NCBI RefSeq assembly: GCF_900184245.1
Contig: NZ_FXXB01000005.1
Span: forward strand, 1-64,000
Direction of reading: 5' to 3'
Length of the DNA: 64,000 nt
DNA from: Brachybacterium massiliense
GTDB lineage: Bacteria; Actinomycetota; Actinomycetes; Actinomycetales; Dermabacteraceae
Part shown: piece by piece, positions 1 through 64,000 of the stretch
Numbering within the stretch: position 1 is the stretch's first letter
Layout: each line of letters starts with the position of its first letter
Notes under the pieces: model-generated
Databases searched by the model: none
Told to the model about the DNA's origin: nothing
The model's input: the letters and a program-made list of their open reading frames with translations, nothing else
Program-made: the position numbers and the translations under genes

Positions 1-41
1 AAGGAGTATCGTCGGCAGCGTCAGAGGGGTATAAGAGACAG
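1..41 (+). other. Illumina Nextera (Tn5) adapter with i5 index, not genomic
   Basis: Bases 1-8 (AAGGAGTA) equal the Nextera i5 index listed as N/S507. Bases 9-22 (TCGTCGGCAGCGTC) are the read-1 adapter arm. Bases 23-41 (AGAGGGGTATAAGAGACAG) are the 19-bp Tn5 mosaic end with two T-to-G changes. Genomic sequence starts at 42, inside the permease gene, so the last codons and stop of that gene are replaced by adapter. Vector or adapter contamination at a contig end. Confidence 0.96.
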
Positions 42-983
42 CTTGATCGCCCCCGTGAGCACGCCCTTGGTGAAGAAGCGCTGCGCGAACGGGTAGACGA
101 TGAGGATCGGCACCGTGGCGACCACGACGATCGCCATCTGCACGGTCTGGGCGGGCGGGGCAGGACGGTCCGGCGCCTGGAGGTCGCTCATCGCATTGCC
201 CTGCACGACGTACTGGTTCAGCACCAGCTGGATCGGCCACTTGGTGGTGTCGTTGATGTACAGCAGCGCATTGAAGAACGAGTTCCAGTATCCGACGGCG
301 TAGAACAGCGCGATCACGGCCAGCACCGCCTTCGACAGGGGTAGCACGATGGATCCGAAGATCCTGAACTCGCTGGCCCCGTCGATGCGGGCGGATTCGA
401 GCAGCTCTTGCGGCAGCTCCATGAAGAAGTTGCGCATCACGATCATGTTGAACGCACTGATGAGCCCGGGAAGGATCAGCGCCCAGTAGCTGTCCAGCAG
501 CCCGAGCTCCTTGATGAGCAGGTAGTTCGGGATGATCCCGGCGCCGAAGAACATGGTGCACAGCACCAGCACCATCGCGCCCTTGGAGAAGGGGACGTCA
601 CGCGTGCGGGTCAGCCCGTAAGCGAGCATCGAGGTGAACAGCAGCGACAGCAGGGTGCCCACGATGGTGATCCCGGCGGTCACCATCAGCGACCTGGTCA
701 CCACGCCGCCGGCGAAGATCGACTCGTAGGCCGCGGTGGAGAAGGAGGTGGGGAAAAGCTGCCCCGAGGTCACCGATCTGCCGTCCGCGAAGGAGAACAT
801 GATGACGTACAAGAACGGGTAGAGCATCACCAGCACGATCACGGCGATGACGACGACCTTGAGGGCCTGCATCGTCGGGGAGGGCCGGTCCATCCAGGGC
901 GGTCGCCCGGAGGGCGCGCCCCGGGAGCGCCGTGCGGCACGGCCGGTCACGTCGGGGCGTGCGATCTGGTCGATGACGGCCAT
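42..983 (-). CDS. Carbohydrate ABC transporter permease, LplC/YtcP-like, 3'-truncated by adapter
   Basis: Inner-membrane subunit of a binding-protein-dependent sugar importer (family knowledge). The native part is 314 residues. The first membrane segment is at about 42-66, followed by further hydrophobic segments to about 300. The EAA loop that contacts the ATPase is at about 193-216 (ELLESARIDGASEF). The ATG at 983 has GGAGGG just upstream and shares one base with the stop of the partner permease (TGATG). Sequence reaches the conserved C-terminus (FFTKGVLTGAIK) and then enters adapter, so only a few residues should be missing. No ATPase gene lies nearby, as is common for LplABC-type importers that share an MsmK-type ATPase. 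Complete apart from its tail. Confidence 0.93.
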
Positions 984-1996
984 CAGTAGATCCCTCCGGT
1001 TCCGAGACGCTTCGCGATCCGATTCGCGAAAATGACGAGGATGGTGGCGATGACGCCCTTGAGCAGGCCGGCGGCTGCGGAGAGTCCCCAGTCGCCCCCT
1101 GCGATGCCGCGGAAGTACACGAACGTGTCCAGCACCTGGGCGGCGTTCGCGCCGACGGCGGGCTGCTGCAGCAGCAGCTGCTCGAAGCCGACGGTGAGCA
1201 CGTTGCCGACGGTGAGAATGAGCAGCAGGGAGATCACGGGCACCAGTCCCGGCAGGGTGATGTGCCACATGCGGCGCCAGCTGCCTGCGCCGTCGGTGGC
1301 CGCCGATTCGTAGAGCTCGGTGGGGATCGACGAGATCGCCGCGAAGAAGATGATCGTCCCCCATCCGACGTCCTTCCAGATCACCTGGCTGACCAGGAGG
1401 ATCTTGAAGGTCTCCGGGTTCGTCATGAGGTTGACGCCCTCGACCCCGATCATGTCGAAGAGCTGCGCGATCGGCCCGGCCCCGCCGAGGATCTTCTGCC
1501 AAATCGCGATGACAATGACCCAGGAGATGAAGTGCGGGAGGTAGACGACGGTCTGGATGATGCGCTTGATCCGCTCGCCCAGCAGGGAGTTCAGGAACAG
1601 CGCCAGGATGATCGGCGCGGGGAACGCGAACACGATCTGCAGGAACGAGATCACCAGGGTGTTGACCACCGCTCGCAGCACCTCGTCGTCCGTGAAGAGG
1701 TTCGCGAAGTTCTGCAGGCCCACCCACTGGGAGTCGAAGACTCCGCGGAAGGCGGAGTAGTCCTGGAAGGCGACCACGTTCCCCGCCAACGGCACGTACG
1801 CGAACAGGAGGAAGAACGCGACACCGGGCACGATGAACACGTACATCTGCCACTCGCGCTTCATCCGCTGCCACCGGGACCTGGTGCGAGGGCGCGATGC
1901 TCCACCCGCGCCGGGATTCGTGGGGCTCTCCTCGGGGACGCCGGCCACCGCCTGCTCGAGCGAGGGGGCTTCGGTGTCACGTGCTTCGATGCTCAT
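983..1996 (-). CDS. Carbohydrate ABC transporter permease, LplB-like
   Basis: A 337-residue membrane subunit that pairs with the adjacent LplC-like permease. A hydrophilic, basic N-terminus (1-50) precedes the first membrane segment at about 52-72. The EAA loop is at about 228-252 (ELYESAATDGAG, then RRMWHITLPGL). ATG at 1996 has GGAAGGAG upstream and overlaps the stop of the GH5 gene by four bases (ATGA), so the three genes are read as one translationally coupled operon. Its substrate is probably the product or target of the GH5 and GH3 enzymes; that link is inferred from neighbourhood only. Confidence 0.94.
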   Translation of the reverse strand: MSIEARDTEAPSLEQAVAGVPEESPTNPGAGGASRPRTRSRWQRMKREWQMYVFIVPGVAFFLLFAYVPLAGNVVAFQDYSAFRGVFDSQWVGLQNFANLFTDDEVLRAVVNTLVISFLQIVFAFPAPIILALFLNSLLGERIKRIIQTVVYLPHFISWVIVIAIWQKILGGAGPIAQLFDMIGVEGVNLMTNPETFKILLVSQVIWKDVGWGTIIFFAAISSIPTELYESAATDGAGSWRRMWHITLPGLVPVISLLLILTVGNVLTVGFEQLLLQQPAVGANAAQVLDTFVYFRGIAGGDWGLSAAAGLLKGVIATILVIFANRIAKRLGTGGIY

Positions 1997-3168
1997 CGGT
2001 TCGCTCCTTCCTGCAGCACGCCGGGGATCCGGTGGACGGACGGGGCGGCGGCGATCCCCGGGAGGGCGTCGAGCACGGCGGCACGCACCGTGCATCTCGA
2101 GGCCGCGACGTTCTCGAGGAGCTGCTCGAAGATCTCGTGCGCGCGCGGCGGTCTGGGCCCACGTCCGGCGGCGAACTGCCTGATCTCCTCCCACCTGTCC
2201 GGTGACGGGATGATCCGCGGCGAGGTGTCGCGGTCGATCTTCTTCCAGGTCCAGAAGGTCCAGGGGATGCCGTGCTGTGCGAACAGCGAGAACGCCTCGG
2301 CGTACCACCGGTCGTCGTTCTCGCCGCTCTCCCCCATCCACAGGGGCAGGCCCAGGCGCTCCCGCAGGTCGAGATACTGCTGGATGCTCCGGGTGGTGGG
2401 CTCCGACCAGTACTTGTGGAAGTGCAGGCAGGCGTTCTCGTCCCAGAGCCGATCGATCCCCTCGAAGCGTGTGGCCCAGTTCCAGCCCTCGATCGAGAGG
2501 AGGTGATGGGGGTCCTCCGCACGGATCACGGCGATGACGTCGCGGTAGAAGTCCGCGAGCCGGGGCACGAGGGACTCGTGCTTCTGCGGCAGCGGCTCGT
2601 TGAGGAGGTCGTAGGCGCTCACGGTCGTCTCCTCGGCGTAGCGCTGCGCGAGCAGCTCCCACAGCCGCAGGCCCTGGCGGTAGGCGGCCGGGTCGGTGAA
2701 GAGCTCGGGAAGCCGGTGCGGGGAGTCGTCGATGTTCGCTCCGGTCTGACCGCCCGGTGCCCCGTGGAGGTCGAGCACGCAGCTGATCCCGGCCTCGCGG
2801 CACCAGGAGATCGCGCGATCGACGTGCGCGATGCCCTCCTCGATCAGCTCGTCCCCGTCGAAGATCCCCCGGGCGTTCATCGGCAGTCGCACATGGTCGA
2901 AACCGGCGGCGGCGATCTCGGCGATGTCCTGTGCCGTGATGAACCGTGCGCGGTACTCCTCCCAGAACTCGGCGCCGGTGACCGGACCGATCAGCTCGGC
3001 GACGAGCTGCTCCATGCGCCGCGGGGAGTCCGCAGGCCCCTCGAGGTCCCACATGTAGCCCTCCGGGAGCAGCCAGCCCCCGAGCCCCATGCCGCGCTCG
3101 AAGGGCAGCGCCCCCTCGGGAGCGCGGATGCGATCACCCTCACGTCGGTAGTAGTCCTGTCCCGTCAT
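1993..3168 (-). CDS. Glycoside hydrolase family 5-like enzyme (cellulase superfamily)
   Basis: A 391-residue retaining glycosidase of the GH5/clan GH-A type. The acid/base motif is YDLLNEP with Glu191 and the nucleophile motif LWMGESGEN with Glu280. An aromatic and histidine-rich strand, LHFHKYW (248-254), is also typical of the barrel. There is no signal peptide, so it probably acts in the cytoplasm on imported oligosaccharides. It is first in an operon with the two permeases and divergent, with a 38-bp gap, from the TetR gene, so the two share a promoter region. GH5 covers many specificities (beta-glucosidase, exo-glucanase, mannanase) and I cannot assign one. ATG at 3168 follows AGAGGGACAGGG. 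Confidence 0.9.
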   Translation of the reverse strand: MTGQDYYRREGDRIRAPEGALPFERGMGLGGWLLPEGYMWDLEGPADSPRRMEQLVAELIGPVTGAEFWEEYRARFITAQDIAEIAAAGFDHVRLPMNARGIFDGDELIEEGIAHVDRAISWCREAGISCVLDLHGAPGGQTGANIDDSPHRLPELFTDPAAYRQGLRLWELLAQRYAEETTVSAYDLLNEPLPQKHESLVPRLADFYRDVIAVIRAEDPHHLLSIEGWNWATRFEGIDRLWDENACLHFHKYWSEPTTRSIQQYLDLRERLGLPLWMGESGENDDRWYAEAFSLFAQHGIPWTFWTWKKIDRDTSPRIIPSPDRWEEIRQFAAGRGPRPPRAHEIFEQLLENVAASRCTVRAAVLDALPGIAAAPSVHRIPGVLQEGANR

Positions 3169-3206
3169 CCCTGTCCCTCTGTTCTTGGTCGACGTGGTGA
3201 GGCGTT

Positions 3207-3866
3207 ATGGTGCCGACCATGTCCAGCCCCACCACGGATCCGGCCGACGCCTCTCTCGGCCCTCGTGCGCGTCGCTCCGCGCTGCGGCGCAAGGAGATCC
3301 TCGAATCCGCCGTTCGCACGATCGGTCTGCGCGGCTATGCGGGGGCGACGCTCGCTGCGATCGCGGAGGACGTGGGCATCTCCGCCCCGAGCCTCCTGCA
3401 CCATTTCCGCAACAAGCAGTCCCTGCTCATCGAGCTGATCGACTATCGCGACGACCTCTCGCGGCAGATCGGGGGCACGTCCTTCGACAGCGGCGGCCAG
3501 GCGGCGCTGGACCACCTCGGCGACACCGCAGCGGCCAACGCTGCCAGTCGCGGCCTGACCCAGCTCTACGCGGTGCTGCTGGGCGAGTCGATCACCGAGG
3601 ACCACCCTGCGCAGTCGTACTTCCGGCGCCGGCTCTCCGGCCTTCGAGCCATGGTGAGCGATGCGATCCTCACGGCGATCGCGGATCCCGCAGTCCCCGA
3701 GGGCGATGTGCTCGAGACGGCGGCGGCGATCGTGGCCGTGATGGACGGCGTGCAGTACCAGTTCCTGCTGGACCCAGACGCGGTGGACATGGCCGCGGTG
3801 ACGCGGAGGACCATCCGGGCGCTGCTGGCGGATCTGCGAACGGCCTCCGGCAGCGACGAGCGCTGA
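3207..3866 (+). CDS. TetR/AcrR-family transcriptional regulator
   Basis: A 219-residue repressor-type protein. The N-terminal helix-turn-helix is at about 30-72 (RRKEILESAVRTIGLRGYAG, then ISAPSLLHHFRNK). The C-terminal half is a helical ligand-binding and dimerisation domain. The start at 3207 is preferred to the ATG four codons later because GTGAGG lies 5-10 bases before it. The gene is divergent from the GH5 operon and convergent with the binding-protein gene (6-bp gap), an arrangement that points to local control of this sugar locus. A half-site TGAGGCGTT (3198-3206) just before its start resembles one arm of the 24-bp palindrome before the binding-protein gene. Confidence 0.92.
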   Translation: MVPTMSSPTTDPADASLGPRARRSALRRKEILESAVRTIGLRGYAGATLAAIAEDVGISAPSLLHHFRNKQSLLIELIDYRDDLSRQIGGTSFDSGGQAALDHLGDTAAANAASRGLTQLYAVLLGESITEDHPAQSYFRRRLSGLRAMVSDAILTAIADPAVPEGDVLETAAAIVAVMDGVQYQFLLDPDAVDMAAVTRRTIRALLADLRTASGSDER

Positions 3867-3872
3867 CATTCC

Positions 3873-5552
3873 TCAGTCCGCCCCGTCGAGCGCGGCGGTG
3901 AACTCGTCGCACAGGGTCTGCCCGCCCGCGCTGAGCCAGGCCTCGCGGTACTCGGAGAGCTCACTGAGGGGCCGGCGGCCGGTGATGAATCCGTTGCGGT
4001 AGTCCTCATTGAGCGAGTCCAGCTTCGCGTTCAGCGACGCCGCGCTGGGGGCGACGATGCCCGCCACCGGGTTGGGGACGGTGGAGGCGACGAGCTGCTC
4101 CATCGTGGTGCGGAAGTTGTCCACGTAGTCGGTGAGCGTGGGGGCGATGGAGTAGATCGGCGAGTTGAACGCACCCAGCCACTGGAGGGCGGCACGGTCG
4201 GCATCGGCCTGGTCGTCACCGAGCCCGACGACCTCGTGGTCCGGGCCGAACTCGTAGTTGACGCCCTCCGTGCCGGATCCGATGAACAGGGCCTCCTCGG
4301 AGCCGAACGGCGCACGCCAGTAGTTGATGATCCCCAGCAGTTCGTGCAGGCGGGCCTCGTCCTCGGCGGCCGCGGCGGAGATCGCCACGATGCCCCAGTA
4401 GCCGTCATCCCGCTGGATGACGATATCGCCGCCGTCGAAGGCGGGCGGGACGAAGAACTCGGGCTCGGCCTCCGGGGTCGAGTCCACGACCTGGCCGATG
4501 ATGGGGTTGCCGAAGAATCCGTTGAAGGAATCGATGGTCAGGGCGATCTGTCCGGTGGTGAAGAGGTCCCCGAGCTCGCCGCCGATGCCGTCGGGGTGGA
4601 TGACCCCTGCATCCCACAGCTGCTTCTCGAACTCCATGACCTGCTCGAAGGCATCGGTCATGAGCACATTGACGATCTTGCCGGAATCGTCCACCTGCCA
4701 GGTGGTGCCCGCCCGGAACATCCACTCGAACATCGCCTGCTCGTTGCCACCGATGGTGGCCATGCCCCAGATCTTCTTGCCGTGGGCGGTCCCCAGCGCG
4801 GCGATGTCGCTCATCACCTGCAGCCACTCCTCCGCGGTGGAGCCCATGGACTCGTGGCCGGCGAGCCGCATGAGGTCGCCGCGCACCAGGGGGAAGTTCG
4901 TCAGGAACGGGTTCTCGTTCGGGACGCCGTAGATGTGGCCGTTCTTGGCGGAGACCTGCCAGGCGTTGGTGGAGATGTTGGCGAGGTTCGGCCACTGCAG
5001 GATGTTGTCTCCGGCGAGCACCTCGGAGAGGTCGGCGAACGCGCCGTCCGCCAGGGCTCGCTGTCCGATCGCGTCGGTGTCCTGCACGAAGGAGAGGTCC
5101 GGCACCGAGCCCGAGGCGATGGTGGTGGAGAACTTGTCGTTGTAGCCGTCCGCCGCGGTCAGCGTGGGGGTGAACGTGACGTTCAGCCGCTCCTCGAGCT
5201 GCTGCCAGTAGTCGTTCTGCTCGCGCGGACGAGGAGGCGCACCCCACAGCACCTGGAAGGTCGTCACCTCCTCGCCGCTGCCGGGCGGCTCCTCGACCGA
5301 GGTGAAGTACTCCTGCAGGGGCGAGGTGAAGATCATCGGCATGCCCTCGACCTCGGAGGCGATGCCGCCTTCGGGGACCGGTGGCTCGACGTGGGTGGGC
5401 AGAGTGAGCTCCTGCTCCTCGAAGCCGCCGGAGCCGGAGCCGCCGGAGGACCCGGAGCACGCGGCGAGCCCGGTGACCGAGACGGCGGCGGCGCCGAGGC
5501 CGAGGACGGAACGGCGCGAGGGACGGAACTGCGGGGATGACACGGTGGTCAT
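3873..5552 (-). CDS. Extracellular sugar-binding lipoprotein of an LplA-type ABC importer
   Basis: A 559-residue solute-binding protein. Twin arginines at 13-14 (SRRSVLGLG) and a lipobox ending LAAC (Cys32) indicate Tat export followed by lipid anchoring. A Ser/Gly-rich linker (33-43) precedes the folded domain. The size matches the large LplA/YtcQ class that partners LplBC permeases. ATG at 5552 has AAAGGAGAG upstream. It is transcribed from its own promoter, with the 24-bp palindrome between this gene and hsdM, and it points toward the GH5-permease operon with the TetR gene in between. The exact glycan bound is unknown. Confidence 0.93.
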   Translation of the reverse strand: MTTVSSPQFRPSRRSVLGLGAAAVSVTGLAACSGSSGGSGSGGFEEQELTLPTHVEPPVPEGGIASEVEGMPMIFTSPLQEYFTSVEEPPGSGEEVTTFQVLWGAPPRPREQNDYWQQLEERLNVTFTPTLTAADGYNDKFSTTIASGSVPDLSFVQDTDAIGQRALADGAFADLSEVLAGDNILQWPNLANISTNAWQVSAKNGHIYGVPNENPFLTNFPLVRGDLMRLAGHESMGSTAEEWLQVMSDIAALGTAHGKKIWGMATIGGNEQAMFEWMFRAGTTWQVDDSGKIVNVLMTDAFEQVMEFEKQLWDAGVIHPDGIGGELGDLFTTGQIALTIDSFNGFFGNPIIGQVVDSTPEAEPEFFVPPAFDGGDIVIQRDDGYWGIVAISAAAAEDEARLHELLGIINYWRAPFGSEEALFIGSGTEGVNYEFGPDHEVVGLGDDQADADRAALQWLGAFNSPIYSIAPTLTDYVDNFRTTMEQLVASTVPNPVAGIVAPSAASLNAKLDSLNEDYRNGFITGRRPLSELSEYREAWLSAGGQTLCDEFTAALDGAD

Positions 5553-5591
5553 GACGCTCTCCTTTGAGGTCGACTGGCACGATGCAGACCA

Positions 5592-5615
5592 AACGCCTAA
5601 TAGCCGTTAGGCGTT
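5592..5615. promoter_or_regulatory. 24-bp palindromic operator, probable TetR target
   Basis: AACGCCTAA, six bases, TTAGGCGTT: perfect 9-bp arms. It lies 40 bases before the binding-protein start and between the divergent binding-protein and hsdM genes. A single matching half-site occurs before the nearby TetR gene, so that regulator is the likely binder (inference). Confidence 0.6.
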
Positions 5616-5769
5616 CATGTCGAGGGACTCTACACGCCGCGCGACGATCCGCCAGAGGTCGACGATCACGATCGGGCAACGGCCCGGTGCCGAGGTGCAC
5701 GGGGAGCACGCTCCGTCGCGACGAAGGCACGGCACTCACCGGTCGGAGGACGCACATAGACTCGCTCGG

Positions 5770-7242
5770 GTGATCACGGGAGAACTGAAGAACCGCGTGG
5801 ACCGCGTCTGGGACGCCTTCTGGTCCGGAGGCATCTCGAACCCGCTCGAGGTGATCGAGCAGGTCACCTACCTGCTGTTCATGCGCCAGCTGGACGAACA
5901 GCAGATGCGAGCAGAGCGCGAGCTGCGCCGTCTGGGTCGCACCAGCACCCCCATGCCGTTCCCGGAGGGGACCTCGCACCTGCGCTGGTCGAAGATCAAG
6001 GTGATGACCGACACCGCGGAGATGCACCGCCTCATGGGTGACGAGGTGTTCCCGTTCCTGCGGTCGCTCGGAGACACGCCGGATGGTGCGACCAGCTCAT
6101 ACGGCGAGCACATGGCCGGGGCTCGCTACACGATCCCCAGCGCCGGGCTGCTGAGCAGGGTCGTGGACATGCTCGACGAGATCCCTCTGGATGATCGGGA
6201 CACCAACGGGGACCTCTACGAGTACCTGCTCTCGAAGCTCGCGACCTCCGGCACCAACGGCCAGTTCCGCACCCCACGGCACATCATCTCGCTGATGGTC
6301 GACATGATGGCCCCCACCGCGCAGGACGTGGTCTGCGACCCCGCATGCGGCACGGCCGGCTTCCTGATGGCCGCGGGCGAGTACGTGCGCACGCACCACG
6401 GTGACGCCCTGATCGACCGCGCCCAGACCCCGGGCCGGGCTCCGGCGATGTTCCACGGCTTCGACTTCGATACGACGATGCTGCGGATCGGCAGCATGAA
6501 CATGCTGATGCACGGGGTGGGCTCCGCGAAGATCGAGTACCGCGACTCGCTGTCCGAGGGGGCGGCGGGTGAGGCCTCGCGGTACACGATGATCCTCGCG
6601 AATCCGCCCTTCGCCGGGTCACTCAACTACGAGGAGACGAGCAAGGACCTCCAGAGCGTGGTGAAGACGAAGAAGACGGAGCTGCTGTTCCTGGCCCTCT
6701 TCCTGCGCCTGCTGAAGACGGGTGGTCGCGCCGCGGTGATCGTTCCGGACGGCGTGCTGTTCGGCTCCTCGAAGGCGCACAAGGATCTGCGGAGGTCCCT
6801 GGTCGAGAACCACAAGCTCGACGCGGTGGTGAAGCTGCCCTCGGGGGTGTTCAAGCCGTACGCCGGGGTCTCCACCGCGATCCTGTTCTTCACGAAGACG
6901 GGCGCCGGCGGCACGGAGGACGTCTGGTTCTACGACGTCACGGCCGACGGCTTCTCGCTCGATGACAAGCGCACCAAGATCACCGACGACGATCTGCCCG
7001 ACGTGCTGGCCCGCTGGCAGAACCTCGACGGCGAACGAGATCGCGCCCGCACTGATCAGAGCTTCCTGGTGCCGAAGGCGGACATCGTCGCCGAGGGCTA
7101 CGACCTCTCGATCAACCGCTACAAGGAGATCGAGCACGAGGAGATCGAGCACCGCCCGACAGCGGACATCCTCGCCGACGTCGAACGGCTGAACGGCGAG
7201 ATCGCCGAGGGTGTGGCGCGGCTGCGGGAGGCGCTGGGGTGA
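5770..7242 (+). CDS. hsdM: Type I restriction-modification DNA methyltransferase subunit
   Basis: A 490-residue N6-adenine methyltransferase subunit of a type I system. It forms M2S with HsdS and modifies the specificity sequence (family knowledge). An N-terminal HsdM_N-type helical domain spans 1-130. The AdoMet motif DPACGTAGF is at 190-198 and the catalytic motif NPPF at 278-281. The start GTG at 5770 is chosen because homology begins at ITGELKNRVDRVWDAFW. No Shine-Dalgarno is near, but a TAGACT -10 box at 5757-5762 suggests a leaderless message. The frame stays open upstream to 5617 with non-homologous residues. Its stop overlaps hsdS by four bases (GTGA). Confidence 0.95.
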   Translation: MITGELKNRVDRVWDAFWSGGISNPLEVIEQVTYLLFMRQLDEQQMRAERELRRLGRTSTPMPFPEGTSHLRWSKIKVMTDTAEMHRLMGDEVFPFLRSLGDTPDGATSSYGEHMAGARYTIPSAGLLSRVVDMLDEIPLDDRDTNGDLYEYLLSKLATSGTNGQFRTPRHIISLMVDMMAPTAQDVVCDPACGTAGFLMAAGEYVRTHHGDALIDRAQTPGRAPAMFHGFDFDTTMLRIGSMNMLMHGVGSAKIEYRDSLSEGAAGEASRYTMILANPPFAGSLNYEETSKDLQSVVKTKKTELLFLALFLRLLKTGGRAAVIVPDGVLFGSSKAHKDLRRSLVENHKLDAVVKLPSGVFKPYAGVSTAILFFTKTGAGGTEDVWFYDVTADGFSLDDKRTKITDDDLPDVLARWQNLDGERDRARTDQSFLVPKADIVAEGYDLSINRYKEIEHEEIEHRPTADILADVERLNGEIAEGVARLREALG

Positions 7243-8318
7243 GCAAGTGGGCCAGAGAAAAACTCGGTGACGTCGCGACGATTGACCGCGCCACAGTTAA
7301 CCCGCGCAACCTTCCCGAATCGACTTACTATCTCGGGCTCGAGCATATCGCGCGCGGCGGGGAGATCATCGCTTCAAGCACTGTGGGCGATGCACAGCTG
7401 TCCAGCAACAAGTTCCACTTCGATACGCGGCACATTTTGTACGGAAAGTTGCGACCGAACTTAGTCAAGGTAGCCAACCCTACCAGGCACGGGGTCTGCA
7501 GCACAGATATCCTCCCAGTCCTGCCCGGAGAGCGCCTAACCCGACACTACCTACTTCATTACCTACGTCAGCCGTCAATGGTATCACTCGCTTCGTCACG
7601 AGCCTCTGGCGCAAATCTACCTCGGCTGAGTCCGGCGGAGCTTTTATCTTTCACAGTGCCGCTCCCACCCATCGAAGAACAGCGCCGCATCGCCTCAATC
7701 CTCGACGAGGCCGACGCGATCCGCGCGAAGCGCCGAACCCAGCTCAGCCACCTCGACAAGCTCCCGCTGGAGTTGTTCCACCAGCGGTTCGCCAACACCA
7801 ACAATACGCACCCAACCATTCCACTCAGCGATATTGCTCGCTGGTCGAGCGGAAAATTCTTACCAGCCTCTAAGCAAGCAGGAGGTGACGTCCCCGTATA
7901 TGGCGGCAATGGAATCACTGGCACTCACGACCGCGCCATGCACAAGCCGCGCCGACTGATAGTCGGGAGAGTTGGGGCGAACTGTGGCGCCGTGCACGTA
8001 ACACGACCAAACTCTTGGGTTACCGATAATGCATTAGTCGCCGAGATCCTGCGCCCTGACGTTGATATCTCATACCTGGAATATGCACTCCGGTCTGCAG
8101 ACCTGAATCAGTATTCAGCCCAGTCCGGCCAGCCTTCAATTAACGGTGCACGGATATCTGGAGTCCCAATCCGGCTGCCACCTCTCGAAGCTCAAGAGTC
8201 CTTCGCCGACGCTCTTAGGGAGATCCGCGCTGAGCGCGACCGCGTCGCCAAGGCGCTCGAAGCCGACGAGGAGCTGTTCGCCGCGCTCCAGCATCGAGCG
8301 TTCCGCGGCGAGCTCTGA
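7239..8318 (+). CDS. hsdS: Type I restriction-modification specificity subunit
   Basis: A 359-residue DNA-recognition subunit with two target-recognition domains (about 1-150 and 190-315). They are separated and followed by conserved coiled helices (IEEQRRIASILDEADAIRAKRR at 150-190, and EAQESFADALREIRAERDR at 318-359). The GTG start overlaps the hsdM stop by four bases. The recognition-domain stretches (about 7255-7665 and 7800-8205) are visibly richer in A and T, with codons rare in the neighbours, while the helix-coding stretches are as GC-rich as the rest. This is the mosaic pattern expected when recognition domains are exchanged horizontally. No frameshift seen. Confidence 0.94.
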   Translation: MSKWAREKLGDVATIDRATVNPRNLPESTYYLGLEHIARGGEIIASSTVGDAQLSSNKFHFDTRHILYGKLRPNLVKVANPTRHGVCSTDILPVLPGERLTRHYLLHYLRQPSMVSLASSRASGANLPRLSPAELLSFTVPLPPIEEQRRIASILDEADAIRAKRRTQLSHLDKLPLELFHQRFANTNNTHPTIPLSDIARWSSGKFLPASKQAGGDVPVYGGNGITGTHDRAMHKPRRLIVGRVGANCGAVHVTRPNSWVTDNALVAEILRPDVDISYLEYALRSADLNQYSAQSGQPSINGARISGVPIRLPPLEAQESFADALREIRAERDRVAKALEADEELFAALQHRAFRGEL

Positions 8319-8362
8319 CCGGCGGCCGACGGCTGGACCACCGCTCTCCGGCGCGCCGGTCA
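8316..8362. terminator. Shared hairpin between convergent hsdS and RES toxin
   Basis: TGACCGGCG (8316-8324) pairs with CGCCGGTCA (8354-8362). Each arm contains the TGA stop of one gene, so one structure closes both. No T-run, so efficiency as an intrinsic terminator is uncertain. Confidence 0.5.
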
Positions 8363-9004
8363 GCGGATCGACCACCCCAGGCGCTCCCGCACCCGCGCGG
8401 CGAGCGTCAGCACATCAGCGTGCTCAAGGTTGCGGGAGAAGCTGGGCGCGGCGGGGAAGGCAGCGACCGAGCGGGAGAAGAGCACGATCACCGGGTCGCC
8501 GGTGACCGTCGAGGGGACCAGCAGCCCGTCGAGGCGATCTCCCAGCTGGTCATGGATGGCCGCGGCCCACGCACGGCAGATGTCTTTCGAGGCCTGCGGG
8601 AGCGAGGCGGACGCTCCGTGGCGCACGGCCCAGTCCCCGTTCCCCTCCCCGCCGATCAGGTTCAGCAGGTCCAGGGGTCGCGATGGGCGCCAACCGGACA
8701 AGGCTCGTTCGGCGGTGAGGGTGATCGCCCGGTCCCGTTGGAAGAGCTCGGCGAAGGCCGTGGTGTAGGCGGGTGCCGTGTAGGAGACGCCGGCTACGGA
8801 GCGGACGGAGAGCGGACCTGCCTGCGGGTCCCAGCGGTTGCTGCGGATCGGCCCGTTCCATCGCAGCTCGTCCCACGCCATCGGGTGCCTTCCGGCCACC
8901 GCATGGATCCTCCACAGCGGCCCGCCGAACGAGGCGACGGTGCCGTCCGGGAGTGTGAGCGGAACCGACGGGCGGCGGGGATTCTTCGCGTGCGCCGAGT
9001 TCAC
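8360..9004 (-). CDS. RES-domain toxin (NAD+-degrading family)
   Basis: A 214-residue RES-domain protein, the toxin of Xre/RES toxin-antitoxin systems. Characterised members (ParT, MbcT, Res) degrade or phosphorolyse NAD+ or ADP-ribosylate. The Arg-Glu-Ser pattern is visible: Arg32 (WRIHAV), Tyr75 and Glu86 (VSYTAPAYTTAFAELF), and Ser165 (LLVPSTVTGDPVIVLF). The GTG at 9004 overlaps the antitoxin stop by four bases (GTGA), so it is translationally coupled. It lies between hsdS and hsdR on the opposite strand, an unusual nest inside a restriction locus. Confidence 0.88.
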   Translation of the reverse strand: MNSAHAKNPRRPSVPLTLPDGTVASFGGPLWRIHAVAGRHPMAWDELRWNGPIRSNRWDPQAGPLSVRSVAGVSYTAPAYTTAFAELFQRDRAITLTAERALSGWRPSRPLDLLNLIGGEGNGDWAVRHGASASLPQASKDICRAWAAAIHDQLGDRLDGLLVPSTVTGDPVIVLFSRSVAAFPAAPSFSRNLEHADVLTLAARVRERLGWSIR

Positions 9005-9594
9005 TCGTAGCCGAGCTCGTCGACCAGTGAGACCACAGCGTCCACCTGTCCCCCGTCGAGCAGCCATCGCACGGGAGACCGCTGATCGAGCGACTCGTTC
9101 GGCGTCGTCATGAAGCGCTGGATCGACAGAGGGTGCGTGTACTGCGGGAACGCCGGGATGATCGCGCGCAGCCCCGGAACCACCTCCCCGTCGTCGAACT
9201 GCCAGTGCGGGAATCGAGTCGTGCGCCCCCCGCTGCTCGGCAGCGCATACAGATCGCCCGTCGCCTTCGACCGCCGGATGCTCGCCTCATGTCGCTCGAG
9301 GAGCGTCGCGACCTCCGCCGTGCTGAGCGAGGCGCTGTGCACCTGCTCCTGCGCCGCCGCCCTGTCCCGTGCGACGCGGCTCTGCGAGAGGGTGCGCGCC
9401 GTGGGAGTCAGATCCTCCTCCGTGAGGTCCGTGTTCTCCAGCAGGAACTCCCGCTCCCCTGCGGAGAGCGACTCCGAGGTGGCATCGCTGGCCTCGCGCA
9501 GGAGGTCCAGGAGCGCGTCGACGCTCAGAGGATTGCCTCGCCGGTCCAAGGCGTCCTCCAGGCGAGCCGTGAAGTCATGCGTCGCGCTGCTCAT
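9001..9594 (-). CDS. Antitoxin of RES toxin (Xre/MbcA/ParS-like)
   Basis: A 197-residue protein read just before the RES toxin. A helix-turn-helix-like stretch is at about 89-118 (LSTAEVATLLERHEASIRRS). The C-terminus 142-197 (LRAIIPAFPQYTHP, then SPVRWLLDGGQVDAVVSLVDEL) has the Pro-x-x-Trp-Leu-x-x-Gly pattern of the toxin-binding domain of Xre/MbcA/ParS antitoxins. The N-terminal 85 residues are helical and acidic, longer than in short family members. ATG at 9594 is used; an in-frame ATG three codons earlier (9603) is possible. An 11-bp palindrome directly upstream (9605-9615) is a candidate autoregulatory site. Confidence 0.83.
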   Translation of the reverse strand: MSSATHDFTARLEDALDRRGNPLSVDALLDLLREASDATSESLSAGEREFLLENTDLTEEDLTPTARTLSQSRVARDRAAAQEQVHSASLSTAEVATLLERHEASIRRSKATGDLYALPSSGGRTTRFPHWQFDDGEVVPGLRAIIPAFPQYTHPLSIQRFMTTPNESLDQRSPVRWLLDGGQVDAVVSLVDELGYE

Positions 9595-9843
9595 GAGTAT
9601 CATGTTACGCCGTAACCGTCTGCAACAGAAGGGTTCTCGTGGACTCACGGGAGATGCCTGCAAGGCGGCGCCCACCAGCATCGTTTCTCGGTTTACCGTG
9701 TTTCCCGTAGCGAGAAGCACGCTCGATCGAGAAGCAGTCGGTGGGCCACCCCTTCGACGTCGCGTCTCCCTACCCTCCGACATTCCCCGCCGTCGCACCC
9801 CGTCGATACACTCTGACCTGGGAAGCGACCGAGGAGGGCGGCA
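9595..9843. promoter_or_regulatory. Divergent control region of antitoxin-toxin and hsdR
   Basis: TTACGCCGTAA (9605-9615) sits at the antitoxin promoter; reading left, TTGCAG and TGATAC are possible -35 and -10 boxes. TTCTCG (9685-9690) and CGAGAA (9711-9716) form an inverted repeat. CTCGATCGAG (9722-9731) is a 10-bp palindrome. GATACACT (9805-9812) is a likely -10 for hsdR, with GGAGG before its GTG. One 249-bp region thus serves both the toxin pair and the nuclease gene. Confidence 0.55.
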
Positions 9844-12800
9844 GTGAGCAACTTCGGATTCATCCGGGGGCAGTGGCCGGAGCTGTTCGACGTGTGCCAG
9901 CGCGCCGAGTCCTACGCCCTCTCCGACCCCGACAGCGCCGCCTTCCATGCTCGCGTCGCGGTGGAGAAGGTCGTCGAGTACCTCTTCGTGGACGTGTTCG
10001 GGCTGCCTGAGGGCTACCGCTCGGACCTCAGCGCCCGGATGAACGACCCGGCGTTCAAGAACCGCACCTACGCCATCAACAATCAGCTGAACCTCCTGCG
10101 CCGGCGCGGCAACGACGCTGCGCACGGCAACCGTCGACTCTCCCGCCAGGAGGGCGTCGCCACACTGCGGGATCTCTTCGACGTGATCGTCTGGACGGTC
10201 AAGCACCAGTCCACATTCCCCGAGGCCGCACCACTGGGCACCGCCTTCGACGTCTCCATCGTTCAGAAGCGCGCCCCGCTCGGCCCCGCCGAGCTCGCCA
10301 AGCTGGTGAAGCGCTTCACCGAGCAGCAGGAGACCTCCCGGCGCGAGATCGCCGAGCGCGATGACAAGCTCTCCGCCCTGGAGGAGGAGCTCGAGGCGCT
10401 GCGGAAGCAGATCGCCGACGCAAAGGCAGCCGACACCGCCGCCGACACCCACGACTACCGCGAGGACGAGACCCGCAACGACCTCATCGACGAGCAGCTG
10501 CGCGATGCGGGATGGGCCCTGGAGAACCCCGAGAATCGCGAGTACCCCGTGGACGGGCTCCCCGTCCTGCCGGGGGTCAACGAGAGCGGCACCGGCAGGG
10601 TCGACTACGTGCTGTGGGGAGAGGACGGCCGGCCGCTCGGCCTCGTCGAGGCCAAGCGCACCAGCCGTGACCCCTCCGTCGGCGCCCGCCAGGCCCAGCT
10701 CTACGCCGACGCTCTCGAGCGCAAGTTCGGTCGGCGGCCGATCATCTTCCTGACCAATGGCCGGCAGCACGAGATCTGGGACGATGCACCCTGGAACGGT
10801 GCTCCCGGCTACCCCGCCCGTGCGATCGAAGGGTTCTACACCCGCGGCGAGCTCGAGCAGCTCCACCACCGACGTACGCAACGCCGCCCGCTGAGCAGCG
10901 CGGGCGTCGACGCGGAGATCGCCGGTCGCCCGTACCAGCAGCGAGCGATCGCGAAGGTGGGAGCGCACTTCGACGCCCGTCAGCGCCGTGCCCTGCTGGT
11001 CATGGCAACCGGAACCGGCAAGACCCGCACCGCGATCGCCCTGGTGGACCAGCTGATGGAGCGCGGTTGGGCCAAGCGCGTGCTGTTCCTCGCCGACCGC
11101 ACCGCCCTAGTGCGCCAGGCGCACAAGGCGTTCTCGAAGCTGTTACCGGGTGTGACGAGCATCGACCTCACCTCGGACAAGCACTCCGAGGCGCGCGTCC
11201 ACCTGGCCACCTATCCCACGATGATGAACCTCGTCGATGCGGCGCGCGACGGCGGCGGGCGACGCTTCGGCCCGGGCTATTTCGACCTGGTGATCATCGA
11301 TGAGGCCCACCGCTCCGCCTACCAGAAGTACGGAGCCCTGTTCGACTGGTTCGACGGCCTGCTGCTGGGACTGACCGCCACCCCGGTCGATGACATCGCC
11401 CGCAGCACCTACCGCCTCTTCGAGCTCGAGCCCGGCGTGCCAACCGACTCCTACCCGCTGGAGGAGGCCATCGGCGAGGGCTATCTCGTGGGCCCGGAGA
11501 ACCTCGTCTACGACCTCGGCTTCCACCGCAGCGGCATCCGCTACGACCAGCTCTCCGAAGAGGAGAAGGAGCAGTGGGAGGAGATCGACTGGGACGAGGG
11601 CGAGGACTCCGACCCGGTGGAGGAGATGCCCACCGCGGTCGAGGCGCCGCGCGTGTTCCGCTCCCTGTTCAACGCCGACACCGCGGACAAGGCCCTCGCC
11701 GAGCTGATGCGCGCCGGCCACCACGTGGCCGGCGGCGACCGTCTCGGCAAGACCATCGTGTTCGCGATGAACCAGCGCCACGCCCAGTTCCTCAAGGAGC
11801 GCTTCGACGCCCAGTACCCACATCTGGGCGGAGACTTCGCCCAGGTGATCACCAGCGACTCCGCCTATGCGCAGGACCTCATCGAGTCCTTCTCGATCAG
11901 CGACCGGGCCCCGCACATCGCGATCAGCGTGGACATGCTCGACACTGGGATCGATGTCCCCGAGGTGCTGAACCTGGTGCTGTTCAAGCAGGTGCTCTCC
12001 AAAACCAAGTTCTGGCAGATGATCGGGCGCGGCACCCGGCTGTGCCCTGACGCCCACGGGGACGGAGCCGACAAGACCGGGTTCCGCGTCTTCGACTTCT
12101 GCGGCAACGTGGAGTACTTCGGGCAGGACCCCGCGGACCGCGCCTCGAGCGTGCAGAAGCCGCTGTCCCATCGACTGTTCGCCACCCGCGCCCGGATCGT
12201 GGCCGGCATCGACCTCACCGCAGGGGACCTGCAGGTGCGGGAGGGCGCGGTGGAATGGCTGAGCGAGTTCGTGGGCGGCATCCCCACCCACTCCTTCCTC
12301 GCGCGCAGGCATGGCGAGGCGATCTCGCGGTACTCGCGTCCCGAGGGCTGGGCGGCGCCGCTCGGCAGGATCGACGCGGAGGATGCCGCAGAGTCCCTGG
12401 GGTCCCTGCCCTCGGCCGGCACCACAGAGGACGAGCACGCCAAACGCTTCGACCTGCTCGTGCTGCGTCGCGAGCTCGCCCAGCTCGAGGGAGACGAGGC
12501 CCTGGCCGAGCGCACTCGCTCAGCGGTGCAGGAGGTCGCCTCTCAGCTGCTCGAGAAGCAGACGATCCCCCAGGTCGCCACCGCAGCCGCTCTGCTGCAG
12601 GAGGTCGCGGGCGAGGACTGGTGGGAGGGGGTCACCCTCGCGATGCTGGAGCGAGCCCGCCGAGAGCTGCGCTCCCTGGCGCAGTTCCTCGACGCACACC
12701 GACGCTGGAGCGTGGTGACCGACTTCGAGGACGACCTCGGCGAGGCCCGCTCCGCCGACCTTCCGCTGGTCGCCGTGGGCGTGGACCAGGCCAGGTTCCG

Positions 12801-13284
12801 GGAGAAGGTCACCGCGTACATCCGTGAGCACCGCGATCACGTCGCGATCCAGCGTCTGCGCCGCAACCTGCCGCTGACCGAGACGGATCTCAGTGAGCTC
12901 GAGCGGATCCTCGTCGAACAGGGAGACGGCACCCCCGAGGCGCTGGCGGCGCTCAGCGGCGAACGGGGCCTCGGAGTGTTCGTCCGCTCGCTCGTCGGCC
13001 TGGACCGCGCAGCCGCCGAGTCAGCCTTCGCCGAGAAGATCGCCCTGGGCGGCCTGAACTCAGCGCAGATGGAGTTTCTGACGATGGTGATCGACGAGCT
13101 CACCCGGCGCGGCGAGATGCGGCCCGAGCGCCTGTTCCAGTCGCCCTACGAGGACAGGGCCGCGACCCGCATCGACATCGTGTTCCCGGACGAGGCGGAG
13201 GCCGATGCGGTCATCACGGTGCTGCACGACATCGAGCGCGCCGCCACACCCGTCGACATCATCACGGAGAAGTCGCTGGCCTGA
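9844..13284 (+). CDS. hsdR: Type I restriction endonuclease subunit R
   Basis: The 1146-residue motor/nuclease subunit, which translocates DNA with ATP and cleaves unmodified DNA. Domains in order: a DUF4145-like helical N-terminus (about 10-125), a coiled coil (155-200), then a PD-(D/E)xK nuclease with Asp254 and Glu269-Ala-Lys271. The SF2 helicase follows, with Walker A ATGTGKT (388-394), DEAH at 486-489, the GLTATP motif soon after, and motif VI QMIGRGTRL. The C-terminal third binds the M/S complex in relatives. The GTG at 9844 has GGAGG seven bases upstream. Unlike classical hsdRMS operons it has its own promoter, separated from hsdMS by the toxin-antitoxin pair. Its 3' end overlaps the convergent monooxygenase gene by 23 bases. 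Confidence 0.96.
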   Translation: MSNFGFIRGQWPELFDVCQRAESYALSDPDSAAFHARVAVEKVVEYLFVDVFGLPEGYRSDLSARMNDPAFKNRTYAINNQLNLLRRRGNDAAHGNRRLSRQEGVATLRDLFDVIVWTVKHQSTFPEAAPLGTAFDVSIVQKRAPLGPAELAKLVKRFTEQQETSRREIAERDDKLSALEEELEALRKQIADAKAADTAADTHDYREDETRNDLIDEQLRDAGWALENPENREYPVDGLPVLPGVNESGTGRVDYVLWGEDGRPLGLVEAKRTSRDPSVGARQAQLYADALERKFGRRPIIFLTNGRQHEIWDDAPWNGAPGYPARAIEGFYTRGELEQLHHRRTQRRPLSSAGVDAEIAGRPYQQRAIAKVGAHFDARQRRALLVMATGTGKTRTAIALVDQLMERGWAKRVLFLADRTALVRQAHKAFSKLLPGVTSIDLTSDKHSEARVHLATYPTMMNLVDAARDGGGRRFGPGYFDLVIIDEAHRSAYQKYGALFDWFDGLLLGLTATPVDDIARSTYRLFELEPGVPTDSYPLEEAIGEGYLVGPENLVYDLGFHRSGIRYDQLSEEEKEQWEEIDWDEGEDSDPVEEMPTAVEAPRVFRSLFNADTADKALAELMRAGHHVAGGDRLGKTIVFAMNQRHAQFLKERFDAQYPHLGGDFAQVITSDSAYAQDLIESFSISDRAPHIAISVDMLDTGIDVPEVLNLVLFKQVLSKTKFWQMIGRGTRLCPDAHGDGADKTGFRVFDFCGNVEYFGQDPADRASSVQKPLSHRLFATRARIVAGIDLTAGDLQVREGAVEWLSEFVGGIPTHSFLARRHGEAISRYSRPEGWAAPLGRIDAEDAAESLGSLPSAGTTEDEHAKRFDLLVLRRELAQLEGDEALAERTRSAVQEVASQLLEKQTIPQVATAAALLQEVAGEDWWEGVTLAMLERARRELRSLAQFLDAHRRWSVVTDFEDDLGEARSADLPLVAVGVDQARFREKVTAYIREHRDHVAIQRLRRNLPLTETDLSELERILVEQGDGTPEALAALSGERGLGVFVRSLVGLDRAAAESAFAEKIALGGLNSAQMEFLTMVIDELTRRGEMRPERLFQSPYEDRAATRIDIVFPDEAEADAVITVLHDIERAATPVDIITEKSLA

Positions 13285-14593
13285 CCTCGGGCAACCTCAG
13301 GTGCTCCCGCAATGTGGTCCCCTCGTACTCGCGCCGGAACCGGCCGCGCCGCTGCAGTACGGGCACGACCTGATCGACGAAGTCTGTGATCCCGCCGGGG
13401 AGGGTGGGCGGCATGAGATTGAAGCCGTCGGCCGCTCCCGCGTCGACCCAGCGCTCGATCTCGTCGGCCACCGACTCCGGTGTACCGATGACGGTCGCGT
13501 GGCCGCCACCGGCGGCGAGCAGACCCAGCAGTTCACGCACCGTCGGTCGCACAGAGTCGACGATGCGCAGCACCGTGGCATAGCGCCCCTTCGGGCCGGT
13601 GAACTCCTCGAGGGGCGGGAGCGGTGGCACGGAGGCGTCGAGCTCCCAGCCTGAGGCGTCCTGGCCGATGAAGAAGGAGAGCTGGCGCAGGGAATCCGCG
13701 ACCGGCAGGCGGGAGTCGAGATCCGCGCGTATCCGCCGGGCTTCCGCCTCGGTCGAGGCCACGTGGACGACCAGGCCTGGCATCACCGCGATCGTCTCCG
13801 GGTCGCGGCCCAGCGCGGCGGCCCGCGCGCGGATGTCCGAGCGGTAGGCGCGCGCGGACTCGAGGTCCCAGGCCACCGCATAGATCCCCTCGGCGTGGCG
13901 GGCGGCGAGATCGCGACCCGGTTCGGAGGCTCCAGCCTGGAACAGCACCGGGCGGACCTGCGGCGGCGTCGGCACGTTCAACGGCCCGGCGACCTCGAAG
14001 GACTGACCGCGATGCTGCGGCGGTCGCAGCAGGGACGAGTCGACGTACACCCCCTCCGGATCGGCCAGGATGCTCTGAGCGGGCCAGGAATCCCACAGGC
14101 CCTGGAGCACCTCGATGAACTCCCCCGCGGTGGCGTAGCGCTTCGCATGATCGGGCAGCGCGGGCATGCCGTGGTTGCGAGCCTCCGCGTCGGTCATCGA
14201 GGTGACCACGTTGATCCCGGCCCGGCCGTGGGAAATGTGGTCGAGGCTCGCCAGCAGGCGAGCGGCGTGGAACGGGTCCCAGAATGTGCTCGACACCGTC
14301 GTGACCAGCCCGATCCGTGCGGTGGCGCGGGCCATCGCCGTGAGCACGGTGATCGGTTCCAGGAACCATGTCGGCCCGCGCTCGGCCCCGGCGGGCGCGA
14401 TCGACTGGCCGTCGGCGAGGAAGATCGCATCGAGCCGTCCGCGCTCCGCGATCCGTGCGAGCCCCTCCCAGTACGTGATGTCACCCAGTCGCGATACCGA
14501 GGAGCCCGGCGCCCGCCAGGCCGCGGCGTGGTGGCCGCACGCATGGGCGAACAGGTTCAGCCGCACCTGGCGGCGAGGCGCAGCGATCCTCAA
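13262..14593 (-). CDS. LLM-class flavin-dependent monooxygenase (NtaA/SnaA/DszA type)
   Basis: A 443-residue FMNH2-dependent monooxygenase of the luciferase-like TIM-barrel family. Family marks include RLNLFAHACGHHAAAW near the N-terminus, TYWEGLARIAERGRLDAIFLAD, GLVTTVSSTFWDPFHAARLLASLDHISHGRAGINVVTS, and the VLFQAGASEPGRDLAARHAE stretch. Relatives oxidise small N- or S-heterocycles, chelators or sulfones using FMNH2 from a separate reductase. The start is taken as TTG at 14593, which overlaps the SDR stop by four bases with GAAGGA just ahead; a GTG nine codons later is the alternative. It is second in a TPP-riboswitch-led operon, so a role in salvage or breakdown of a thiamine-related molecule is possible (inference). 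Confidence 0.9.
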   Translation of the reverse strand: MRIAAPRRQVRLNLFAHACGHHAAAWRAPGSSVSRLGDITYWEGLARIAERGRLDAIFLADGQSIAPAGAERGPTWFLEPITVLTAMARATARIGLVTTVSSTFWDPFHAARLLASLDHISHGRAGINVVTSMTDAEARNHGMPALPDHAKRYATAGEFIEVLQGLWDSWPAQSILADPEGVYVDSSLLRPPQHRGQSFEVAGPLNVPTPPQVRPVLFQAGASEPGRDLAARHAEGIYAVAWDLESARAYRSDIRARAAALGRDPETIAVMPGLVVHVASTEAEARRIRADLDSRLPVADSLRQLSFFIGQDASGWELDASVPPLPPLEEFTGPKGRYATVLRIVDSVRPTVRELLGLLAAGGGHATVIGTPESVADEIERWVDAGAADGFNLMPPTLPGGITDFVDQVVPVLQRRGRFRREYEGTTLREHLRLPEVRPATSP

Positions 14594-15390
14594 TCCTTCA
14601 CCAGCCCGCCGTCGACGACAAGGTTCTGCCCGGTCACGGACCGGGACCACGGAGAGGCGAAGAAGAGCGCGGCGTCGGCGAACTCCGCGGGTGTGGTGAC
14701 CGACTGCAGCGGGGTTCCCGCGGCGATCGCGTCGAAGACCTCCTCGGGGGTCGCGGCGCTCGCGTCGGTGGTGCGCAGCAGCCCGCCGCTGACCATGTTC
14801 ACGGTGATGCCGAGCGGGCCGAGGTCGGCGGCGAAGGTGCGTGTCAGCGCGAGCAGCGCCGCCTTCGCCGCGGTGTAGTCGTGATACGGAACGACCGGGT
14901 GCTGGAACAGGTTGGTGCCGACATTGACGACGCGCCCCGAACCTGCCCGGGCGAAGCCGGGCAGCGCCGCCTGGATCGTGTTCAGAGCGCCCTGCACCGC
15001 GCCGGAGAACTGCGCGGAGAAGGCGTCGTAGGAGATCTCGTGCGCCTTGGCGCGTGCGTCGCCGTTGAAGGAGAAGCCGGTCAGAGCGTTGTTCACGACG
15101 GTGTCGACAGGAGCGCCGAAGGCGTCCTCGGCCTGCGTGAACAGGGCCTCGACCTGGGCCCGGTCCCGCACGTCGGCGCGCACGGCGACGGCACGACCCG
15201 GATGGCGCTCGGCGAGCTCGAGTGCGGCGCCCTCGCTGGTGAGGTGGTTGATGACCACCCGGGCCCCTTCGTGCAGGAAAGCTTCGGTGAGTGCGCGCCC
15301 GAGGCCGCGGGCACCGCCGGTGACCAGCACGATCTGCTCGGCGAGGGCGGGCGTGGGGCGGGAGGTCTGCTCGGTGGTCGGTGAGGTCAT
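14590..15390 (-). CDS. SDR-family NAD(P)-dependent oxidoreductase
   Basis: A 266-residue short-chain dehydrogenase/reductase close to 3-oxoacyl-ACP reductases. The cofactor motif TGGARGLG is at 24-31, then NNAL (100-103) in place of NNAG. The catalytic Tyr172-x3-Lys176 (YTAAK) is present. The usual catalytic Ser is replaced in VVNVGTN, where Thr159 may substitute. The C-terminal VTGQNLVVDGGLVKD is typical. ATG at 15390 follows AAAGGA. It is the first gene after a TPP riboswitch and is coupled to the LLM monooxygenase, so the pair probably acts in sequence on one substrate. The altered Ser makes substrate prediction by homology unsafe. Confidence 0.92.
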   Translation of the reverse strand: MTSPTTEQTSRPTPALAEQIVLVTGGARGLGRALTEAFLHEGARVVINHLTSEGAALELAERHPGRAVAVRADVRDRAQVEALFTQAEDAFGAPVDTVVNNALTGFSFNGDARAKAHEISYDAFSAQFSGAVQGALNTIQAALPGFARAGSGRVVNVGTNLFQHPVVPYHDYTAAKAALLALTRTFAADLGPLGITVNMVSGGLLRTTDASAATPEEVFDAIAAGTPLQSVTTPAEFADAALFFASPWSRSVTGQNLVVDGGLVKD

Positions 15391-15648
15391 GGTCGACAGG
15401 TCCTTTCGGGGCCGGCGAGCACGCCCGCCGCACAGCGGGCGGGAGCACATCGCGGAAGGAGCGACGCCGAGTGCCGGCGCCGCGTGGAAGAGGACACGGG
15501 GATCCGCCGGCGGACCCCGGTGAGCCCGTCTGCACGAAGGGGCCCGGACGCACTGCGGCGCCTCCTCCGACGGCGCGGCGAGGCCGGCGCAGCGAGGATC
15601 GATGCATGGGGCGACGGCGTGCATGGCGGCAGCACACAGCTCATCGAC
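15391..15648 (-). promoter_or_regulatory. 258-nt leader between TPP riboswitch and SDR gene
   Basis: No gene recognised. Two GC-rich hairpins are present. One lies at 15498-15518, built on the 12-bp palindrome TCCGCCGGCGGA. The other, GCCCGC/GCGGGC at 15423-15440, ends about 33 bases before the SDR start codon. They are candidates for the riboswitch expression platform, either terminator or ribosome-site masking. Confidence 0.45.
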
Positions 15649-15723
15649 GACATCCCTCCGCGAGTACGAACTCGATCAGGTTCACCGGGTGTGATCTCAG
15701 CCCCCGTCGGGGCACCCCGTGTC
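15649..15723 (-). promoter_or_regulatory. TPP riboswitch (THI element)
   Basis: Read on the minus strand, the conserved blocks appear in order: CGGGGTGCCC, GGGGCTGAGA, ACCCGGTGAACCTGATC, then CTCGCGGAGGGATG. These match P2/J2-3 (GCTGAGA), P4 (ACCTGATC) and the closing AGGGA of the thiamine-pyrophosphate aptamer; GACA/TGTC closes P1. A promoter with TAGCAT as -10 (15732-15737) starts transcription just before it. TPP binding normally lowers expression, so the downstream SDR and monooxygenase should be on when thiamine is scarce. Confidence 0.93.
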
Positions 15724-15794
15724 ACTCATGGATGCTACCCGCAGATCCACCGCCGTAAAGGTGCCGCCCACCGCTTCCACGACTCACCCACGGA

Positions 15795-15806
15795 AAGCGC
15801 TTGACA
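15795..15806 (+). promoter_or_regulatory. Sugar-importer promoter with LacI-type operator
   Basis: AAGCGCTT (15795-15802), the core of LacI/GalR-family operators, overlaps a perfect -35 box TTGACA (15801-15806). GACCAT 18 bases on is a weak -10. Repressor bound here would block RNA polymerase from the binding-protein gene at 15922. Confidence 0.6.
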
Positions 15807-15921
15807 ATTGCGCACCTTTGTCTGGACCATATGGGTCACCAGTCCTTGCTCCGCAGCCCAGCGTCGTTCGCGGTGGAGCGTCGGTCGCGTCAACGAAGCG
15901 CAGTCCTCCGAGGAGATCACC

Positions 15922-17193
15922 ATGCACAGCCTGAATCGTCGCACCCTGCTCGCCGCAGGTCTCGCCGCCACCGCGGCACCCGCTCTCGCCGCCTGCGGAG
16001 GCGGCTCCTCCGCCTCCCCGGACGCCCCGGTCCAGTTCATGCTCTCCGGCGACGCCAACCAGGGCGGTGGCTACGCCGCGATGGCCGAGAAGTACCTCGA
16101 GGAGACCGGGATCCAGATCGAGATCGTCGATGTTCCCTACGATGACCTGCAGACCAAGGTGCGCAACGCCTCCAAGGCGAACGACCTCCCGGCGATCGGC
16201 CGCATGCCCTCGATCGACCCCGTCTGGCTGGATCGGACGGTGGACCTCTCGGAGGTCGCCGCCGAGGTCAAGCCCATCGAGGGCATGTACGCACGCGACG
16301 AGGAGGGCAAGGTCCCCGCGCTGCCGAGCGATCTCACCGCCGTCGGCATGTTCCTCAACAAGGACCTCTGGGACGAGGCCGGCGTCGAGTACCCCACTTC
16401 GTTCGACGATAATGTGTGGACATGGGATGAGTTCATCGAGTCCGCGAACAGCGTGCGCGAGGCGAACGGCATCCGGTTCTCTCTTGTCATGGACCGCAGC
16501 TCCCACCGGCTGAACTCGTTCCTGTACCAGAACGGCTCCGAGGGGCTGCGCCTGAACGAGGACCTCTCCCAGTACGAGGCGAACGATGCGACCGTCGAGG
16601 CGCTCGAGCGCTTCGTCGCGATGAATGACGACGAGGTGATGCCGCGCTCCGTCTGGCTGACGGAGGAGGATCCCAACGCCATGTTCAAGACCGGCCAGAT
16701 CGCGGCCTATTACTCGGGCTCGTGGCAGATCGCGGACTTCGTCGCGAACATCGCCGATTTCGAGTGGGTCAGCGTGCCGATGCCGGCCCAGCCCGATCAG
16801 GCCACGAACTTCGGTGCCGCCGCCCAGATCGTGGTGTTCGAGGGGACGGGCCAGGAGCAGCAGGCGCTCGACTTCGTGAAGTGGCTGTACAGCCCGGAGA
16901 ACTACGCGGAGATCTCGCGGATCTCCGGGTTCCTGCCCGCCACCGAGGGTGTGGAGGTCAGCTACGAGGACCGTCAGGAGGATTTCGACCTGTACAACGC
17001 CGCGATCGCGGCCTCACCCGCCTTCGTGGGCGAGATCAAGTCGCGCGACCTCGCGCTGCAGGCGGCCGGCACCGCCGCTCCGCTCAGCGGAGATCCGGTG
17101 CGTGACGAGGCGGTCAAGGCGATCGCCGGGGACATCTCCGCTGCGGACGCCGTGACCGCTGCGCTCGAGCAGCTCAACGAGAGCCTCGCCTGA
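15922..17193 (+). CDS. Sugar ABC transporter substrate-binding lipoprotein (UgpB/MalE class)
   Basis: A 423-residue solute-binding protein of the CUT1 importer class. A short n-region with Arg6-Arg7 (NRRTLLAAG) leads to the lipobox LAAC with Cys25, pointing to Tat or Sec export and lipid anchoring. Then come a Gly/Ser linker and a two-lobed domain with FLNKDLWDEAGVEYPTS and WTWDEFIESA, which are typical hinge and ligand-lobe patterns. ATG at 15922 has GAGGAG upstream. It is first of a four-gene run (binding protein, two permeases, unknown protein). An upstream LacI-type operator predicts induction by its sugar. Convergence with xylAB makes a xylose-containing ligand plausible, without proof. 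Confidence 0.94.
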   Translation: MHSLNRRTLLAAGLAATAAPALAACGGGSSASPDAPVQFMLSGDANQGGGYAAMAEKYLEETGIQIEIVDVPYDDLQTKVRNASKANDLPAIGRMPSIDPVWLDRTVDLSEVAAEVKPIEGMYARDEEGKVPALPSDLTAVGMFLNKDLWDEAGVEYPTSFDDNVWTWDEFIESANSVREANGIRFSLVMDRSSHRLNSFLYQNGSEGLRLNEDLSQYEANDATVEALERFVAMNDDEVMPRSVWLTEEDPNAMFKTGQIAAYYSGSWQIADFVANIADFEWVSVPMPAQPDQATNFGAAAQIVVFEGTGQEQQALDFVKWLYSPENYAEISRISGFLPATEGVEVSYEDRQEDFDLYNAAIAASPAFVGEIKSRDLALQAAGTAAPLSGDPVRDEAVKAIAGDISAADAVTAALEQLNESLA

Positions 17194-17197
17194 TCGC

Positions 17198-18154
17198 ATG
17201 TCCACCATGACCACCCAGAGCGACCCCGCCGCGGGCCCGCGGCCGGTCCGTGCCGGCGACGGCGCGCGGCGTCCCAACGCCGTGCGTGAGCGTCGTCGGC
17301 GCGGGGTCATCGCCACGATCTTCCTGCTGCCGGCGATCGTGCTGTTCGTGATCTTCTTCGTGGGCCCGGCCGGGCTCGGCATCCTGTACTCCTTCACCGA
17401 CTACCGGGGATACGGGGAGGCCGAGTTCGTGGGGGTGGAGAACTACACCTCTCTGTTCGCGGACGAGGAGTTCTACTCGAGCCTGCTGCGCACGGTGCTG
17501 TACACCGTGGTGGCGGTGCCCTTCGGGTATTTCCTGTCCCTGACCATCAGCGCGCTGCTGGTGTCCAAGGACGTCAAGGGCTCCGCCCTCGCCCAGGTGA
17601 TCTTCTTCTTCCCCTGGCTGGTCTCCCCCATCGTCACCGGCGTCATCTTCCGGTGGCTGTTCGGGGAGAACTTCGGCCTGGTGAACTACCTGATCACCTC
17701 CGCGGGCCTGAATCCGGTGAAATGGGCCGCCGATCCCAACCTCGCCCTGGTGGTGGTGATCCTCGCCGGTTCCTGGGGCGGCACCGCGTTCTCGATGCTG
17801 CTGTTCATGGCCGCGATGCGGAACATCCCCGCCTCGTACCTCGAGGCGGCATCGCTCGACGGTGCCGGGCCCCTCACACGGTTCCGCCGGATCACCTGGC
17901 CGCTGCTGCGTCCCACCTCGTTCCTGGTGATCCTGCTGGGCACGATCGGGGCGATGAAGGAGTTCGCGATGATCCAGGCGCTCAACGGAGGCGGCCCCGG
18001 CACCTCGAACGTGCTGATCGTCCAGTACATCTACAAGACCGGCTTCGAGCAGTCCAAGATCGGCTACGCGAGCGCCGCCTCGATGGTGCTGATGGTGATC
18101 CTGCTGGCCATCGCCCTCATCCAGAAGCGGTTCGACAGGAGTGATCTCGAGTGA
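17198..18154 (+). CDS. Sugar ABC transporter permease (MalF/UgpA class)
   Basis: A 318-residue membrane subunit. Residues 1-35 are cytoplasmic and basic. The first membrane segment is at about 37-65 (GVIATIFLLPAIVLFVIFFV), with about five more. The EAA loop at about 212-236 (EAASLDGAGPLTRFRRITWPLL) docks the ATPase. It starts four bases after the binding-protein stop. An ATG three codons later is an alternative start. The ATPase is not encoded here. Confidence 0.94.
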   Translation: MSTMTTQSDPAAGPRPVRAGDGARRPNAVRERRRRGVIATIFLLPAIVLFVIFFVGPAGLGILYSFTDYRGYGEAEFVGVENYTSLFADEEFYSSLLRTVLYTVVAVPFGYFLSLTISALLVSKDVKGSALAQVIFFFPWLVSPIVTGVIFRWLFGENFGLVNYLITSAGLNPVKWAADPNLALVVVILAGSWGGTAFSMLLFMAAMRNIPASYLEAASLDGAGPLTRFRRITWPLLRPTSFLVILLGTIGAMKEFAMIQALNGGGPGTSNVLIVQYIYKTGFEQSKIGYASAASMVLMVILLAIALIQKRFDRSDLE

Positions 18155-18972
18155 GCTTCTCTGCGCGTCAGATCGCGCCGAACATCCTGCTGTGGGCGCT
18201 CGCGGCGCTGTTCCTGTTCCCCGTCCTGTGGTTCCTGCTGAGCTCCTTCAAGCCGGGCAGCGAGCTGTTCACCTGGCCGCTGCGACTGTTCCCGCAGGAT
18301 TGGACGCTCAGCGGGTATCAGACGGCCTGGACCCGCTTCGACTTCCAGACCTACTTCCTGAACACCGCGATCGTCGCAGTGGTCTCCACCGTGTTCACGG
18401 TGTTCGTCAGCGCGTGCACCGGCTTCGCCCTGGCGAAGTACCGCAACCGCCTGGTGCAGATCTTCTTCCTGCTGATCCTGGTCACCACGATGCTTCCCAC
18501 CGAGGTCATCATGCCCTCGACCTTCGCGGTGATCCTGGGGCTGGGGCTGTACAACTCGCTGGCAGGCATCATCATCCCGTCGATCATCACGGCGACCGGC
18601 ATCTTCATGTTCCGTCAGTTCTTCCTGACGGTCCCCGACGAGCTGCTGCAGGCCGCCCGCATCGACGGCGCGGGCGAGTTCCGGATCTTCTTCCGCCTGA
18701 TGCTCCCGATCGCCCGTCCGATCATCGCGGTGCTCGCGATCTTCTCCTTCCAGTGGCGGTGGAACGACTACATCTGGCCGCTGCTGGTGCTGAACGACCA
18801 GAAGAAGTACACCCTGCAGATCGCTCTGCGCTCGATCGTGGGCGCTGAGAACATCGACTGGGCGGTGCTGCTGGGCGCCTCGGTGATCTCGCTGATCCCG
18901 ATGGTGCTGCTGTTCCTGGTGTTCCGCCGTCAGATCATGAACTCCGACATCAGCTCCGGACTGAAGGACTGA
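18151..18972 (+). CDS. Carbohydrate ABC transporter permease (MalG/UgpE class)
   Basis: A 273-residue partner permease. The GTG at 18151 overlaps the previous stop by four bases (GTGA). Membrane segments start at about 10-30, and the loop DELLQAARIDGAGEFRIFFRLMLP (about 163-186) is the EAA motif. The short N-terminus is typical of the MalG side of CUT1 importers. Confidence 0.94.
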   Translation: MSFSARQIAPNILLWALAALFLFPVLWFLLSSFKPGSELFTWPLRLFPQDWTLSGYQTAWTRFDFQTYFLNTAIVAVVSTVFTVFVSACTGFALAKYRNRLVQIFFLLILVTTMLPTEVIMPSTFAVILGLGLYNSLAGIIIPSIITATGIFMFRQFFLTVPDELLQAARIDGAGEFRIFFRLMLPIARPIIAVLAIFSFQWRWNDYIWPLLVLNDQKKYTLQIALRSIVGAENIDWAVLLGASVISLIPMVLLFLVFRRQIMNSDISSGLKD

Positions 18973-18982
18973 GGACCCCTCG

Positions 18983-20815
18983 ATGACCGCTGGCACCGCC
19001 CGCGCACCGTCTGCGCTCCTGGATCAGCTCCCTGCCGAGCACCGCCTGCTCGTGCAGGAGGCGGCGCGGCGACTGCCGCCGCATGCCGAGGAGATCCTCG
19101 CCGCCCCCACGCACCGTGCGCTCGGCAGGGTGGTGCGCGATGCGACGCTGCTGCTGCAGCTCGGGGCGGCGGCTCGCGATGTGCAGGCCGACGGGCCGCT
19201 CGTCGAGGCGGCGAGCACCGCGCTGCGGGCGCTCCGCGAGCTCCAGGGCCCCTCGGGCACCTTCCGCGGCGGGGACAACGTCGACTCCCCACCGGATTCG
19301 GCGTTCACGGTCAACGATCTCGCCTGGGCGCGGGTCCAGCTGGGCGGACTCCCGGCGAGCGTCTCCCCCGCCAAGGGTCTCATCGATCTGCTCGATGAGC
19401 TGCTCGGCGCGGTCGCACCCGCGCTCCTGCAGGGCGGCGTGCACACCCCGAACCACCGCTGGGAGATCGCCTCGGCGCTCGCCCGGCTGTGGGAGTCGGG
19501 CGGGTCCGAGCAGACCCGCGAGCGCGCTCTGCAGTGGCTCGCGGAGGGTGTGGACCTGCAGGCCGACGGCATGTTCTCCGAACGCAGCGCGAACTATGCA
19601 GCTCACGTCTCGGTGCCGTCGCTGCTGGTGATGGGCCGGATCCTCGAGCTGCCCGCACTTCGGGAGGCGGCGGATCGCGGCACGCGCATCCAGGCCCGGC
19701 TGACGGACGCTGACGGGCGAGTGGAGACCCTCGCCTCGCGGCGCCAGGACCAGTTCGAGCGCTTCGACGGCGGGGCCCTGCACCCCTGGTTCCGCTCCCA
19801 CGCCGCCCGGACCGGCGATCCGTTCTCGGCCCGTGCCGAGCGCCGCACCTCGGCCCTCGCCGACGCGGACGCAGTGCTCACCCTGCTCGCCCACGCCCTG
19901 GAGGACCCGTCGGCCCTCGACCCCCTGCCCGACCCCGCCCCGTCGGCCGCTCCGGATCGCCCGGAGCTCGTGGAGCTCGATCCCTCGGGGCTGGTGCGCA
20001 TCGATCACGGCGACTCGCGTGCGGTGCTGTTCGGCGGGACGGACACCGCCGCGATCGGACGGATCGCCTCGGGCACGTCGAGCCGGCCAGTGCTCGCGCG
20101 GCTCGTGGGGCGGAGCGTCGGGGTGCCGGAGGTGCGACTGTCCCGCGACTTCTTCTCGCTGGGGCCGCTGCGTCCGGGCCCGCCGCGACGGGTCGACGGC
20201 GACGAGGAGGCGGGCCGGTTCTCCTATGAGCTCCGCGAGGAGGTCCAGGCCGAATACTTCCATCCGCTCGCCCCCGCCCACCTCGACCCGCACGGCGTGT
20301 ATCCGCTGGGCTTCAACGGGCGCTTCGCCGCCGCGATGGACTTTCCGCACCGGCCCGTGGACGTGCTGGCTCTGACCACCACGCTCCGTGCGGAACTGGC
20401 CCCAGGTCACCTCAATCTGCACTTCCGCTTCACTGGAACGGACACTCCCCTGTGCCTGCTGCTCGCTCTCGACGGCGGAAGTCTCTCCCCCGGCCTGCGG
20501 CGGGACGAGCGGGGGCGGCTCGTGCTCGAGCCTGCGGACGATGGCGCACCGGCGTCGGCCGGGGCCGTCTCGCGGGAAGCCCACTGCACCCTCGCAGGCG
20601 ACGGCGAGACCCTCGAGATTTCAGCCGTCGGCGCTCTCGGAGGCCGCGCCTTCTACGACCCGGGTGAGCAGTACACCTTCCTCGGCGCGACCGACGAGCC
20701 GCGCGGCGAGGTGCTGCTGATCCCCGCGCGCTCCTCCGCGCCGCTCACGCTCAGCCTGTGCCTCGCCGCATCGAGCGCCTCGCCTCCCCGCGACGGGGGC
20801 GTGCGGCTGGTGTGA
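18983..20815 (+). CDS. Unrecognised 610-residue protein, possibly a polysaccharide-lyase-like helical toroid
   Basis: I do not recognise this gene with certainty. The N-terminal half (about 15-270) is rich in Ala/Leu helices with conserved-looking Asn, His and Tyr clusters: GGDNVDSPPDSAFTVNDLAWA (about 96-116), TPNHRWEIASALARLWESGG and ERSANYAAHVSVPSLL. This is the style of alpha/alpha-toroid lyases such as heparinase-like enzymes. The C-terminal half (from about 330) looks like beta-sandwich repeats, also usual there. No signal peptide, so it would be cytoplasmic. It follows the second permease by ten bases with its ATG at 18983 and is the last gene of the importer operon, so it probably processes the imported oligosaccharide. 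A plain hypothetical protein is the fallback call. Confidence 0.6.
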   Translation: MTAGTARAPSALLDQLPAEHRLLVQEAARRLPPHAEEILAAPTHRALGRVVRDATLLLQLGAAARDVQADGPLVEAASTALRALRELQGPSGTFRGGDNVDSPPDSAFTVNDLAWARVQLGGLPASVSPAKGLIDLLDELLGAVAPALLQGGVHTPNHRWEIASALARLWESGGSEQTRERALQWLAEGVDLQADGMFSERSANYAAHVSVPSLLVMGRILELPALREAADRGTRIQARLTDADGRVETLASRRQDQFERFDGGALHPWFRSHAARTGDPFSARAERRTSALADADAVLTLLAHALEDPSALDPLPDPAPSAAPDRPELVELDPSGLVRIDHGDSRAVLFGGTDTAAIGRIASGTSSRPVLARLVGRSVGVPEVRLSRDFFSLGPLRPGPPRRVDGDEEAGRFSYELREEVQAEYFHPLAPAHLDPHGVYPLGFNGRFAAAMDFPHRPVDVLALTTTLRAELAPGHLNLHFRFTGTDTPLCLLLALDGGSLSPGLRRDERGRLVLEPADDGAPASAGAVSREAHCTLAGDGETLEISAVGALGGRAFYDPGEQYTFLGATDEPRGEVLLIPARSSAPLTLSLCLAASSASPPRDGGVRLV

Positions 20816-20935
20816 GCGGAGGCCGCAGGCGGTGCAGCGGGTCCGTCAGTCCGGTCGACAGGAGGAAGATCAGTCGAAACAGCCCGGCGTTCTTCGCGTC
20901 GGGGAGGATTCCCTACGTGCGCGATCGCCGCAGGC

Positions 20936-22327
20936 TCAGCCCCAGCTCTCGGTGCGGTCCTTGAGCTCGCGATACGCCTCGAGCACCTGGGGCGTCGGCT
21001 CGGCGCCGACGGTGCGGGAGCCGGTGATCTCCCAGGCCGGGGGCTGCTGCGCGCCGGAGAGGGCCCAGGCGGCCTGGCGGGCGGCGCCGAGGGCCACGTA
21101 CTCGCCCTCGGGGGCGATAGTGACCTCGCGGCCGAAGATCGCGGGGGCCAGCTGCTGGATCGCCTGGCTGCGGGCGGCGCCGCCGATCAGGGTGATGCCG
21201 GCGGGGGCGGTGCCGGTGCGGTCCTCGAGCGCGGCGATGCCGTCGGCGAGAGAGCACAGCAGGCCCTCGACGTAGGCGCGGGCCACGTCCTCGCGGGTGG
21301 TGGCGGTGCTCATGCCGGTGAGGGTGGCGCGGGCGGTGGGACGGTTCGGGGTGCGCTCGCCGTCGAAGTAGGGCAGCAGAGTCACGCCGTTCGCGCCGGG
21401 CACGGAGGCGAGCGCGAGGCGGGAGAGCTCCTCGTGGTCCACGCCGAGCAGGGCGCGGGCGGCCTCGAGGATGCGGGAGGCGTTGATGGTGGTGGCCATG
21501 GGAAGGAACCGGCCGGTCGCATCAGCGAAACCGGTCACGGCGCCGCTCGCGTCACCGGGGCGGGAGTCGCTGACCATCGCGCACACCCCGGAGGTGCCGA
21601 TCGAGACGGACACATCGCCCGGACCCTGGGACAGGCCCAGCGCGGCGCCCATGTTGTCCCCGGTGCCGGCGGCGATCACCGCACCGCTCGCGGTGCGGGC
21701 CATGATCTCCTGCGGGGAGCCGGGCAGGCGCGGCAGTTCGAGCGCGCGGCCCAGCGCCCGCTCGGCCAGCTCGGGGGCCCAGGCCTCGGCGCGGGTGGAG
21801 TAGTAGCCGGTGCCGGAGGCGTCGCCCCGGTCGGTGAAGGCGGCGGTGCCCTGCTCGGCCAGGTGCAGGGAGACGTAGTCGTGCGGCAGCAGCACGCTCG
21901 CGGCGCGCTGCGCGCTCTCGGGCTCGTGGTCCCGCACCCAGCGCAGCTTGGAGGCGGTGAAGGAGGCGACCATGAGGCTGCCGATCTCCTCGACCGAGGC
22001 CTCCGGCCCGCCCATCTCCTCGATCAGGGTCTGAGCCTGCGGGGCGGAGCGGGTGTCGTTCCACAGCAGCGCATCACGCACCACCTCGCCCTTCTCGTCC
22101 AGCAGCACCATGCCGTGCTGCTGACCGCCCACGGCTACGGCCTCGGCCCGCTCCAGCAGGGGTCCTGCGGCCTCGTCCACCGCGGCCAGCCACGCGCGAG
22201 GATCCACCTCGGTGCCGTCGGGGTGGGAGGCGCGACGCTCCTCGAGCACCTCCCCCGATTCCGCGTCGACCAGAAGGGCCTTGGTGGCCTGGGTGGAGGA
22301 ATCGATGCCGAGGACCAGAGGTGCCAT
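20936..22327 (-). CDS. xylB: Xylulokinase
   Basis: A 463-residue FGGY-family sugar kinase that phosphorylates D-xylulose with ATP to xylulose-5-phosphate, feeding the pentose phosphate pathway. Visible marks are the N-terminal phosphate loop GIDSSTQATKALLVD (7-21), the substrate-loop GGQQHGMVLLD, NDTRSAPQ, the GDNMGAALG segment, SIGTSG, and the C-terminal GGAARSQAIQQ. ATG at 22327 has GGAAAGG about eight bases upstream. It lies 234 bases downstream of xylA on the same strand. The neighbour xylA makes xylulokinase much more likely than other FGGY kinases. It is convergent with the 610-residue gene (120-bp gap, no clear terminator). Confidence 0.95.
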   Translation of the reverse strand: MAPLVLGIDSSTQATKALLVDAESGEVLEERRASHPDGTEVDPRAWLAAVDEAAGPLLERAEAVAVGGQQHGMVLLDEKGEVVRDALLWNDTRSAPQAQTLIEEMGGPEASVEEIGSLMVASFTASKLRWVRDHEPESAQRAASVLLPHDYVSLHLAEQGTAAFTDRGDASGTGYYSTRAEAWAPELAERALGRALELPRLPGSPQEIMARTASGAVIAAGTGDNMGAALGLSQGPGDVSVSIGTSGVCAMVSDSRPGDASGAVTGFADATGRFLPMATTINASRILEAARALLGVDHEELSRLALASVPGANGVTLLPYFDGERTPNRPTARATLTGMSTATTREDVARAYVEGLLCSLADGIAALEDRTGTAPAGITLIGGAARSQAIQQLAPAIFGREVTIAPEGEYVALGAARQAAWALSGAQQPPAWEITGSRTVGAEPTPQVLEAYRELKDRTESWG

Positions 22328-22467
22328 CAGGAGGCCTTTCCGTCAGTGAAGCTGGATGGAGCGCGGATATGTCGGGGTGTCGGGCGGGTGCGAGGGCGGG
22401 TGCCGGCGACAGCCCGCACGACCCACGCGCCCGGGCCCACCGGGCCGGGCCGATGCCCGAGAAATGC

Positions 22468-22509
22468 GCGCTGAGGACCGATGTCGGCGTGCGCATCGGT
22501 CCTCAGCGC
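22468..22509 (-). terminator. 16-bp stem-loop between xylA and xylB
   Basis: GCGCTGAGGACCGATG pairs perfectly with CATCGGTCCTCAGCGC around a 10-base loop, about 52 bases after the xylA stop. A weak TTTCTC tract follows. It could be a partial terminator or a 3'-end stabiliser that sets a xylA-over-xylB ratio. Confidence 0.7.
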
Positions 22510-22561
22510 TCAGAACTCCTGCCAGCGGGGCGAGGGGCAGGCCCCACCGGCGGAGCGAGGC

Positions 22562-23617
22562 TCAGGCGCGGAAGCCCAGCAGGTGCTGCATGGCCAGCTG
22601 CTGCAGGCGCACGAAGCCGTAGTTGCGCTCGCCGGCCTTGTCGGCGTCGAACTCCTCGAAGGTGGAGCGGTCCGCGAGGAGGTCCTCGAGGGTCTCGCCC
22701 TCGCCGAGGGTGGGCTCGGCGAGCTCCTCGATGCCGGAGTACTTCAGCGCCTCCTGGACCTCGGAGTCCTGACGGAACGCGAGCGCGCGCTCCTTGAGCA
22801 TCAGGTACATCTCCATGTTCGCCGCGGCCGAGTCGTACTGGCCCTTCTCGTGCTCGGTGCGCGAGGGCTTGAAGTCGAAGTGGCGGGCACCCTCGTAGGC
22901 GCCCGGCTTCGAGGGGAAGCCGTTCTCGAGCAGGTCCACGGTGAAGAAGGCGCTGATCAGGTCGCCGTGACCGAACACGAGGTCCTGGTCGTACATCGGG
23001 CCGTGCTGGCCGTTGAGGTCGATGTGGAAGAGCTTGTCCGCCCACAGCGCCTGGGCGAGGCCGTGGGTGTAGTTCAGGGTGGCCATCTGCTCGTGGCCGG
23101 TCTCGGGGTTGATGCCCACGATGTCGCCGTTCTCGAGCTGCTCGATGAAGGCGAGGGCGTGGCCCACGGTGGGCAGGAAGATGTTGCCGCGGGGCTCGTT
23201 GGGCTTGGGCTCGAGGCCGATGCGCAGGTCGTAGCCCTTGGACTTGATGTAGCCGGCCACGGTGTCGACGCCCTCGGCGTAGCGCTGGTGGGCGGCGAGC
23301 AGGTCCTTGGAGCCGTCGTACTCGGAGCCCTCACGGCCGCCCCACATCACGAAGGTGGTGGCGCCGAGCTCGGCGGCGAGGTCCACGTTCGCGAGCACCT
23401 TGCGCAGGCCGAAGCGGCGCACAGAGCGGTCGTTGGAGGTGAAGGCGCCGTCCTTGAAGACGGGGTGGGCGAAGGTGTCGGTGGTGATCATCTCGATCAC
23501 CAGGCCGGTCTCCTCGGTGACCTTCTTGAGCTCATCGATGATCTGCTGACGCTCCTGCGGGGTGGCGTCGAAGGGCACGATGTCGTTGTCGTGGAAGGTG
23601 AAGCCCCATGCGCCGAG
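22562..23617 (-). CDS. xylA: Xylose isomerase, 5'-truncated at the palindrome centre
   Basis: Converts D-xylose to D-xylulose with two divalent metals. The 351 residues present begin at [12 protein letters not shown], which aligns near residue 46 of the well-known Streptomyces enzymes. About 46 N-terminal residues, the start codon and the promoter are therefore missing. The catalytic His of FHDND is present, as are the metal ligands in [39 protein letters not shown] and FDFKPSRT. The frame continues past 23617 into the mirror copy and yields a meaningless 730-codon reading frame (to 24754). Call it partial, not fused. Confidence 0.94.
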
Positions 23618-23623
23618 CTCGGC
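23612..23623. repeat. 12-bp palindrome at the fold-back point
   Basis: GCCGAGCTCGGC, centred exactly on the 47-kb repeat axis. It encodes Ala-Glu-Leu-Gly, which is the normal xylose isomerase sequence, so this short palindrome is native and could have self-primed the fold-back. Confidence 0.8.
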
Positions 23624-24673
23624 GCATGGGGCTTCACCTTCCACGACAACGACATCGTGCCCTTCGACGCCACCCCGCAGGAGCGTCAGCAGATCATCGA
23701 TGAGCTCAAGAAGGTCACCGAGGAGACCGGCCTGGTGATCGAGATGATCACCACCGACACCTTCGCCCACCCCGTCTTCAAGGACGGCGCCTTCACCTCC
23801 AACGACCGCTCTGTGCGCCGCTTCGGCCTGCGCAAGGTGCTCGCGAACGTGGACCTCGCCGCCGAGCTCGGCGCCACCACCTTCGTGATGTGGGGCGGCC
23901 GTGAGGGCTCCGAGTACGACGGCTCCAAGGACCTGCTCGCCGCCCACCAGCGCTACGCCGAGGGCGTCGACACCGTGGCCGGCTACATCAAGTCCAAGGG
24001 CTACGACCTGCGCATCGGCCTCGAGCCCAAGCCCAACGAGCCCCGCGGCAACATCTTCCTGCCCACCGTGGGCCACGCCCTCGCCTTCATCGAGCAGCTC
24101 GAGAACGGCGACATCGTGGGCATCAACCCCGAGACCGGCCACGAGCAGATGGCCACCCTGAACTACACCCACGGCCTCGCCCAGGCGCTGTGGGCGGACA
24201 AGCTCTTCCACATCGACCTCAACGGCCAGCACGGCCCGATGTACGACCAGGACCTCGTGTTCGGTCACGGCGACCTGATCAGCGCCTTCTTCACCGTGGA
24301 CCTGCTCGAGAACGGCTTCCCCTCGAAGCCGGGCGCCTACGAGGGTGCCCGCCACTTCGACTTCAAGCCCTCGCGCACCGAGCACGAGAAGGGCCAGTAC
24401 GACTCGGCCGCGGCGAACATGGAGATGTACCTGATGCTCAAGGAGCGCGCGCTCGCGTTCCGTCAGGACTCCGAGGTCCAGGAGGCGCTGAAGTACTCCG
24501 GCATCGAGGAGCTCGCCGAGCCCACCCTCGGCGAGGGCGAGACCCTCGAGGACCTCCTCGCGGACCGCTCCACCTTCGAGGAGTTCGACGCCGACAAGGC
24601 CGGCGAGCGCAACTACGGCTTCGTGCGCCTGCAGCAGCTGGCCATGCAGCACCTGCTGGGCTTCCGCGCCTGA
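23618..24673 (+). CDS. xylA: Xylose isomerase, 5'-truncated (right-arm copy)
   Basis: Mirror of the left-arm gene, same 351 residues; codons run in frame from CTC at 23618 to the stop at 24671. Upstream in frame is only the antisense of the other copy, so no genuine start codon exists here. Confidence 0.94.
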
Positions 24674-24725
24674 GCCTCGCTCCGCCGGTGGGGCCTGCCC
24701 CTCGCCCCGCTGGCAGGAGTTCTGA

Positions 24726-24767
24726 GCGCTGAGGACCGATGCGCACGCCGACATCGGTCCTCAGCGC
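24726..24767 (+). terminator. xylA-xylB intergenic stem-loop (right-arm copy)
   Basis: Stem arms 24726-24741 and 24752-24767 with a 10-base loop; mirror of 22468-22509. Confidence 0.7.
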
Positions 24768-24907
24768 GCATTTCTCGGGCATCGGCCCGGCCCGGTGGGC
24801 CCGGGCGCGTGGGTCGTGCGGGCTGTCGCCGGCACCCGCCCTCGCACCCGCCCGACACCCCGACATATCCGCGCTCCATCCAGCTTCACTGACGGAAAGG
24901 CCTCCTG

Positions 24908-26299
24908 ATGGCACCTCTGGTCCTCGGCATCGATTCCTCCACCCAGGCCACCAAGGCCCTTCTGGTCGACGCGGAATCGGGGGAGGTGCTCGAGGAGCGT
25001 CGCGCCTCCCACCCCGACGGCACCGAGGTGGATCCTCGCGCGTGGCTGGCCGCGGTGGACGAGGCCGCAGGACCCCTGCTGGAGCGGGCCGAGGCCGTAG
25101 CCGTGGGCGGTCAGCAGCACGGCATGGTGCTGCTGGACGAGAAGGGCGAGGTGGTGCGTGATGCGCTGCTGTGGAACGACACCCGCTCCGCCCCGCAGGC
25201 TCAGACCCTGATCGAGGAGATGGGCGGGCCGGAGGCCTCGGTCGAGGAGATCGGCAGCCTCATGGTCGCCTCCTTCACCGCCTCCAAGCTGCGCTGGGTG
25301 CGGGACCACGAGCCCGAGAGCGCGCAGCGCGCCGCGAGCGTGCTGCTGCCGCACGACTACGTCTCCCTGCACCTGGCCGAGCAGGGCACCGCCGCCTTCA
25401 CCGACCGGGGCGACGCCTCCGGCACCGGCTACTACTCCACCCGCGCCGAGGCCTGGGCCCCCGAGCTGGCCGAGCGGGCGCTGGGCCGCGCGCTCGAACT
25501 GCCGCGCCTGCCCGGCTCCCCGCAGGAGATCATGGCCCGCACCGCGAGCGGTGCGGTGATCGCCGCCGGCACCGGGGACAACATGGGCGCCGCGCTGGGC
25601 CTGTCCCAGGGTCCGGGCGATGTGTCCGTCTCGATCGGCACCTCCGGGGTGTGCGCGATGGTCAGCGACTCCCGCCCCGGTGACGCGAGCGGCGCCGTGA
25701 CCGGTTTCGCTGATGCGACCGGCCGGTTCCTTCCCATGGCCACCACCATCAACGCCTCCCGCATCCTCGAGGCCGCCCGCGCCCTGCTCGGCGTGGACCA
25801 CGAGGAGCTCTCCCGCCTCGCGCTCGCCTCCGTGCCCGGCGCGAACGGCGTGACTCTGCTGCCCTACTTCGACGGCGAGCGCACCCCGAACCGTCCCACC
25901 GCCCGCGCCACCCTCACCGGCATGAGCACCGCCACCACCCGCGAGGACGTGGCCCGCGCCTACGTCGAGGGCCTGCTGTGCTCTCTCGCCGACGGCATCG
26001 CCGCGCTCGAGGACCGCACCGGCACCGCCCCCGCCGGCATCACCCTGATCGGCGGCGCCGCCCGCAGCCAGGCGATCCAGCAGCTGGCCCCCGCGATCTT
26101 CGGCCGCGAGGTCACTATCGCCCCCGAGGGCGAGTACGTGGCCCTCGGCGCCGCCCGCCAGGCCGCCTGGGCCCTCTCCGGCGCGCAGCAGCCCCCGGCC
26201 TGGGAGATCACCGGCTCCCGCACCGTCGGCGCCGAGCCGACGCCCCAGGTGCTCGAGGCGTATCGCGAGCTCAAGGACCGCACCGAGAGCTGGGGCTGA
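24908..26299 (+). CDS. xylB: Xylulokinase (right-arm copy)
   Basis: Identical 463-residue FGGY kinase, read left to right after the truncated xylA with GGAAAGG ahead of its ATG. On the presumed native path this is the real copy. Confidence 0.95.
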   Translation: MAPLVLGIDSSTQATKALLVDAESGEVLEERRASHPDGTEVDPRAWLAAVDEAAGPLLERAEAVAVGGQQHGMVLLDEKGEVVRDALLWNDTRSAPQAQTLIEEMGGPEASVEEIGSLMVASFTASKLRWVRDHEPESAQRAASVLLPHDYVSLHLAEQGTAAFTDRGDASGTGYYSTRAEAWAPELAERALGRALELPRLPGSPQEIMARTASGAVIAAGTGDNMGAALGLSQGPGDVSVSIGTSGVCAMVSDSRPGDASGAVTGFADATGRFLPMATTINASRILEAARALLGVDHEELSRLALASVPGANGVTLLPYFDGERTPNRPTARATLTGMSTATTREDVARAYVEGLLCSLADGIAALEDRTGTAPAGITLIGGAARSQAIQQLAPAIFGREVTIAPEGEYVALGAARQAAWALSGAQQPPAWEITGSRTVGAEPTPQVLEAYRELKDRTESWG

Positions 26300-26419
26300 G
26301 CCTGCGGCGATCGCGCACGTAGGGAATCCTCCCCGACGCGAAGAACGCCGGGCTGTTTCGACTGATCTTCCTCCTGTCGACCGGACTGACGGACCCGCTG
26401 CACCGCCTGCGGCCTCCGC

Positions 26420-28252
26420 TCACACCAGCCGCACGCCCCCGTCGCGGGGAGGCGAGGCGCTCGATGCGGCGAGGCACAGGCTGAGCGTGAGCGGCGCGGA
26501 GGAGCGCGCGGGGATCAGCAGCACCTCGCCGCGCGGCTCGTCGGTCGCGCCGAGGAAGGTGTACTGCTCACCCGGGTCGTAGAAGGCGCGGCCTCCGAGA
26601 GCGCCGACGGCTGAAATCTCGAGGGTCTCGCCGTCGCCTGCGAGGGTGCAGTGGGCTTCCCGCGAGACGGCCCCGGCCGACGCCGGTGCGCCATCGTCCG
26701 CAGGCTCGAGCACGAGCCGCCCCCGCTCGTCCCGCCGCAGGCCGGGGGAGAGACTTCCGCCGTCGAGAGCGAGCAGCAGGCACAGGGGAGTGTCCGTTCC
26801 AGTGAAGCGGAAGTGCAGATTGAGGTGACCTGGGGCCAGTTCCGCACGGAGCGTGGTGGTCAGAGCCAGCACGTCCACGGGCCGGTGCGGAAAGTCCATC
26901 GCGGCGGCGAAGCGCCCGTTGAAGCCCAGCGGATACACGCCGTGCGGGTCGAGGTGGGCGGGGGCGAGCGGATGGAAGTATTCGGCCTGGACCTCCTCGC
27001 GGAGCTCATAGGAGAACCGGCCCGCCTCCTCGTCGCCGTCGACCCGTCGCGGCGGGCCCGGACGCAGCGGCCCCAGCGAGAAGAAGTCGCGGGACAGTCG
27101 CACCTCCGGCACCCCGACGCTCCGCCCCACGAGCCGCGCGAGCACTGGCCGGCTCGACGTGCCCGAGGCGATCCGTCCGATCGCGGCGGTGTCCGTCCCG
27201 CCGAACAGCACCGCACGCGAGTCGCCGTGATCGATGCGCACCAGCCCCGAGGGATCGAGCTCCACGAGCTCCGGGCGATCCGGAGCGGCCGACGGGGCGG
27301 GGTCGGGCAGGGGGTCGAGGGCCGACGGGTCCTCCAGGGCGTGGGCGAGCAGGGTGAGCACTGCGTCCGCGTCGGCGAGGGCCGAGGTGCGGCGCTCGGC
27401 ACGGGCCGAGAACGGATCGCCGGTCCGGGCGGCGTGGGAGCGGAACCAGGGGTGCAGGGCCCCGCCGTCGAAGCGCTCGAACTGGTCCTGGCGCCGCGAG
27501 GCGAGGGTCTCCACTCGCCCGTCAGCGTCCGTCAGCCGGGCCTGGATGCGCGTGCCGCGATCCGCCGCCTCCCGAAGTGCGGGCAGCTCGAGGATCCGGC
27601 CCATCACCAGCAGCGACGGCACCGAGACGTGAGCTGCATAGTTCGCGCTGCGTTCGGAGAACATGCCGTCGGCCTGCAGGTCCACACCCTCCGCGAGCCA
27701 CTGCAGAGCGCGCTCGCGGGTCTGCTCGGACCCGCCCGACTCCCACAGCCGGGCGAGCGCCGAGGCGATCTCCCAGCGGTGGTTCGGGGTGTGCACGCCG
27801 CCCTGCAGGAGCGCGGGTGCGACCGCGCCGAGCAGCTCATCGAGCAGATCGATGAGACCCTTGGCGGGGGAGACGCTCGCCGGGAGTCCGCCCAGCTGGA
27901 CCCGCGCCCAGGCGAGATCGTTGACCGTGAACGCCGAATCCGGTGGGGAGTCGACGTTGTCCCCGCCGCGGAAGGTGCCCGAGGGGCCCTGGAGCTCGCG
28001 GAGCGCCCGCAGCGCGGTGCTCGCCGCCTCGACGAGCGGCCCGTCGGCCTGCACATCGCGAGCCGCCGCCCCGAGCTGCAGCAGCAGCGTCGCATCGCGC
28101 ACCACCCTGCCGAGCGCACGGTGCGTGGGGGCGGCGAGGATCTCCTCGGCATGCGGCGGCAGTCGCCGCGCCGCCTCCTGCACGAGCAGGCGGTGCTCGG
28201 CAGGGAGCTGATCCAGGAGCGCAGACGGTGCGCGGGCGGTGCCAGCGGTCAT
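26420..28252 (-). CDS. Unrecognised 610-residue helical/beta protein (right-arm copy)
   Basis: Mirror of 18983-20815, possible alpha/alpha-toroid polysaccharide lyase. It is last in the importer operon here, convergent with xylB. Confidence 0.6.
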   Translation of the reverse strand: MTAGTARAPSALLDQLPAEHRLLVQEAARRLPPHAEEILAAPTHRALGRVVRDATLLLQLGAAARDVQADGPLVEAASTALRALRELQGPSGTFRGGDNVDSPPDSAFTVNDLAWARVQLGGLPASVSPAKGLIDLLDELLGAVAPALLQGGVHTPNHRWEIASALARLWESGGSEQTRERALQWLAEGVDLQADGMFSERSANYAAHVSVPSLLVMGRILELPALREAADRGTRIQARLTDADGRVETLASRRQDQFERFDGGALHPWFRSHAARTGDPFSARAERRTSALADADAVLTLLAHALEDPSALDPLPDPAPSAAPDRPELVELDPSGLVRIDHGDSRAVLFGGTDTAAIGRIASGTSSRPVLARLVGRSVGVPEVRLSRDFFSLGPLRPGPPRRVDGDEEAGRFSYELREEVQAEYFHPLAPAHLDPHGVYPLGFNGRFAAAMDFPHRPVDVLALTTTLRAELAPGHLNLHFRFTGTDTPLCLLLALDGGSLSPGLRRDERGRLVLEPADDGAPASAGAVSREAHCTLAGDGETLEISAVGALGGRAFYDPGEQYTFLGATDEPRGEVLLIPARSSAPLTLSLCLAASSASPPRDGGVRLV

Positions 28253-28262
28253 CGAGGGGTCC

Positions 28263-29084
28263 TCAGTCCTTCAGTCCGGAGCTGATGTCGGAGTTCATGA
28301 TCTGACGGCGGAACACCAGGAACAGCAGCACCATCGGGATCAGCGAGATCACCGAGGCGCCCAGCAGCACCGCCCAGTCGATGTTCTCAGCGCCCACGAT
28401 CGAGCGCAGAGCGATCTGCAGGGTGTACTTCTTCTGGTCGTTCAGCACCAGCAGCGGCCAGATGTAGTCGTTCCACCGCCACTGGAAGGAGAAGATCGCG
28501 AGCACCGCGATGATCGGACGGGCGATCGGGAGCATCAGGCGGAAGAAGATCCGGAACTCGCCCGCGCCGTCGATGCGGGCGGCCTGCAGCAGCTCGTCGG
28601 GGACCGTCAGGAAGAACTGACGGAACATGAAGATGCCGGTCGCCGTGATGATCGACGGGATGATGATGCCTGCCAGCGAGTTGTACAGCCCCAGCCCCAG
28701 GATCACCGCGAAGGTCGAGGGCATGATGACCTCGGTGGGAAGCATCGTGGTGACCAGGATCAGCAGGAAGAAGATCTGCACCAGGCGGTTGCGGTACTTC
28801 GCCAGGGCGAAGCCGGTGCACGCGCTGACGAACACCGTGAACACGGTGGAGACCACTGCGACGATCGCGGTGTTCAGGAAGTAGGTCTGGAAGTCGAAGC
28901 GGGTCCAGGCCGTCTGATACCCGCTGAGCGTCCAATCCTGCGGGAACAGTCGCAGCGGCCAGGTGAACAGCTCGCTGCCCGGCTTGAAGGAGCTCAGCAG
29001 GAACCACAGGACGGGGAACAGGAACAGCGCCGCGAGCGCCCACAGCAGGATGTTCGGCGCGATCTGACGCGCAGAGAAGCTCAC
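28263..29084 (-). CDS. Carbohydrate ABC permease, MalG class (right-arm copy)
   Basis: Identical 273-residue permease; GTG start overlapping the stop of the MalF-class gene by four bases. Confidence 0.94.
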   Translation of the reverse strand: MSFSARQIAPNILLWALAALFLFPVLWFLLSSFKPGSELFTWPLRLFPQDWTLSGYQTAWTRFDFQTYFLNTAIVAVVSTVFTVFVSACTGFALAKYRNRLVQIFFLLILVTTMLPTEVIMPSTFAVILGLGLYNSLAGIIIPSIITATGIFMFRQFFLTVPDELLQAARIDGAGEFRIFFRLMLPIARPIIAVLAIFSFQWRWNDYIWPLLVLNDQKKYTLQIALRSIVGAENIDWAVLLGASVISLIPMVLLFLVFRRQIMNSDISSGLKD

Positions 29085-30037
29085 TCGAGATCACTCCTGT
29101 CGAACCGCTTCTGGATGAGGGCGATGGCCAGCAGGATCACCATCAGCACCATCGAGGCGGCGCTCGCGTAGCCGATCTTGGACTGCTCGAAGCCGGTCTT
29201 GTAGATGTACTGGACGATCAGCACGTTCGAGGTGCCGGGGCCGCCTCCGTTGAGCGCCTGGATCATCGCGAACTCCTTCATCGCCCCGATCGTGCCCAGC
29301 AGGATCACCAGGAACGAGGTGGGACGCAGCAGCGGCCAGGTGATCCGGCGGAACCGTGTGAGGGGCCCGGCACCGTCGAGCGATGCCGCCTCGAGGTACG
29401 AGGCGGGGATGTTCCGCATCGCGGCCATGAACAGCAGCATCGAGAACGCGGTGCCGCCCCAGGAACCGGCGAGGATCACCACCACCAGGGCGAGGTTGGG
29501 ATCGGCGGCCCATTTCACCGGATTCAGGCCCGCGGAGGTGATCAGGTAGTTCACCAGGCCGAAGTTCTCCCCGAACAGCCACCGGAAGATGACGCCGGTG
29601 ACGATGGGGGAGACCAGCCAGGGGAAGAAGAAGATCACCTGGGCGAGGGCGGAGCCCTTGACGTCCTTGGACACCAGCAGCGCGCTGATGGTCAGGGACA
29701 GGAAATACCCGAAGGGCACCGCCACCACGGTGTACAGCACCGTGCGCAGCAGGCTCGAGTAGAACTCCTCGTCCGCGAACAGAGAGGTGTAGTTCTCCAC
29801 CCCCACGAACTCGGCCTCCCCGTATCCCCGGTAGTCGGTGAAGGAGTACAGGATGCCGAGCCCGGCCGGGCCCACGAAGAAGATCACGAACAGCACGATC
29901 GCCGGCAGCAGGAAGATCGTGGCGATGACCCCGCGCCGACGACGCTCACGCACGGCGTTGGGACGCCGCGCGCCGTCGCCGGCACGGACCGGCCGCGGGC
30001 CCGCGGCGGGGTCGCTCTGGGTGGTCATGGTGGACAT
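29081..30037 (-). CDS. Sugar ABC permease, MalF class (right-arm copy)
   Basis: Identical 318-residue permease with EAA loop; begins four bases after the binding-protein stop. Confidence 0.94.
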   Translation of the reverse strand: MSTMTTQSDPAAGPRPVRAGDGARRPNAVRERRRRGVIATIFLLPAIVLFVIFFVGPAGLGILYSFTDYRGYGEAEFVGVENYTSLFADEEFYSSLLRTVLYTVVAVPFGYFLSLTISALLVSKDVKGSALAQVIFFFPWLVSPIVTGVIFRWLFGENFGLVNYLITSAGLNPVKWAADPNLALVVVILAGSWGGTAFSMLLFMAAMRNIPASYLEAASLDGAGPLTRFRRITWPLLRPTSFLVILLGTIGAMKEFAMIQALNGGGPGTSNVLIVQYIYKTGFEQSKIGYASAASMVLMVILLAIALIQKRFDRSDLE

Positions 30038-30041
30038 GCGA

Positions 30042-31313
30042 TCAGGCGAGGCTCTCGTTGAGCTGCTCGAGCGCAGCGGTCACGGCGTCCGCAGCGGAGA
30101 TGTCCCCGGCGATCGCCTTGACCGCCTCGTCACGCACCGGATCTCCGCTGAGCGGAGCGGCGGTGCCGGCCGCCTGCAGCGCGAGGTCGCGCGACTTGAT
30201 CTCGCCCACGAAGGCGGGTGAGGCCGCGATCGCGGCGTTGTACAGGTCGAAATCCTCCTGACGGTCCTCGTAGCTGACCTCCACACCCTCGGTGGCGGGC
30301 AGGAACCCGGAGATCCGCGAGATCTCCGCGTAGTTCTCCGGGCTGTACAGCCACTTCACGAAGTCGAGCGCCTGCTGCTCCTGGCCCGTCCCCTCGAACA
30401 CCACGATCTGGGCGGCGGCACCGAAGTTCGTGGCCTGATCGGGCTGGGCCGGCATCGGCACGCTGACCCACTCGAAATCGGCGATGTTCGCGACGAAGTC
30501 CGCGATCTGCCACGAGCCCGAGTAATAGGCCGCGATCTGGCCGGTCTTGAACATGGCGTTGGGATCCTCCTCCGTCAGCCAGACGGAGCGCGGCATCACC
30601 TCGTCGTCATTCATCGCGACGAAGCGCTCGAGCGCCTCGACGGTCGCATCGTTCGCCTCGTACTGGGAGAGGTCCTCGTTCAGGCGCAGCCCCTCGGAGC
30701 CGTTCTGGTACAGGAACGAGTTCAGCCGGTGGGAGCTGCGGTCCATGACAAGAGAGAACCGGATGCCGTTCGCCTCGCGCACGCTGTTCGCGGACTCGAT
30801 GAACTCATCCCATGTCCACACATTATCGTCGAACGAAGTGGGGTACTCGACGCCGGCCTCGTCCCAGAGGTCCTTGTTGAGGAACATGCCGACGGCGGTG
30901 AGATCGCTCGGCAGCGCGGGGACCTTGCCCTCCTCGTCGCGTGCGTACATGCCCTCGATGGGCTTGACCTCGGCGGCGACCTCCGAGAGGTCCACCGTCC
31001 GATCCAGCCAGACGGGGTCGATCGAGGGCATGCGGCCGATCGCCGGGAGGTCGTTCGCCTTGGAGGCGTTGCGCACCTTGGTCTGCAGGTCATCGTAGGG
31101 AACATCGACGATCTCGATCTGGATCCCGGTCTCCTCGAGGTACTTCTCGGCCATCGCGGCGTAGCCACCGCCCTGGTTGGCGTCGCCGGAGAGCATGAAC
31201 TGGACCGGGGCGTCCGGGGAGGCGGAGGAGCCGCCTCCGCAGGCGGCGAGAGCGGGTGCCGCGGTGGCGGCGAGACCTGCGGCGAGCAGGGTGCGACGAT
31301 TCAGGCTGTGCAT
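30042..31313 (-). CDS. Sugar-binding lipoprotein (right-arm copy)
   Basis: Identical 423-residue binding protein with LAAC lipobox; ATG at 31313 preceded by GAGGAG. Confidence 0.94.
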   Translation of the reverse strand: MHSLNRRTLLAAGLAATAAPALAACGGGSSASPDAPVQFMLSGDANQGGGYAAMAEKYLEETGIQIEIVDVPYDDLQTKVRNASKANDLPAIGRMPSIDPVWLDRTVDLSEVAAEVKPIEGMYARDEEGKVPALPSDLTAVGMFLNKDLWDEAGVEYPTSFDDNVWTWDEFIESANSVREANGIRFSLVMDRSSHRLNSFLYQNGSEGLRLNEDLSQYEANDATVEALERFVAMNDDEVMPRSVWLTEEDPNAMFKTGQIAAYYSGSWQIADFVANIADFEWVSVPMPAQPDQATNFGAAAQIVVFEGTGQEQQALDFVKWLYSPENYAEISRISGFLPATEGVEVSYEDRQEDFDLYNAAIAASPAFVGEIKSRDLALQAAGTAAPLSGDPVRDEAVKAIAGDISAADAVTAALEQLNESLA

Positions 31314-31428
31314 GGTGATCTCCTCGGAGGACTGCGCTTCGTTGACGCGACCGACGCTCCACCGCGAACGACGCTGGGCTGCGGAGCAAGGACTGGTGAC
31401 CCATATGGTCCAGACAAAGGTGCGCAAT

Positions 31429-31440
31429 TGTCAAGCGCTT
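31429..31440 (-). promoter_or_regulatory. LacI-type operator over -35 box (right-arm copy)
   Basis: AAGCGCTT at 31433-31440 overlapping TGTCAA (TTGACA on the coding strand, 31429-31434) of the binding-protein promoter. Confidence 0.6.
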
Positions 31441-31511
31441 TCCGTGGGTGAGTCGTGGAAGCGGTGGGCGGCACCTTTACGGCGGTGGATCTGCGGGTAG
31501 CATCCATGAGT

Positions 31512-31586
31512 GACACGGGGTGCCCCGACGGGGGCTGAGATCACACCCGGTGAACCTGATCGAGTTCGTACTCGCGGAGGGATGTC
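31512..31586 (+). promoter_or_regulatory. TPP riboswitch (right-arm copy)
   Basis: Easiest place to read the aptamer, as it is on the given strand. P1 GACA (31512-31515) pairs with TGTC (31583-31586). GGCTGAGA lies near 31533 and GAACCTGATC near 31552-31561. The -10 box TAGCAT is at 31498-31503, with CTTTAC 17 bases before it. Confidence 0.93.
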
Positions 31587-31844
31587 GTCGATGAGCTGTG
31601 TGCTGCCGCCATGCACGCCGTCGCCCCATGCATCGATCCTCGCTGCGCCGGCCTCGCCGCGCCGTCGGAGGAGGCGCCGCAGTGCGTCCGGGCCCCTTCG
31701 TGCAGACGGGCTCACCGGGGTCCGCCGGCGGATCCCCGTGTCCTCTTCCACGCGGCGCCGGCACTCGGCGTCGCTCCTTCCGCGATGTGCTCCCGCCCGC
31801 TGTGCGGCGGGCGTGCTCGCCGGCCCCGAAAGGACCTGTCGACC
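31587..31844 (+). promoter_or_regulatory. Leader between TPP riboswitch and SDR (right-arm copy)
   Basis: Hairpins at 31717-31737 and 31795-31812; mirror of 15391-15648, no gene seen. Confidence 0.45.
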
Positions 31845-32645
31845 ATGACCTCACCGACCACCGAGCAGACCTCCCGCCCCACGCCCGCCCTCGCCGAGCA
31901 GATCGTGCTGGTCACCGGCGGTGCCCGCGGCCTCGGGCGCGCACTCACCGAAGCTTTCCTGCACGAAGGGGCCCGGGTGGTCATCAACCACCTCACCAGC
32001 GAGGGCGCCGCACTCGAGCTCGCCGAGCGCCATCCGGGTCGTGCCGTCGCCGTGCGCGCCGACGTGCGGGACCGGGCCCAGGTCGAGGCCCTGTTCACGC
32101 AGGCCGAGGACGCCTTCGGCGCTCCTGTCGACACCGTCGTGAACAACGCTCTGACCGGCTTCTCCTTCAACGGCGACGCACGCGCCAAGGCGCACGAGAT
32201 CTCCTACGACGCCTTCTCCGCGCAGTTCTCCGGCGCGGTGCAGGGCGCTCTGAACACGATCCAGGCGGCGCTGCCCGGCTTCGCCCGGGCAGGTTCGGGG
32301 CGCGTCGTCAATGTCGGCACCAACCTGTTCCAGCACCCGGTCGTTCCGTATCACGACTACACCGCGGCGAAGGCGGCGCTGCTCGCGCTGACACGCACCT
32401 TCGCCGCCGACCTCGGCCCGCTCGGCATCACCGTGAACATGGTCAGCGGCGGGCTGCTGCGCACCACCGACGCGAGCGCCGCGACCCCCGAGGAGGTCTT
32501 CGACGCGATCGCCGCGGGAACCCCGCTGCAGTCGGTCACCACACCCGCGGAGTTCGCCGACGCCGCGCTCTTCTTCGCCTCTCCGTGGTCCCGGTCCGTG
32601 ACCGGGCAGAACCTTGTCGTCGACGGCGGGCTGGTGAAGGATTGA
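31845..32645 (+). CDS. SDR-family oxidoreductase (right-arm copy)
   Basis: Identical 266-residue SDR (TGGARGLG, YTAAK, Thr in the usual Ser position), riboswitch-controlled. Confidence 0.92.
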   Translation: MTSPTTEQTSRPTPALAEQIVLVTGGARGLGRALTEAFLHEGARVVINHLTSEGAALELAERHPGRAVAVRADVRDRAQVEALFTQAEDAFGAPVDTVVNNALTGFSFNGDARAKAHEISYDAFSAQFSGAVQGALNTIQAALPGFARAGSGRVVNVGTNLFQHPVVPYHDYTAAKAALLALTRTFAADLGPLGITVNMVSGGLLRTTDASAATPEEVFDAIAAGTPLQSVTTPAEFADAALFFASPWSRSVTGQNLVVDGGLVKD

Positions 32646-33973
32646 GGATCGCTGCGCCTCGCCGCCAGGTGCGGCTGAACCTGTTCGCCCATGCGTGCGG
32701 CCACCACGCCGCGGCCTGGCGGGCGCCGGGCTCCTCGGTATCGCGACTGGGTGACATCACGTACTGGGAGGGGCTCGCACGGATCGCGGAGCGCGGACGG
32801 CTCGATGCGATCTTCCTCGCCGACGGCCAGTCGATCGCGCCCGCCGGGGCCGAGCGCGGGCCGACATGGTTCCTGGAACCGATCACCGTGCTCACGGCGA
32901 TGGCCCGCGCCACCGCACGGATCGGGCTGGTCACGACGGTGTCGAGCACATTCTGGGACCCGTTCCACGCCGCTCGCCTGCTGGCGAGCCTCGACCACAT
33001 TTCCCACGGCCGGGCCGGGATCAACGTGGTCACCTCGATGACCGACGCGGAGGCTCGCAACCACGGCATGCCCGCGCTGCCCGATCATGCGAAGCGCTAC
33101 GCCACCGCGGGGGAGTTCATCGAGGTGCTCCAGGGCCTGTGGGATTCCTGGCCCGCTCAGAGCATCCTGGCCGATCCGGAGGGGGTGTACGTCGACTCGT
33201 CCCTGCTGCGACCGCCGCAGCATCGCGGTCAGTCCTTCGAGGTCGCCGGGCCGTTGAACGTGCCGACGCCGCCGCAGGTCCGCCCGGTGCTGTTCCAGGC
33301 TGGAGCCTCCGAACCGGGTCGCGATCTCGCCGCCCGCCACGCCGAGGGGATCTATGCGGTGGCCTGGGACCTCGAGTCCGCGCGCGCCTACCGCTCGGAC
33401 ATCCGCGCGCGGGCCGCCGCGCTGGGCCGCGACCCGGAGACGATCGCGGTGATGCCAGGCCTGGTCGTCCACGTGGCCTCGACCGAGGCGGAAGCCCGGC
33501 GGATACGCGCGGATCTCGACTCCCGCCTGCCGGTCGCGGATTCCCTGCGCCAGCTCTCCTTCTTCATCGGCCAGGACGCCTCAGGCTGGGAGCTCGACGC
33601 CTCCGTGCCACCGCTCCCGCCCCTCGAGGAGTTCACCGGCCCGAAGGGGCGCTATGCCACGGTGCTGCGCATCGTCGACTCTGTGCGACCGACGGTGCGT
33701 GAACTGCTGGGTCTGCTCGCCGCCGGTGGCGGCCACGCGACCGTCATCGGTACACCGGAGTCGGTGGCCGACGAGATCGAGCGCTGGGTCGACGCGGGAG
33801 CGGCCGACGGCTTCAATCTCATGCCGCCCACCCTCCCCGGCGGGATCACAGACTTCGTCGATCAGGTCGTGCCCGTACTGCAGCGGCGCGGCCGGTTCCG
33901 GCGCGAGTACGAGGGGACCACATTGCGGGAGCACCTGAGGTTGCCCGAGGTCAGGCCAGCGACTTCTCCGTGA
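32642..33973 (+). CDS. LLM-class flavin monooxygenase (right-arm copy)
   Basis: Identical 443-residue enzyme; TTG start at 32642 inside the SDR stop (TTGA). The frame is open upstream to 31598, giving a spurious 791-codon reading frame that is antisense-like in its first part and should not be used. Confidence 0.9.
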   Translation: MRIAAPRRQVRLNLFAHACGHHAAAWRAPGSSVSRLGDITYWEGLARIAERGRLDAIFLADGQSIAPAGAERGPTWFLEPITVLTAMARATARIGLVTTVSSTFWDPFHAARLLASLDHISHGRAGINVVTSMTDAEARNHGMPALPDHAKRYATAGEFIEVLQGLWDSWPAQSILADPEGVYVDSSLLRPPQHRGQSFEVAGPLNVPTPPQVRPVLFQAGASEPGRDLAARHAEGIYAVAWDLESARAYRSDIRARAAALGRDPETIAVMPGLVVHVASTEAEARRIRADLDSRLPVADSLRQLSFFIGQDASGWELDASVPPLPPLEEFTGPKGRYATVLRIVDSVRPTVRELLGLLAAGGGHATVIGTPESVADEIERWVDAGAADGFNLMPPTLPGGITDFVDQVVPVLQRRGRFRREYEGTTLREHLRLPEVRPATSP

Positions 33974-36900
33974 TGATGTCGACGGGTGTGGCGGCGCGCT
34001 CGATGTCGTGCAGCACCGTGATGACCGCATCGGCCTCCGCCTCGTCCGGGAACACGATGTCGATGCGGGTCGCGGCCCTGTCCTCGTAGGGCGACTGGAA
34101 CAGGCGCTCGGGCCGCATCTCGCCGCGCCGGGTGAGCTCGTCGATCACCATCGTCAGAAACTCCATCTGCGCTGAGTTCAGGCCGCCCAGGGCGATCTTC
34201 TCGGCGAAGGCTGACTCGGCGGCTGCGCGGTCCAGGCCGACGAGCGAGCGGACGAACACTCCGAGGCCCCGTTCGCCGCTGAGCGCCGCCAGCGCCTCGG
34301 GGGTGCCGTCTCCCTGTTCGACGAGGATCCGCTCGAGCTCACTGAGATCCGTCTCGGTCAGCGGCAGGTTGCGGCGCAGACGCTGGATCGCGACGTGATC
34401 GCGGTGCTCACGGATGTACGCGGTGACCTTCTCCCGGAACCTGGCCTGGTCCACGCCCACGGCGACCAGCGGAAGGTCGGCGGAGCGGGCCTCGCCGAGG
34501 TCGTCCTCGAAGTCGGTCACCACGCTCCAGCGTCGGTGTGCGTCGAGGAACTGCGCCAGGGAGCGCAGCTCTCGGCGGGCTCGCTCCAGCATCGCGAGGG
34601 TGACCCCCTCCCACCAGTCCTCGCCCGCGACCTCCTGCAGCAGAGCGGCTGCGGTGGCGACCTGGGGGATCGTCTGCTTCTCGAGCAGCTGAGAGGCGAC
34701 CTCCTGCACCGCTGAGCGAGTGCGCTCGGCCAGGGCCTCGTCTCCCTCGAGCTGGGCGAGCTCGCGACGCAGCACGAGCAGGTCGAAGCGTTTGGCGTGC
34801 TCGTCCTCTGTGGTGCCGGCCGAGGGCAGGGACCCCAGGGACTCTGCGGCATCCTCCGCGTCGATCCTGCCGAGCGGCGCCGCCCAGCCCTCGGGACGCG
34901 AGTACCGCGAGATCGCCTCGCCATGCCTGCGCGCGAGGAAGGAGTGGGTGGGGATGCCGCCCACGAACTCGCTCAGCCATTCCACCGCGCCCTCCCGCAC
35001 CTGCAGGTCCCCTGCGGTGAGGTCGATGCCGGCCACGATCCGGGCGCGGGTGGCGAACAGTCGATGGGACAGCGGCTTCTGCACGCTCGAGGCGCGGTCC
35101 GCGGGGTCCTGCCCGAAGTACTCCACGTTGCCGCAGAAGTCGAAGACGCGGAACCCGGTCTTGTCGGCTCCGTCCCCGTGGGCGTCAGGGCACAGCCGGG
35201 TGCCGCGCCCGATCATCTGCCAGAACTTGGTTTTGGAGAGCACCTGCTTGAACAGCACCAGGTTCAGCACCTCGGGGACATCGATCCCAGTGTCGAGCAT
35301 GTCCACGCTGATCGCGATGTGCGGGGCCCGGTCGCTGATCGAGAAGGACTCGATGAGGTCCTGCGCATAGGCGGAGTCGCTGGTGATCACCTGGGCGAAG
35401 TCTCCGCCCAGATGTGGGTACTGGGCGTCGAAGCGCTCCTTGAGGAACTGGGCGTGGCGCTGGTTCATCGCGAACACGATGGTCTTGCCGAGACGGTCGC
35501 CGCCGGCCACGTGGTGGCCGGCGCGCATCAGCTCGGCGAGGGCCTTGTCCGCGGTGTCGGCGTTGAACAGGGAGCGGAACACGCGCGGCGCCTCGACCGC
35601 GGTGGGCATCTCCTCCACCGGGTCGGAGTCCTCGCCCTCGTCCCAGTCGATCTCCTCCCACTGCTCCTTCTCCTCTTCGGAGAGCTGGTCGTAGCGGATG
35701 CCGCTGCGGTGGAAGCCGAGGTCGTAGACGAGGTTCTCCGGGCCCACGAGATAGCCCTCGCCGATGGCCTCCTCCAGCGGGTAGGAGTCGGTTGGCACGC
35801 CGGGCTCGAGCTCGAAGAGGCGGTAGGTGCTGCGGGCGATGTCATCGACCGGGGTGGCGGTCAGTCCCAGCAGCAGGCCGTCGAACCAGTCGAACAGGGC
35901 TCCGTACTTCTGGTAGGCGGAGCGGTGGGCCTCATCGATGATCACCAGGTCGAAATAGCCCGGGCCGAAGCGTCGCCCGCCGCCGTCGCGCGCCGCATCG
36001 ACGAGGTTCATCATCGTGGGATAGGTGGCCAGGTGGACGCGCGCCTCGGAGTGCTTGTCCGAGGTGAGGTCGATGCTCGTCACACCCGGTAACAGCTTCG
36101 AGAACGCCTTGTGCGCCTGGCGCACTAGGGCGGTGCGGTCGGCGAGGAACAGCACGCGCTTGGCCCAACCGCGCTCCATCAGCTGGTCCACCAGGGCGAT
36201 CGCGGTGCGGGTCTTGCCGGTTCCGGTTGCCATGACCAGCAGGGCACGGCGCTGACGGGCGTCGAAGTGCGCTCCCACCTTCGCGATCGCTCGCTGCTGG
36301 TACGGGCGACCGGCGATCTCCGCGTCGACGCCCGCGCTGCTCAGCGGGCGGCGTTGCGTACGTCGGTGGTGGAGCTGCTCGAGCTCGCCGCGGGTGTAGA
36401 ACCCTTCGATCGCACGGGCGGGGTAGCCGGGAGCACCGTTCCAGGGTGCATCGTCCCAGATCTCGTGCTGCCGGCCATTGGTCAGGAAGATGATCGGCCG
36501 CCGACCGAACTTGCGCTCGAGAGCGTCGGCGTAGAGCTGGGCCTGGCGGGCGCCGACGGAGGGGTCACGGCTGGTGCGCTTGGCCTCGACGAGGCCGAGC
36601 GGCCGGCCGTCCTCTCCCCACAGCACGTAGTCGACCCTGCCGGTGCCGCTCTCGTTGACCCCCGGCAGGACGGGGAGCCCGTCCACGGGGTACTCGCGAT
36701 TCTCGGGGTTCTCCAGGGCCCATCCCGCATCGCGCAGCTGCTCGTCGATGAGGTCGTTGCGGGTCTCGTCCTCGCGGTAGTCGTGGGTGTCGGCGGCGGT
36801 GTCGGCTGCCTTTGCGTCGGCGATCTGCTTCCGCAGCGCCTCGAGCTCCTCCTCCAGGGCGGAGAGCTTGTCATCGCGCTCGGCGATCTCGCGCCGGGAG

Positions 36901-37391
36901 GTCTCCTGCTGCTCGGTGAAGCGCTTCACCAGCTTGGCGAGCTCGGCGGGGCCGAGCGGGGCGCGCTTCTGAACGATGGAGACGTCGAAGGCGGTGCCCA
37001 GTGGTGCGGCCTCGGGGAATGTGGACTGGTGCTTGACCGTCCAGACGATCACGTCGAAGAGATCCCGCAGTGTGGCGACGCCCTCCTGGCGGGAGAGTCG
37101 ACGGTTGCCGTGCGCAGCGTCGTTGCCGCGCCGGCGCAGGAGGTTCAGCTGATTGTTGATGGCGTAGGTGCGGTTCTTGAACGCCGGGTCGTTCATCCGG
37201 GCGCTGAGGTCCGAGCGGTAGCCCTCAGGCAGCCCGAACACGTCCACGAAGAGGTACTCGACGACCTTCTCCACCGCGACGCGAGCATGGAAGGCGGCGC
37301 TGTCGGGGTCGGAGAGGGCGTAGGACTCGGCGCGCTGGCACACGTCGAACAGCTCCGGCCACTGCCCCCGGATGAATCCGAAGTTGCTCAC
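33951..37391 (-). CDS. hsdR: Type I restriction endonuclease subunit R (right-arm copy)
   Basis: Identical 1146-residue HsdR; GTG at 37391, 3' overlap of 23 bases with the monooxygenase gene. Confidence 0.96.
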   Translation of the reverse strand: MSNFGFIRGQWPELFDVCQRAESYALSDPDSAAFHARVAVEKVVEYLFVDVFGLPEGYRSDLSARMNDPAFKNRTYAINNQLNLLRRRGNDAAHGNRRLSRQEGVATLRDLFDVIVWTVKHQSTFPEAAPLGTAFDVSIVQKRAPLGPAELAKLVKRFTEQQETSRREIAERDDKLSALEEELEALRKQIADAKAADTAADTHDYREDETRNDLIDEQLRDAGWALENPENREYPVDGLPVLPGVNESGTGRVDYVLWGEDGRPLGLVEAKRTSRDPSVGARQAQLYADALERKFGRRPIIFLTNGRQHEIWDDAPWNGAPGYPARAIEGFYTRGELEQLHHRRTQRRPLSSAGVDAEIAGRPYQQRAIAKVGAHFDARQRRALLVMATGTGKTRTAIALVDQLMERGWAKRVLFLADRTALVRQAHKAFSKLLPGVTSIDLTSDKHSEARVHLATYPTMMNLVDAARDGGGRRFGPGYFDLVIIDEAHRSAYQKYGALFDWFDGLLLGLTATPVDDIARSTYRLFELEPGVPTDSYPLEEAIGEGYLVGPENLVYDLGFHRSGIRYDQLSEEEKEQWEEIDWDEGEDSDPVEEMPTAVEAPRVFRSLFNADTADKALAELMRAGHHVAGGDRLGKTIVFAMNQRHAQFLKERFDAQYPHLGGDFAQVITSDSAYAQDLIESFSISDRAPHIAISVDMLDTGIDVPEVLNLVLFKQVLSKTKFWQMIGRGTRLCPDAHGDGADKTGFRVFDFCGNVEYFGQDPADRASSVQKPLSHRLFATRARIVAGIDLTAGDLQVREGAVEWLSEFVGGIPTHSFLARRHGEAISRYSRPEGWAAPLGRIDAEDAAESLGSLPSAGTTEDEHAKRFDLLVLRRELAQLEGDEALAERTRSAVQEVASQLLEKQTIPQVATAAALLQEVAGEDWWEGVTLAMLERARRELRSLAQFLDAHRRWSVVTDFEDDLGEARSADLPLVAVGVDQARFREKVTAYIREHRDHVAIQRLRRNLPLTETDLSELERILVEQGDGTPEALAALSGERGLGVFVRSLVGLDRAAAESAFAEKIALGGLNSAQMEFLTMVIDELTRRGEMRPERLFQSPYEDRAATRIDIVFPDEAEADAVITVLHDIERAATPVDIITEKSLA

Positions 37392-37640
37392 TGCCGCCCT
37401 CCTCGGTCGCTTCCCAGGTCAGAGTGTATCGACGGGGTGCGACGGCGGGGAATGTCGGAGGGTAGGGAGACGCGACGTCGAAGGGGTGGCCCACCGACTG
37501 CTTCTCGATCGAGCGTGCTTCTCGCTACGGGAAACACGGTAAACCGAGAAACGATGCTGGTGGGCGCCGCCTTGCAGGCATCTCCCGTGAGTCCACGAGA
37601 ACCCTTCTGTTGCAGACGGTTACGGCGTAACATGATACTC
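37392..37640. promoter_or_regulatory. Divergent hsdR/antitoxin control region (right-arm copy)
   Basis: TTACGGCGTAA at 37620-37630, CTCGATCGAG at 37504-37513; mirror of 9595-9843. Confidence 0.55.
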
Positions 37641-38234
37641 ATGAGCAGCGCGACGCATGACTTCACGGCTCGCCTGGAGGACGCCTTGGACCGGCGAGGC
37701 AATCCTCTGAGCGTCGACGCGCTCCTGGACCTCCTGCGCGAGGCCAGCGATGCCACCTCGGAGTCGCTCTCCGCAGGGGAGCGGGAGTTCCTGCTGGAGA
37801 ACACGGACCTCACGGAGGAGGATCTGACTCCCACGGCGCGCACCCTCTCGCAGAGCCGCGTCGCACGGGACAGGGCGGCGGCGCAGGAGCAGGTGCACAG
37901 CGCCTCGCTCAGCACGGCGGAGGTCGCGACGCTCCTCGAGCGACATGAGGCGAGCATCCGGCGGTCGAAGGCGACGGGCGATCTGTATGCGCTGCCGAGC
38001 AGCGGGGGGCGCACGACTCGATTCCCGCACTGGCAGTTCGACGACGGGGAGGTGGTTCCGGGGCTGCGCGCGATCATCCCGGCGTTCCCGCAGTACACGC
38101 ACCCTCTGTCGATCCAGCGCTTCATGACGACGCCGAACGAGTCGCTCGATCAGCGGTCTCCCGTGCGATGGCTGCTCGACGGGGGACAGGTGGACGCTGT
38201 GGTCTCACTGGTCGACGAGCTCGGCTACGAGTGA
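37641..38234 (+). CDS. Antitoxin of RES toxin (right-arm copy)
   Basis: Identical 197-residue Xre/MbcA/ParS-like antitoxin. The frame is open far upstream (36267), but those residues are antisense to hsdR and not part of the gene. Confidence 0.83.
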   Translation: MSSATHDFTARLEDALDRRGNPLSVDALLDLLREASDATSESLSAGEREFLLENTDLTEEDLTPTARTLSQSRVARDRAAAQEQVHSASLSTAEVATLLERHEASIRRSKATGDLYALPSSGGRTTRFPHWQFDDGEVVPGLRAIIPAFPQYTHPLSIQRFMTTPNESLDQRSPVRWLLDGGQVDAVVSLVDELGYE

Positions 38235-38875
38235 ACTCGGCGCACGCGAAGAATCCCCGCCGCCCGTCGGTTCCGCTCACACTCCCGGACGGCACCGTCG
38301 CCTCGTTCGGCGGGCCGCTGTGGAGGATCCATGCGGTGGCCGGAAGGCACCCGATGGCGTGGGACGAGCTGCGATGGAACGGGCCGATCCGCAGCAACCG
38401 CTGGGACCCGCAGGCAGGTCCGCTCTCCGTCCGCTCCGTAGCCGGCGTCTCCTACACGGCACCCGCCTACACCACGGCCTTCGCCGAGCTCTTCCAACGG
38501 GACCGGGCGATCACCCTCACCGCCGAACGAGCCTTGTCCGGTTGGCGCCCATCGCGACCCCTGGACCTGCTGAACCTGATCGGCGGGGAGGGGAACGGGG
38601 ACTGGGCCGTGCGCCACGGAGCGTCCGCCTCGCTCCCGCAGGCCTCGAAAGACATCTGCCGTGCGTGGGCCGCGGCCATCCATGACCAGCTGGGAGATCG
38701 CCTCGACGGGCTGCTGGTCCCCTCGACGGTCACCGGCGACCCGGTGATCGTGCTCTTCTCCCGCTCGGTCGCTGCCTTCCCCGCCGCGCCCAGCTTCTCC
38801 CGCAACCTTGAGCACGCTGATGTGCTGACGCTCGCCGCGCGGGTGCGGGAGCGCCTGGGGTGGTCGATCCGCTGA
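38231..38875 (+). CDS. RES-domain toxin (right-arm copy)
   Basis: Identical 214-residue RES toxin; GTG at 38231 overlapping the antitoxin stop. Confidence 0.88.
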   Translation: MNSAHAKNPRRPSVPLTLPDGTVASFGGPLWRIHAVAGRHPMAWDELRWNGPIRSNRWDPQAGPLSVRSVAGVSYTAPAYTTAFAELFQRDRAITLTAERALSGWRPSRPLDLLNLIGGEGNGDWAVRHGASASLPQASKDICRAWAAAIHDQLGDRLDGLLVPSTVTGDPVIVLFSRSVAAFPAAPSFSRNLEHADVLTLAARVRERLGWSIR

Positions 38876-38919
38876 CCGGCGCGCCGGAGAGCGGTGGTCC
38901 AGCCGTCGGCCGCCGGTCA
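38873..38919. terminator. Shared hsdS/RES hairpin (right-arm copy)
   Basis: Arms 38873-38881 and 38911-38919, each containing one gene's stop codon. Confidence 0.5.
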
Positions 38920-39996
38920 GAGCTCGCCGCGGAACGCTCGATGCTGGAGCGCGGCGAACAGCTCCTCGTCGGCTTCGAGCGCCTTGGCGACGCGGTCGCG
39001 CTCAGCGCGGATCTCCCTAAGAGCGTCGGCGAAGGACTCTTGAGCTTCGAGAGGTGGCAGCCGGATTGGGACTCCAGATATCCGTGCACCGTTAATTGAA
39101 GGCTGGCCGGACTGGGCTGAATACTGATTCAGGTCTGCAGACCGGAGTGCATATTCCAGGTATGAGATATCAACGTCAGGGCGCAGGATCTCGGCGACTA
39201 ATGCATTATCGGTAACCCAAGAGTTTGGTCGTGTTACGTGCACGGCGCCACAGTTCGCCCCAACTCTCCCGACTATCAGTCGGCGCGGCTTGTGCATGGC
39301 GCGGTCGTGAGTGCCAGTGATTCCATTGCCGCCATATACGGGGACGTCACCTCCTGCTTGCTTAGAGGCTGGTAAGAATTTTCCGCTCGACCAGCGAGCA
39401 ATATCGCTGAGTGGAATGGTTGGGTGCGTATTGTTGGTGTTGGCGAACCGCTGGTGGAACAACTCCAGCGGGAGCTTGTCGAGGTGGCTGAGCTGGGTTC
39501 GGCGCTTCGCGCGGATCGCGTCGGCCTCGTCGAGGATTGAGGCGATGCGGCGCTGTTCTTCGATGGGTGGGAGCGGCACTGTGAAAGATAAAAGCTCCGC
39601 CGGACTCAGCCGAGGTAGATTTGCGCCAGAGGCTCGTGACGAAGCGAGTGATACCATTGACGGCTGACGTAGGTAATGAAGTAGGTAGTGTCGGGTTAGG
39701 CGCTCTCCGGGCAGGACTGGGAGGATATCTGTGCTGCAGACCCCGTGCCTGGTAGGGTTGGCTACCTTGACTAAGTTCGGTCGCAACTTTCCGTACAAAA
39801 TGTGCCGCGTATCGAAGTGGAACTTGTTGCTGGACAGCTGTGCATCGCCCACAGTGCTTGAAGCGATGATCTCCCCGCCGCGCGCGATATGCTCGAGCCC
39901 GAGATAGTAAGTCGATTCGGGAAGGTTGCGCGGGTTAACTGTGGCGCGGTCAATCGTCGCGACGTCACCGAGTTTTTCTCTGGCCCACTTGCTCAC
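38917..39996 (-). CDS. hsdS: Type I specificity subunit (right-arm copy)
   Basis: Identical 359-residue HsdS; the A+T-rich recognition-domain stretches lie at about 39030-39435 and 39570-39980. Confidence 0.94.
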   Translation of the reverse strand: MSKWAREKLGDVATIDRATVNPRNLPESTYYLGLEHIARGGEIIASSTVGDAQLSSNKFHFDTRHILYGKLRPNLVKVANPTRHGVCSTDILPVLPGERLTRHYLLHYLRQPSMVSLASSRASGANLPRLSPAELLSFTVPLPPIEEQRRIASILDEADAIRAKRRTQLSHLDKLPLELFHQRFANTNNTHPTIPLSDIARWSSGKFLPASKQAGGDVPVYGGNGITGTHDRAMHKPRRLIVGRVGANCGAVHVTRPNSWVTDNALVAEILRPDVDISYLEYALRSADLNQYSAQSGQPSINGARISGVPIRLPPLEAQESFADALREIRAERDRVAKALEADEELFAALQHRAFRGEL

Positions 39997-41465
39997 CCCA
40001 GCGCCTCCCGCAGCCGCGCCACACCCTCGGCGATCTCGCCGTTCAGCCGTTCGACGTCGGCGAGGATGTCCGCTGTCGGGCGGTGCTCGATCTCCTCGTG
40101 CTCGATCTCCTTGTAGCGGTTGATCGAGAGGTCGTAGCCCTCGGCGACGATGTCCGCCTTCGGCACCAGGAAGCTCTGATCAGTGCGGGCGCGATCTCGT
40201 TCGCCGTCGAGGTTCTGCCAGCGGGCCAGCACGTCGGGCAGATCGTCGTCGGTGATCTTGGTGCGCTTGTCATCGAGCGAGAAGCCGTCGGCCGTGACGT
40301 CGTAGAACCAGACGTCCTCCGTGCCGCCGGCGCCCGTCTTCGTGAAGAACAGGATCGCGGTGGAGACCCCGGCGTACGGCTTGAACACCCCCGAGGGCAG
40401 CTTCACCACCGCGTCGAGCTTGTGGTTCTCGACCAGGGACCTCCGCAGATCCTTGTGCGCCTTCGAGGAGCCGAACAGCACGCCGTCCGGAACGATCACC
40501 GCGGCGCGACCACCCGTCTTCAGCAGGCGCAGGAAGAGGGCCAGGAACAGCAGCTCCGTCTTCTTCGTCTTCACCACGCTCTGGAGGTCCTTGCTCGTCT
40601 CCTCGTAGTTGAGTGACCCGGCGAAGGGCGGATTCGCGAGGATCATCGTGTACCGCGAGGCCTCACCCGCCGCCCCCTCGGACAGCGAGTCGCGGTACTC
40701 GATCTTCGCGGAGCCCACCCCGTGCATCAGCATGTTCATGCTGCCGATCCGCAGCATCGTCGTATCGAAGTCGAAGCCGTGGAACATCGCCGGAGCCCGG
40801 CCCGGGGTCTGGGCGCGGTCGATCAGGGCGTCACCGTGGTGCGTGCGCACGTACTCGCCCGCGGCCATCAGGAAGCCGGCCGTGCCGCATGCGGGGTCGC
40901 AGACCACGTCCTGCGCGGTGGGGGCCATCATGTCGACCATCAGCGAGATGATGTGCCGTGGGGTGCGGAACTGGCCGTTGGTGCCGGAGGTCGCGAGCTT
41001 CGAGAGCAGGTACTCGTAGAGGTCCCCGTTGGTGTCCCGATCATCCAGAGGGATCTCGTCGAGCATGTCCACGACCCTGCTCAGCAGCCCGGCGCTGGGG
41101 ATCGTGTAGCGAGCCCCGGCCATGTGCTCGCCGTATGAGCTGGTCGCACCATCCGGCGTGTCTCCGAGCGACCGCAGGAACGGGAACACCTCGTCACCCA
41201 TGAGGCGGTGCATCTCCGCGGTGTCGGTCATCACCTTGATCTTCGACCAGCGCAGGTGCGAGGTCCCCTCCGGGAACGGCATGGGGGTGCTGGTGCGACC
41301 CAGACGGCGCAGCTCGCGCTCTGCTCGCATCTGCTGTTCGTCCAGCTGGCGCATGAACAGCAGGTAGGTGACCTGCTCGATCACCTCGAGCGGGTTCGAG
41401 ATGCCTCCGGACCAGAAGGCGTCCCAGACGCGGTCCACGCGGTTCTTCAGTTCTCCCGTGATCAC
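39993..41465 (-). CDS. hsdM: Type I methyltransferase subunit (right-arm copy)
   Basis: Identical 490-residue HsdM with GTG at 41465; overlaps hsdS by four bases. Confidence 0.95.
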   Translation of the reverse strand: MITGELKNRVDRVWDAFWSGGISNPLEVIEQVTYLLFMRQLDEQQMRAERELRRLGRTSTPMPFPEGTSHLRWSKIKVMTDTAEMHRLMGDEVFPFLRSLGDTPDGATSSYGEHMAGARYTIPSAGLLSRVVDMLDEIPLDDRDTNGDLYEYLLSKLATSGTNGQFRTPRHIISLMVDMMAPTAQDVVCDPACGTAGFLMAAGEYVRTHHGDALIDRAQTPGRAPAMFHGFDFDTTMLRIGSMNMLMHGVGSAKIEYRDSLSEGAAGEASRYTMILANPPFAGSLNYEETSKDLQSVVKTKKTELLFLALFLRLLKTGGRAAVIVPDGVLFGSSKAHKDLRRSLVENHKLDAVVKLPSGVFKPYAGVSTAILFFTKTGAGGTEDVWFYDVTADGFSLDDKRTKITDDDLPDVLARWQNLDGERDRARTDQSFLVPKADIVAEGYDLSINRYKEIEHEEIEHRPTADILADVERLNGEIAEGVARLREALG

Positions 41466-41619
41466 CCGAGCGAGTCTATGTGCGTCCTCCGACCGGTGAG
41501 TGCCGTGCCTTCGTCGCGACGGAGCGTGCTCCCCGTGCACCTCGGCACCGGGCCGTTGCCCGATCGTGATCGTCGACCTCTGGCGGATCGTCGCGCGGCG
41601 TGTAGAGTCCCTCGACATG

Positions 41620-41643
41620 AACGCCTAACGGCTATTAGGCGTT
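41620..41643. promoter_or_regulatory. 24-bp palindromic operator (right-arm copy)
   Basis: AACGCCTAA and TTAGGCGTT arms 40 bases before the binding-protein ATG. TCGACA (41612-41617) and TATTAG (41633-41638) could be the -35 and -10, so the operator would cover the promoter. Confidence 0.6.
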
Positions 41644-41682
41644 TGGTCTGCATCGTGCCAGTCGACCTCAAAGGAGAGCGTC

Positions 41683-43362
41683 ATGACCACCGTGTCATCC
41701 CCGCAGTTCCGTCCCTCGCGCCGTTCCGTCCTCGGCCTCGGCGCCGCCGCCGTCTCGGTCACCGGGCTCGCCGCGTGCTCCGGGTCCTCCGGCGGCTCCG
41801 GCTCCGGCGGCTTCGAGGAGCAGGAGCTCACTCTGCCCACCCACGTCGAGCCACCGGTCCCCGAAGGCGGCATCGCCTCCGAGGTCGAGGGCATGCCGAT
41901 GATCTTCACCTCGCCCCTGCAGGAGTACTTCACCTCGGTCGAGGAGCCGCCCGGCAGCGGCGAGGAGGTGACGACCTTCCAGGTGCTGTGGGGTGCGCCT
42001 CCTCGTCCGCGCGAGCAGAACGACTACTGGCAGCAGCTCGAGGAGCGGCTGAACGTCACGTTCACCCCCACGCTGACCGCGGCGGACGGCTACAACGACA
42101 AGTTCTCCACCACCATCGCCTCGGGCTCGGTGCCGGACCTCTCCTTCGTGCAGGACACCGACGCGATCGGACAGCGAGCCCTGGCGGACGGCGCGTTCGC
42201 CGACCTCTCCGAGGTGCTCGCCGGAGACAACATCCTGCAGTGGCCGAACCTCGCCAACATCTCCACCAACGCCTGGCAGGTCTCCGCCAAGAACGGCCAC
42301 ATCTACGGCGTCCCGAACGAGAACCCGTTCCTGACGAACTTCCCCCTGGTGCGCGGCGACCTCATGCGGCTCGCCGGCCACGAGTCCATGGGCTCCACCG
42401 CGGAGGAGTGGCTGCAGGTGATGAGCGACATCGCCGCGCTGGGGACCGCCCACGGCAAGAAGATCTGGGGCATGGCCACCATCGGTGGCAACGAGCAGGC
42501 GATGTTCGAGTGGATGTTCCGGGCGGGCACCACCTGGCAGGTGGACGATTCCGGCAAGATCGTCAATGTGCTCATGACCGATGCCTTCGAGCAGGTCATG
42601 GAGTTCGAGAAGCAGCTGTGGGATGCAGGGGTCATCCACCCCGACGGCATCGGCGGCGAGCTCGGGGACCTCTTCACCACCGGACAGATCGCCCTGACCA
42701 TCGATTCCTTCAACGGATTCTTCGGCAACCCCATCATCGGCCAGGTCGTGGACTCGACCCCGGAGGCCGAGCCCGAGTTCTTCGTCCCGCCCGCCTTCGA
42801 CGGCGGCGATATCGTCATCCAGCGGGATGACGGCTACTGGGGCATCGTGGCGATCTCCGCCGCGGCCGCCGAGGACGAGGCCCGCCTGCACGAACTGCTG
42901 GGGATCATCAACTACTGGCGTGCGCCGTTCGGCTCCGAGGAGGCCCTGTTCATCGGATCCGGCACGGAGGGCGTCAACTACGAGTTCGGCCCGGACCACG
43001 AGGTCGTCGGGCTCGGTGACGACCAGGCCGATGCCGACCGTGCCGCCCTCCAGTGGCTGGGTGCGTTCAACTCGCCGATCTACTCCATCGCCCCCACGCT
43101 CACCGACTACGTGGACAACTTCCGCACCACGATGGAGCAGCTCGTCGCCTCCACCGTCCCCAACCCGGTGGCGGGCATCGTCGCCCCCAGCGCGGCGTCG
43201 CTGAACGCGAAGCTGGACTCGCTCAATGAGGACTACCGCAACGGATTCATCACCGGCCGCCGGCCCCTCAGTGAGCTCTCCGAGTACCGCGAGGCCTGGC
43301 TCAGCGCGGGCGGGCAGACCCTGTGCGACGAGTTCACCGCCGCGCTCGACGGGGCGGACTGA
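41683..43362 (+). CDS. LplA-type sugar-binding lipoprotein (right-arm copy)
   Basis: Identical 559-residue Tat lipoprotein (Cys32). On the presumed native path it heads the run binding protein, TetR, GH5, permeases, GH3. Confidence 0.93.
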   Translation: MTTVSSPQFRPSRRSVLGLGAAAVSVTGLAACSGSSGGSGSGGFEEQELTLPTHVEPPVPEGGIASEVEGMPMIFTSPLQEYFTSVEEPPGSGEEVTTFQVLWGAPPRPREQNDYWQQLEERLNVTFTPTLTAADGYNDKFSTTIASGSVPDLSFVQDTDAIGQRALADGAFADLSEVLAGDNILQWPNLANISTNAWQVSAKNGHIYGVPNENPFLTNFPLVRGDLMRLAGHESMGSTAEEWLQVMSDIAALGTAHGKKIWGMATIGGNEQAMFEWMFRAGTTWQVDDSGKIVNVLMTDAFEQVMEFEKQLWDAGVIHPDGIGGELGDLFTTGQIALTIDSFNGFFGNPIIGQVVDSTPEAEPEFFVPPAFDGGDIVIQRDDGYWGIVAISAAAAEDEARLHELLGIINYWRAPFGSEEALFIGSGTEGVNYEFGPDHEVVGLGDDQADADRAALQWLGAFNSPIYSIAPTLTDYVDNFRTTMEQLVASTVPNPVAGIVAPSAASLNAKLDSLNEDYRNGFITGRRPLSELSEYREAWLSAGGQTLCDEFTAALDGAD

Positions 43363-43368
43363 GGAATG

Positions 43369-44028
43369 TCAGCGCTCGTCGCTGCCGGAGGCCGTTCGCA
43401 GATCCGCCAGCAGCGCCCGGATGGTCCTCCGCGTCACCGCGGCCATGTCCACCGCGTCTGGGTCCAGCAGGAACTGGTACTGCACGCCGTCCATCACGGC
43501 CACGATCGCCGCCGCCGTCTCGAGCACATCGCCCTCGGGGACTGCGGGATCCGCGATCGCCGTGAGGATCGCATCGCTCACCATGGCTCGAAGGCCGGAG
43601 AGCCGGCGCCGGAAGTACGACTGCGCAGGGTGGTCCTCGGTGATCGACTCGCCCAGCAGCACCGCGTAGAGCTGGGTCAGGCCGCGACTGGCAGCGTTGG
43701 CCGCTGCGGTGTCGCCGAGGTGGTCCAGCGCCGCCTGGCCGCCGCTGTCGAAGGACGTGCCCCCGATCTGCCGCGAGAGGTCGTCGCGATAGTCGATCAG
43801 CTCGATGAGCAGGGACTGCTTGTTGCGGAAATGGTGCAGGAGGCTCGGGGCGGAGATGCCCACGTCCTCCGCGATCGCAGCGAGCGTCGCCCCCGCATAG
43901 CCGCGCAGACCGATCGTGCGAACGGCGGATTCGAGGATCTCCTTGCGCCGCAGCGCGGAGCGACGCGCACGAGGGCCGAGAGAGGCGTCGGCCGGATCCG
44001 TGGTGGGGCTGGACATGGTCGGCACCAT
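43369..44028 (-). CDS. TetR/AcrR-family regulator (right-arm copy)
   Basis: Identical 219-residue regulator, convergent with the binding-protein gene and divergent from GH5. Confidence 0.92.
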   Translation of the reverse strand: MVPTMSSPTTDPADASLGPRARRSALRRKEILESAVRTIGLRGYAGATLAAIAEDVGISAPSLLHHFRNKQSLLIELIDYRDDLSRQIGGTSFDSGGQAALDHLGDTAAANAASRGLTQLYAVLLGESITEDHPAQSYFRRRLSGLRAMVSDAILTAIADPAVPEGDVLETAAAIVAVMDGVQYQFLLDPDAVDMAAVTRRTIRALLADLRTASGSDER

Positions 44029-44066
44029 AACGCCTCACCACGTCGACCAAGAACAGAGGGACAGGG

Positions 44067-45242
44067 ATGACGGGACAGGACTACTACCGACGTGAGGGTG
44101 ATCGCATCCGCGCTCCCGAGGGGGCGCTGCCCTTCGAGCGCGGCATGGGGCTCGGGGGCTGGCTGCTCCCGGAGGGCTACATGTGGGACCTCGAGGGGCC
44201 TGCGGACTCCCCGCGGCGCATGGAGCAGCTCGTCGCCGAGCTGATCGGTCCGGTCACCGGCGCCGAGTTCTGGGAGGAGTACCGCGCACGGTTCATCACG
44301 GCACAGGACATCGCCGAGATCGCCGCCGCCGGTTTCGACCATGTGCGACTGCCGATGAACGCCCGGGGGATCTTCGACGGGGACGAGCTGATCGAGGAGG
44401 GCATCGCGCACGTCGATCGCGCGATCTCCTGGTGCCGCGAGGCCGGGATCAGCTGCGTGCTCGACCTCCACGGGGCACCGGGCGGTCAGACCGGAGCGAA
44501 CATCGACGACTCCCCGCACCGGCTTCCCGAGCTCTTCACCGACCCGGCCGCCTACCGCCAGGGCCTGCGGCTGTGGGAGCTGCTCGCGCAGCGCTACGCC
44601 GAGGAGACGACCGTGAGCGCCTACGACCTCCTCAACGAGCCGCTGCCGCAGAAGCACGAGTCCCTCGTGCCCCGGCTCGCGGACTTCTACCGCGACGTCA
44701 TCGCCGTGATCCGTGCGGAGGACCCCCATCACCTCCTCTCGATCGAGGGCTGGAACTGGGCCACACGCTTCGAGGGGATCGATCGGCTCTGGGACGAGAA
44801 CGCCTGCCTGCACTTCCACAAGTACTGGTCGGAGCCCACCACCCGGAGCATCCAGCAGTATCTCGACCTGCGGGAGCGCCTGGGCCTGCCCCTGTGGATG
44901 GGGGAGAGCGGCGAGAACGACGACCGGTGGTACGCCGAGGCGTTCTCGCTGTTCGCACAGCACGGCATCCCCTGGACCTTCTGGACCTGGAAGAAGATCG
45001 ACCGCGACACCTCGCCGCGGATCATCCCGTCACCGGACAGGTGGGAGGAGATCAGGCAGTTCGCCGCCGGACGTGGGCCCAGACCGCCGCGCGCGCACGA
45101 GATCTTCGAGCAGCTCCTCGAGAACGTCGCGGCCTCGAGATGCACGGTGCGTGCCGCCGTGCTCGACGCCCTCCCGGGGATCGCCGCCGCCCCGTCCGTC
45201 CACCGGATCCCCGGCGTGCTGCAGGAAGGAGCGAACCGATGA
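44067..45242 (+). CDS. GH5-like glycosidase (right-arm copy)
   Basis: Identical 391-residue enzyme (Glu191 and Glu280), overlapping the LplB-like gene by four bases. Confidence 0.9.
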   Translation: MTGQDYYRREGDRIRAPEGALPFERGMGLGGWLLPEGYMWDLEGPADSPRRMEQLVAELIGPVTGAEFWEEYRARFITAQDIAEIAAAGFDHVRLPMNARGIFDGDELIEEGIAHVDRAISWCREAGISCVLDLHGAPGGQTGANIDDSPHRLPELFTDPAAYRQGLRLWELLAQRYAEETTVSAYDLLNEPLPQKHESLVPRLADFYRDVIAVIRAEDPHHLLSIEGWNWATRFEGIDRLWDENACLHFHKYWSEPTTRSIQQYLDLRERLGLPLWMGESGENDDRWYAEAFSLFAQHGIPWTFWTWKKIDRDTSPRIIPSPDRWEEIRQFAAGRGPRPPRAHEIFEQLLENVAASRCTVRAAVLDALPGIAAAPSVHRIPGVLQEGANR

Positions 45243-46252
45243 GCATCGAAGCACGTGACACCGAAGCCCCCTCGCTCGAGCAGGCGGTGGCCGGCGTCCC
45301 CGAGGAGAGCCCCACGAATCCCGGCGCGGGTGGAGCATCGCGCCCTCGCACCAGGTCCCGGTGGCAGCGGATGAAGCGCGAGTGGCAGATGTACGTGTTC
45401 ATCGTGCCCGGTGTCGCGTTCTTCCTCCTGTTCGCGTACGTGCCGTTGGCGGGGAACGTGGTCGCCTTCCAGGACTACTCCGCCTTCCGCGGAGTCTTCG
45501 ACTCCCAGTGGGTGGGCCTGCAGAACTTCGCGAACCTCTTCACGGACGACGAGGTGCTGCGAGCGGTGGTCAACACCCTGGTGATCTCGTTCCTGCAGAT
45601 CGTGTTCGCGTTCCCCGCGCCGATCATCCTGGCGCTGTTCCTGAACTCCCTGCTGGGCGAGCGGATCAAGCGCATCATCCAGACCGTCGTCTACCTCCCG
45701 CACTTCATCTCCTGGGTCATTGTCATCGCGATTTGGCAGAAGATCCTCGGCGGGGCCGGGCCGATCGCGCAGCTCTTCGACATGATCGGGGTCGAGGGCG
45801 TCAACCTCATGACGAACCCGGAGACCTTCAAGATCCTCCTGGTCAGCCAGGTGATCTGGAAGGACGTCGGATGGGGGACGATCATCTTCTTCGCGGCGAT
45901 CTCGTCGATCCCCACCGAGCTCTACGAATCGGCGGCCACCGACGGCGCAGGCAGCTGGCGCCGCATGTGGCACATCACCCTGCCGGGACTGGTGCCCGTG
46001 ATCTCCCTGCTGCTCATTCTCACCGTCGGCAACGTGCTCACCGTCGGCTTCGAGCAGCTGCTGCTGCAGCAGCCCGCCGTCGGCGCGAACGCCGCCCAGG
46101 TGCTGGACACGTTCGTGTACTTCCGCGGCATCGCAGGGGGCGACTGGGGACTCTCCGCAGCCGCCGGCCTGCTCAAGGGCGTCATCGCCACCATCCTCGT
46201 CATTTTCGCGAATCGGATCGCGAAGCGTCTCGGAACCGGAGGGATCTACTGA
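45239..46252 (+). CDS. LplB-like permease (right-arm copy)
   Basis: Identical 337-residue permease, coupled on both sides. Confidence 0.94.
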   Translation: MSIEARDTEAPSLEQAVAGVPEESPTNPGAGGASRPRTRSRWQRMKREWQMYVFIVPGVAFFLLFAYVPLAGNVVAFQDYSAFRGVFDSQWVGLQNFANLFTDDEVLRAVVNTLVISFLQIVFAFPAPIILALFLNSLLGERIKRIIQTVVYLPHFISWVIVIAIWQKILGGAGPIAQLFDMIGVEGVNLMTNPETFKILLVSQVIWKDVGWGTIIFFAAISSIPTELYESAATDGAGSWRRMWHITLPGLVPVISLLLILTVGNVLTVGFEQLLLQQPAVGANAAQVLDTFVYFRGIAGGDWGLSAAAGLLKGVIATILVIFANRIAKRLGTGGIY

Positions 46253-47193
46253 TGGCCGTCATCGACCAGATCGCACGCCCCGACGTGACCGGCCGTGCCG
46301 CACGGCGCTCCCGGGGCGCGCCCTCCGGGCGACCGCCCTGGATGGACCGGCCCTCCCCGACGATGCAGGCCCTCAAGGTCGTCGTCATCGCCGTGATCGT
46401 GCTGGTGATGCTCTACCCGTTCTTGTACGTCATCATGTTCTCCTTCGCGGACGGCAGATCGGTGACCTCGGGGCAGCTTTTCCCCACCTCCTTCTCCACC
46501 GCGGCCTACGAGTCGATCTTCGCCGGCGGCGTGGTGACCAGGTCGCTGATGGTGACCGCCGGGATCACCATCGTGGGCACCCTGCTGTCGCTGCTGTTCA
46601 CCTCGATGCTCGCTTACGGGCTGACCCGCACGCGTGACGTCCCCTTCTCCAAGGGCGCGATGGTGCTGGTGCTGTGCACCATGTTCTTCGGCGCCGGGAT
46701 CATCCCGAACTACCTGCTCATCAAGGAGCTCGGGCTGCTGGACAGCTACTGGGCGCTGATCCTTCCCGGGCTCATCAGTGCGTTCAACATGATCGTGATG
46801 CGCAACTTCTTCATGGAGCTGCCGCAAGAGCTGCTCGAATCCGCCCGCATCGACGGGGCCAGCGAGTTCAGGATCTTCGGATCCATCGTGCTACCCCTGT
46901 CGAAGGCGGTGCTGGCCGTGATCGCGCTGTTCTACGCCGTCGGATACTGGAACTCGTTCTTCAATGCGCTGCTGTACATCAACGACACCACCAAGTGGCC
47001 GATCCAGCTGGTGCTGAACCAGTACGTCGTGCAGGGCAATGCGATGAGCGACCTCCAGGCGCCGGACCGTCCTGCCCCGCCCGCCCAGACCGTGCAGATG
47101 GCGATCGTCGTGGTCGCCACGGTGCCGATCCTCATCGTCTACCCGTTCGCGCAGCGCTTCTTCACCAAGGGCGTGCTCACGGGGGCGATCAAG
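46252..47193 (+). CDS. LplC-like permease, 3'-truncated by adapter (right-arm copy)
   Basis: The same 314 native residues end at AIK (47193). The frame then runs through adapter (LSLIPIRRCRR) into downstream DNA to 47274. Those last 26 residues are artefactual. Confidence 0.93.
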
Positions 47194-47234
47194 CTGTCTC
47201 TTATACCCATCAGACGCTGCCGACGATACTCCTC
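47194..47234 (-). other. Nextera adapter embedded inside the contig
   Basis: CTGTCTCTTATAC, then CAGACGCTGCCGACGA and TACTCCT, is the reverse complement of the mosaic end, read-1 arm and i5 index. It has two changes in the mosaic end and one in the index. It splits the permease gene from the GH3 gene. Translated frames across it give the familiar contaminant peptides (VSYTHQTLPT, SSAASDGYKRQ). Confidence 0.96.
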
Positions 47235-47270
47235 GCAGAACGCGGAGCCGCCGACGAAAGCTCCTGCTCC

Positions 47271-49676
47271 ATGACCGAGACCCTGCTCTCACAGTCCTCC
47301 ACCTCCGGCGCGCGCGTCCAGAGCGCGCAGCTCGACCCGGCCCTCGCCGCACGGGCCCGCTCCCTCGCTGCTCGTGGCATCATCCTGCTGCGCAACGACG
47401 GAACGCTGCCCCTCGCACCGGGTGCGCGCCTCGCCGTCTTCGGCCGCACCCAGAAGGACTGGATCGCCGTCGGCTACGGCTCGGGCGGTGACGTCAACCC
47501 GCCGTACGTCACGAACCTGCTGGACTCGCTGCGGGAAGGCCGGCGGGTCCTCCTCGACGAGGAACTCGCGGCGCGCTACGAGAGGCACAGTCGCGAGCAC
47601 CCTGCGGAACCCGGCCAGGAATGGGGCCGCTGGCCTCGCTCCTTCCCGGAGCCCGACCTCACGGAGGCCGAGGTGTCCGTCGCCGCAGAGCGCAGCGACA
47701 CAGCGGTGGTCGTGATCGGCCGCGCGGCGGGCGAGGACCGCGACAACGTCCTGGAGCCGGGGGCGTACCACCTCACCGCCGCGGAACGAGAGTTGCTGCG
47801 CCAGGTCACCGCCGCGTTCCCCCGCACCATCGCCCTGGTGGACACGGGGAACGTCATCGACCTCGCCTGGACCGAGGAGTTCCCGCTCTCGGCCGTGGTG
47901 CTGGCCTGGTCGGGCGGGATGGAGGGAGGCCGCGCCGCAGCGGATGTGCTCACCGGGATCGCCGAGCCGGGCGGGCGGCTCACCGACACCATCGCCCGCC
48001 GCTACGAGGACTACCCCTCCGCCGGGCACTTCGGGGACCCGGAGGTGAGCGAGTACGTCGAGGACGTCTTCGTGGGCTACCGCTACTTCGAGACCTTCGC
48101 GCCGGAGAGGGTCCTGTTCCCCTTCGGTCACGGGCTGAGCTACACCACCTTCGAGATCACCGCACAGGACGTCGCGCTCGAGGCGAACGTGCTGGCCGTC
48201 CGCGCCCATGTCGCCAACACCGGGGCCCGCCCGGGCTCCCAGGTCGTGCAGCTCTACGTCCAAGCGCCGGACGGCGCGCTCTCCAAGCCCGCCCGGTCGC
48301 TCGCCGCCTTCGCACGCACCGACGAGATCGCACCGAGCCGCGGCACGGAGCTGTCGTTGCAGGTGGCCATGGAGGACCTCGCCTCCTACGACGACGCGGG
48401 GACGACCGGGCACCGCAGCGCCTGGGTGCTCGAGCCGGGCGAATACCGCATCTTCCTCGGCGCGGACGTACGGCACGCGCAGCCCGTCGGCTCGTTCCAC
48501 CTCGGGGAGCTCGCCGTGGTGCGGCAGCTCGAGGAGGTGGCCGCGGTCCCACCCGGCCACGGCTTCGACAGGATGGCGCTGCACCGGGACGCCGACGGTC
48601 GCGCGCAGATCTGCTGGGAGCCCGTGCCCACTTCGACCGTCGACCTCGCCGAGCGGATCCTGGACCGCCTCCCGGCCCCGCTCGACCCCGTCGAGGAGCC
48701 GACGGTGCGCTTCGAGGACGTGCTCGCGGGGCGCGCCGAGCTCGAGCACTTCGTGGCGGCGCTGCGCCCCGAGGAGCTGACGAGCCTCGCCTACGGAGAC
48801 ATCGTGATGGACAGCCCCCTGGGCCCGCCCGGGAACGCGGGAGCTCTCGGAGGCGTGACGCAGGCGCTGCGGGACCGCGGCATCCCGCCCGCGATCACCA
48901 CCGATGGACCCTCGGGACTGAGGCTGTCGAGCATCGCCTCGCTGCTACCCTGCGGGACGGCGCTCGCCTCCTCATGGGATGTCGCCGCCGTGCGTGAGCT
49001 CGCCGAGCTCCACGGCAGGGAGATGCTGGACAAGGGCTCCGACATGCTCCTCGCCCCCGGGATGAACATCCATCGCGACCCGCTGTGCGGTCGCAATTTC
49101 GAGTACTTCGCAGAGGACCCGCTGCTCACCGGGAAGATGGCCACTGCGGTGGTGAGCGGCGTGCAGGCGCAGGGCGTCTCCGCCTGCCCCAAGCATTTCG
49201 CGGCCAACAACCAGGAGACCCACCGCACCGTCAACGACTCCCGGGTCTCGGAACGGGCGCTGCGCGAGATCTATCTGCGCGGCTTCGAGATGATGGTCCG
49301 CGAGTCCTCCCCGCAGAACATCATGACGTCGTACAACCGCATCAACGGGGTGTGGGGTCATTACCACTACGACCTGGCCACCACCGTCCTGCGCGGGGAG
49401 TGGGGCTATGACGGCAACGTCGTCACCGACTGGTGGATGCGTATGGAGCCGGATCCGCACTTCCCTGCCCTGCGCGACAGCGCGTACCGCGTGCGGGCCC
49501 AGGTCGATGTGCTGATGCCCGGCTCGGAGGTCCATTTCGGCATCACCCGGGAGGACTCGATCATGGACTCCTTCCGCAGCGAGGACGGCATCACCCTGGG
49601 CGAGATGCAGCGCACGGCCACGAACGTGCTGCGTTACCTGCTGCGCAGCGGCATCACCGAACGCCGACCGGGGTGA
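47271..49676 (+). CDS. Glycoside hydrolase family 3 protein with permuted domain order
   Basis: An 801-residue beta-glycosidase. The usual order is reversed. A GH3 C-terminal-type domain comes first (about 35-290; WSGGMEGGRAAADVLTG, EPGGRLTDT, then PFGHGLSYT). A fibronectin-III-like domain follows (about 290-430). The catalytic TIM-barrel domain is last (about 530-795) with TDGPSGLR, CPKHFAANNQET and the nucleophile Asp720 in VVTDWWM. Such permuted GH3 enzymes are known from ruminal and actinobacterial beta-glucosidases. No signal peptide, so it is cytoplasmic. ATG at 47271 is chosen; no clear Shine-Dalgarno is left because adapter begins 37 bases upstream. It probably hydrolyses oligosaccharides delivered by the LplABC importer just before it. 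Confidence 0.94.
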   Translation: MTETLLSQSSTSGARVQSAQLDPALAARARSLAARGIILLRNDGTLPLAPGARLAVFGRTQKDWIAVGYGSGGDVNPPYVTNLLDSLREGRRVLLDEELAARYERHSREHPAEPGQEWGRWPRSFPEPDLTEAEVSVAAERSDTAVVVIGRAAGEDRDNVLEPGAYHLTAAERELLRQVTAAFPRTIALVDTGNVIDLAWTEEFPLSAVVLAWSGGMEGGRAAADVLTGIAEPGGRLTDTIARRYEDYPSAGHFGDPEVSEYVEDVFVGYRYFETFAPERVLFPFGHGLSYTTFEITAQDVALEANVLAVRAHVANTGARPGSQVVQLYVQAPDGALSKPARSLAAFARTDEIAPSRGTELSLQVAMEDLASYDDAGTTGHRSAWVLEPGEYRIFLGADVRHAQPVGSFHLGELAVVRQLEEVAAVPPGHGFDRMALHRDADGRAQICWEPVPTSTVDLAERILDRLPAPLDPVEEPTVRFEDVLAGRAELEHFVAALRPEELTSLAYGDIVMDSPLGPPGNAGALGGVTQALRDRGIPPAITTDGPSGLRLSSIASLLPCGTALASSWDVAAVRELAELHGREMLDKGSDMLLAPGMNIHRDPLCGRNFEYFAEDPLLTGKMATAVVSGVQAQGVSACPKHFAANNQETHRTVNDSRVSERALREIYLRGFEMMVRESSPQNIMTSYNRINGVWGHYHYDLATTVLRGEWGYDGNVVTDWWMRMEPDPHFPALRDSAYRVRAQVDVLMPGSEVHFGITREDSIMDSFRSEDGITLGEMQRTATNVLRYLLRSGITERRPG

Positions 49677-49688
49677 CGGCGGCCGCAA

Positions 49689-50600
49689 TCAGCCGTCCTG
49701 CGCCGCCCGCGCGAGGATCGCCTCGGCGAACACCTCCGCCACCTCGGGGGCGAGGTGCAGGTTGAACAGGGGCTCGAACAGCTCCGCCTCGAGCAGCAGC
49801 AGGCCGTGCGCGGCGGTGTCGACCAGGTCGATCCGCGCGTACAGCGGCAGCTGCAGCCCGGTGGCCTCGGCGGTCGCCGCGAGCACGCGCTCGGCGAACT
49901 GCCGCTCCCACTCGGTGGGCTCGACGCGCTCGGGCGTCTCGCGGTAGTTGCCCCCGCGCAGTCCGCCGCCGCGAGCCAGCAGGGCGCCCTTGGCGATCGC
50001 GTGGGTGAAGCGCCCATCGATCAGATACAGCGCCTTCTCCCGCCCCGCGGAGAGCTCGGGCACCTCCTCCTGCAACATCACCGTGCCTCGCGTCGCGAGG
50101 ATCTCGCGGCCGAGCGCGAGGGCCGCGGGGTCGCCCGGGTGCAGCAGTCCCGTCAGCCGCGCGCCCGCGCCCACCGTCGGCTTGAGCACCACATGCCCGT
50201 CGTGGGCTCCGGCCGACGCCGCAGACAGCGCCGCGGCCAGGGAGGACTCGTCCACATGGAGGGTGGTGGGGATCCCCGGGATCCCGGCGCGCTCGAGCTG
50301 AGCGAGGTAGCGCTTGTCCATGTTCCAGCGCACCAGCTCAGGATCGTTGAGGATCCGGGTGGCCGCCCCTGCCCGGTCGAGCCAGGCGTCGAACTCCGCA
50401 GGGCGCACCGAGTAGTCCCAGGGGCTGCGCAGCACCACCAGGTCGAACTCCGACCAGTCCACTGTGGGGTCCGCCCAATCCACGGCCCGGGCGTCGCCGC
50501 CACGTGCCCGCAGCGCCTCGAGCAGCGGGTGCACATCGAGCATCGTGTCGGCGGCGGTGAAGCGGGCGGGATCGGTGATGACGAGTCCGAGGGAGGGCAT
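49689..50600 (-). CDS. ATP-grasp domain protein (RimK/glutathione-synthetase-like)
   Basis: A 303-residue protein of a family of uncharacterised ATP-grasp ligases. The pre-grasp part has DLVVLRSPWDYSVRPAEFDAWL and NDPELVRWNMDKRYL. The ATP-binding core has VVLKPTVGAGARLTG and VMLQEEVPEL, and the metal end has ARIDLV followed by LLLEAELFEP. Such enzymes join a carboxylate to an amine through an acyl phosphate; the substrate is unknown. Convergent with GH3 (12-bp gap). Likely ordinary chromosomal content unrelated to the sugar locus. Confidence 0.87.
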   Translation of the reverse strand: MPSLGLVITDPARFTAADTMLDVHPLLEALRARGGDARAVDWADPTVDWSEFDLVVLRSPWDYSVRPAEFDAWLDRAGAATRILNDPELVRWNMDKRYLAQLERAGIPGIPTTLHVDESSLAAALSAASAGAHDGHVVLKPTVGAGARLTGLLHPGDPAALALGREILATRGTVMLQEEVPELSAGREKALYLIDGRFTHAIAKGALLARGGGLRGGNYRETPERVEPTEWERQFAERVLAATAEATGLQLPLYARIDLVDTAAHGLLLLEAELFEPLFNLHLAPEVAEVFAEAILARAAQDG

Positions 50601-50650
50601 GGGCCGACCCTAGCGGGGCCGCGCGGCGAGGGGACGGGCGGAGGCGGGGA

Positions 50651-51118
50651 GTGGACTGGGCCGTGCCCGCCGCGCATCATGACCGCATGCCGCACCCGCC
50701 CCGCTCGCCGCACACACCGGGCCCGTCGGGCCTGGAGCCCGCCGCGCTGCACGAGATCGCGCTCGAGCGCGCGCTGCAGCTGCCCGCCACCGCCCTCGAG
50801 AAGCCCTTCGGCCCCGAGCATGAGGTGGTCAAGGTGGTCGGGAAGGTGTTCCTGCTGGCCACGGAGCTGCGCGGCACACCGATCGTGACGCTGAAGTCCG
50901 ATCCGCGCGATGCCGAGGTGCTGCGCGAGAACGTCCCCGCGATCAGCCCCGGCTATCACATGAACAAGCGCCACTGGATCACCGCGGAGGCCGGGGAGGG
51001 CCTGGACGAGCAGCTGCTGCTCGACCTGGTGACCGACTCCTACCGTCTCGTGGTCGCCGCTCTGCCGCGCAGGCTGCGCCCGATCGACCCGGAGACCTTC
51101 GAGGACCCGCGAGAGTGA
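50651..51118 (+). CDS. MmcQ/YjbR-family protein
   Basis: A small cytoplasmic protein with a CyaY-like double-wing fold in characterised relatives, function unclear. Marks are ALQLPATALEKPFGPEHEVVKVVGKVFLL, VTLKSDPRDAEVLRE and the signature PGYHMNKRHWITA. The GTG at 50651 has GGAGG 6-10 bases before it and gives 155 residues; the ATG at 50687 (143 residues) matches the usual family length better but lacks a ribosome site. Divergent from the ATP-grasp gene with 50 bp between. Confidence 0.88.
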   Translation: MDWAVPAAHHDRMPHPPRSPHTPGPSGLEPAALHEIALERALQLPATALEKPFGPEHEVVKVVGKVFLLATELRGTPIVTLKSDPRDAEVLRENVPAISPGYHMNKRHWITAEAGEGLDEQLLLDLVTDSYRLVVAALPRRLRPIDPETFEDPRE

Positions 51119-51164
51119 CCCGCCCGGGGCGGACTGCCTCGGAGCGGCTCGACCGGAGGTGACC

Positions 51165-51194
51165 GGGCCCGGCGCAGGTCAGGCGCCCGGGCCC
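51165..51194. terminator. Hairpin between convergent YjbR-family and oxidoreductase genes
   Basis: GGGCCCGG (51165-51172) pairs with CCGGGCCC (51187-51194). It reaches into the end of the oxidoreductase gene; no T-run. Confidence 0.4.
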
Positions 51195-52201
51195 ACGCCG
51201 CTCAGCCGGTAGGCCTCGGTGAGGATCTCCATCGAGGCCATCGCCTCGCGAGGACCGATCCAGAACGGCTCCGGCTCCTCGAGGCGCTCGTAGAAGTCAC
51301 GGATCAGCAGCTCGTGGGAGACGCCCCAGTAGGAGCGGCCGCCCGAGGTCACCGAGCGCTCGCCGACGGTGTCCACTCGCCCGTCGGCCCAGCGGATCGT
51401 CAGCCCGCCCTCGGTGCCGCCGCGCAGGCTCACATACGCCTTCTCGCAGTCCAGCTCGATCTCCACCGGCCGGTGCTGGGGAGCGGTGAGCGTCGCGTAG
51501 AAGGAGGTGGTCACGCCGCCGGGATGGTGCAGCAGCAGCTCCGCGGTGTCCTCCACCTCGATCACGTCGGCGAAGCGGCGGGTAGCCACGTGACCATCGG
51601 TGCGCTCCACCCCGCCCAGCAGCCACTGGACCAGGTCGAGGGTGTGGATCGCCTGGTTGATCAGCAGTCCGCCGCCCGAGCCCTCCCAGGTGCCGCGCCA
51701 GGGCTTCGCGCGGTAGTAGTCGGCGCTGCGGGTCCAGACGACCGAGGCCCAGGCACCGCGCACCGCGCCCAGCGCTCCGGAGGCGAGCAGATCGTGCAGG
51801 CGCTGGCTGGCGAGGTTGTAGCGGTTCTGGAAGCAGATGCCCACTTTGGCTGCGCCCGGTGCGCTCTCGAGCGCGTCCACCAGGCGCTGCCCCTCGTCGA
51901 GGGTGTGCGCGATGGGCTTCTCCTGCAGCACGTGCACGCCCGCGGCGAGAGCGGTGAGGGAGGGGTCGATGTGTTCGTGGTGCGGGGTGGTCACGTGCAC
52001 CGCCTCCGGGTGCACGCCGTCGATCAGCTCCTGCGTGCTCGCGAACCCGGGCACCCCGGTCAGCTCGACTGCTCGCGCGAGCGCCTGCGGGTCGGTGTCG
52101 GCGACGCCCACCAGCTCGAGGCCCTCGATGTCGTGGATCGCCTCGACGTGGACCACCGAGACATCTCCGCATCCGATCAGGCCGATGCGCCTGCTGGTCA
52201 T
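51179..52201 (-). CDS. Gfo/Idh/MocA-family oxidoreductase
   Basis: A 340-residue NAD(P)-dependent dehydrogenase of sugars or inositols. The Rossmann start IGLIGCGDVS is at 6-15. The signature Glu94-Lys95-Pro96 (QEKPIAHT) holds the catalytic lysine. GGGLLINQAIHTLDLVQWLLG supplies the family's substrate-side Asp and His. ATG at 52201 has GAGGAG upstream. It stands alone, so its sugar is unknown. Confidence 0.92.
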   Translation of the reverse strand: MTSRRIGLIGCGDVSVVHVEAIHDIEGLELVGVADTDPQALARAVELTGVPGFASTQELIDGVHPEAVHVTTPHHEHIDPSLTALAAGVHVLQEKPIAHTLDEGQRLVDALESAPGAAKVGICFQNRYNLASQRLHDLLASGALGAVRGAWASVVWTRSADYYRAKPWRGTWEGSGGGLLINQAIHTLDLVQWLLGGVERTDGHVATRRFADVIEVEDTAELLLHHPGGVTTSFYATLTAPQHRPVEIELDCEKAYVSLRGGTEGGLTIRWADGRVDTVGERSVTSGGRSYWGVSHELLIRDFYERLEEPEPFWIGPREAMASMEILTEAYRLSGVGPGA

Positions 52202-52737
52202 GTCTCCTCATCCCTGGCCGCCTCTGCGGGGCCGCTGCCGCTCGAGGATCACTGTAGTGGCAGTGCCCTGAGGGCCGACGCGGCACGGCCCTGCGGGCTG
52301 TTCCGTCGGCCGTTCGTGGATGTGCACCAGAGTGAATGGAGATGCGCGACACCCTTCGGATCCGGTTGTCTGACAATGCCTTTGTTGTCTGTGACCTGTG
52401 GATGTAATCGATAAGTTACCGTCGAGGTGGATATCTCGCGCCTACTGTGCGAGTATCTATGCGGCCCCAAGCGCACAGAGTGCTGGCGGCGCCGCCCCGA
52501 CGAGGGGTCGGAGCCCGCCCCTCGCCGTCGCGGTCCCCTCCTCGGAGCAGGTGAGCAACCGCCCGAGTCGACACCGGACGGCATGCGCCCAGGGGGTTGA
52601 TTGCCGGTCGGCCCACTGGGGGTGCCACCCCTGAGCGCAACGCGCCGCCTCACCGCGGCTCGGGCATAGCGACGTCAGGGTGACGGACCGGTCGAAGTGC
52701 AGAAGTGCCACAGTTCGCCGCGATGAAAGGAAGTTCA
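52202..52737. promoter_or_regulatory. 536-bp non-coding region upstream of the SSS transporter
   Basis: No convincing gene; the short frames have poor codon use. It is noticeably less GC-rich near 52370-52460. TTGTCTGACAA (52366-52376) is a perfect palindrome fitting the FadR/GntR operator pattern TNGTNNNACNA, and TTGTCTGTGAC follows at 52385. CTCGC (52435-52439) and GCGAG (52449-52453), extended by GATA and TATC, form a second dyad. Confidence 0.45.
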
Positions 52738-54453
52738 GTGCCGCCCTCTTCAGGAGAGATAGTCCAGCTCGGGGTCGTCGGAGTGATCGCGCTCCTGCTC
52801 CTGTTCTACGGGGGCACGATATGGATGTCGGTGGCGATCTCCCGCAAGAAGGAGAACGCCGACGACTACATGACCGCCGGCAACTCCATCGGCTTCGGCG
52901 TCTCCGCCGCCTCGATGACCGCCACCTGGATCTGGGCGTCCTCGATGTACGCCTCGGTCACCGCGGGCTACACCTACGGCGTCTCCGGCCCCATCCACTA
53001 CGGGCTCTGGGGCGCGCTGATGATCCTGTTCATCTACCCCTTCGGCAAACGGATCCGCGCGGTCGCCCCGCGTGCCCACACGCTCGCCGAGGTGATGTAC
53101 GCCCGCCACGGCCGCTCCTCGCAGCTGATGCTCGCCGGCTCCAACGTGCTCGGCTCGGTCATCTCCCTGACCTCGAACTTCATCGCCGGCGGCGCGATCA
53201 TCGCGATGCTCTCCCCCCTCAGCTTCGGCGCGGGCATCCTGATCATCGCCGGCGGCGTGCTGCTGTACACCCTGTGGTCCGGCTTCCGCGCCTCCGTGCT
53301 CACCGACTTCGCGCAGGTGATGGCCATGCTCGGCGCCGCCGTGGTGATCATCCCGGCCGTGTTCTTCCTGGCCGGCGGCCCCTCGATGTTCGCCGAGGGC
53401 GTGGCCAGCGGCAACGTCACCCCGCAGCAGGAGAGCTTCTTCTCCTCCGAGGCGTTCATGAACCAGGGCGCCCCCTACATCGCCGCCGTGCTCGCCTACG
53501 CGATCGGCAACCAGACCATCGCCCAGCGCCTCTTCGCCGTGCGCGAGGACCTCATCAAGCCCACCTTCATCACCGCGACCGTCGGCTACGGCGGCACCGT
53601 GATCGGTATCGGCATGCTCGGCGTGATGGCGCTGTACCTGGGCATCGAGCCCATGGGCGGCGACGTCAACAACCTGATGCCGCAGATGGTGGGCACCTAC
53701 CTGCCCGTCGTGCTGGTGGCGCTCGCGTTCATCATGATCATCGGCTCGCTCTCCTCGACCGCGGACTCCGACCTCGCGGCGCTCAGCTCGATCGTGATGG
53801 CGGACATCTACGGCCAGTCCGTGGGTCGCAAGAACGTCAACCCCAAGCTGATGCTGCTGATCGGCCGCATCACGATGATCGTCGCGACGGGCCTCGCGCT
53901 GTTCTTCGCCACCGCCCGCTTCAACATCCTGGACCTGCTGGTCTTCGTGGGCGCGCTGTGGGGCTGCCTGGTGTTCCCGGTCATCGCCTCCTTCTACTGG
54001 AAGAAGGTCACCAACCTCGCCTTCTCCCTCTCCGTGGTCGCGGCGCTCGCGGTGTTCCTGCCGGTGCGCTTCACGCTCATCCCGCTCACCGGCGCCTGGG
54101 CGCTGGCGGTCGAGCTGCTCGCCATCATCGGCGTGGGCGTGGTGCTGGGCATCATGTCCTTCGGCTTCTTCGGCAAGCGGGTCGCCGTGATCGTCGGCGC
54201 CGTCGCCACCCTCGCCACGCTGCCCTTCGGCTTCGGCTTCCTGCGCGACTACGAGACCCTCTCCGGCTCGCTGGTGGCCTACTCGGTCTCCTTCCTGGTC
54301 TGCTACCTGCTGAGCTTCCGCTCGACGCAGGACTTCGACTTCTCCGTGATCCGCAAGGTCACCGGAGACTTCGACGAGGAGACCCTCACCGCCGACGAGG
54401 ACGCCATGCGCCCCGAGGGTGCGGCGGCCGCCGCGCGCGCCCGAAAGAACTGA
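52738..54453 (+). CDS. Sodium:solute symporter (SSS family)
   Basis: A 571-residue transporter of the Na+/solute symporter family with about 13 membrane segments. Visible marks are DDYMTAGNSIGFGVSAASMTATWIWASSMYAS in the first two helices, LTSNFIAGGAIIAML, LTDFAQVMAMLGAAVVI and IIGSLSSTADSDLAALSSIVMADIY, the last being the conserved sodium-site region. GTG at 52738 is chosen because AAAGGA lies 7-12 bases before it; a frame open to 52705 has no ribosome site. The acidic cytoplasmic tail ends in an Ala/Arg stretch. The substrate is not assignable by eye (urea-, choline- or monocarboxylate-type). The next gene encodes a small partner peptide. Confidence 0.92.
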   Translation: MPPSSGEIVQLGVVGVIALLLLFYGGTIWMSVAISRKKENADDYMTAGNSIGFGVSAASMTATWIWASSMYASVTAGYTYGVSGPIHYGLWGALMILFIYPFGKRIRAVAPRAHTLAEVMYARHGRSSQLMLAGSNVLGSVISLTSNFIAGGAIIAMLSPLSFGAGILIIAGGVLLYTLWSGFRASVLTDFAQVMAMLGAAVVIIPAVFFLAGGPSMFAEGVASGNVTPQQESFFSSEAFMNQGAPYIAAVLAYAIGNQTIAQRLFAVREDLIKPTFITATVGYGGTVIGIGMLGVMALYLGIEPMGGDVNNLMPQMVGTYLPVVLVALAFIMIIGSLSSTADSDLAALSSIVMADIYGQSVGRKNVNPKLMLLIGRITMIVATGLALFFATARFNILDLLVFVGALWGCLVFPVIASFYWKKVTNLAFSLSVVAALAVFLPVRFTLIPLTGAWALAVELLAIIGVGVVLGIMSFGFFGKRVAVIVGAVATLATLPFGFGFLRDYETLSGSLVAYSVSFLVCYLLSFRSTQDFDFSVIRKVTGDFDEETLTADEDAMRPEGAAAAARARKN

Positions 54454-54514
54454 CCCGCTCATCCGCGGCGCCCCGCCGGGGCGCCGCACCCCACCTCACG
54501 AGAGGAGAACAGCC

Positions 54515-54643
54515 ATGACCGCACTGCTGACCGCCTATCTGCTGATGTGGCCGGTGATCGTGCTCGGCATCCTGGTCACGATCGCCCGCGGCTTCCTGAA
54601 GGACGCGAAGGCAGCCCGCAAGGAAGGCCGCATGATCATCTGA
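54515..54643 (+). CDS. Small transporter-associated membrane peptide (SSS partner)
   Basis: A 42-residue protein with one hydrophobic helix (TAYLLMWPVIVLGILVTIA) and a basic cytoplasmic tail with KAARKEGR. Short proteins of this shape are found directly after SSS transporters in actinobacteria and are annotated as putative transporter small subunits. ATG at 54515 has AGAGGAG upstream, and it lies 61 bases after the transporter stop. Confidence 0.82.
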   Translation: MTALLTAYLLMWPVIVLGILVTIARGFLKDAKAARKEGRMII

Positions 54644-54654
54644 TCCGCCGCCTC

Positions 54655-54704
54655 ATGACAGCGCCCGCCGCCCCGTGACCAGACGGGACGGCGGGCGCTG
54701 TCAT
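54655..54704. terminator. Bidirectional terminator hairpin
   Basis: ATGACAGCGCCCGCCG (54655-54670) pairs with CGGCGGGCGCTGTCAT (54689-54704), and the stem continues inward with CCCGT/ACGGG. It separates the small-subunit gene from the convergent aldo/keto reductase. Confidence 0.82.
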
Positions 54705-54723
54705 GCGTGCGTGACGAACCGGC

Positions 54724-55659
54724 TCAGGGCACGATCCACCCCGCCGCGCGGAACAGCTCGTACCACTCGGCCCGGGTCAGCGGGATCTCGGAGCCGTCCG
54801 CGGAGTCAGCGACGCGCTGCGGGGTGGTGGTGCCGAGCACCACCTGCATCTGCGCGGGATGGCGGGTGATCCAGGCCGTCGCGATCGCCTCCGGGCTCAC
54901 CTCGTACTGCGCCGCGAGCCGGTCGATCACGGCATTGAGCTCGGCGTACTCGGGATGGCTCAGGAACACCCCGTCGAAGAACCTCGCCTGGAACGGGGAC
55001 CAGGCCTGCACGGTGATCTCGTGCAGGCGGCAGAAGTCGAGGATCCCGCCGCCGTCGCGCACCACCGACTGCTCGGTGCCCTGCATGTTCGCGGCCACGC
55101 CCTGGGCGATGAACGTCGAGTGCGTGATCGACAGCTGCAGCTGGTTCGCCACGATCGGCTGGTCCAGATGCTTCTGCAGCAGCTCGATCTGGCGTGGGGT
55201 GTGGTTGGAGACGCCGAAGTGGCGCACCTTGCCGCTCGCGTGCAGCTCGTCGAAGGCACGGGCCACCTCCTCCGGCTCGACCAGCGCATCGGGGCGGTGC
55301 AGCAGCAGGATGTCGAGGTGGTCCGTCTGCAGAGCCTTCAGGGAGCCCTCCACCGAGCGCACCAGATGCTCGGAGGAGTAGTCGAAATAGGGGCCGTCCG
55401 TCACGATCCCGGCCTTGGACTGGATCGTGACCTGCTCGCGCTCGGAGGGGCTCAGCTGCATCGCCTGCGCGAACCGCTCCTCGCAGCGGTGGGTGGTGCC
55501 GCCGTAGATGTCGGCGTGATCGAAGAAGTCGATGCCCACATTGCGCGCAGTGCGCACCAGCGTGCGTATCTCCTCGTCGGACTTCTCGGCGATGCGCATC
55601 AGACCGAGCACCACGTTGGGCGCGGTGATCTCGGTGTGCGGCATGGTGAACTGCTTCAT
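54724..55659 (-). CDS. Aldo/keto reductase
   Basis: A 311-residue NADPH-dependent carbonyl reductase with a TIM-barrel fold. The catalytic tetrad is visible: Asp47 and Tyr52 in FFDHADIYGG, Lys82 in SKAG, and His121 in LLLHRPD. The closest style is the YdhF subgroup. ATG at 55659 follows CGAGGTC. Monocistronic; substrate unknown. Confidence 0.93.
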   Translation of the reverse strand: MKQFTMPHTEITAPNVVLGLMRIAEKSDEEIRTLVRTARNVGIDFFDHADIYGGTTHRCEERFAQAMQLSPSEREQVTIQSKAGIVTDGPYFDYSSEHLVRSVEGSLKALQTDHLDILLLHRPDALVEPEEVARAFDELHASGKVRHFGVSNHTPRQIELLQKHLDQPIVANQLQLSITHSTFIAQGVAANMQGTEQSVVRDGGGILDFCRLHEITVQAWSPFQARFFDGVFLSHPEYAELNAVIDRLAAQYEVSPEAIATAWITRHPAQMQVVLGTTTPQRVADSADGSEIPLTRAEWYELFRAAGWIVP

Positions 55660-55894
55660 GGCATGACCTCGGCTTCGAGTCGGCGATGGTGGCCGCCGAC
55701 GTCGGCGGGCCCGGGGCGAGACTACGCCCGCCGACGCGGGCAGGGGAGGGGCCGGACCCGTCCCCGCCGAGGCAGTGACCGCGAGAGCTTCCGCAGGTAG
55801 GCTCCGAGGAGCACGTCAGGTGCCGCTCGGCCCGCCAGGACTGCGGGTCGGGGGCGACGGCGCCGCCCGAGCACTCGACGACGAGGAGATCTCC

Positions 55895-56881
55895 ATGACC
55901 GCACCTGCCTCCACCTCCCCCGACCGCAACCTCGCCCTCGAACTGGTCCGTGTGACCGAGGCCGCCGCCATCGCCGGGGGACGCTGGGTGGGCGCCGGTG
56001 ACAAGAACCGGGCCGACGGCGCCGCGGTCGATGCGATGCGCTCCTTCATGGACACGGTGCGGATGAACGGCACGGTGGTGATCGGAGAGGGTGAGAAGGA
56101 CGAGGCGCCGATGCTGTTCAACGGCGAGTCCGTGGGCGACGGCAACGGGCCCGAGGTGGATGTCGCGGTGGACCCGATCGACGGCACCCGACTGACCGCG
56201 ATGGGCTACAACAACGCCCTGTCCGTCTTCGCGGTCGCCGAGAAGGGCAGCATGTACGACCCCTCTGCCGTGTTCTACATGGACAAGATGGTGGTGGGGC
56301 CCGAGGCCGCGGAGTACGTGGACCTGCGACTGCCCGTCGAGCAGAACATCAAGCTGGTGGCCAAGGCGCTCGACAAGCCCGTACGCGAGGTGACCGTGTG
56401 CGTGCTCGAGCGCCCCCGCCACGAAAACCTGGTCGATGAGATCCGGGCGGCCGGTGCGAGGGTCAAGTTCATCATGGACGGCGACGTGGCCGGGGCGATC
56501 GCCGCCGCCCGCGGCGCCGGGGTGGACATGCTGCTGGGTCAGGGCGGCACCCCCGAGGGCATCATCGCCGCCTGCGCCGTCAAGGCCACCGGCGGCATGA
56601 TCCAGGGACGCCTCGCCCCCATCGACGACGCCGAGCGGCAGAAGGCGCTCGACGCCGGCCACGACCTGGACCGGGTGCTGACCACGAACGACCTCGTCAC
56701 CTCGGACAACTGCTACTTCGCCGCCACCGGCATCACCGACGGCGACCTGCTGCGCGGGGTGCGCTACCGCAGCGATCGCCTGTTCACCGAGTCGATCGTG
56801 ATGCGCTCGACCTCCGGCACCGTGCGCATCGTCGAGGCCGAGCACCGCGCGGAGAAGTGGCAGCGCTGGCTCGAGGACTGA
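55895..56881 (+). CDS. glpX: Class II fructose-1,6-bisphosphatase
   Basis: A 328-residue gluconeogenic enzyme that hydrolyses fructose-1,6-bisphosphate to fructose-6-phosphate. The metal-site motifs are GEGEKDE (64-70) and DPIDGT (93-98). Further GlpX marks are [30 protein letters not shown] and [13 protein letters not shown]. The ATG at 55895 has GAGGAG seven bases upstream; the frame is open to 55775 but those residues are not conserved. In actinobacteria this is usually the main FBPase. Length is normal for the family. Confidence 0.96.
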
Positions 56882-56924
56882 CACGACGACCACCCGGTCA
56901 CTACCGGTGAGTCACCTTGCAGAT

Positions 56925-56965
56925 GCAGTCATCCTGACAATGACTGCGCATACCCTGACGGTATG
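56925..56965. promoter_or_regulatory. Two phased palindromic operators before the NUDIX regulator
   Basis: GCAGTCAT, CCTGACA, ATGACTGC (56925-56947) is a perfect 8-bp inverted repeat. CATACC, CTGAC, GGTATG (56949-56965) is a 6-bp repeat that includes the start codon. The shared CCTGAC cores are 21 bp apart, two helical turns, suggesting cooperative autoregulation. Confidence 0.65.
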
Positions 56966-57682
56966 GCTCCTCCCTCCTCCGAGATCCACGTCGCCGTCGA
57001 CCTCACCGTCCTGACTCTCCGGGACGGGGCGCTGAACGTGCTGCTGATCCAGCGCGAGGACGACCCGCACCGGGGGGCCTGGGCGCTGCCCGGCGGGTTC
57101 ATCCAGCACGGCGAGGACCTTGAGGCGGCCGCCTACCGGGTGCTCTCCGACGAGGCGTCCCTCGGCAGCGGGGCCGTGCATCTCGAGCAGGTGCGCACCT
57201 TCGGCGCTCCCGGCCGCGACCCCCGCGGCCACGTGGTCTCGGTGTCGTTCATGGCGCTCGGCGCGAACCTCCCCGACCCCCTCCGCGGCGACGACGTCGC
57301 CGATGCGCGCTGGTGGGCGCTCGAGGACCTCGGCGACGTGCCGCTGGCCTTCGATCACGCCGAGGTGCTCGCCAGCTCGATCGAGCGGGCACGCTCCAAG
57401 CTCGAGTACACGACCCTCGCCGTGACCTTCCTGCCCGAGGAGTTCACCGTCTCCCAGCTGCGCGGGGTGTATGAGAGCGTCTGGGGCACCACCCTCGACG
57501 CCGGCAACTTCCACCGCAAGGCCACCCGCTCCGAGGGCTTCCTCGAGGAGCTCGACCGCCACGCCGCCCCCCTCGAGGAGCTCGACCGCCACGCCGCCCC
57601 CACCGGCGGCCGCCCCGCCCGCCTCTACCGCGCCGGCCAGGGCACCTCCCTCATGCCCCCGCTGCTCCGCGCAGGGGACTGA
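56963..57682 (+). CDS. NrtR-like NUDIX-domain transcriptional regulator
   Basis: A 239-residue protein with an N-terminal NUDIX fold (about 8-140) and a C-terminal winged-helix part (about 150-215; TFLPEEFTVSQLRGVYESVWG, then NFHRKATRSEGF). This is the layout of NrtR-type regulators that sense ADP-ribose and control NAD synthesis. The NUDIX box (GGFIQHGEDLEAAAYRVLSDEASLG) is degenerate: the REUxEE core reads RVLSDE, so hydrolysis is probably weak or lost. A perfect 30-nt tandem duplication (57541-57570 and 57571-57600) doubles the ten residues LEELDRHAAP near the end. No NAD gene is adjacent, so its regulon must lie elsewhere. A catalytic NUDIX hydrolase is the less likely alternative. Confidence 0.88.
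   Translation: MAPPSSEIHVAVDLTVLTLRDGALNVLLIQREDDPHRGAWALPGGFIQHGEDLEAAAYRVLSDEASLGSGAVHLEQVRTFGAPGRDPRGHVVSVSFMALGANLPDPLRGDDVADARWWALEDLGDVPLAFDHAEVLASSIERARSKLEYTTLAVTFLPEEFTVSQLRGVYESVWGTTLDAGNFHRKATRSEGFLEELDRHAAPLEELDRHAAPTGGRPARLYRAGQGTSLMPPLLRAGD
57541..57600 (+). repeat. Perfect 30-bp tandem duplication in the NUDIX regulator gene
   Basis: Two identical 30-bp units, in frame, each adding LEELDRHAAP. Slippage product or recent duplication. Confidence 0.95.
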
Positions 57683-57849
57683 GTCCGCGCGTGCCGGGCC
57701 AGGGCGCCCCTCCCCACATCACCCCGGCCAGCGTTGCAGAACTGGGGGAATGGGGCGTCCATTCGCCCACTTCTGTCACGCTCGGTGGGGCATCTGGGCG
57801 GTTCCCTTTCCGCGGCCCCTCGCACGGAGCGCCGTGGCAGGATCATCTC

Positions 57850-59154
57850 GTGACCGATGACGCCCCCACCCGCCCGGACCCCCTCGCCGCAGCTCCCGTC
57901 GTGGGAGCTCCCGAGCCCGCAGTGTCCGATCCCGCAGCGCCCGCAGCAGCGTCCGACGCCGCAGATCCCGTCGTGGTCTCCTATGCCGCGCACCGCGACC
58001 GGGTCCACGCCGTGGCACGCGCGATCCACGCCGACCCCGAGACGGCCTTCGAGGAGCACCGCGCCCACGACCGCAGCGCCGACCTGCTCGAGGAGGCCGG
58101 GTTCACCCTCGAGCGCGGCATCGCCGAGCTGCCCACCGCCTTCCGTGCCACGCTCGGCACCGGCTCCCTGGTGGCCTCGCTGTGCGTCGAGTACGACGCG
58201 CTGCCCGGGGTCGGCCACGGCTGCGGGCACAACCTCATCGCCGGCGCCTCCCTCGGCGCGGCCCTCGCGCTGGCCGGCGCGGTGGACGAGCTGGATCTGA
58301 CGCTCCAGGTCATCGGCACCCCCGCTGAGGAGCACGGCGGAGGCAAGCAGCTCCTCATCGAGCGGGGCATCTTCGACGGGATCCACCTGTCGCTGATGAC
58401 CCACCCCACCCCGCACACCGACACCTATGACGTGCTCGGCTCGACCAGCCAGGCCGTCGGCCGCTGGCGCGCGACCTACACCGGGCGCGGCGCCCACGCC
58501 GCCGCCAACCCCACCGACGGCATCAACGCCAACGACGCCGCGGTGATCGCGCAGGTCGCGGCCGGTCTGCTGCGCCAACGGATCAAGGACGGCCAGCGCC
58601 TGGCCCTCGTCCCGCAGCAGAGCGGGGTCACCAACATCGTCCCCGAGACCGCCGTGATCGACCTCGAGTGCCGGGCGCTGACGATGCCCGAGTTCGAGCA
58701 GCTGCGCGATGCGCTGTTCGCCTGCCTCGAGGGCGGGGCCGTCGCGACCGGTGCGTCGCTCGCGATCGAGCAGACCGAGCCCGTCTACGAGCCGCTGCGC
58801 CAGGACGAGGTGCTCGGCGCGGCCTGGAACGCGGCGATGCAGCGCCTGGGCAGGCCGCTGAACGGCTCCCTCGGCGTCATGGCCGCCTCGACCGACATGG
58901 GCAACGTGACCCAGCGGGTGCCCGGCCTGCACCCCTTCGTCGGCATCACCGGCGCCGGCGGCGCGCTGCACACCCGCGAGTTCGCCACCCATGCGGGATC
59001 CGAGCAGGGCTACCGCCTGATGGACGATGCCGCGATCGCGATGGCCTGGGTGATCCGCGAGGTCGCCGCCACGGCGGAGTCCCGCGCCGCGATCCTGGAC
59101 CGCGCCGCGCAGCTCGCGCAGGCGATGGGCGGGCCGACGGGGGAGAGGGCCTGA
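57850..59154 (+). CDS. M20-family amidohydrolase/peptidase
   Basis: A 434-residue zinc amidohydrolase of the M20D type (aminoacylase, AbgB or PM20D2-like). Residues 1-42 are an Ala/Pro-rich extension. The metal motifs are VGHGCGH (121-127) and GTPAEEHGGGK (156-166), with THPTPHTDTYD and a dimerisation lid (TYTGRGAHAAANPTDGINANDAAVIA) after them. It cleaves N-acyl amino acids or dipeptide-like amides. GTG at 57850 has AGGAT eight bases upstream. The frame is open to 57691, but that part has no homology pattern. Single-gene unit. Confidence 0.92.
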   Translation: MTDDAPTRPDPLAAAPVVGAPEPAVSDPAAPAAASDAADPVVVSYAAHRDRVHAVARAIHADPETAFEEHRAHDRSADLLEEAGFTLERGIAELPTAFRATLGTGSLVASLCVEYDALPGVGHGCGHNLIAGASLGAALALAGAVDELDLTLQVIGTPAEEHGGGKQLLIERGIFDGIHLSLMTHPTPHTDTYDVLGSTSQAVGRWRATYTGRGAHAAANPTDGINANDAAVIAQVAAGLLRQRIKDGQRLALVPQQSGVTNIVPETAVIDLECRALTMPEFEQLRDALFACLEGGAVATGASLAIEQTEPVYEPLRQDEVLGAAWNAAMQRLGRPLNGSLGVMAASTDMGNVTQRVPGLHPFVGITGAGGALHTREFATHAGSEQGYRLMDDAAIAMAWVIREVAATAESRAAILDRAAQLAQAMGGPTGERA

Positions 59155-59333
59155 GCCTCTGACGAGCAGTCCGGGCGGCGCCCGGTCGAAATGCCGCCAC
59201 CACCAGGCCGAGGCGGGACCTGGGTCCCGCCGGCGCGGGCCTGCGCATACCTATCGTGGGCTCTGCGCCTCCTCCCGGGAACGGGAGTCGAGGCCCGCGG
59301 GACCCGGGTCGGCAGGGGAGAGCGGACTCGGAA

Positions 59334-59364
59334 ACAGGGCGGCGGGCTCGGTCCGCCGCCCTGT
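59334..59364. terminator. 12-bp stem-loop after the M20 gene
   Basis: ACAGGGCGGCGG (59334-59345) pairs perfectly with CCGCCGCCCTGT (59353-59364) around a 7-base loop, 180 bases after the M20 stop. Confidence 0.65.
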
Positions 59365-59418
59365 GCCCGTGGACCCGCGCGGTTCGGCGCGGGGCGGGAA
59401 CGGCTGGCCGCCGACGAG

Positions 59419-59478
59419 TACTGGTGTCATACGACGTGCTCTGCCGATATCGGCAGAGCGTGACGCTGGGCACCAGTA
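59419..59478. repeat. 60-bp nested palindrome
   Basis: The inner perfect 22-bp palindrome, built from GCTCTGCCGAT and its complement (59438-59459), and the outer arms TACTGGTG (59419-59426) and CACCAGTA (59471-59478) share exactly one centre (59448.5). The 11-base stretches between arms pair only partly. It lies in an intergenic region between a terminator and the VOC gene. Confidence 0.85.
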
Positions 59479-59528
59479 GCCGTCACGCACAGCGCGCCGC
59501 CCCATGAGCCACCCCACAGACCCTAATG

Positions 59529-59546
59529 GTTGAACTTTCTATCAAC
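59529..59546. promoter_or_regulatory. Candidate operator before the VOC gene
   Basis: GTTGAACTTTCTATCAAC: 5-bp arms with an 8-base spacer, 44 bases before the start. Shape fits MarR/HxlR-type sites that control VOC dioxygenase genes elsewhere. Confidence 0.45.
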
Positions 59547-59590
59547 ATGGGGGAGGGTGGTGCCATCAGACGCTTCGCGAAAGGATCGCC

Positions 59591-60532
59591 ATGACCTCTC
59601 CTCTCACCGTGCCCGGCCCGTCCGCCGTCGGCGACCAGCACCTGTCGGCCGATCTCGCGATGGACGCCGTCACCCTGCGGGTCGGCGACCTCGAGCTGAT
59701 GAGCTCCTACTATGAGAACGCCTTCGCCCTCACCCCGATCGAGGAGAAGGCGCGCACCAGTGGCGAGATCCACCGCGTGCTCGGTCGCGGCGGCGTCCCC
59801 TTCGTGCGGCTGGTCGCAACCCCCGGTCTGCCCGCCGTGGACCCCGGCCAGGCCGGCCTCTTCCACACCGCCTTCCTCTTCGAGGACCAGGCCTCGCTCG
59901 CCGGCACCGTGCTGCGCGCCGCCGAGGACCCCCGCTCCCGCTTCGCGGGCACCGGCGACCACCTCGTCTCGGAGGCCTTCTACTTCACCGACCCCGAGGG
60001 CAACGGCATCGAGCTGTACTGGGACCGCCCCCGCGACCAGTGGCAGTGGACCAACGGCGAGGTCGCCATGGACACCACGTTCATCGACCCGAACCGCTAC
60101 CTCGGCGAGCACCTCACCGAGGAGGTCCAGGCCGATCCGGGCCTCCGTCCCGGGATCGTCGGCCACGTCCACCTGCAGGTCGGTGACGTGGACGTCGCCC
60201 GCCAGTTCTACATCGACACCCTCGGCTTCGAGGTCACCGTCGGCAACCATCCCGGTGCCCTCTTCGCCGCGGCCGGCGGCTACCACCACCACGTCGCGAT
60301 GAACACCTGGAACAGCCGCGGCGCGGGCCCGCGCGCCGCCGGCCTGGGTCTCGCGGACGTCGCCATCAGCCTGCCCGCGCGCGAGGATCTGGACGCGCTC
60401 ACCGGACGTCTGCGCATGGCCGGGCTGAGCTTCGCCGACGACGGTCGCTCCGTCTCCGTGAAGGACCCGTGGGGCACCCCGGTCACCTTCAGCCTGCCCG
60501 GCACCAGCACCGAGGAGCTGCTCACCCGCTGA
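59591..60532 (+). CDS. VOC-family ring-cleaving dioxygenase-like protein
   Basis: A 313-residue protein with two vicinal-oxygen-chelate modules (about 22-145 and 165-300), like CatE/MhqO-type dioxygenases. Metal-ligand candidates are the His of GHVHLQV, the Glu of NGIELYW and the His cluster YHHHVAMNTW. FYFTDPEGNGIELYWDRP is the classic module end. ATG at 59591 has AAAGGATC upstream. The substrate may be a catechol or hydroquinone. A strong terminator follows. Confidence 0.9.
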   Translation: MTSPLTVPGPSAVGDQHLSADLAMDAVTLRVGDLELMSSYYENAFALTPIEEKARTSGEIHRVLGRGGVPFVRLVATPGLPAVDPGQAGLFHTAFLFEDQASLAGTVLRAAEDPRSRFAGTGDHLVSEAFYFTDPEGNGIELYWDRPRDQWQWTNGEVAMDTTFIDPNRYLGEHLTEEVQADPGLRPGIVGHVHLQVGDVDVARQFYIDTLGFEVTVGNHPGALFAAAGGYHHHVAMNTWNSRGAGPRAAGLGLADVAISLPAREDLDALTGRLRMAGLSFADDGRSVSVKDPWGTPVTFSLPGTSTEELLTR

Positions 60533-60548
60533 GCACGCACCTCGCACG

Positions 60549-60591
60549 GCACGAGCCCGGGCGCACCGTCATGGTGCGCCCGGGCTCGTGC
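60549..60591 (+). terminator. 19-bp stem-loop terminator after the VOC gene
   Basis: GCACGAGCCCGGGCGCACC (60549-60567) pairs perfectly with 60573-60591 around a 5-base loop, 17 bases after the VOC stop. Confidence 0.85.
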
Positions 60592-60652
60592 ATCGGCGGG
60601 AGGCTGCGGCGCCGGCAGTCAGGCCGCGGCACCGCCGTCGCTCAGACGCGAT

Positions 60653-60889
60653 TCAATCGCAGACGCCGTCCGGCCCGCAGGTCGCGCCGCCCTCGAAGGA
60701 GCCGCCCAGCAGGGAGGTGAGAGACGTCAGCGGGGCGGGGGAGTCTGTCTGCGCCGTGCTCGCCGGTGCATCCGAGGTCGCGTTCGTCGCCGTGCCGTCG
60801 GCCGCTGCGGTGCTGCGCGCCGCGGCGCTGTCCGTGTGCGCCCCGGACTTGACGGCCCCGTCGGCCGCGCCGTGCCGCTCGCCGCTCAT
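60653..60889 (-). CDS. 78-residue Ala/Thr/Ser-rich protein ending in CGPDGVCD, coupled to DsbA-like gene
   Basis: I do not recognise a family. The first 60 residues are low-complexity (Ala, Thr, Ser, Asp) and likely disordered. The end, GGSFEGGATCGPDGVCD, holds the only two cysteines, five residues apart. The ATG overlaps the stop of the DsbA/FrnE-like gene by four bases (ATGA), so it is translationally coupled and probably made in step with that thiol oxidoreductase. A redox partner or metal-binding tail is possible. Codon use is in line with neighbours. Confidence 0.65.
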   Translation of the reverse strand: MSGERHGAADGAVKSGAHTDSAAARSTAAADGTATNATSDAPASTAQTDSPAPLTSLTSLLGGSFEGGATCGPDGVCD

Positions 60890-61602
60890 GCCTGCTCCCG
60901 CTCGGCCCGCGCCTCCTCGGCGATCTGCCGCAGCGCCTGGCGGAACGCCTCAGCGGGCAGCGCGCCGGGCGCGGTGTACTTGTCGTTGAACAGGAAGAAC
61001 GGCACCCCGCGAGCGCCCAGGGCGGCGGCCTCGCGCACGTCCTCGTCCACCTGTGCGTCGTGGGTGTCACCGGCGTGAGCGGCGCGAGCCACTGACTCCT
61101 CGAGCCCGGCCTCGACGGCCCGGGCGATCACCACCTCCGCGTCGAAGGGGTCGAGGGCACCGGTGAAGTAGCCGCGCTGCAGGACGAGGAAGAAGTCCGT
61201 GGCCGCGTCGACGCCCTGCGCCTCACCCACGGCCTGCATCACCCGGTGCACACCGCGGGTGTTCGCCATCGGACGCCCGGTCACGTACTCGCGCCCCATC
61301 TCCTGCGCCATCTGCTGGATCTGCGACTCCATCTCGCGCACCTTCGCCTCGTCCATCCCCTTCGCTTCGACGAGATGGGTGACGTTGTCCTTCACGCTGT
61401 CGGTGGGGGAGGTGGGGTCCAGCTCGAAGGAGTGGGCGCGCAGATGCACCTGGCCGGTCAGGCCCTCCGCCTCGATCGCGTCCAGCAGGCGGGACTCGCC
61501 GATGTAGCACCAGGGGCACACCACGTCGGTCCACACGTCGACGGTGATCAGGGGCGTGGTGGGATCGCTCGGGGCGGCCCGGTGGCCCGGGGTCTGGGTC
61601 AT
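60886..61602 (-). CDS. DsbA-family oxidoreductase (FrnE-like)
   Basis: A 238-residue thioredoxin-fold protein with the active-site CPWC at 29-32 (TDVVCPWCYIGE) and an inserted helical domain. The C-terminal GVPFFLFNDKYTAPGALP carries the cis-Pro loop. There is no signal peptide, so it is cytosolic, as FrnE-type isomerases are. ATG at 61602 is preferred because GGAGAG lies before it; the frame is open to 61650. It may act in disulfide handling or as a polyketide-type isomerase. Operon with the small cysteine-tailed protein. Confidence 0.93.
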   Translation of the reverse strand: MTQTPGHRAAPSDPTTPLITVDVWTDVVCPWCYIGESRLLDAIEAEGLTGQVHLRAHSFELDPTSPTDSVKDNVTHLVEAKGMDEAKVREMESQIQQMAQEMGREYVTGRPMANTRGVHRVMQAVGEAQGVDAATDFFLVLQRGYFTGALDPFDAEVVIARAVEAGLEESVARAAHAGDTHDAQVDEDVREAAALGARGVPFFLFNDKYTAPGALPAEAFRQALRQIAEEARAEREQA

Positions 61603-61869
61603 CGTGCTCTCCGTCGGTCGGCGGGGCCCGGTGGCTCCCACCGGTATCATTGAAAACTGTACTGCGGAGCGGTCGCGAGGGGTGGCGCACCGGGCGGTTT
61701 CCGCTCACGGCGCAGGCTGAGGAAGTCCTCATCGTCGTCTCACCGGCAGTTCACCTGCACAGGGGATGATGGACCCGTAAGGAACGGTGCCAGACTGGAG
61801 CGCTGCCACCTCGTGGCGGCCGCGCCCGGCGCCGGACCCCGCCCCGCCCTCTCGACGTCCAGGACCGCC

Positions 61870-61965
61870 ATGATCATCACGAGCCACCCGGCCGAACGCC
61901 CGGGCGCCGCCCTCGCCGCGCCGCGCAGGGTCGGCCCGCAACGCCAGGAGGAGCAGAGCGCATGA
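61870..61965 (+). CDS. Possible 31-codon leader peptide coupled to the ABC exporter
   Basis: ATG at 61870 (AGGA six bases upstream) opens a 31-codon frame, MIITSHPAERPGAALAAPRR and 11 more residues. Its TGA overlaps the ATG of the exporter by four bases. Its last codons carry the AGGAGGAG ribosome site of that gene. Could be chance; the coupling geometry is the support. Confidence 0.35.
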   Translation: MIITSHPAERPGAALAAPRRVGPQRQEEQSA

Positions 61966-64000
61966 CCTCGAGAGCCACCCCCGAGACCCCCGTCGAGGAC
62001 GCCGCCGAGAACGTCGCGGCCGGCGCCGAGCCCGCGTGGATCGAGGTCGGATCGCCCAAGCGCCGCACCGGGCCGCCCGCGTGGTCGGATGAGATCCCGC
62101 GCGATGCCTGGGGCGGCCGGGACTCCGCCGACCAGCCCGAGCAGTCGGACGCACCGGCCCGCTTCGAGGTGATGGAGGTCCAGGAATCGGCCGACGGCGG
62201 CTCCGCGCAGGCGCCCGAGGGCGCCACTGCGGCCGACGGGGATGACGCCGACAGGGATGACGCGACGGCCGACGAGGTCGTCGATGCAGCCGACGAGGAC
62301 GTGTCGGGTGGTGCGCAGGCCCCCGCGTCGGACTTCGACGTCTGGGTCCAGGAGGCCGCCGAGGCGGCCGAACCCGACGAGCCCGCCGAACCCGCGGAGC
62401 ACACCGAGAACACTGCACCCGCCGAGCCCGCCGACCAGGCTCCGCCCGCCGCGCCCGGTGAGGACCCCGAGTCCGGGGACCGCTGGCAGGTCGTCTCCGA
62501 GCAGGCACCCGCGCAGCCGTCGGACGAGACCGCGGTGTTCTCTCCCACCGCCGCCGCCGCGCAGAGCCCCCTGGATCTCGCCGAGGACTCGTCGGCACCG
62601 GCGGAGACTGCGCCCACCGCGCCGATCCCGCTCGCCGACGATCCCGCATCCCGCTCCGAGCGCTCGCAGCCGCACGCCCCTCGCACCGAGCCCCGCACCA
62701 AGGCGTTCCCGGTGCCGATCGATGATCTGAAGACGATGCCGAAGGCGTCGCCGACCATGCCGAACAACGCCGTGGTGGCCGATGCTCCGCAGGCCGACGC
62801 GCAGGAGCCCCCGCACTCGCAGTCTCCCCCTGCGCAGGCTCCGCACTCGCCGGTGGCGCAGCCGCAGGTCGCGCCCGTCCGCGAGACCACCGTGAGCGAC
62901 GAGACCGACGGAACCGACTCCGCAGCTCCCACCACCTCCGCCGAGGCCGCCGAGCCTCGCAAGGCCGGCACCCTCAGCGGCGCCCTGGACCTCGTGCTCC
63001 CGCACCTCGCGCCCTACCGCGGCTCGCTCATCGCGGGCCTGATCGCGCTGGTGCTCAGCGTGTGGTCCCTGGTCGCGCTGCCCTTCCCGCTGAAGTACTC
63101 GATCGATGCCGCGCTCGCCGCCGCCGGTGCGGGATCCACCGCGCCCGACGGCATCGGCGCCGACCCGAGCACCGCCCTGTTCCTCGCCGCCGGAGCGCTC
63201 GCCGTCCTGGTCGCGGCCCAGGCCGGGTTCCGTGCTCTGTCCGTCTCCGCTCTGAACCGCATGGGCGCTAGGGTGGCGACCGACCTGCGCGGCAGGCTCC
63301 TGAACCACCTCCACCGCCTCAGCCCCGGCCGCGACATCGACGACCTCGGCCGCAGCGCCTCCCCGCTCATCGAGGACGTCGCCCGCCTGCGCGACCTGGT
63401 CTCCCACACCGGCCCGCGGATCGTGACCGGGCTGCTTGCGCTCGCCTCGCTGCTGATCATGCTGCTCGTGATCGAGCCGCTCGCCGCCGCGATAGTGCTG
63501 GTCACCGCCGCGCTCACGGCGCTGGCGGCCCGCGCCGCGCTCGCCCACCAGCGCCGTCGCGAGGCCGCCGCCGCTGCGGACGAGCTGCTGCTGGCCGAGA
63601 CTGCCGACGAGCTGCTCTCCGCCACCCGCACCATCCAGTCCTACGGCCTCGAGGAGCGCGCCGCGCAGAGCCTCGGTGAGCTCGGCGCCCGCACCGGGGG
63701 CTCCCGCTCCGCGGCTCGGCGCAGCGCGGCCGTGGGCAGCTTCCTCACCGAGCTGATCACCGGCCTCGGCGTAGGAGCCGCACTGCTGTTGGGCGGCTGG
63801 CGGATGAACGCCGGCACCATGACCCCCGGCGAGCTGACCATGGTGGTCGCCGCCGTGCTGATCGCCGTGCTCCTCGCACGCGAGGTGGTGCGGCACTCCG
63901 TGGGCCTGCGTGCCACCATCGCCGCCGGCGACCGGGTGGGCGAGCTGCTCGAGCACCGCGCCGCGATCACCGAGCCCGGCCGCTCCCAGCAGATCGGCGC
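61962..64000 (+). CDS. ABC transporter with fused membrane domain and long disordered N-terminus, 3' end outside window
   Basis: Open for 679 codons to the window end without a stop. Residues 1-335 are an acidic, Pro/Ala/Glu-rich, apparently disordered cytoplasmic extension. From about 340 (GTLSGALDLVLPHLAPYRGSLIAGLIALVLSV) a type-I exporter membrane domain begins (MsbA/MdlB style). Marks include MGARVATDLRGRLLNHLHRL, ADELLSATRTIQSYGLEERA and GGWRMNAGTMTPGELTMVVAAVLI. The nucleotide-binding domain should follow beyond 64000. ATG at 61962 has AGGAGGAG upstream, which is strong support. Typical exporters start within 20 residues of the first helix, so the extension is unusual and could scaffold or regulate the transporter. 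Confidence 0.9.
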   Translation, partial: MTSRATPETPVEDAAENVAAGAEPAWIEVGSPKRRTGPPAWSDEIPRDAWGGRDSADQPEQSDAPARFEVMEVQESADGGSAQAPEGATAADGDDADRDDATADEVVDAADEDVSGGAQAPASDFDVWVQEAAEAAEPDEPAEPAEHTENTAPAEPADQAPPAAPGEDPESGDRWQVVSEQAPAQPSDETAVFSPTAAAAQSPLDLAEDSSAPAETAPTAPIPLADDPASRSERSQPHAPRTEPRTKAFPVPIDDLKTMPKASPTMPNNAVVADAPQADAQEPPHSQSPPAQAPHSPVAQPQVAPVRETTVSDETDGTDSAAPTTSAEAAEPRKAGTLSGALDLVLPHLAPYRGSLIAGLIALVLSVWSLVALPFPLKYSIDAALAAAGAGSTAPDGIGADPSTALFLAAGALAVLVAAQAGFRALSVSALNRMGARVATDLRGRLLNHLHRLSPGRDIDDLGRSASPLIEDVARLRDLVSHTGPRIVTGLLALASLLIMLLVIEPLAAAIVLVTAALTALAARAALAHQRRREAAAAADELLLAETADELLSATRTIQSYGLEERAAQSLGELGARTGGSRSAARRSAAVGSFLTELITGLGVGAALLLGGWRMNAGTMTPGELTMVVAAVLIAVLLAREVVRHSVGLRATIAAGDRVGELLEHRAAITEPGRSQQIG

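Follow-up and report, generated by a model that had tools for sequence, protein, structure and literature searches.

The first 47 kb of contig C4 in the assembly of Brachybacterium massiliense (GCF_900184245.1; 3,865,488 bases in eight contigs) read as a mirror image about a single point, which raises the question of whether the chromosome carries two inverted copies of the same genes or the assembly has written one copy twice. The window analysed here is a stretch of 64,000 nucleotides, position 1 of which is position 1 of this contig (289,748 bases). A zero-spacer palindrome spans positions 27-47208, with arms of 23,591 bases that have 0 mismatches and meet at 23617/23618. Among the centres tested (23500-23749), this is the sole zero-spacer one with an arm longer than 8 bases. 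Adapter accounts for the 15 bases at the outer end of each arm, leaving a genomic share of 23,576 bases on either side (42-23617 and 23618-47193). Zero-spacer palindromes of at least 16 bases number four in the 40,383 bases of 23618-64000, a rarity that leaves chance as no explanation for arms of 23,591 bases.

The initial annotation had described the genes of 42-23617 as mirrored in 23618-47193, with Nextera adapter at both outer ends. The former coordinates proved correct to the base, and the latter claim was confirmed by a search with a 33-base pattern of the Nextera read-1 side, which aligned with two mismatches at each end (window 9-41 and 47194-47226). The octamer outside each adapter is presumably an Illumina i5 index. 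The left adapter forms the start of the contig and the right one is internal, with ordinary sequence resuming after 47234. Between the two adapter stretches of 41 bases there are three differences, so at least some of the building or polishing was done separately for each arm, which counts against an artefact. The features of the window are collected in Table 1.

Table 1. Features of the window, with the reading preferred here for each segment
Feature	Position	Strand	Evidence or remark
Nextera i5-side adapter, index-like octamer in front	1-41	+	Begins at first base of C4; 31/33 match at 9-41
Left arm, probable surplus reverse-complement copy of 23618-47193	42-23617	-	Exact mirror; outer side is adapter and contig end
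Pivot, almost certainly a false join	23617-23618		Inside xylA; 53 xylA bases missing between C3 end and 23618
Right arm, probable authentic chromosomal copy	23618-47193	+	Colinear with G010 at both ends; middle of about 10 kb unmatched
xylA, codons 47-397	23618-24673	+	TIGR02631 above cut-off; gene start lies in C3
Xylulokinase gene xylB	24908-26299	+	TIGR01312 above cut-off
Sugar-type ABC transporter, two permeases and solute-binding protein	28263-31313	-	PF00528 twice, PF13416
Type I restriction-modification genes hsdR, hsdS, hsdM	33951-41618	-	Domain search
hsdR	33951-37391	-	
RES-domain gene	38168-38875	opposite to hsd genes	
hsdS	38917-39996	-	
hsdM	39993-41618	-	
Open frame, 3' half an ABC transporter permease, end cut by adapter	45361-47193	+	PF00528 at residues 440-605
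Nextera i5-side adapter	47194-47234	-	Replaces permease-gene end and spacer before next gene; 31/33 match at 47194-47226
Probable true continuation of right arm, opening with glycoside hydrolase family 3 (GH3) gene (frame ends 49676)	47235-64000	+	G010 match 44086-49639; GH3 domains

The xylA sequence to the right of the pivot covers model positions 44-382 of the 382 in TIGR02631 and lacks positions 1-43, and the opposite side of the centre carries the antisense of the same gene rather than the absent first codons. In six of six relatives examined, xylA runs uninterrupted across the corresponding site. The start of the gene is found in the same assembly as the last bases of contig C3, which stops in codon 29. 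By arithmetic on the alignments, the gap between the C3 end and 23618 comes to 53 bases in all six relatives, with 0-2 unaligned bases extrapolated (three base shifts). The 85 bases of C3 counted from the ATG, together with these 53, make 46 codons, and adding the 351 codons of the window restores an in-frame gene of 397 codons. Among the relatives measured, xylA has 397 codons in three of five, 412 in one and 418 in one; the count of 412 used an ATG 15 codons upstream and becomes 397 from the same Met. The in-frame halves and the 53-base gap therefore indicate that C3 and position 23618 are chromosomal neighbours between which 53 bases were lost. Moreover, among the matches listed for 38 genomes of the genus, the pivot region occurs as two complete copies in inverted orientation in this genome alone; none of the 37 relatives, some of which are drafts, shows a second such copy in its listed matches.

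Synteny in a closed relative, which had been suggested at the outset as a check, was examined with G010, a genome closed as one contig and the only one compared with the whole right arm. Homologues of the C3 end, the right arm and positions 47235-49639 lie there in one direction and in that order. A single alignment spans window positions 44086-49639 and runs straight through the adapter at 47194-47234, and in place of the adapter G010 has the last part of the permease gene with its stop codon, followed by the spacer that precedes a GH3 gene. The possibility that the right adapter marks a second false join, between unrelated contigs, was rejected on this colinearity. The comparison of the continuation reaches 49639. 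Among the matches listed, G010 is the only one of 37 relatives in which permease and GH3 gene adjoin within a single match; in the rest of the listed relatives either the permease portion or the hydrolase portion is matched, which speaks neither for nor against the junction. For window positions 31444-41610, about 10 kb with the type I restriction genes, there is no G010 match among alignments longer than 250 bases. The adapter-cut permease itself was missed by a Pfam scan at an E-value limit of 1e-8, and its PF00528 domain was found in a further scan. From these sequence comparisons we conclude that 23618-47193 and the sequence from 47235 onwards are probably authentic and adjacent, and that 1-23617 is surplus, the last junction resting on one genome, G010.

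A second palindrome occurs elsewhere in the assembly. Contig C8 (12,872 bases) is its own reverse complement, with arms of 6,436 bases. In an inverted-repeat screen of 15 kb at each of 13 contig ends and of the whole of C8, C8 was palindromic and the others contained only short inverted repeats of 34-147 bases. The pivot of C8 carries a piece of an ABC-2 type permease gene, and recR has only two matches in the genome, which are its two C8 copies. In G010, the homologue of the C8 arm is flanked by the 5' portion of dnaX on one side and by an ABC transporter region on the other; a piece of C8 without a family match is named here as the 3' portion of dnaX from G010 synteny only. In the genome itself, the dnaX and ABC ATPase flanks are 47 bases apart (C3:1197910-1197957), and between them is a sequence with a single mismatch to the twelve-base transposon end of the adapter. 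The closure of these flanks over an adapter-like remnant, in addition to the restriction of recR to C8, indicates that a 6.4-kb piece was omitted from C3 and written twice as C8. The presence of two palindromes in the assembly, and of adapter at or close to the faults tied to them, suggests a single procedural error and not two separate biological events.

Adapter is also present at other sites of the assembly. It occurs with an index at C1:287894, where it presumably also includes the start of the flow-cell adapter, partially at C1:661856, and in C3 at 1302439, at 518610 (degenerate) and at 1287774 (i7 side), with single N bases near the last of these. Contig C6 terminates on both sides in long stretches of G alone or of G mixed with C, which we take to resemble the dark-cycle output of two-colour sequencing machines. 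The right ends of C2, C4 and C7 and the left ends of C3 and C5 share about 5.3 kb at an identity of at least 99.7%, and a scan of the C3 and C4 ends among these showed a full 16S-23S-5S rRNA operon in each; these contigs thus run through the repeat.

Altogether, the sequence comparisons argue that the first 47 kb are almost certainly an assembly artefact and not a real feature. The initial annotation had read them in this way, and its reading gains support from the xylA start on C3, the colinearity with G010, the adapter elsewhere and the palindromic C8. Its advice that the genes of 1-47234 be counted once likewise stands, with the right arm taken as authentic and the left arm as surplus. The argument it had drawn from hairpin-processing nucleases is plausible, though weaker than the synteny evidence. 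We propose that a contig whose first base was 23618, within xylA, became fused to its reverse complement, an event that would have produced the surplus left arm (1-23617), and that untrimmed Nextera read-through was carried into contig ends, where it would cap the surplus copy (1-41) and fill 47194-47234 in the true copy. The true order would then be C3, ending in xylA codon 29, followed by the 53 lost bases and by the window from 23618 onwards.

A natural origin of the mirror would have to accommodate the same observations. A read-through hairpin telomere would give a zero-spacer palindrome, so a hairpin-ended linear replicon read through its closed end would yield the form seen here, and an inverted plasmid dimer may be considered along with it; however, the pivot lies inside xylA with the rest of the gene at the C3 end, and G010, which is a single contig, is colinear with the arm; both observations make such a replicon vanishingly improbable. 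A real inverted duplication of the chromosome, which would arise at a short palindrome when an end is capped by a hairpin and then replicated, and which some or all of the cultured cells would carry, has a precedent in E. coli lacking SbcCD and RecA, in which large inverted duplications are described at a 246-bp interrupted palindrome (PMC3315005). The likeness lies in a large inverted duplication about a centre; the E. coli case is a real rearrangement in a background without SbcCD and RecA (PMC3315005), whereas here both the two parts of xylA and the adapter at the outer end speak against one. Such an event would break xylA, yet the start of the gene survives in frame at the C3 end, 53 bases from the pivot, and the sequence once beside the centre was neither lost nor displaced but ends there, 53 bases short. 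Moreover, the outer end of the left arm is adapter at the contig start and not chromosome, and the assembly holds a second whole-contig palindrome, C8, whose source site is closed over an adapter-like remnant. A real duplication is accordingly very unlikely, and it is extremely unlikely that part of the culture carried real palindrome-centred inverted amplifications at the xylA and recR loci that were then assembled in inverted form. The natural inverted duplication, the hairpin-ended replicon and the inverted plasmid dimer were all rejected on these respective grounds.

Within the artefact reading, the step at which the fold arose can be placed either in the assembly or before it. We infer that the join was either the assembler's own or taken by it from a chimeric read that folds back on itself; a self-complementary contig end could have overlapped its own reverse complement, or such a read could have bridged the pivot. 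The trigger was perhaps a short natural palindrome in the true sequence at the pivot, as judged from relatives. Palindromes of at least 10 bases occur at the xylA pivot in 7 of 12 Brachybacterium rows and in 14 of 41 rows over all genera, and a palindrome of 12 bases occurs at the C8 pivot in two of eight rows, compared with 93 of 40,383 bases in this sequence; these counts exclude rows with a match starting after query base 12, rows close to the edge of a contig, and rows duplicating a 50-base stretch found in another. The pivot palindrome is absent from the remaining 27 of 41 rows for xylA and 6 of 8 for C8. Since the genome's own sequence beyond both pivots is lost, the argument for this trigger stays indirect.

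That the fold-back molecules had formed at a short natural palindrome before assembly, while the library was prepared or amplified, and were then followed by the assembler is quite possible, though somewhat short of probable. In its favour, some relatives carry palindromes of 10-14 bases at the pivots, palindromic chimeric reads are reported from endonuclease-fragmented libraries (PMC10908179), and artificial palindromes from whole-genome amplification have been tied to inverted duplications in an assembly (PMC6218980). Against it stand the majority of rows without a pivot palindrome and the missing sequence past both pivots, with which a natural palindrome is not demonstrable in this genome. 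The artificial palindromes of PMC6218980 resemble the present case in being method-made inverted copies of real sequence, but they come from whole-genome amplification and long reads, whereas here the assembly is full of Nextera adapter and the cause is a proposed one. The chimeric library reads of PMC10908179 may share with it a pivot at a short palindrome, but they are reported from human targeted sequencing and not as 23-kb contig arms.

An origin of the mirror in the assembly bears on the use of this genome. Stretches of 23.6 kb and 6.4 kb are written twice, xylA is split and short of 53 bases, adapter truncates a permease gene, and recR seems to be present twice and outside its site in C3; its apparent second copy may account for part of the listed contamination of 4.05%. 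In practice, positions 1-23617 should be discarded and 47194-47234 treated as a gap. As the genome belongs to a one-genome-per-species collection, its errors can spread into comparative data, and such cases would come to light in a screen for contigs identical to their reverse complement and for internal adapter sequence.
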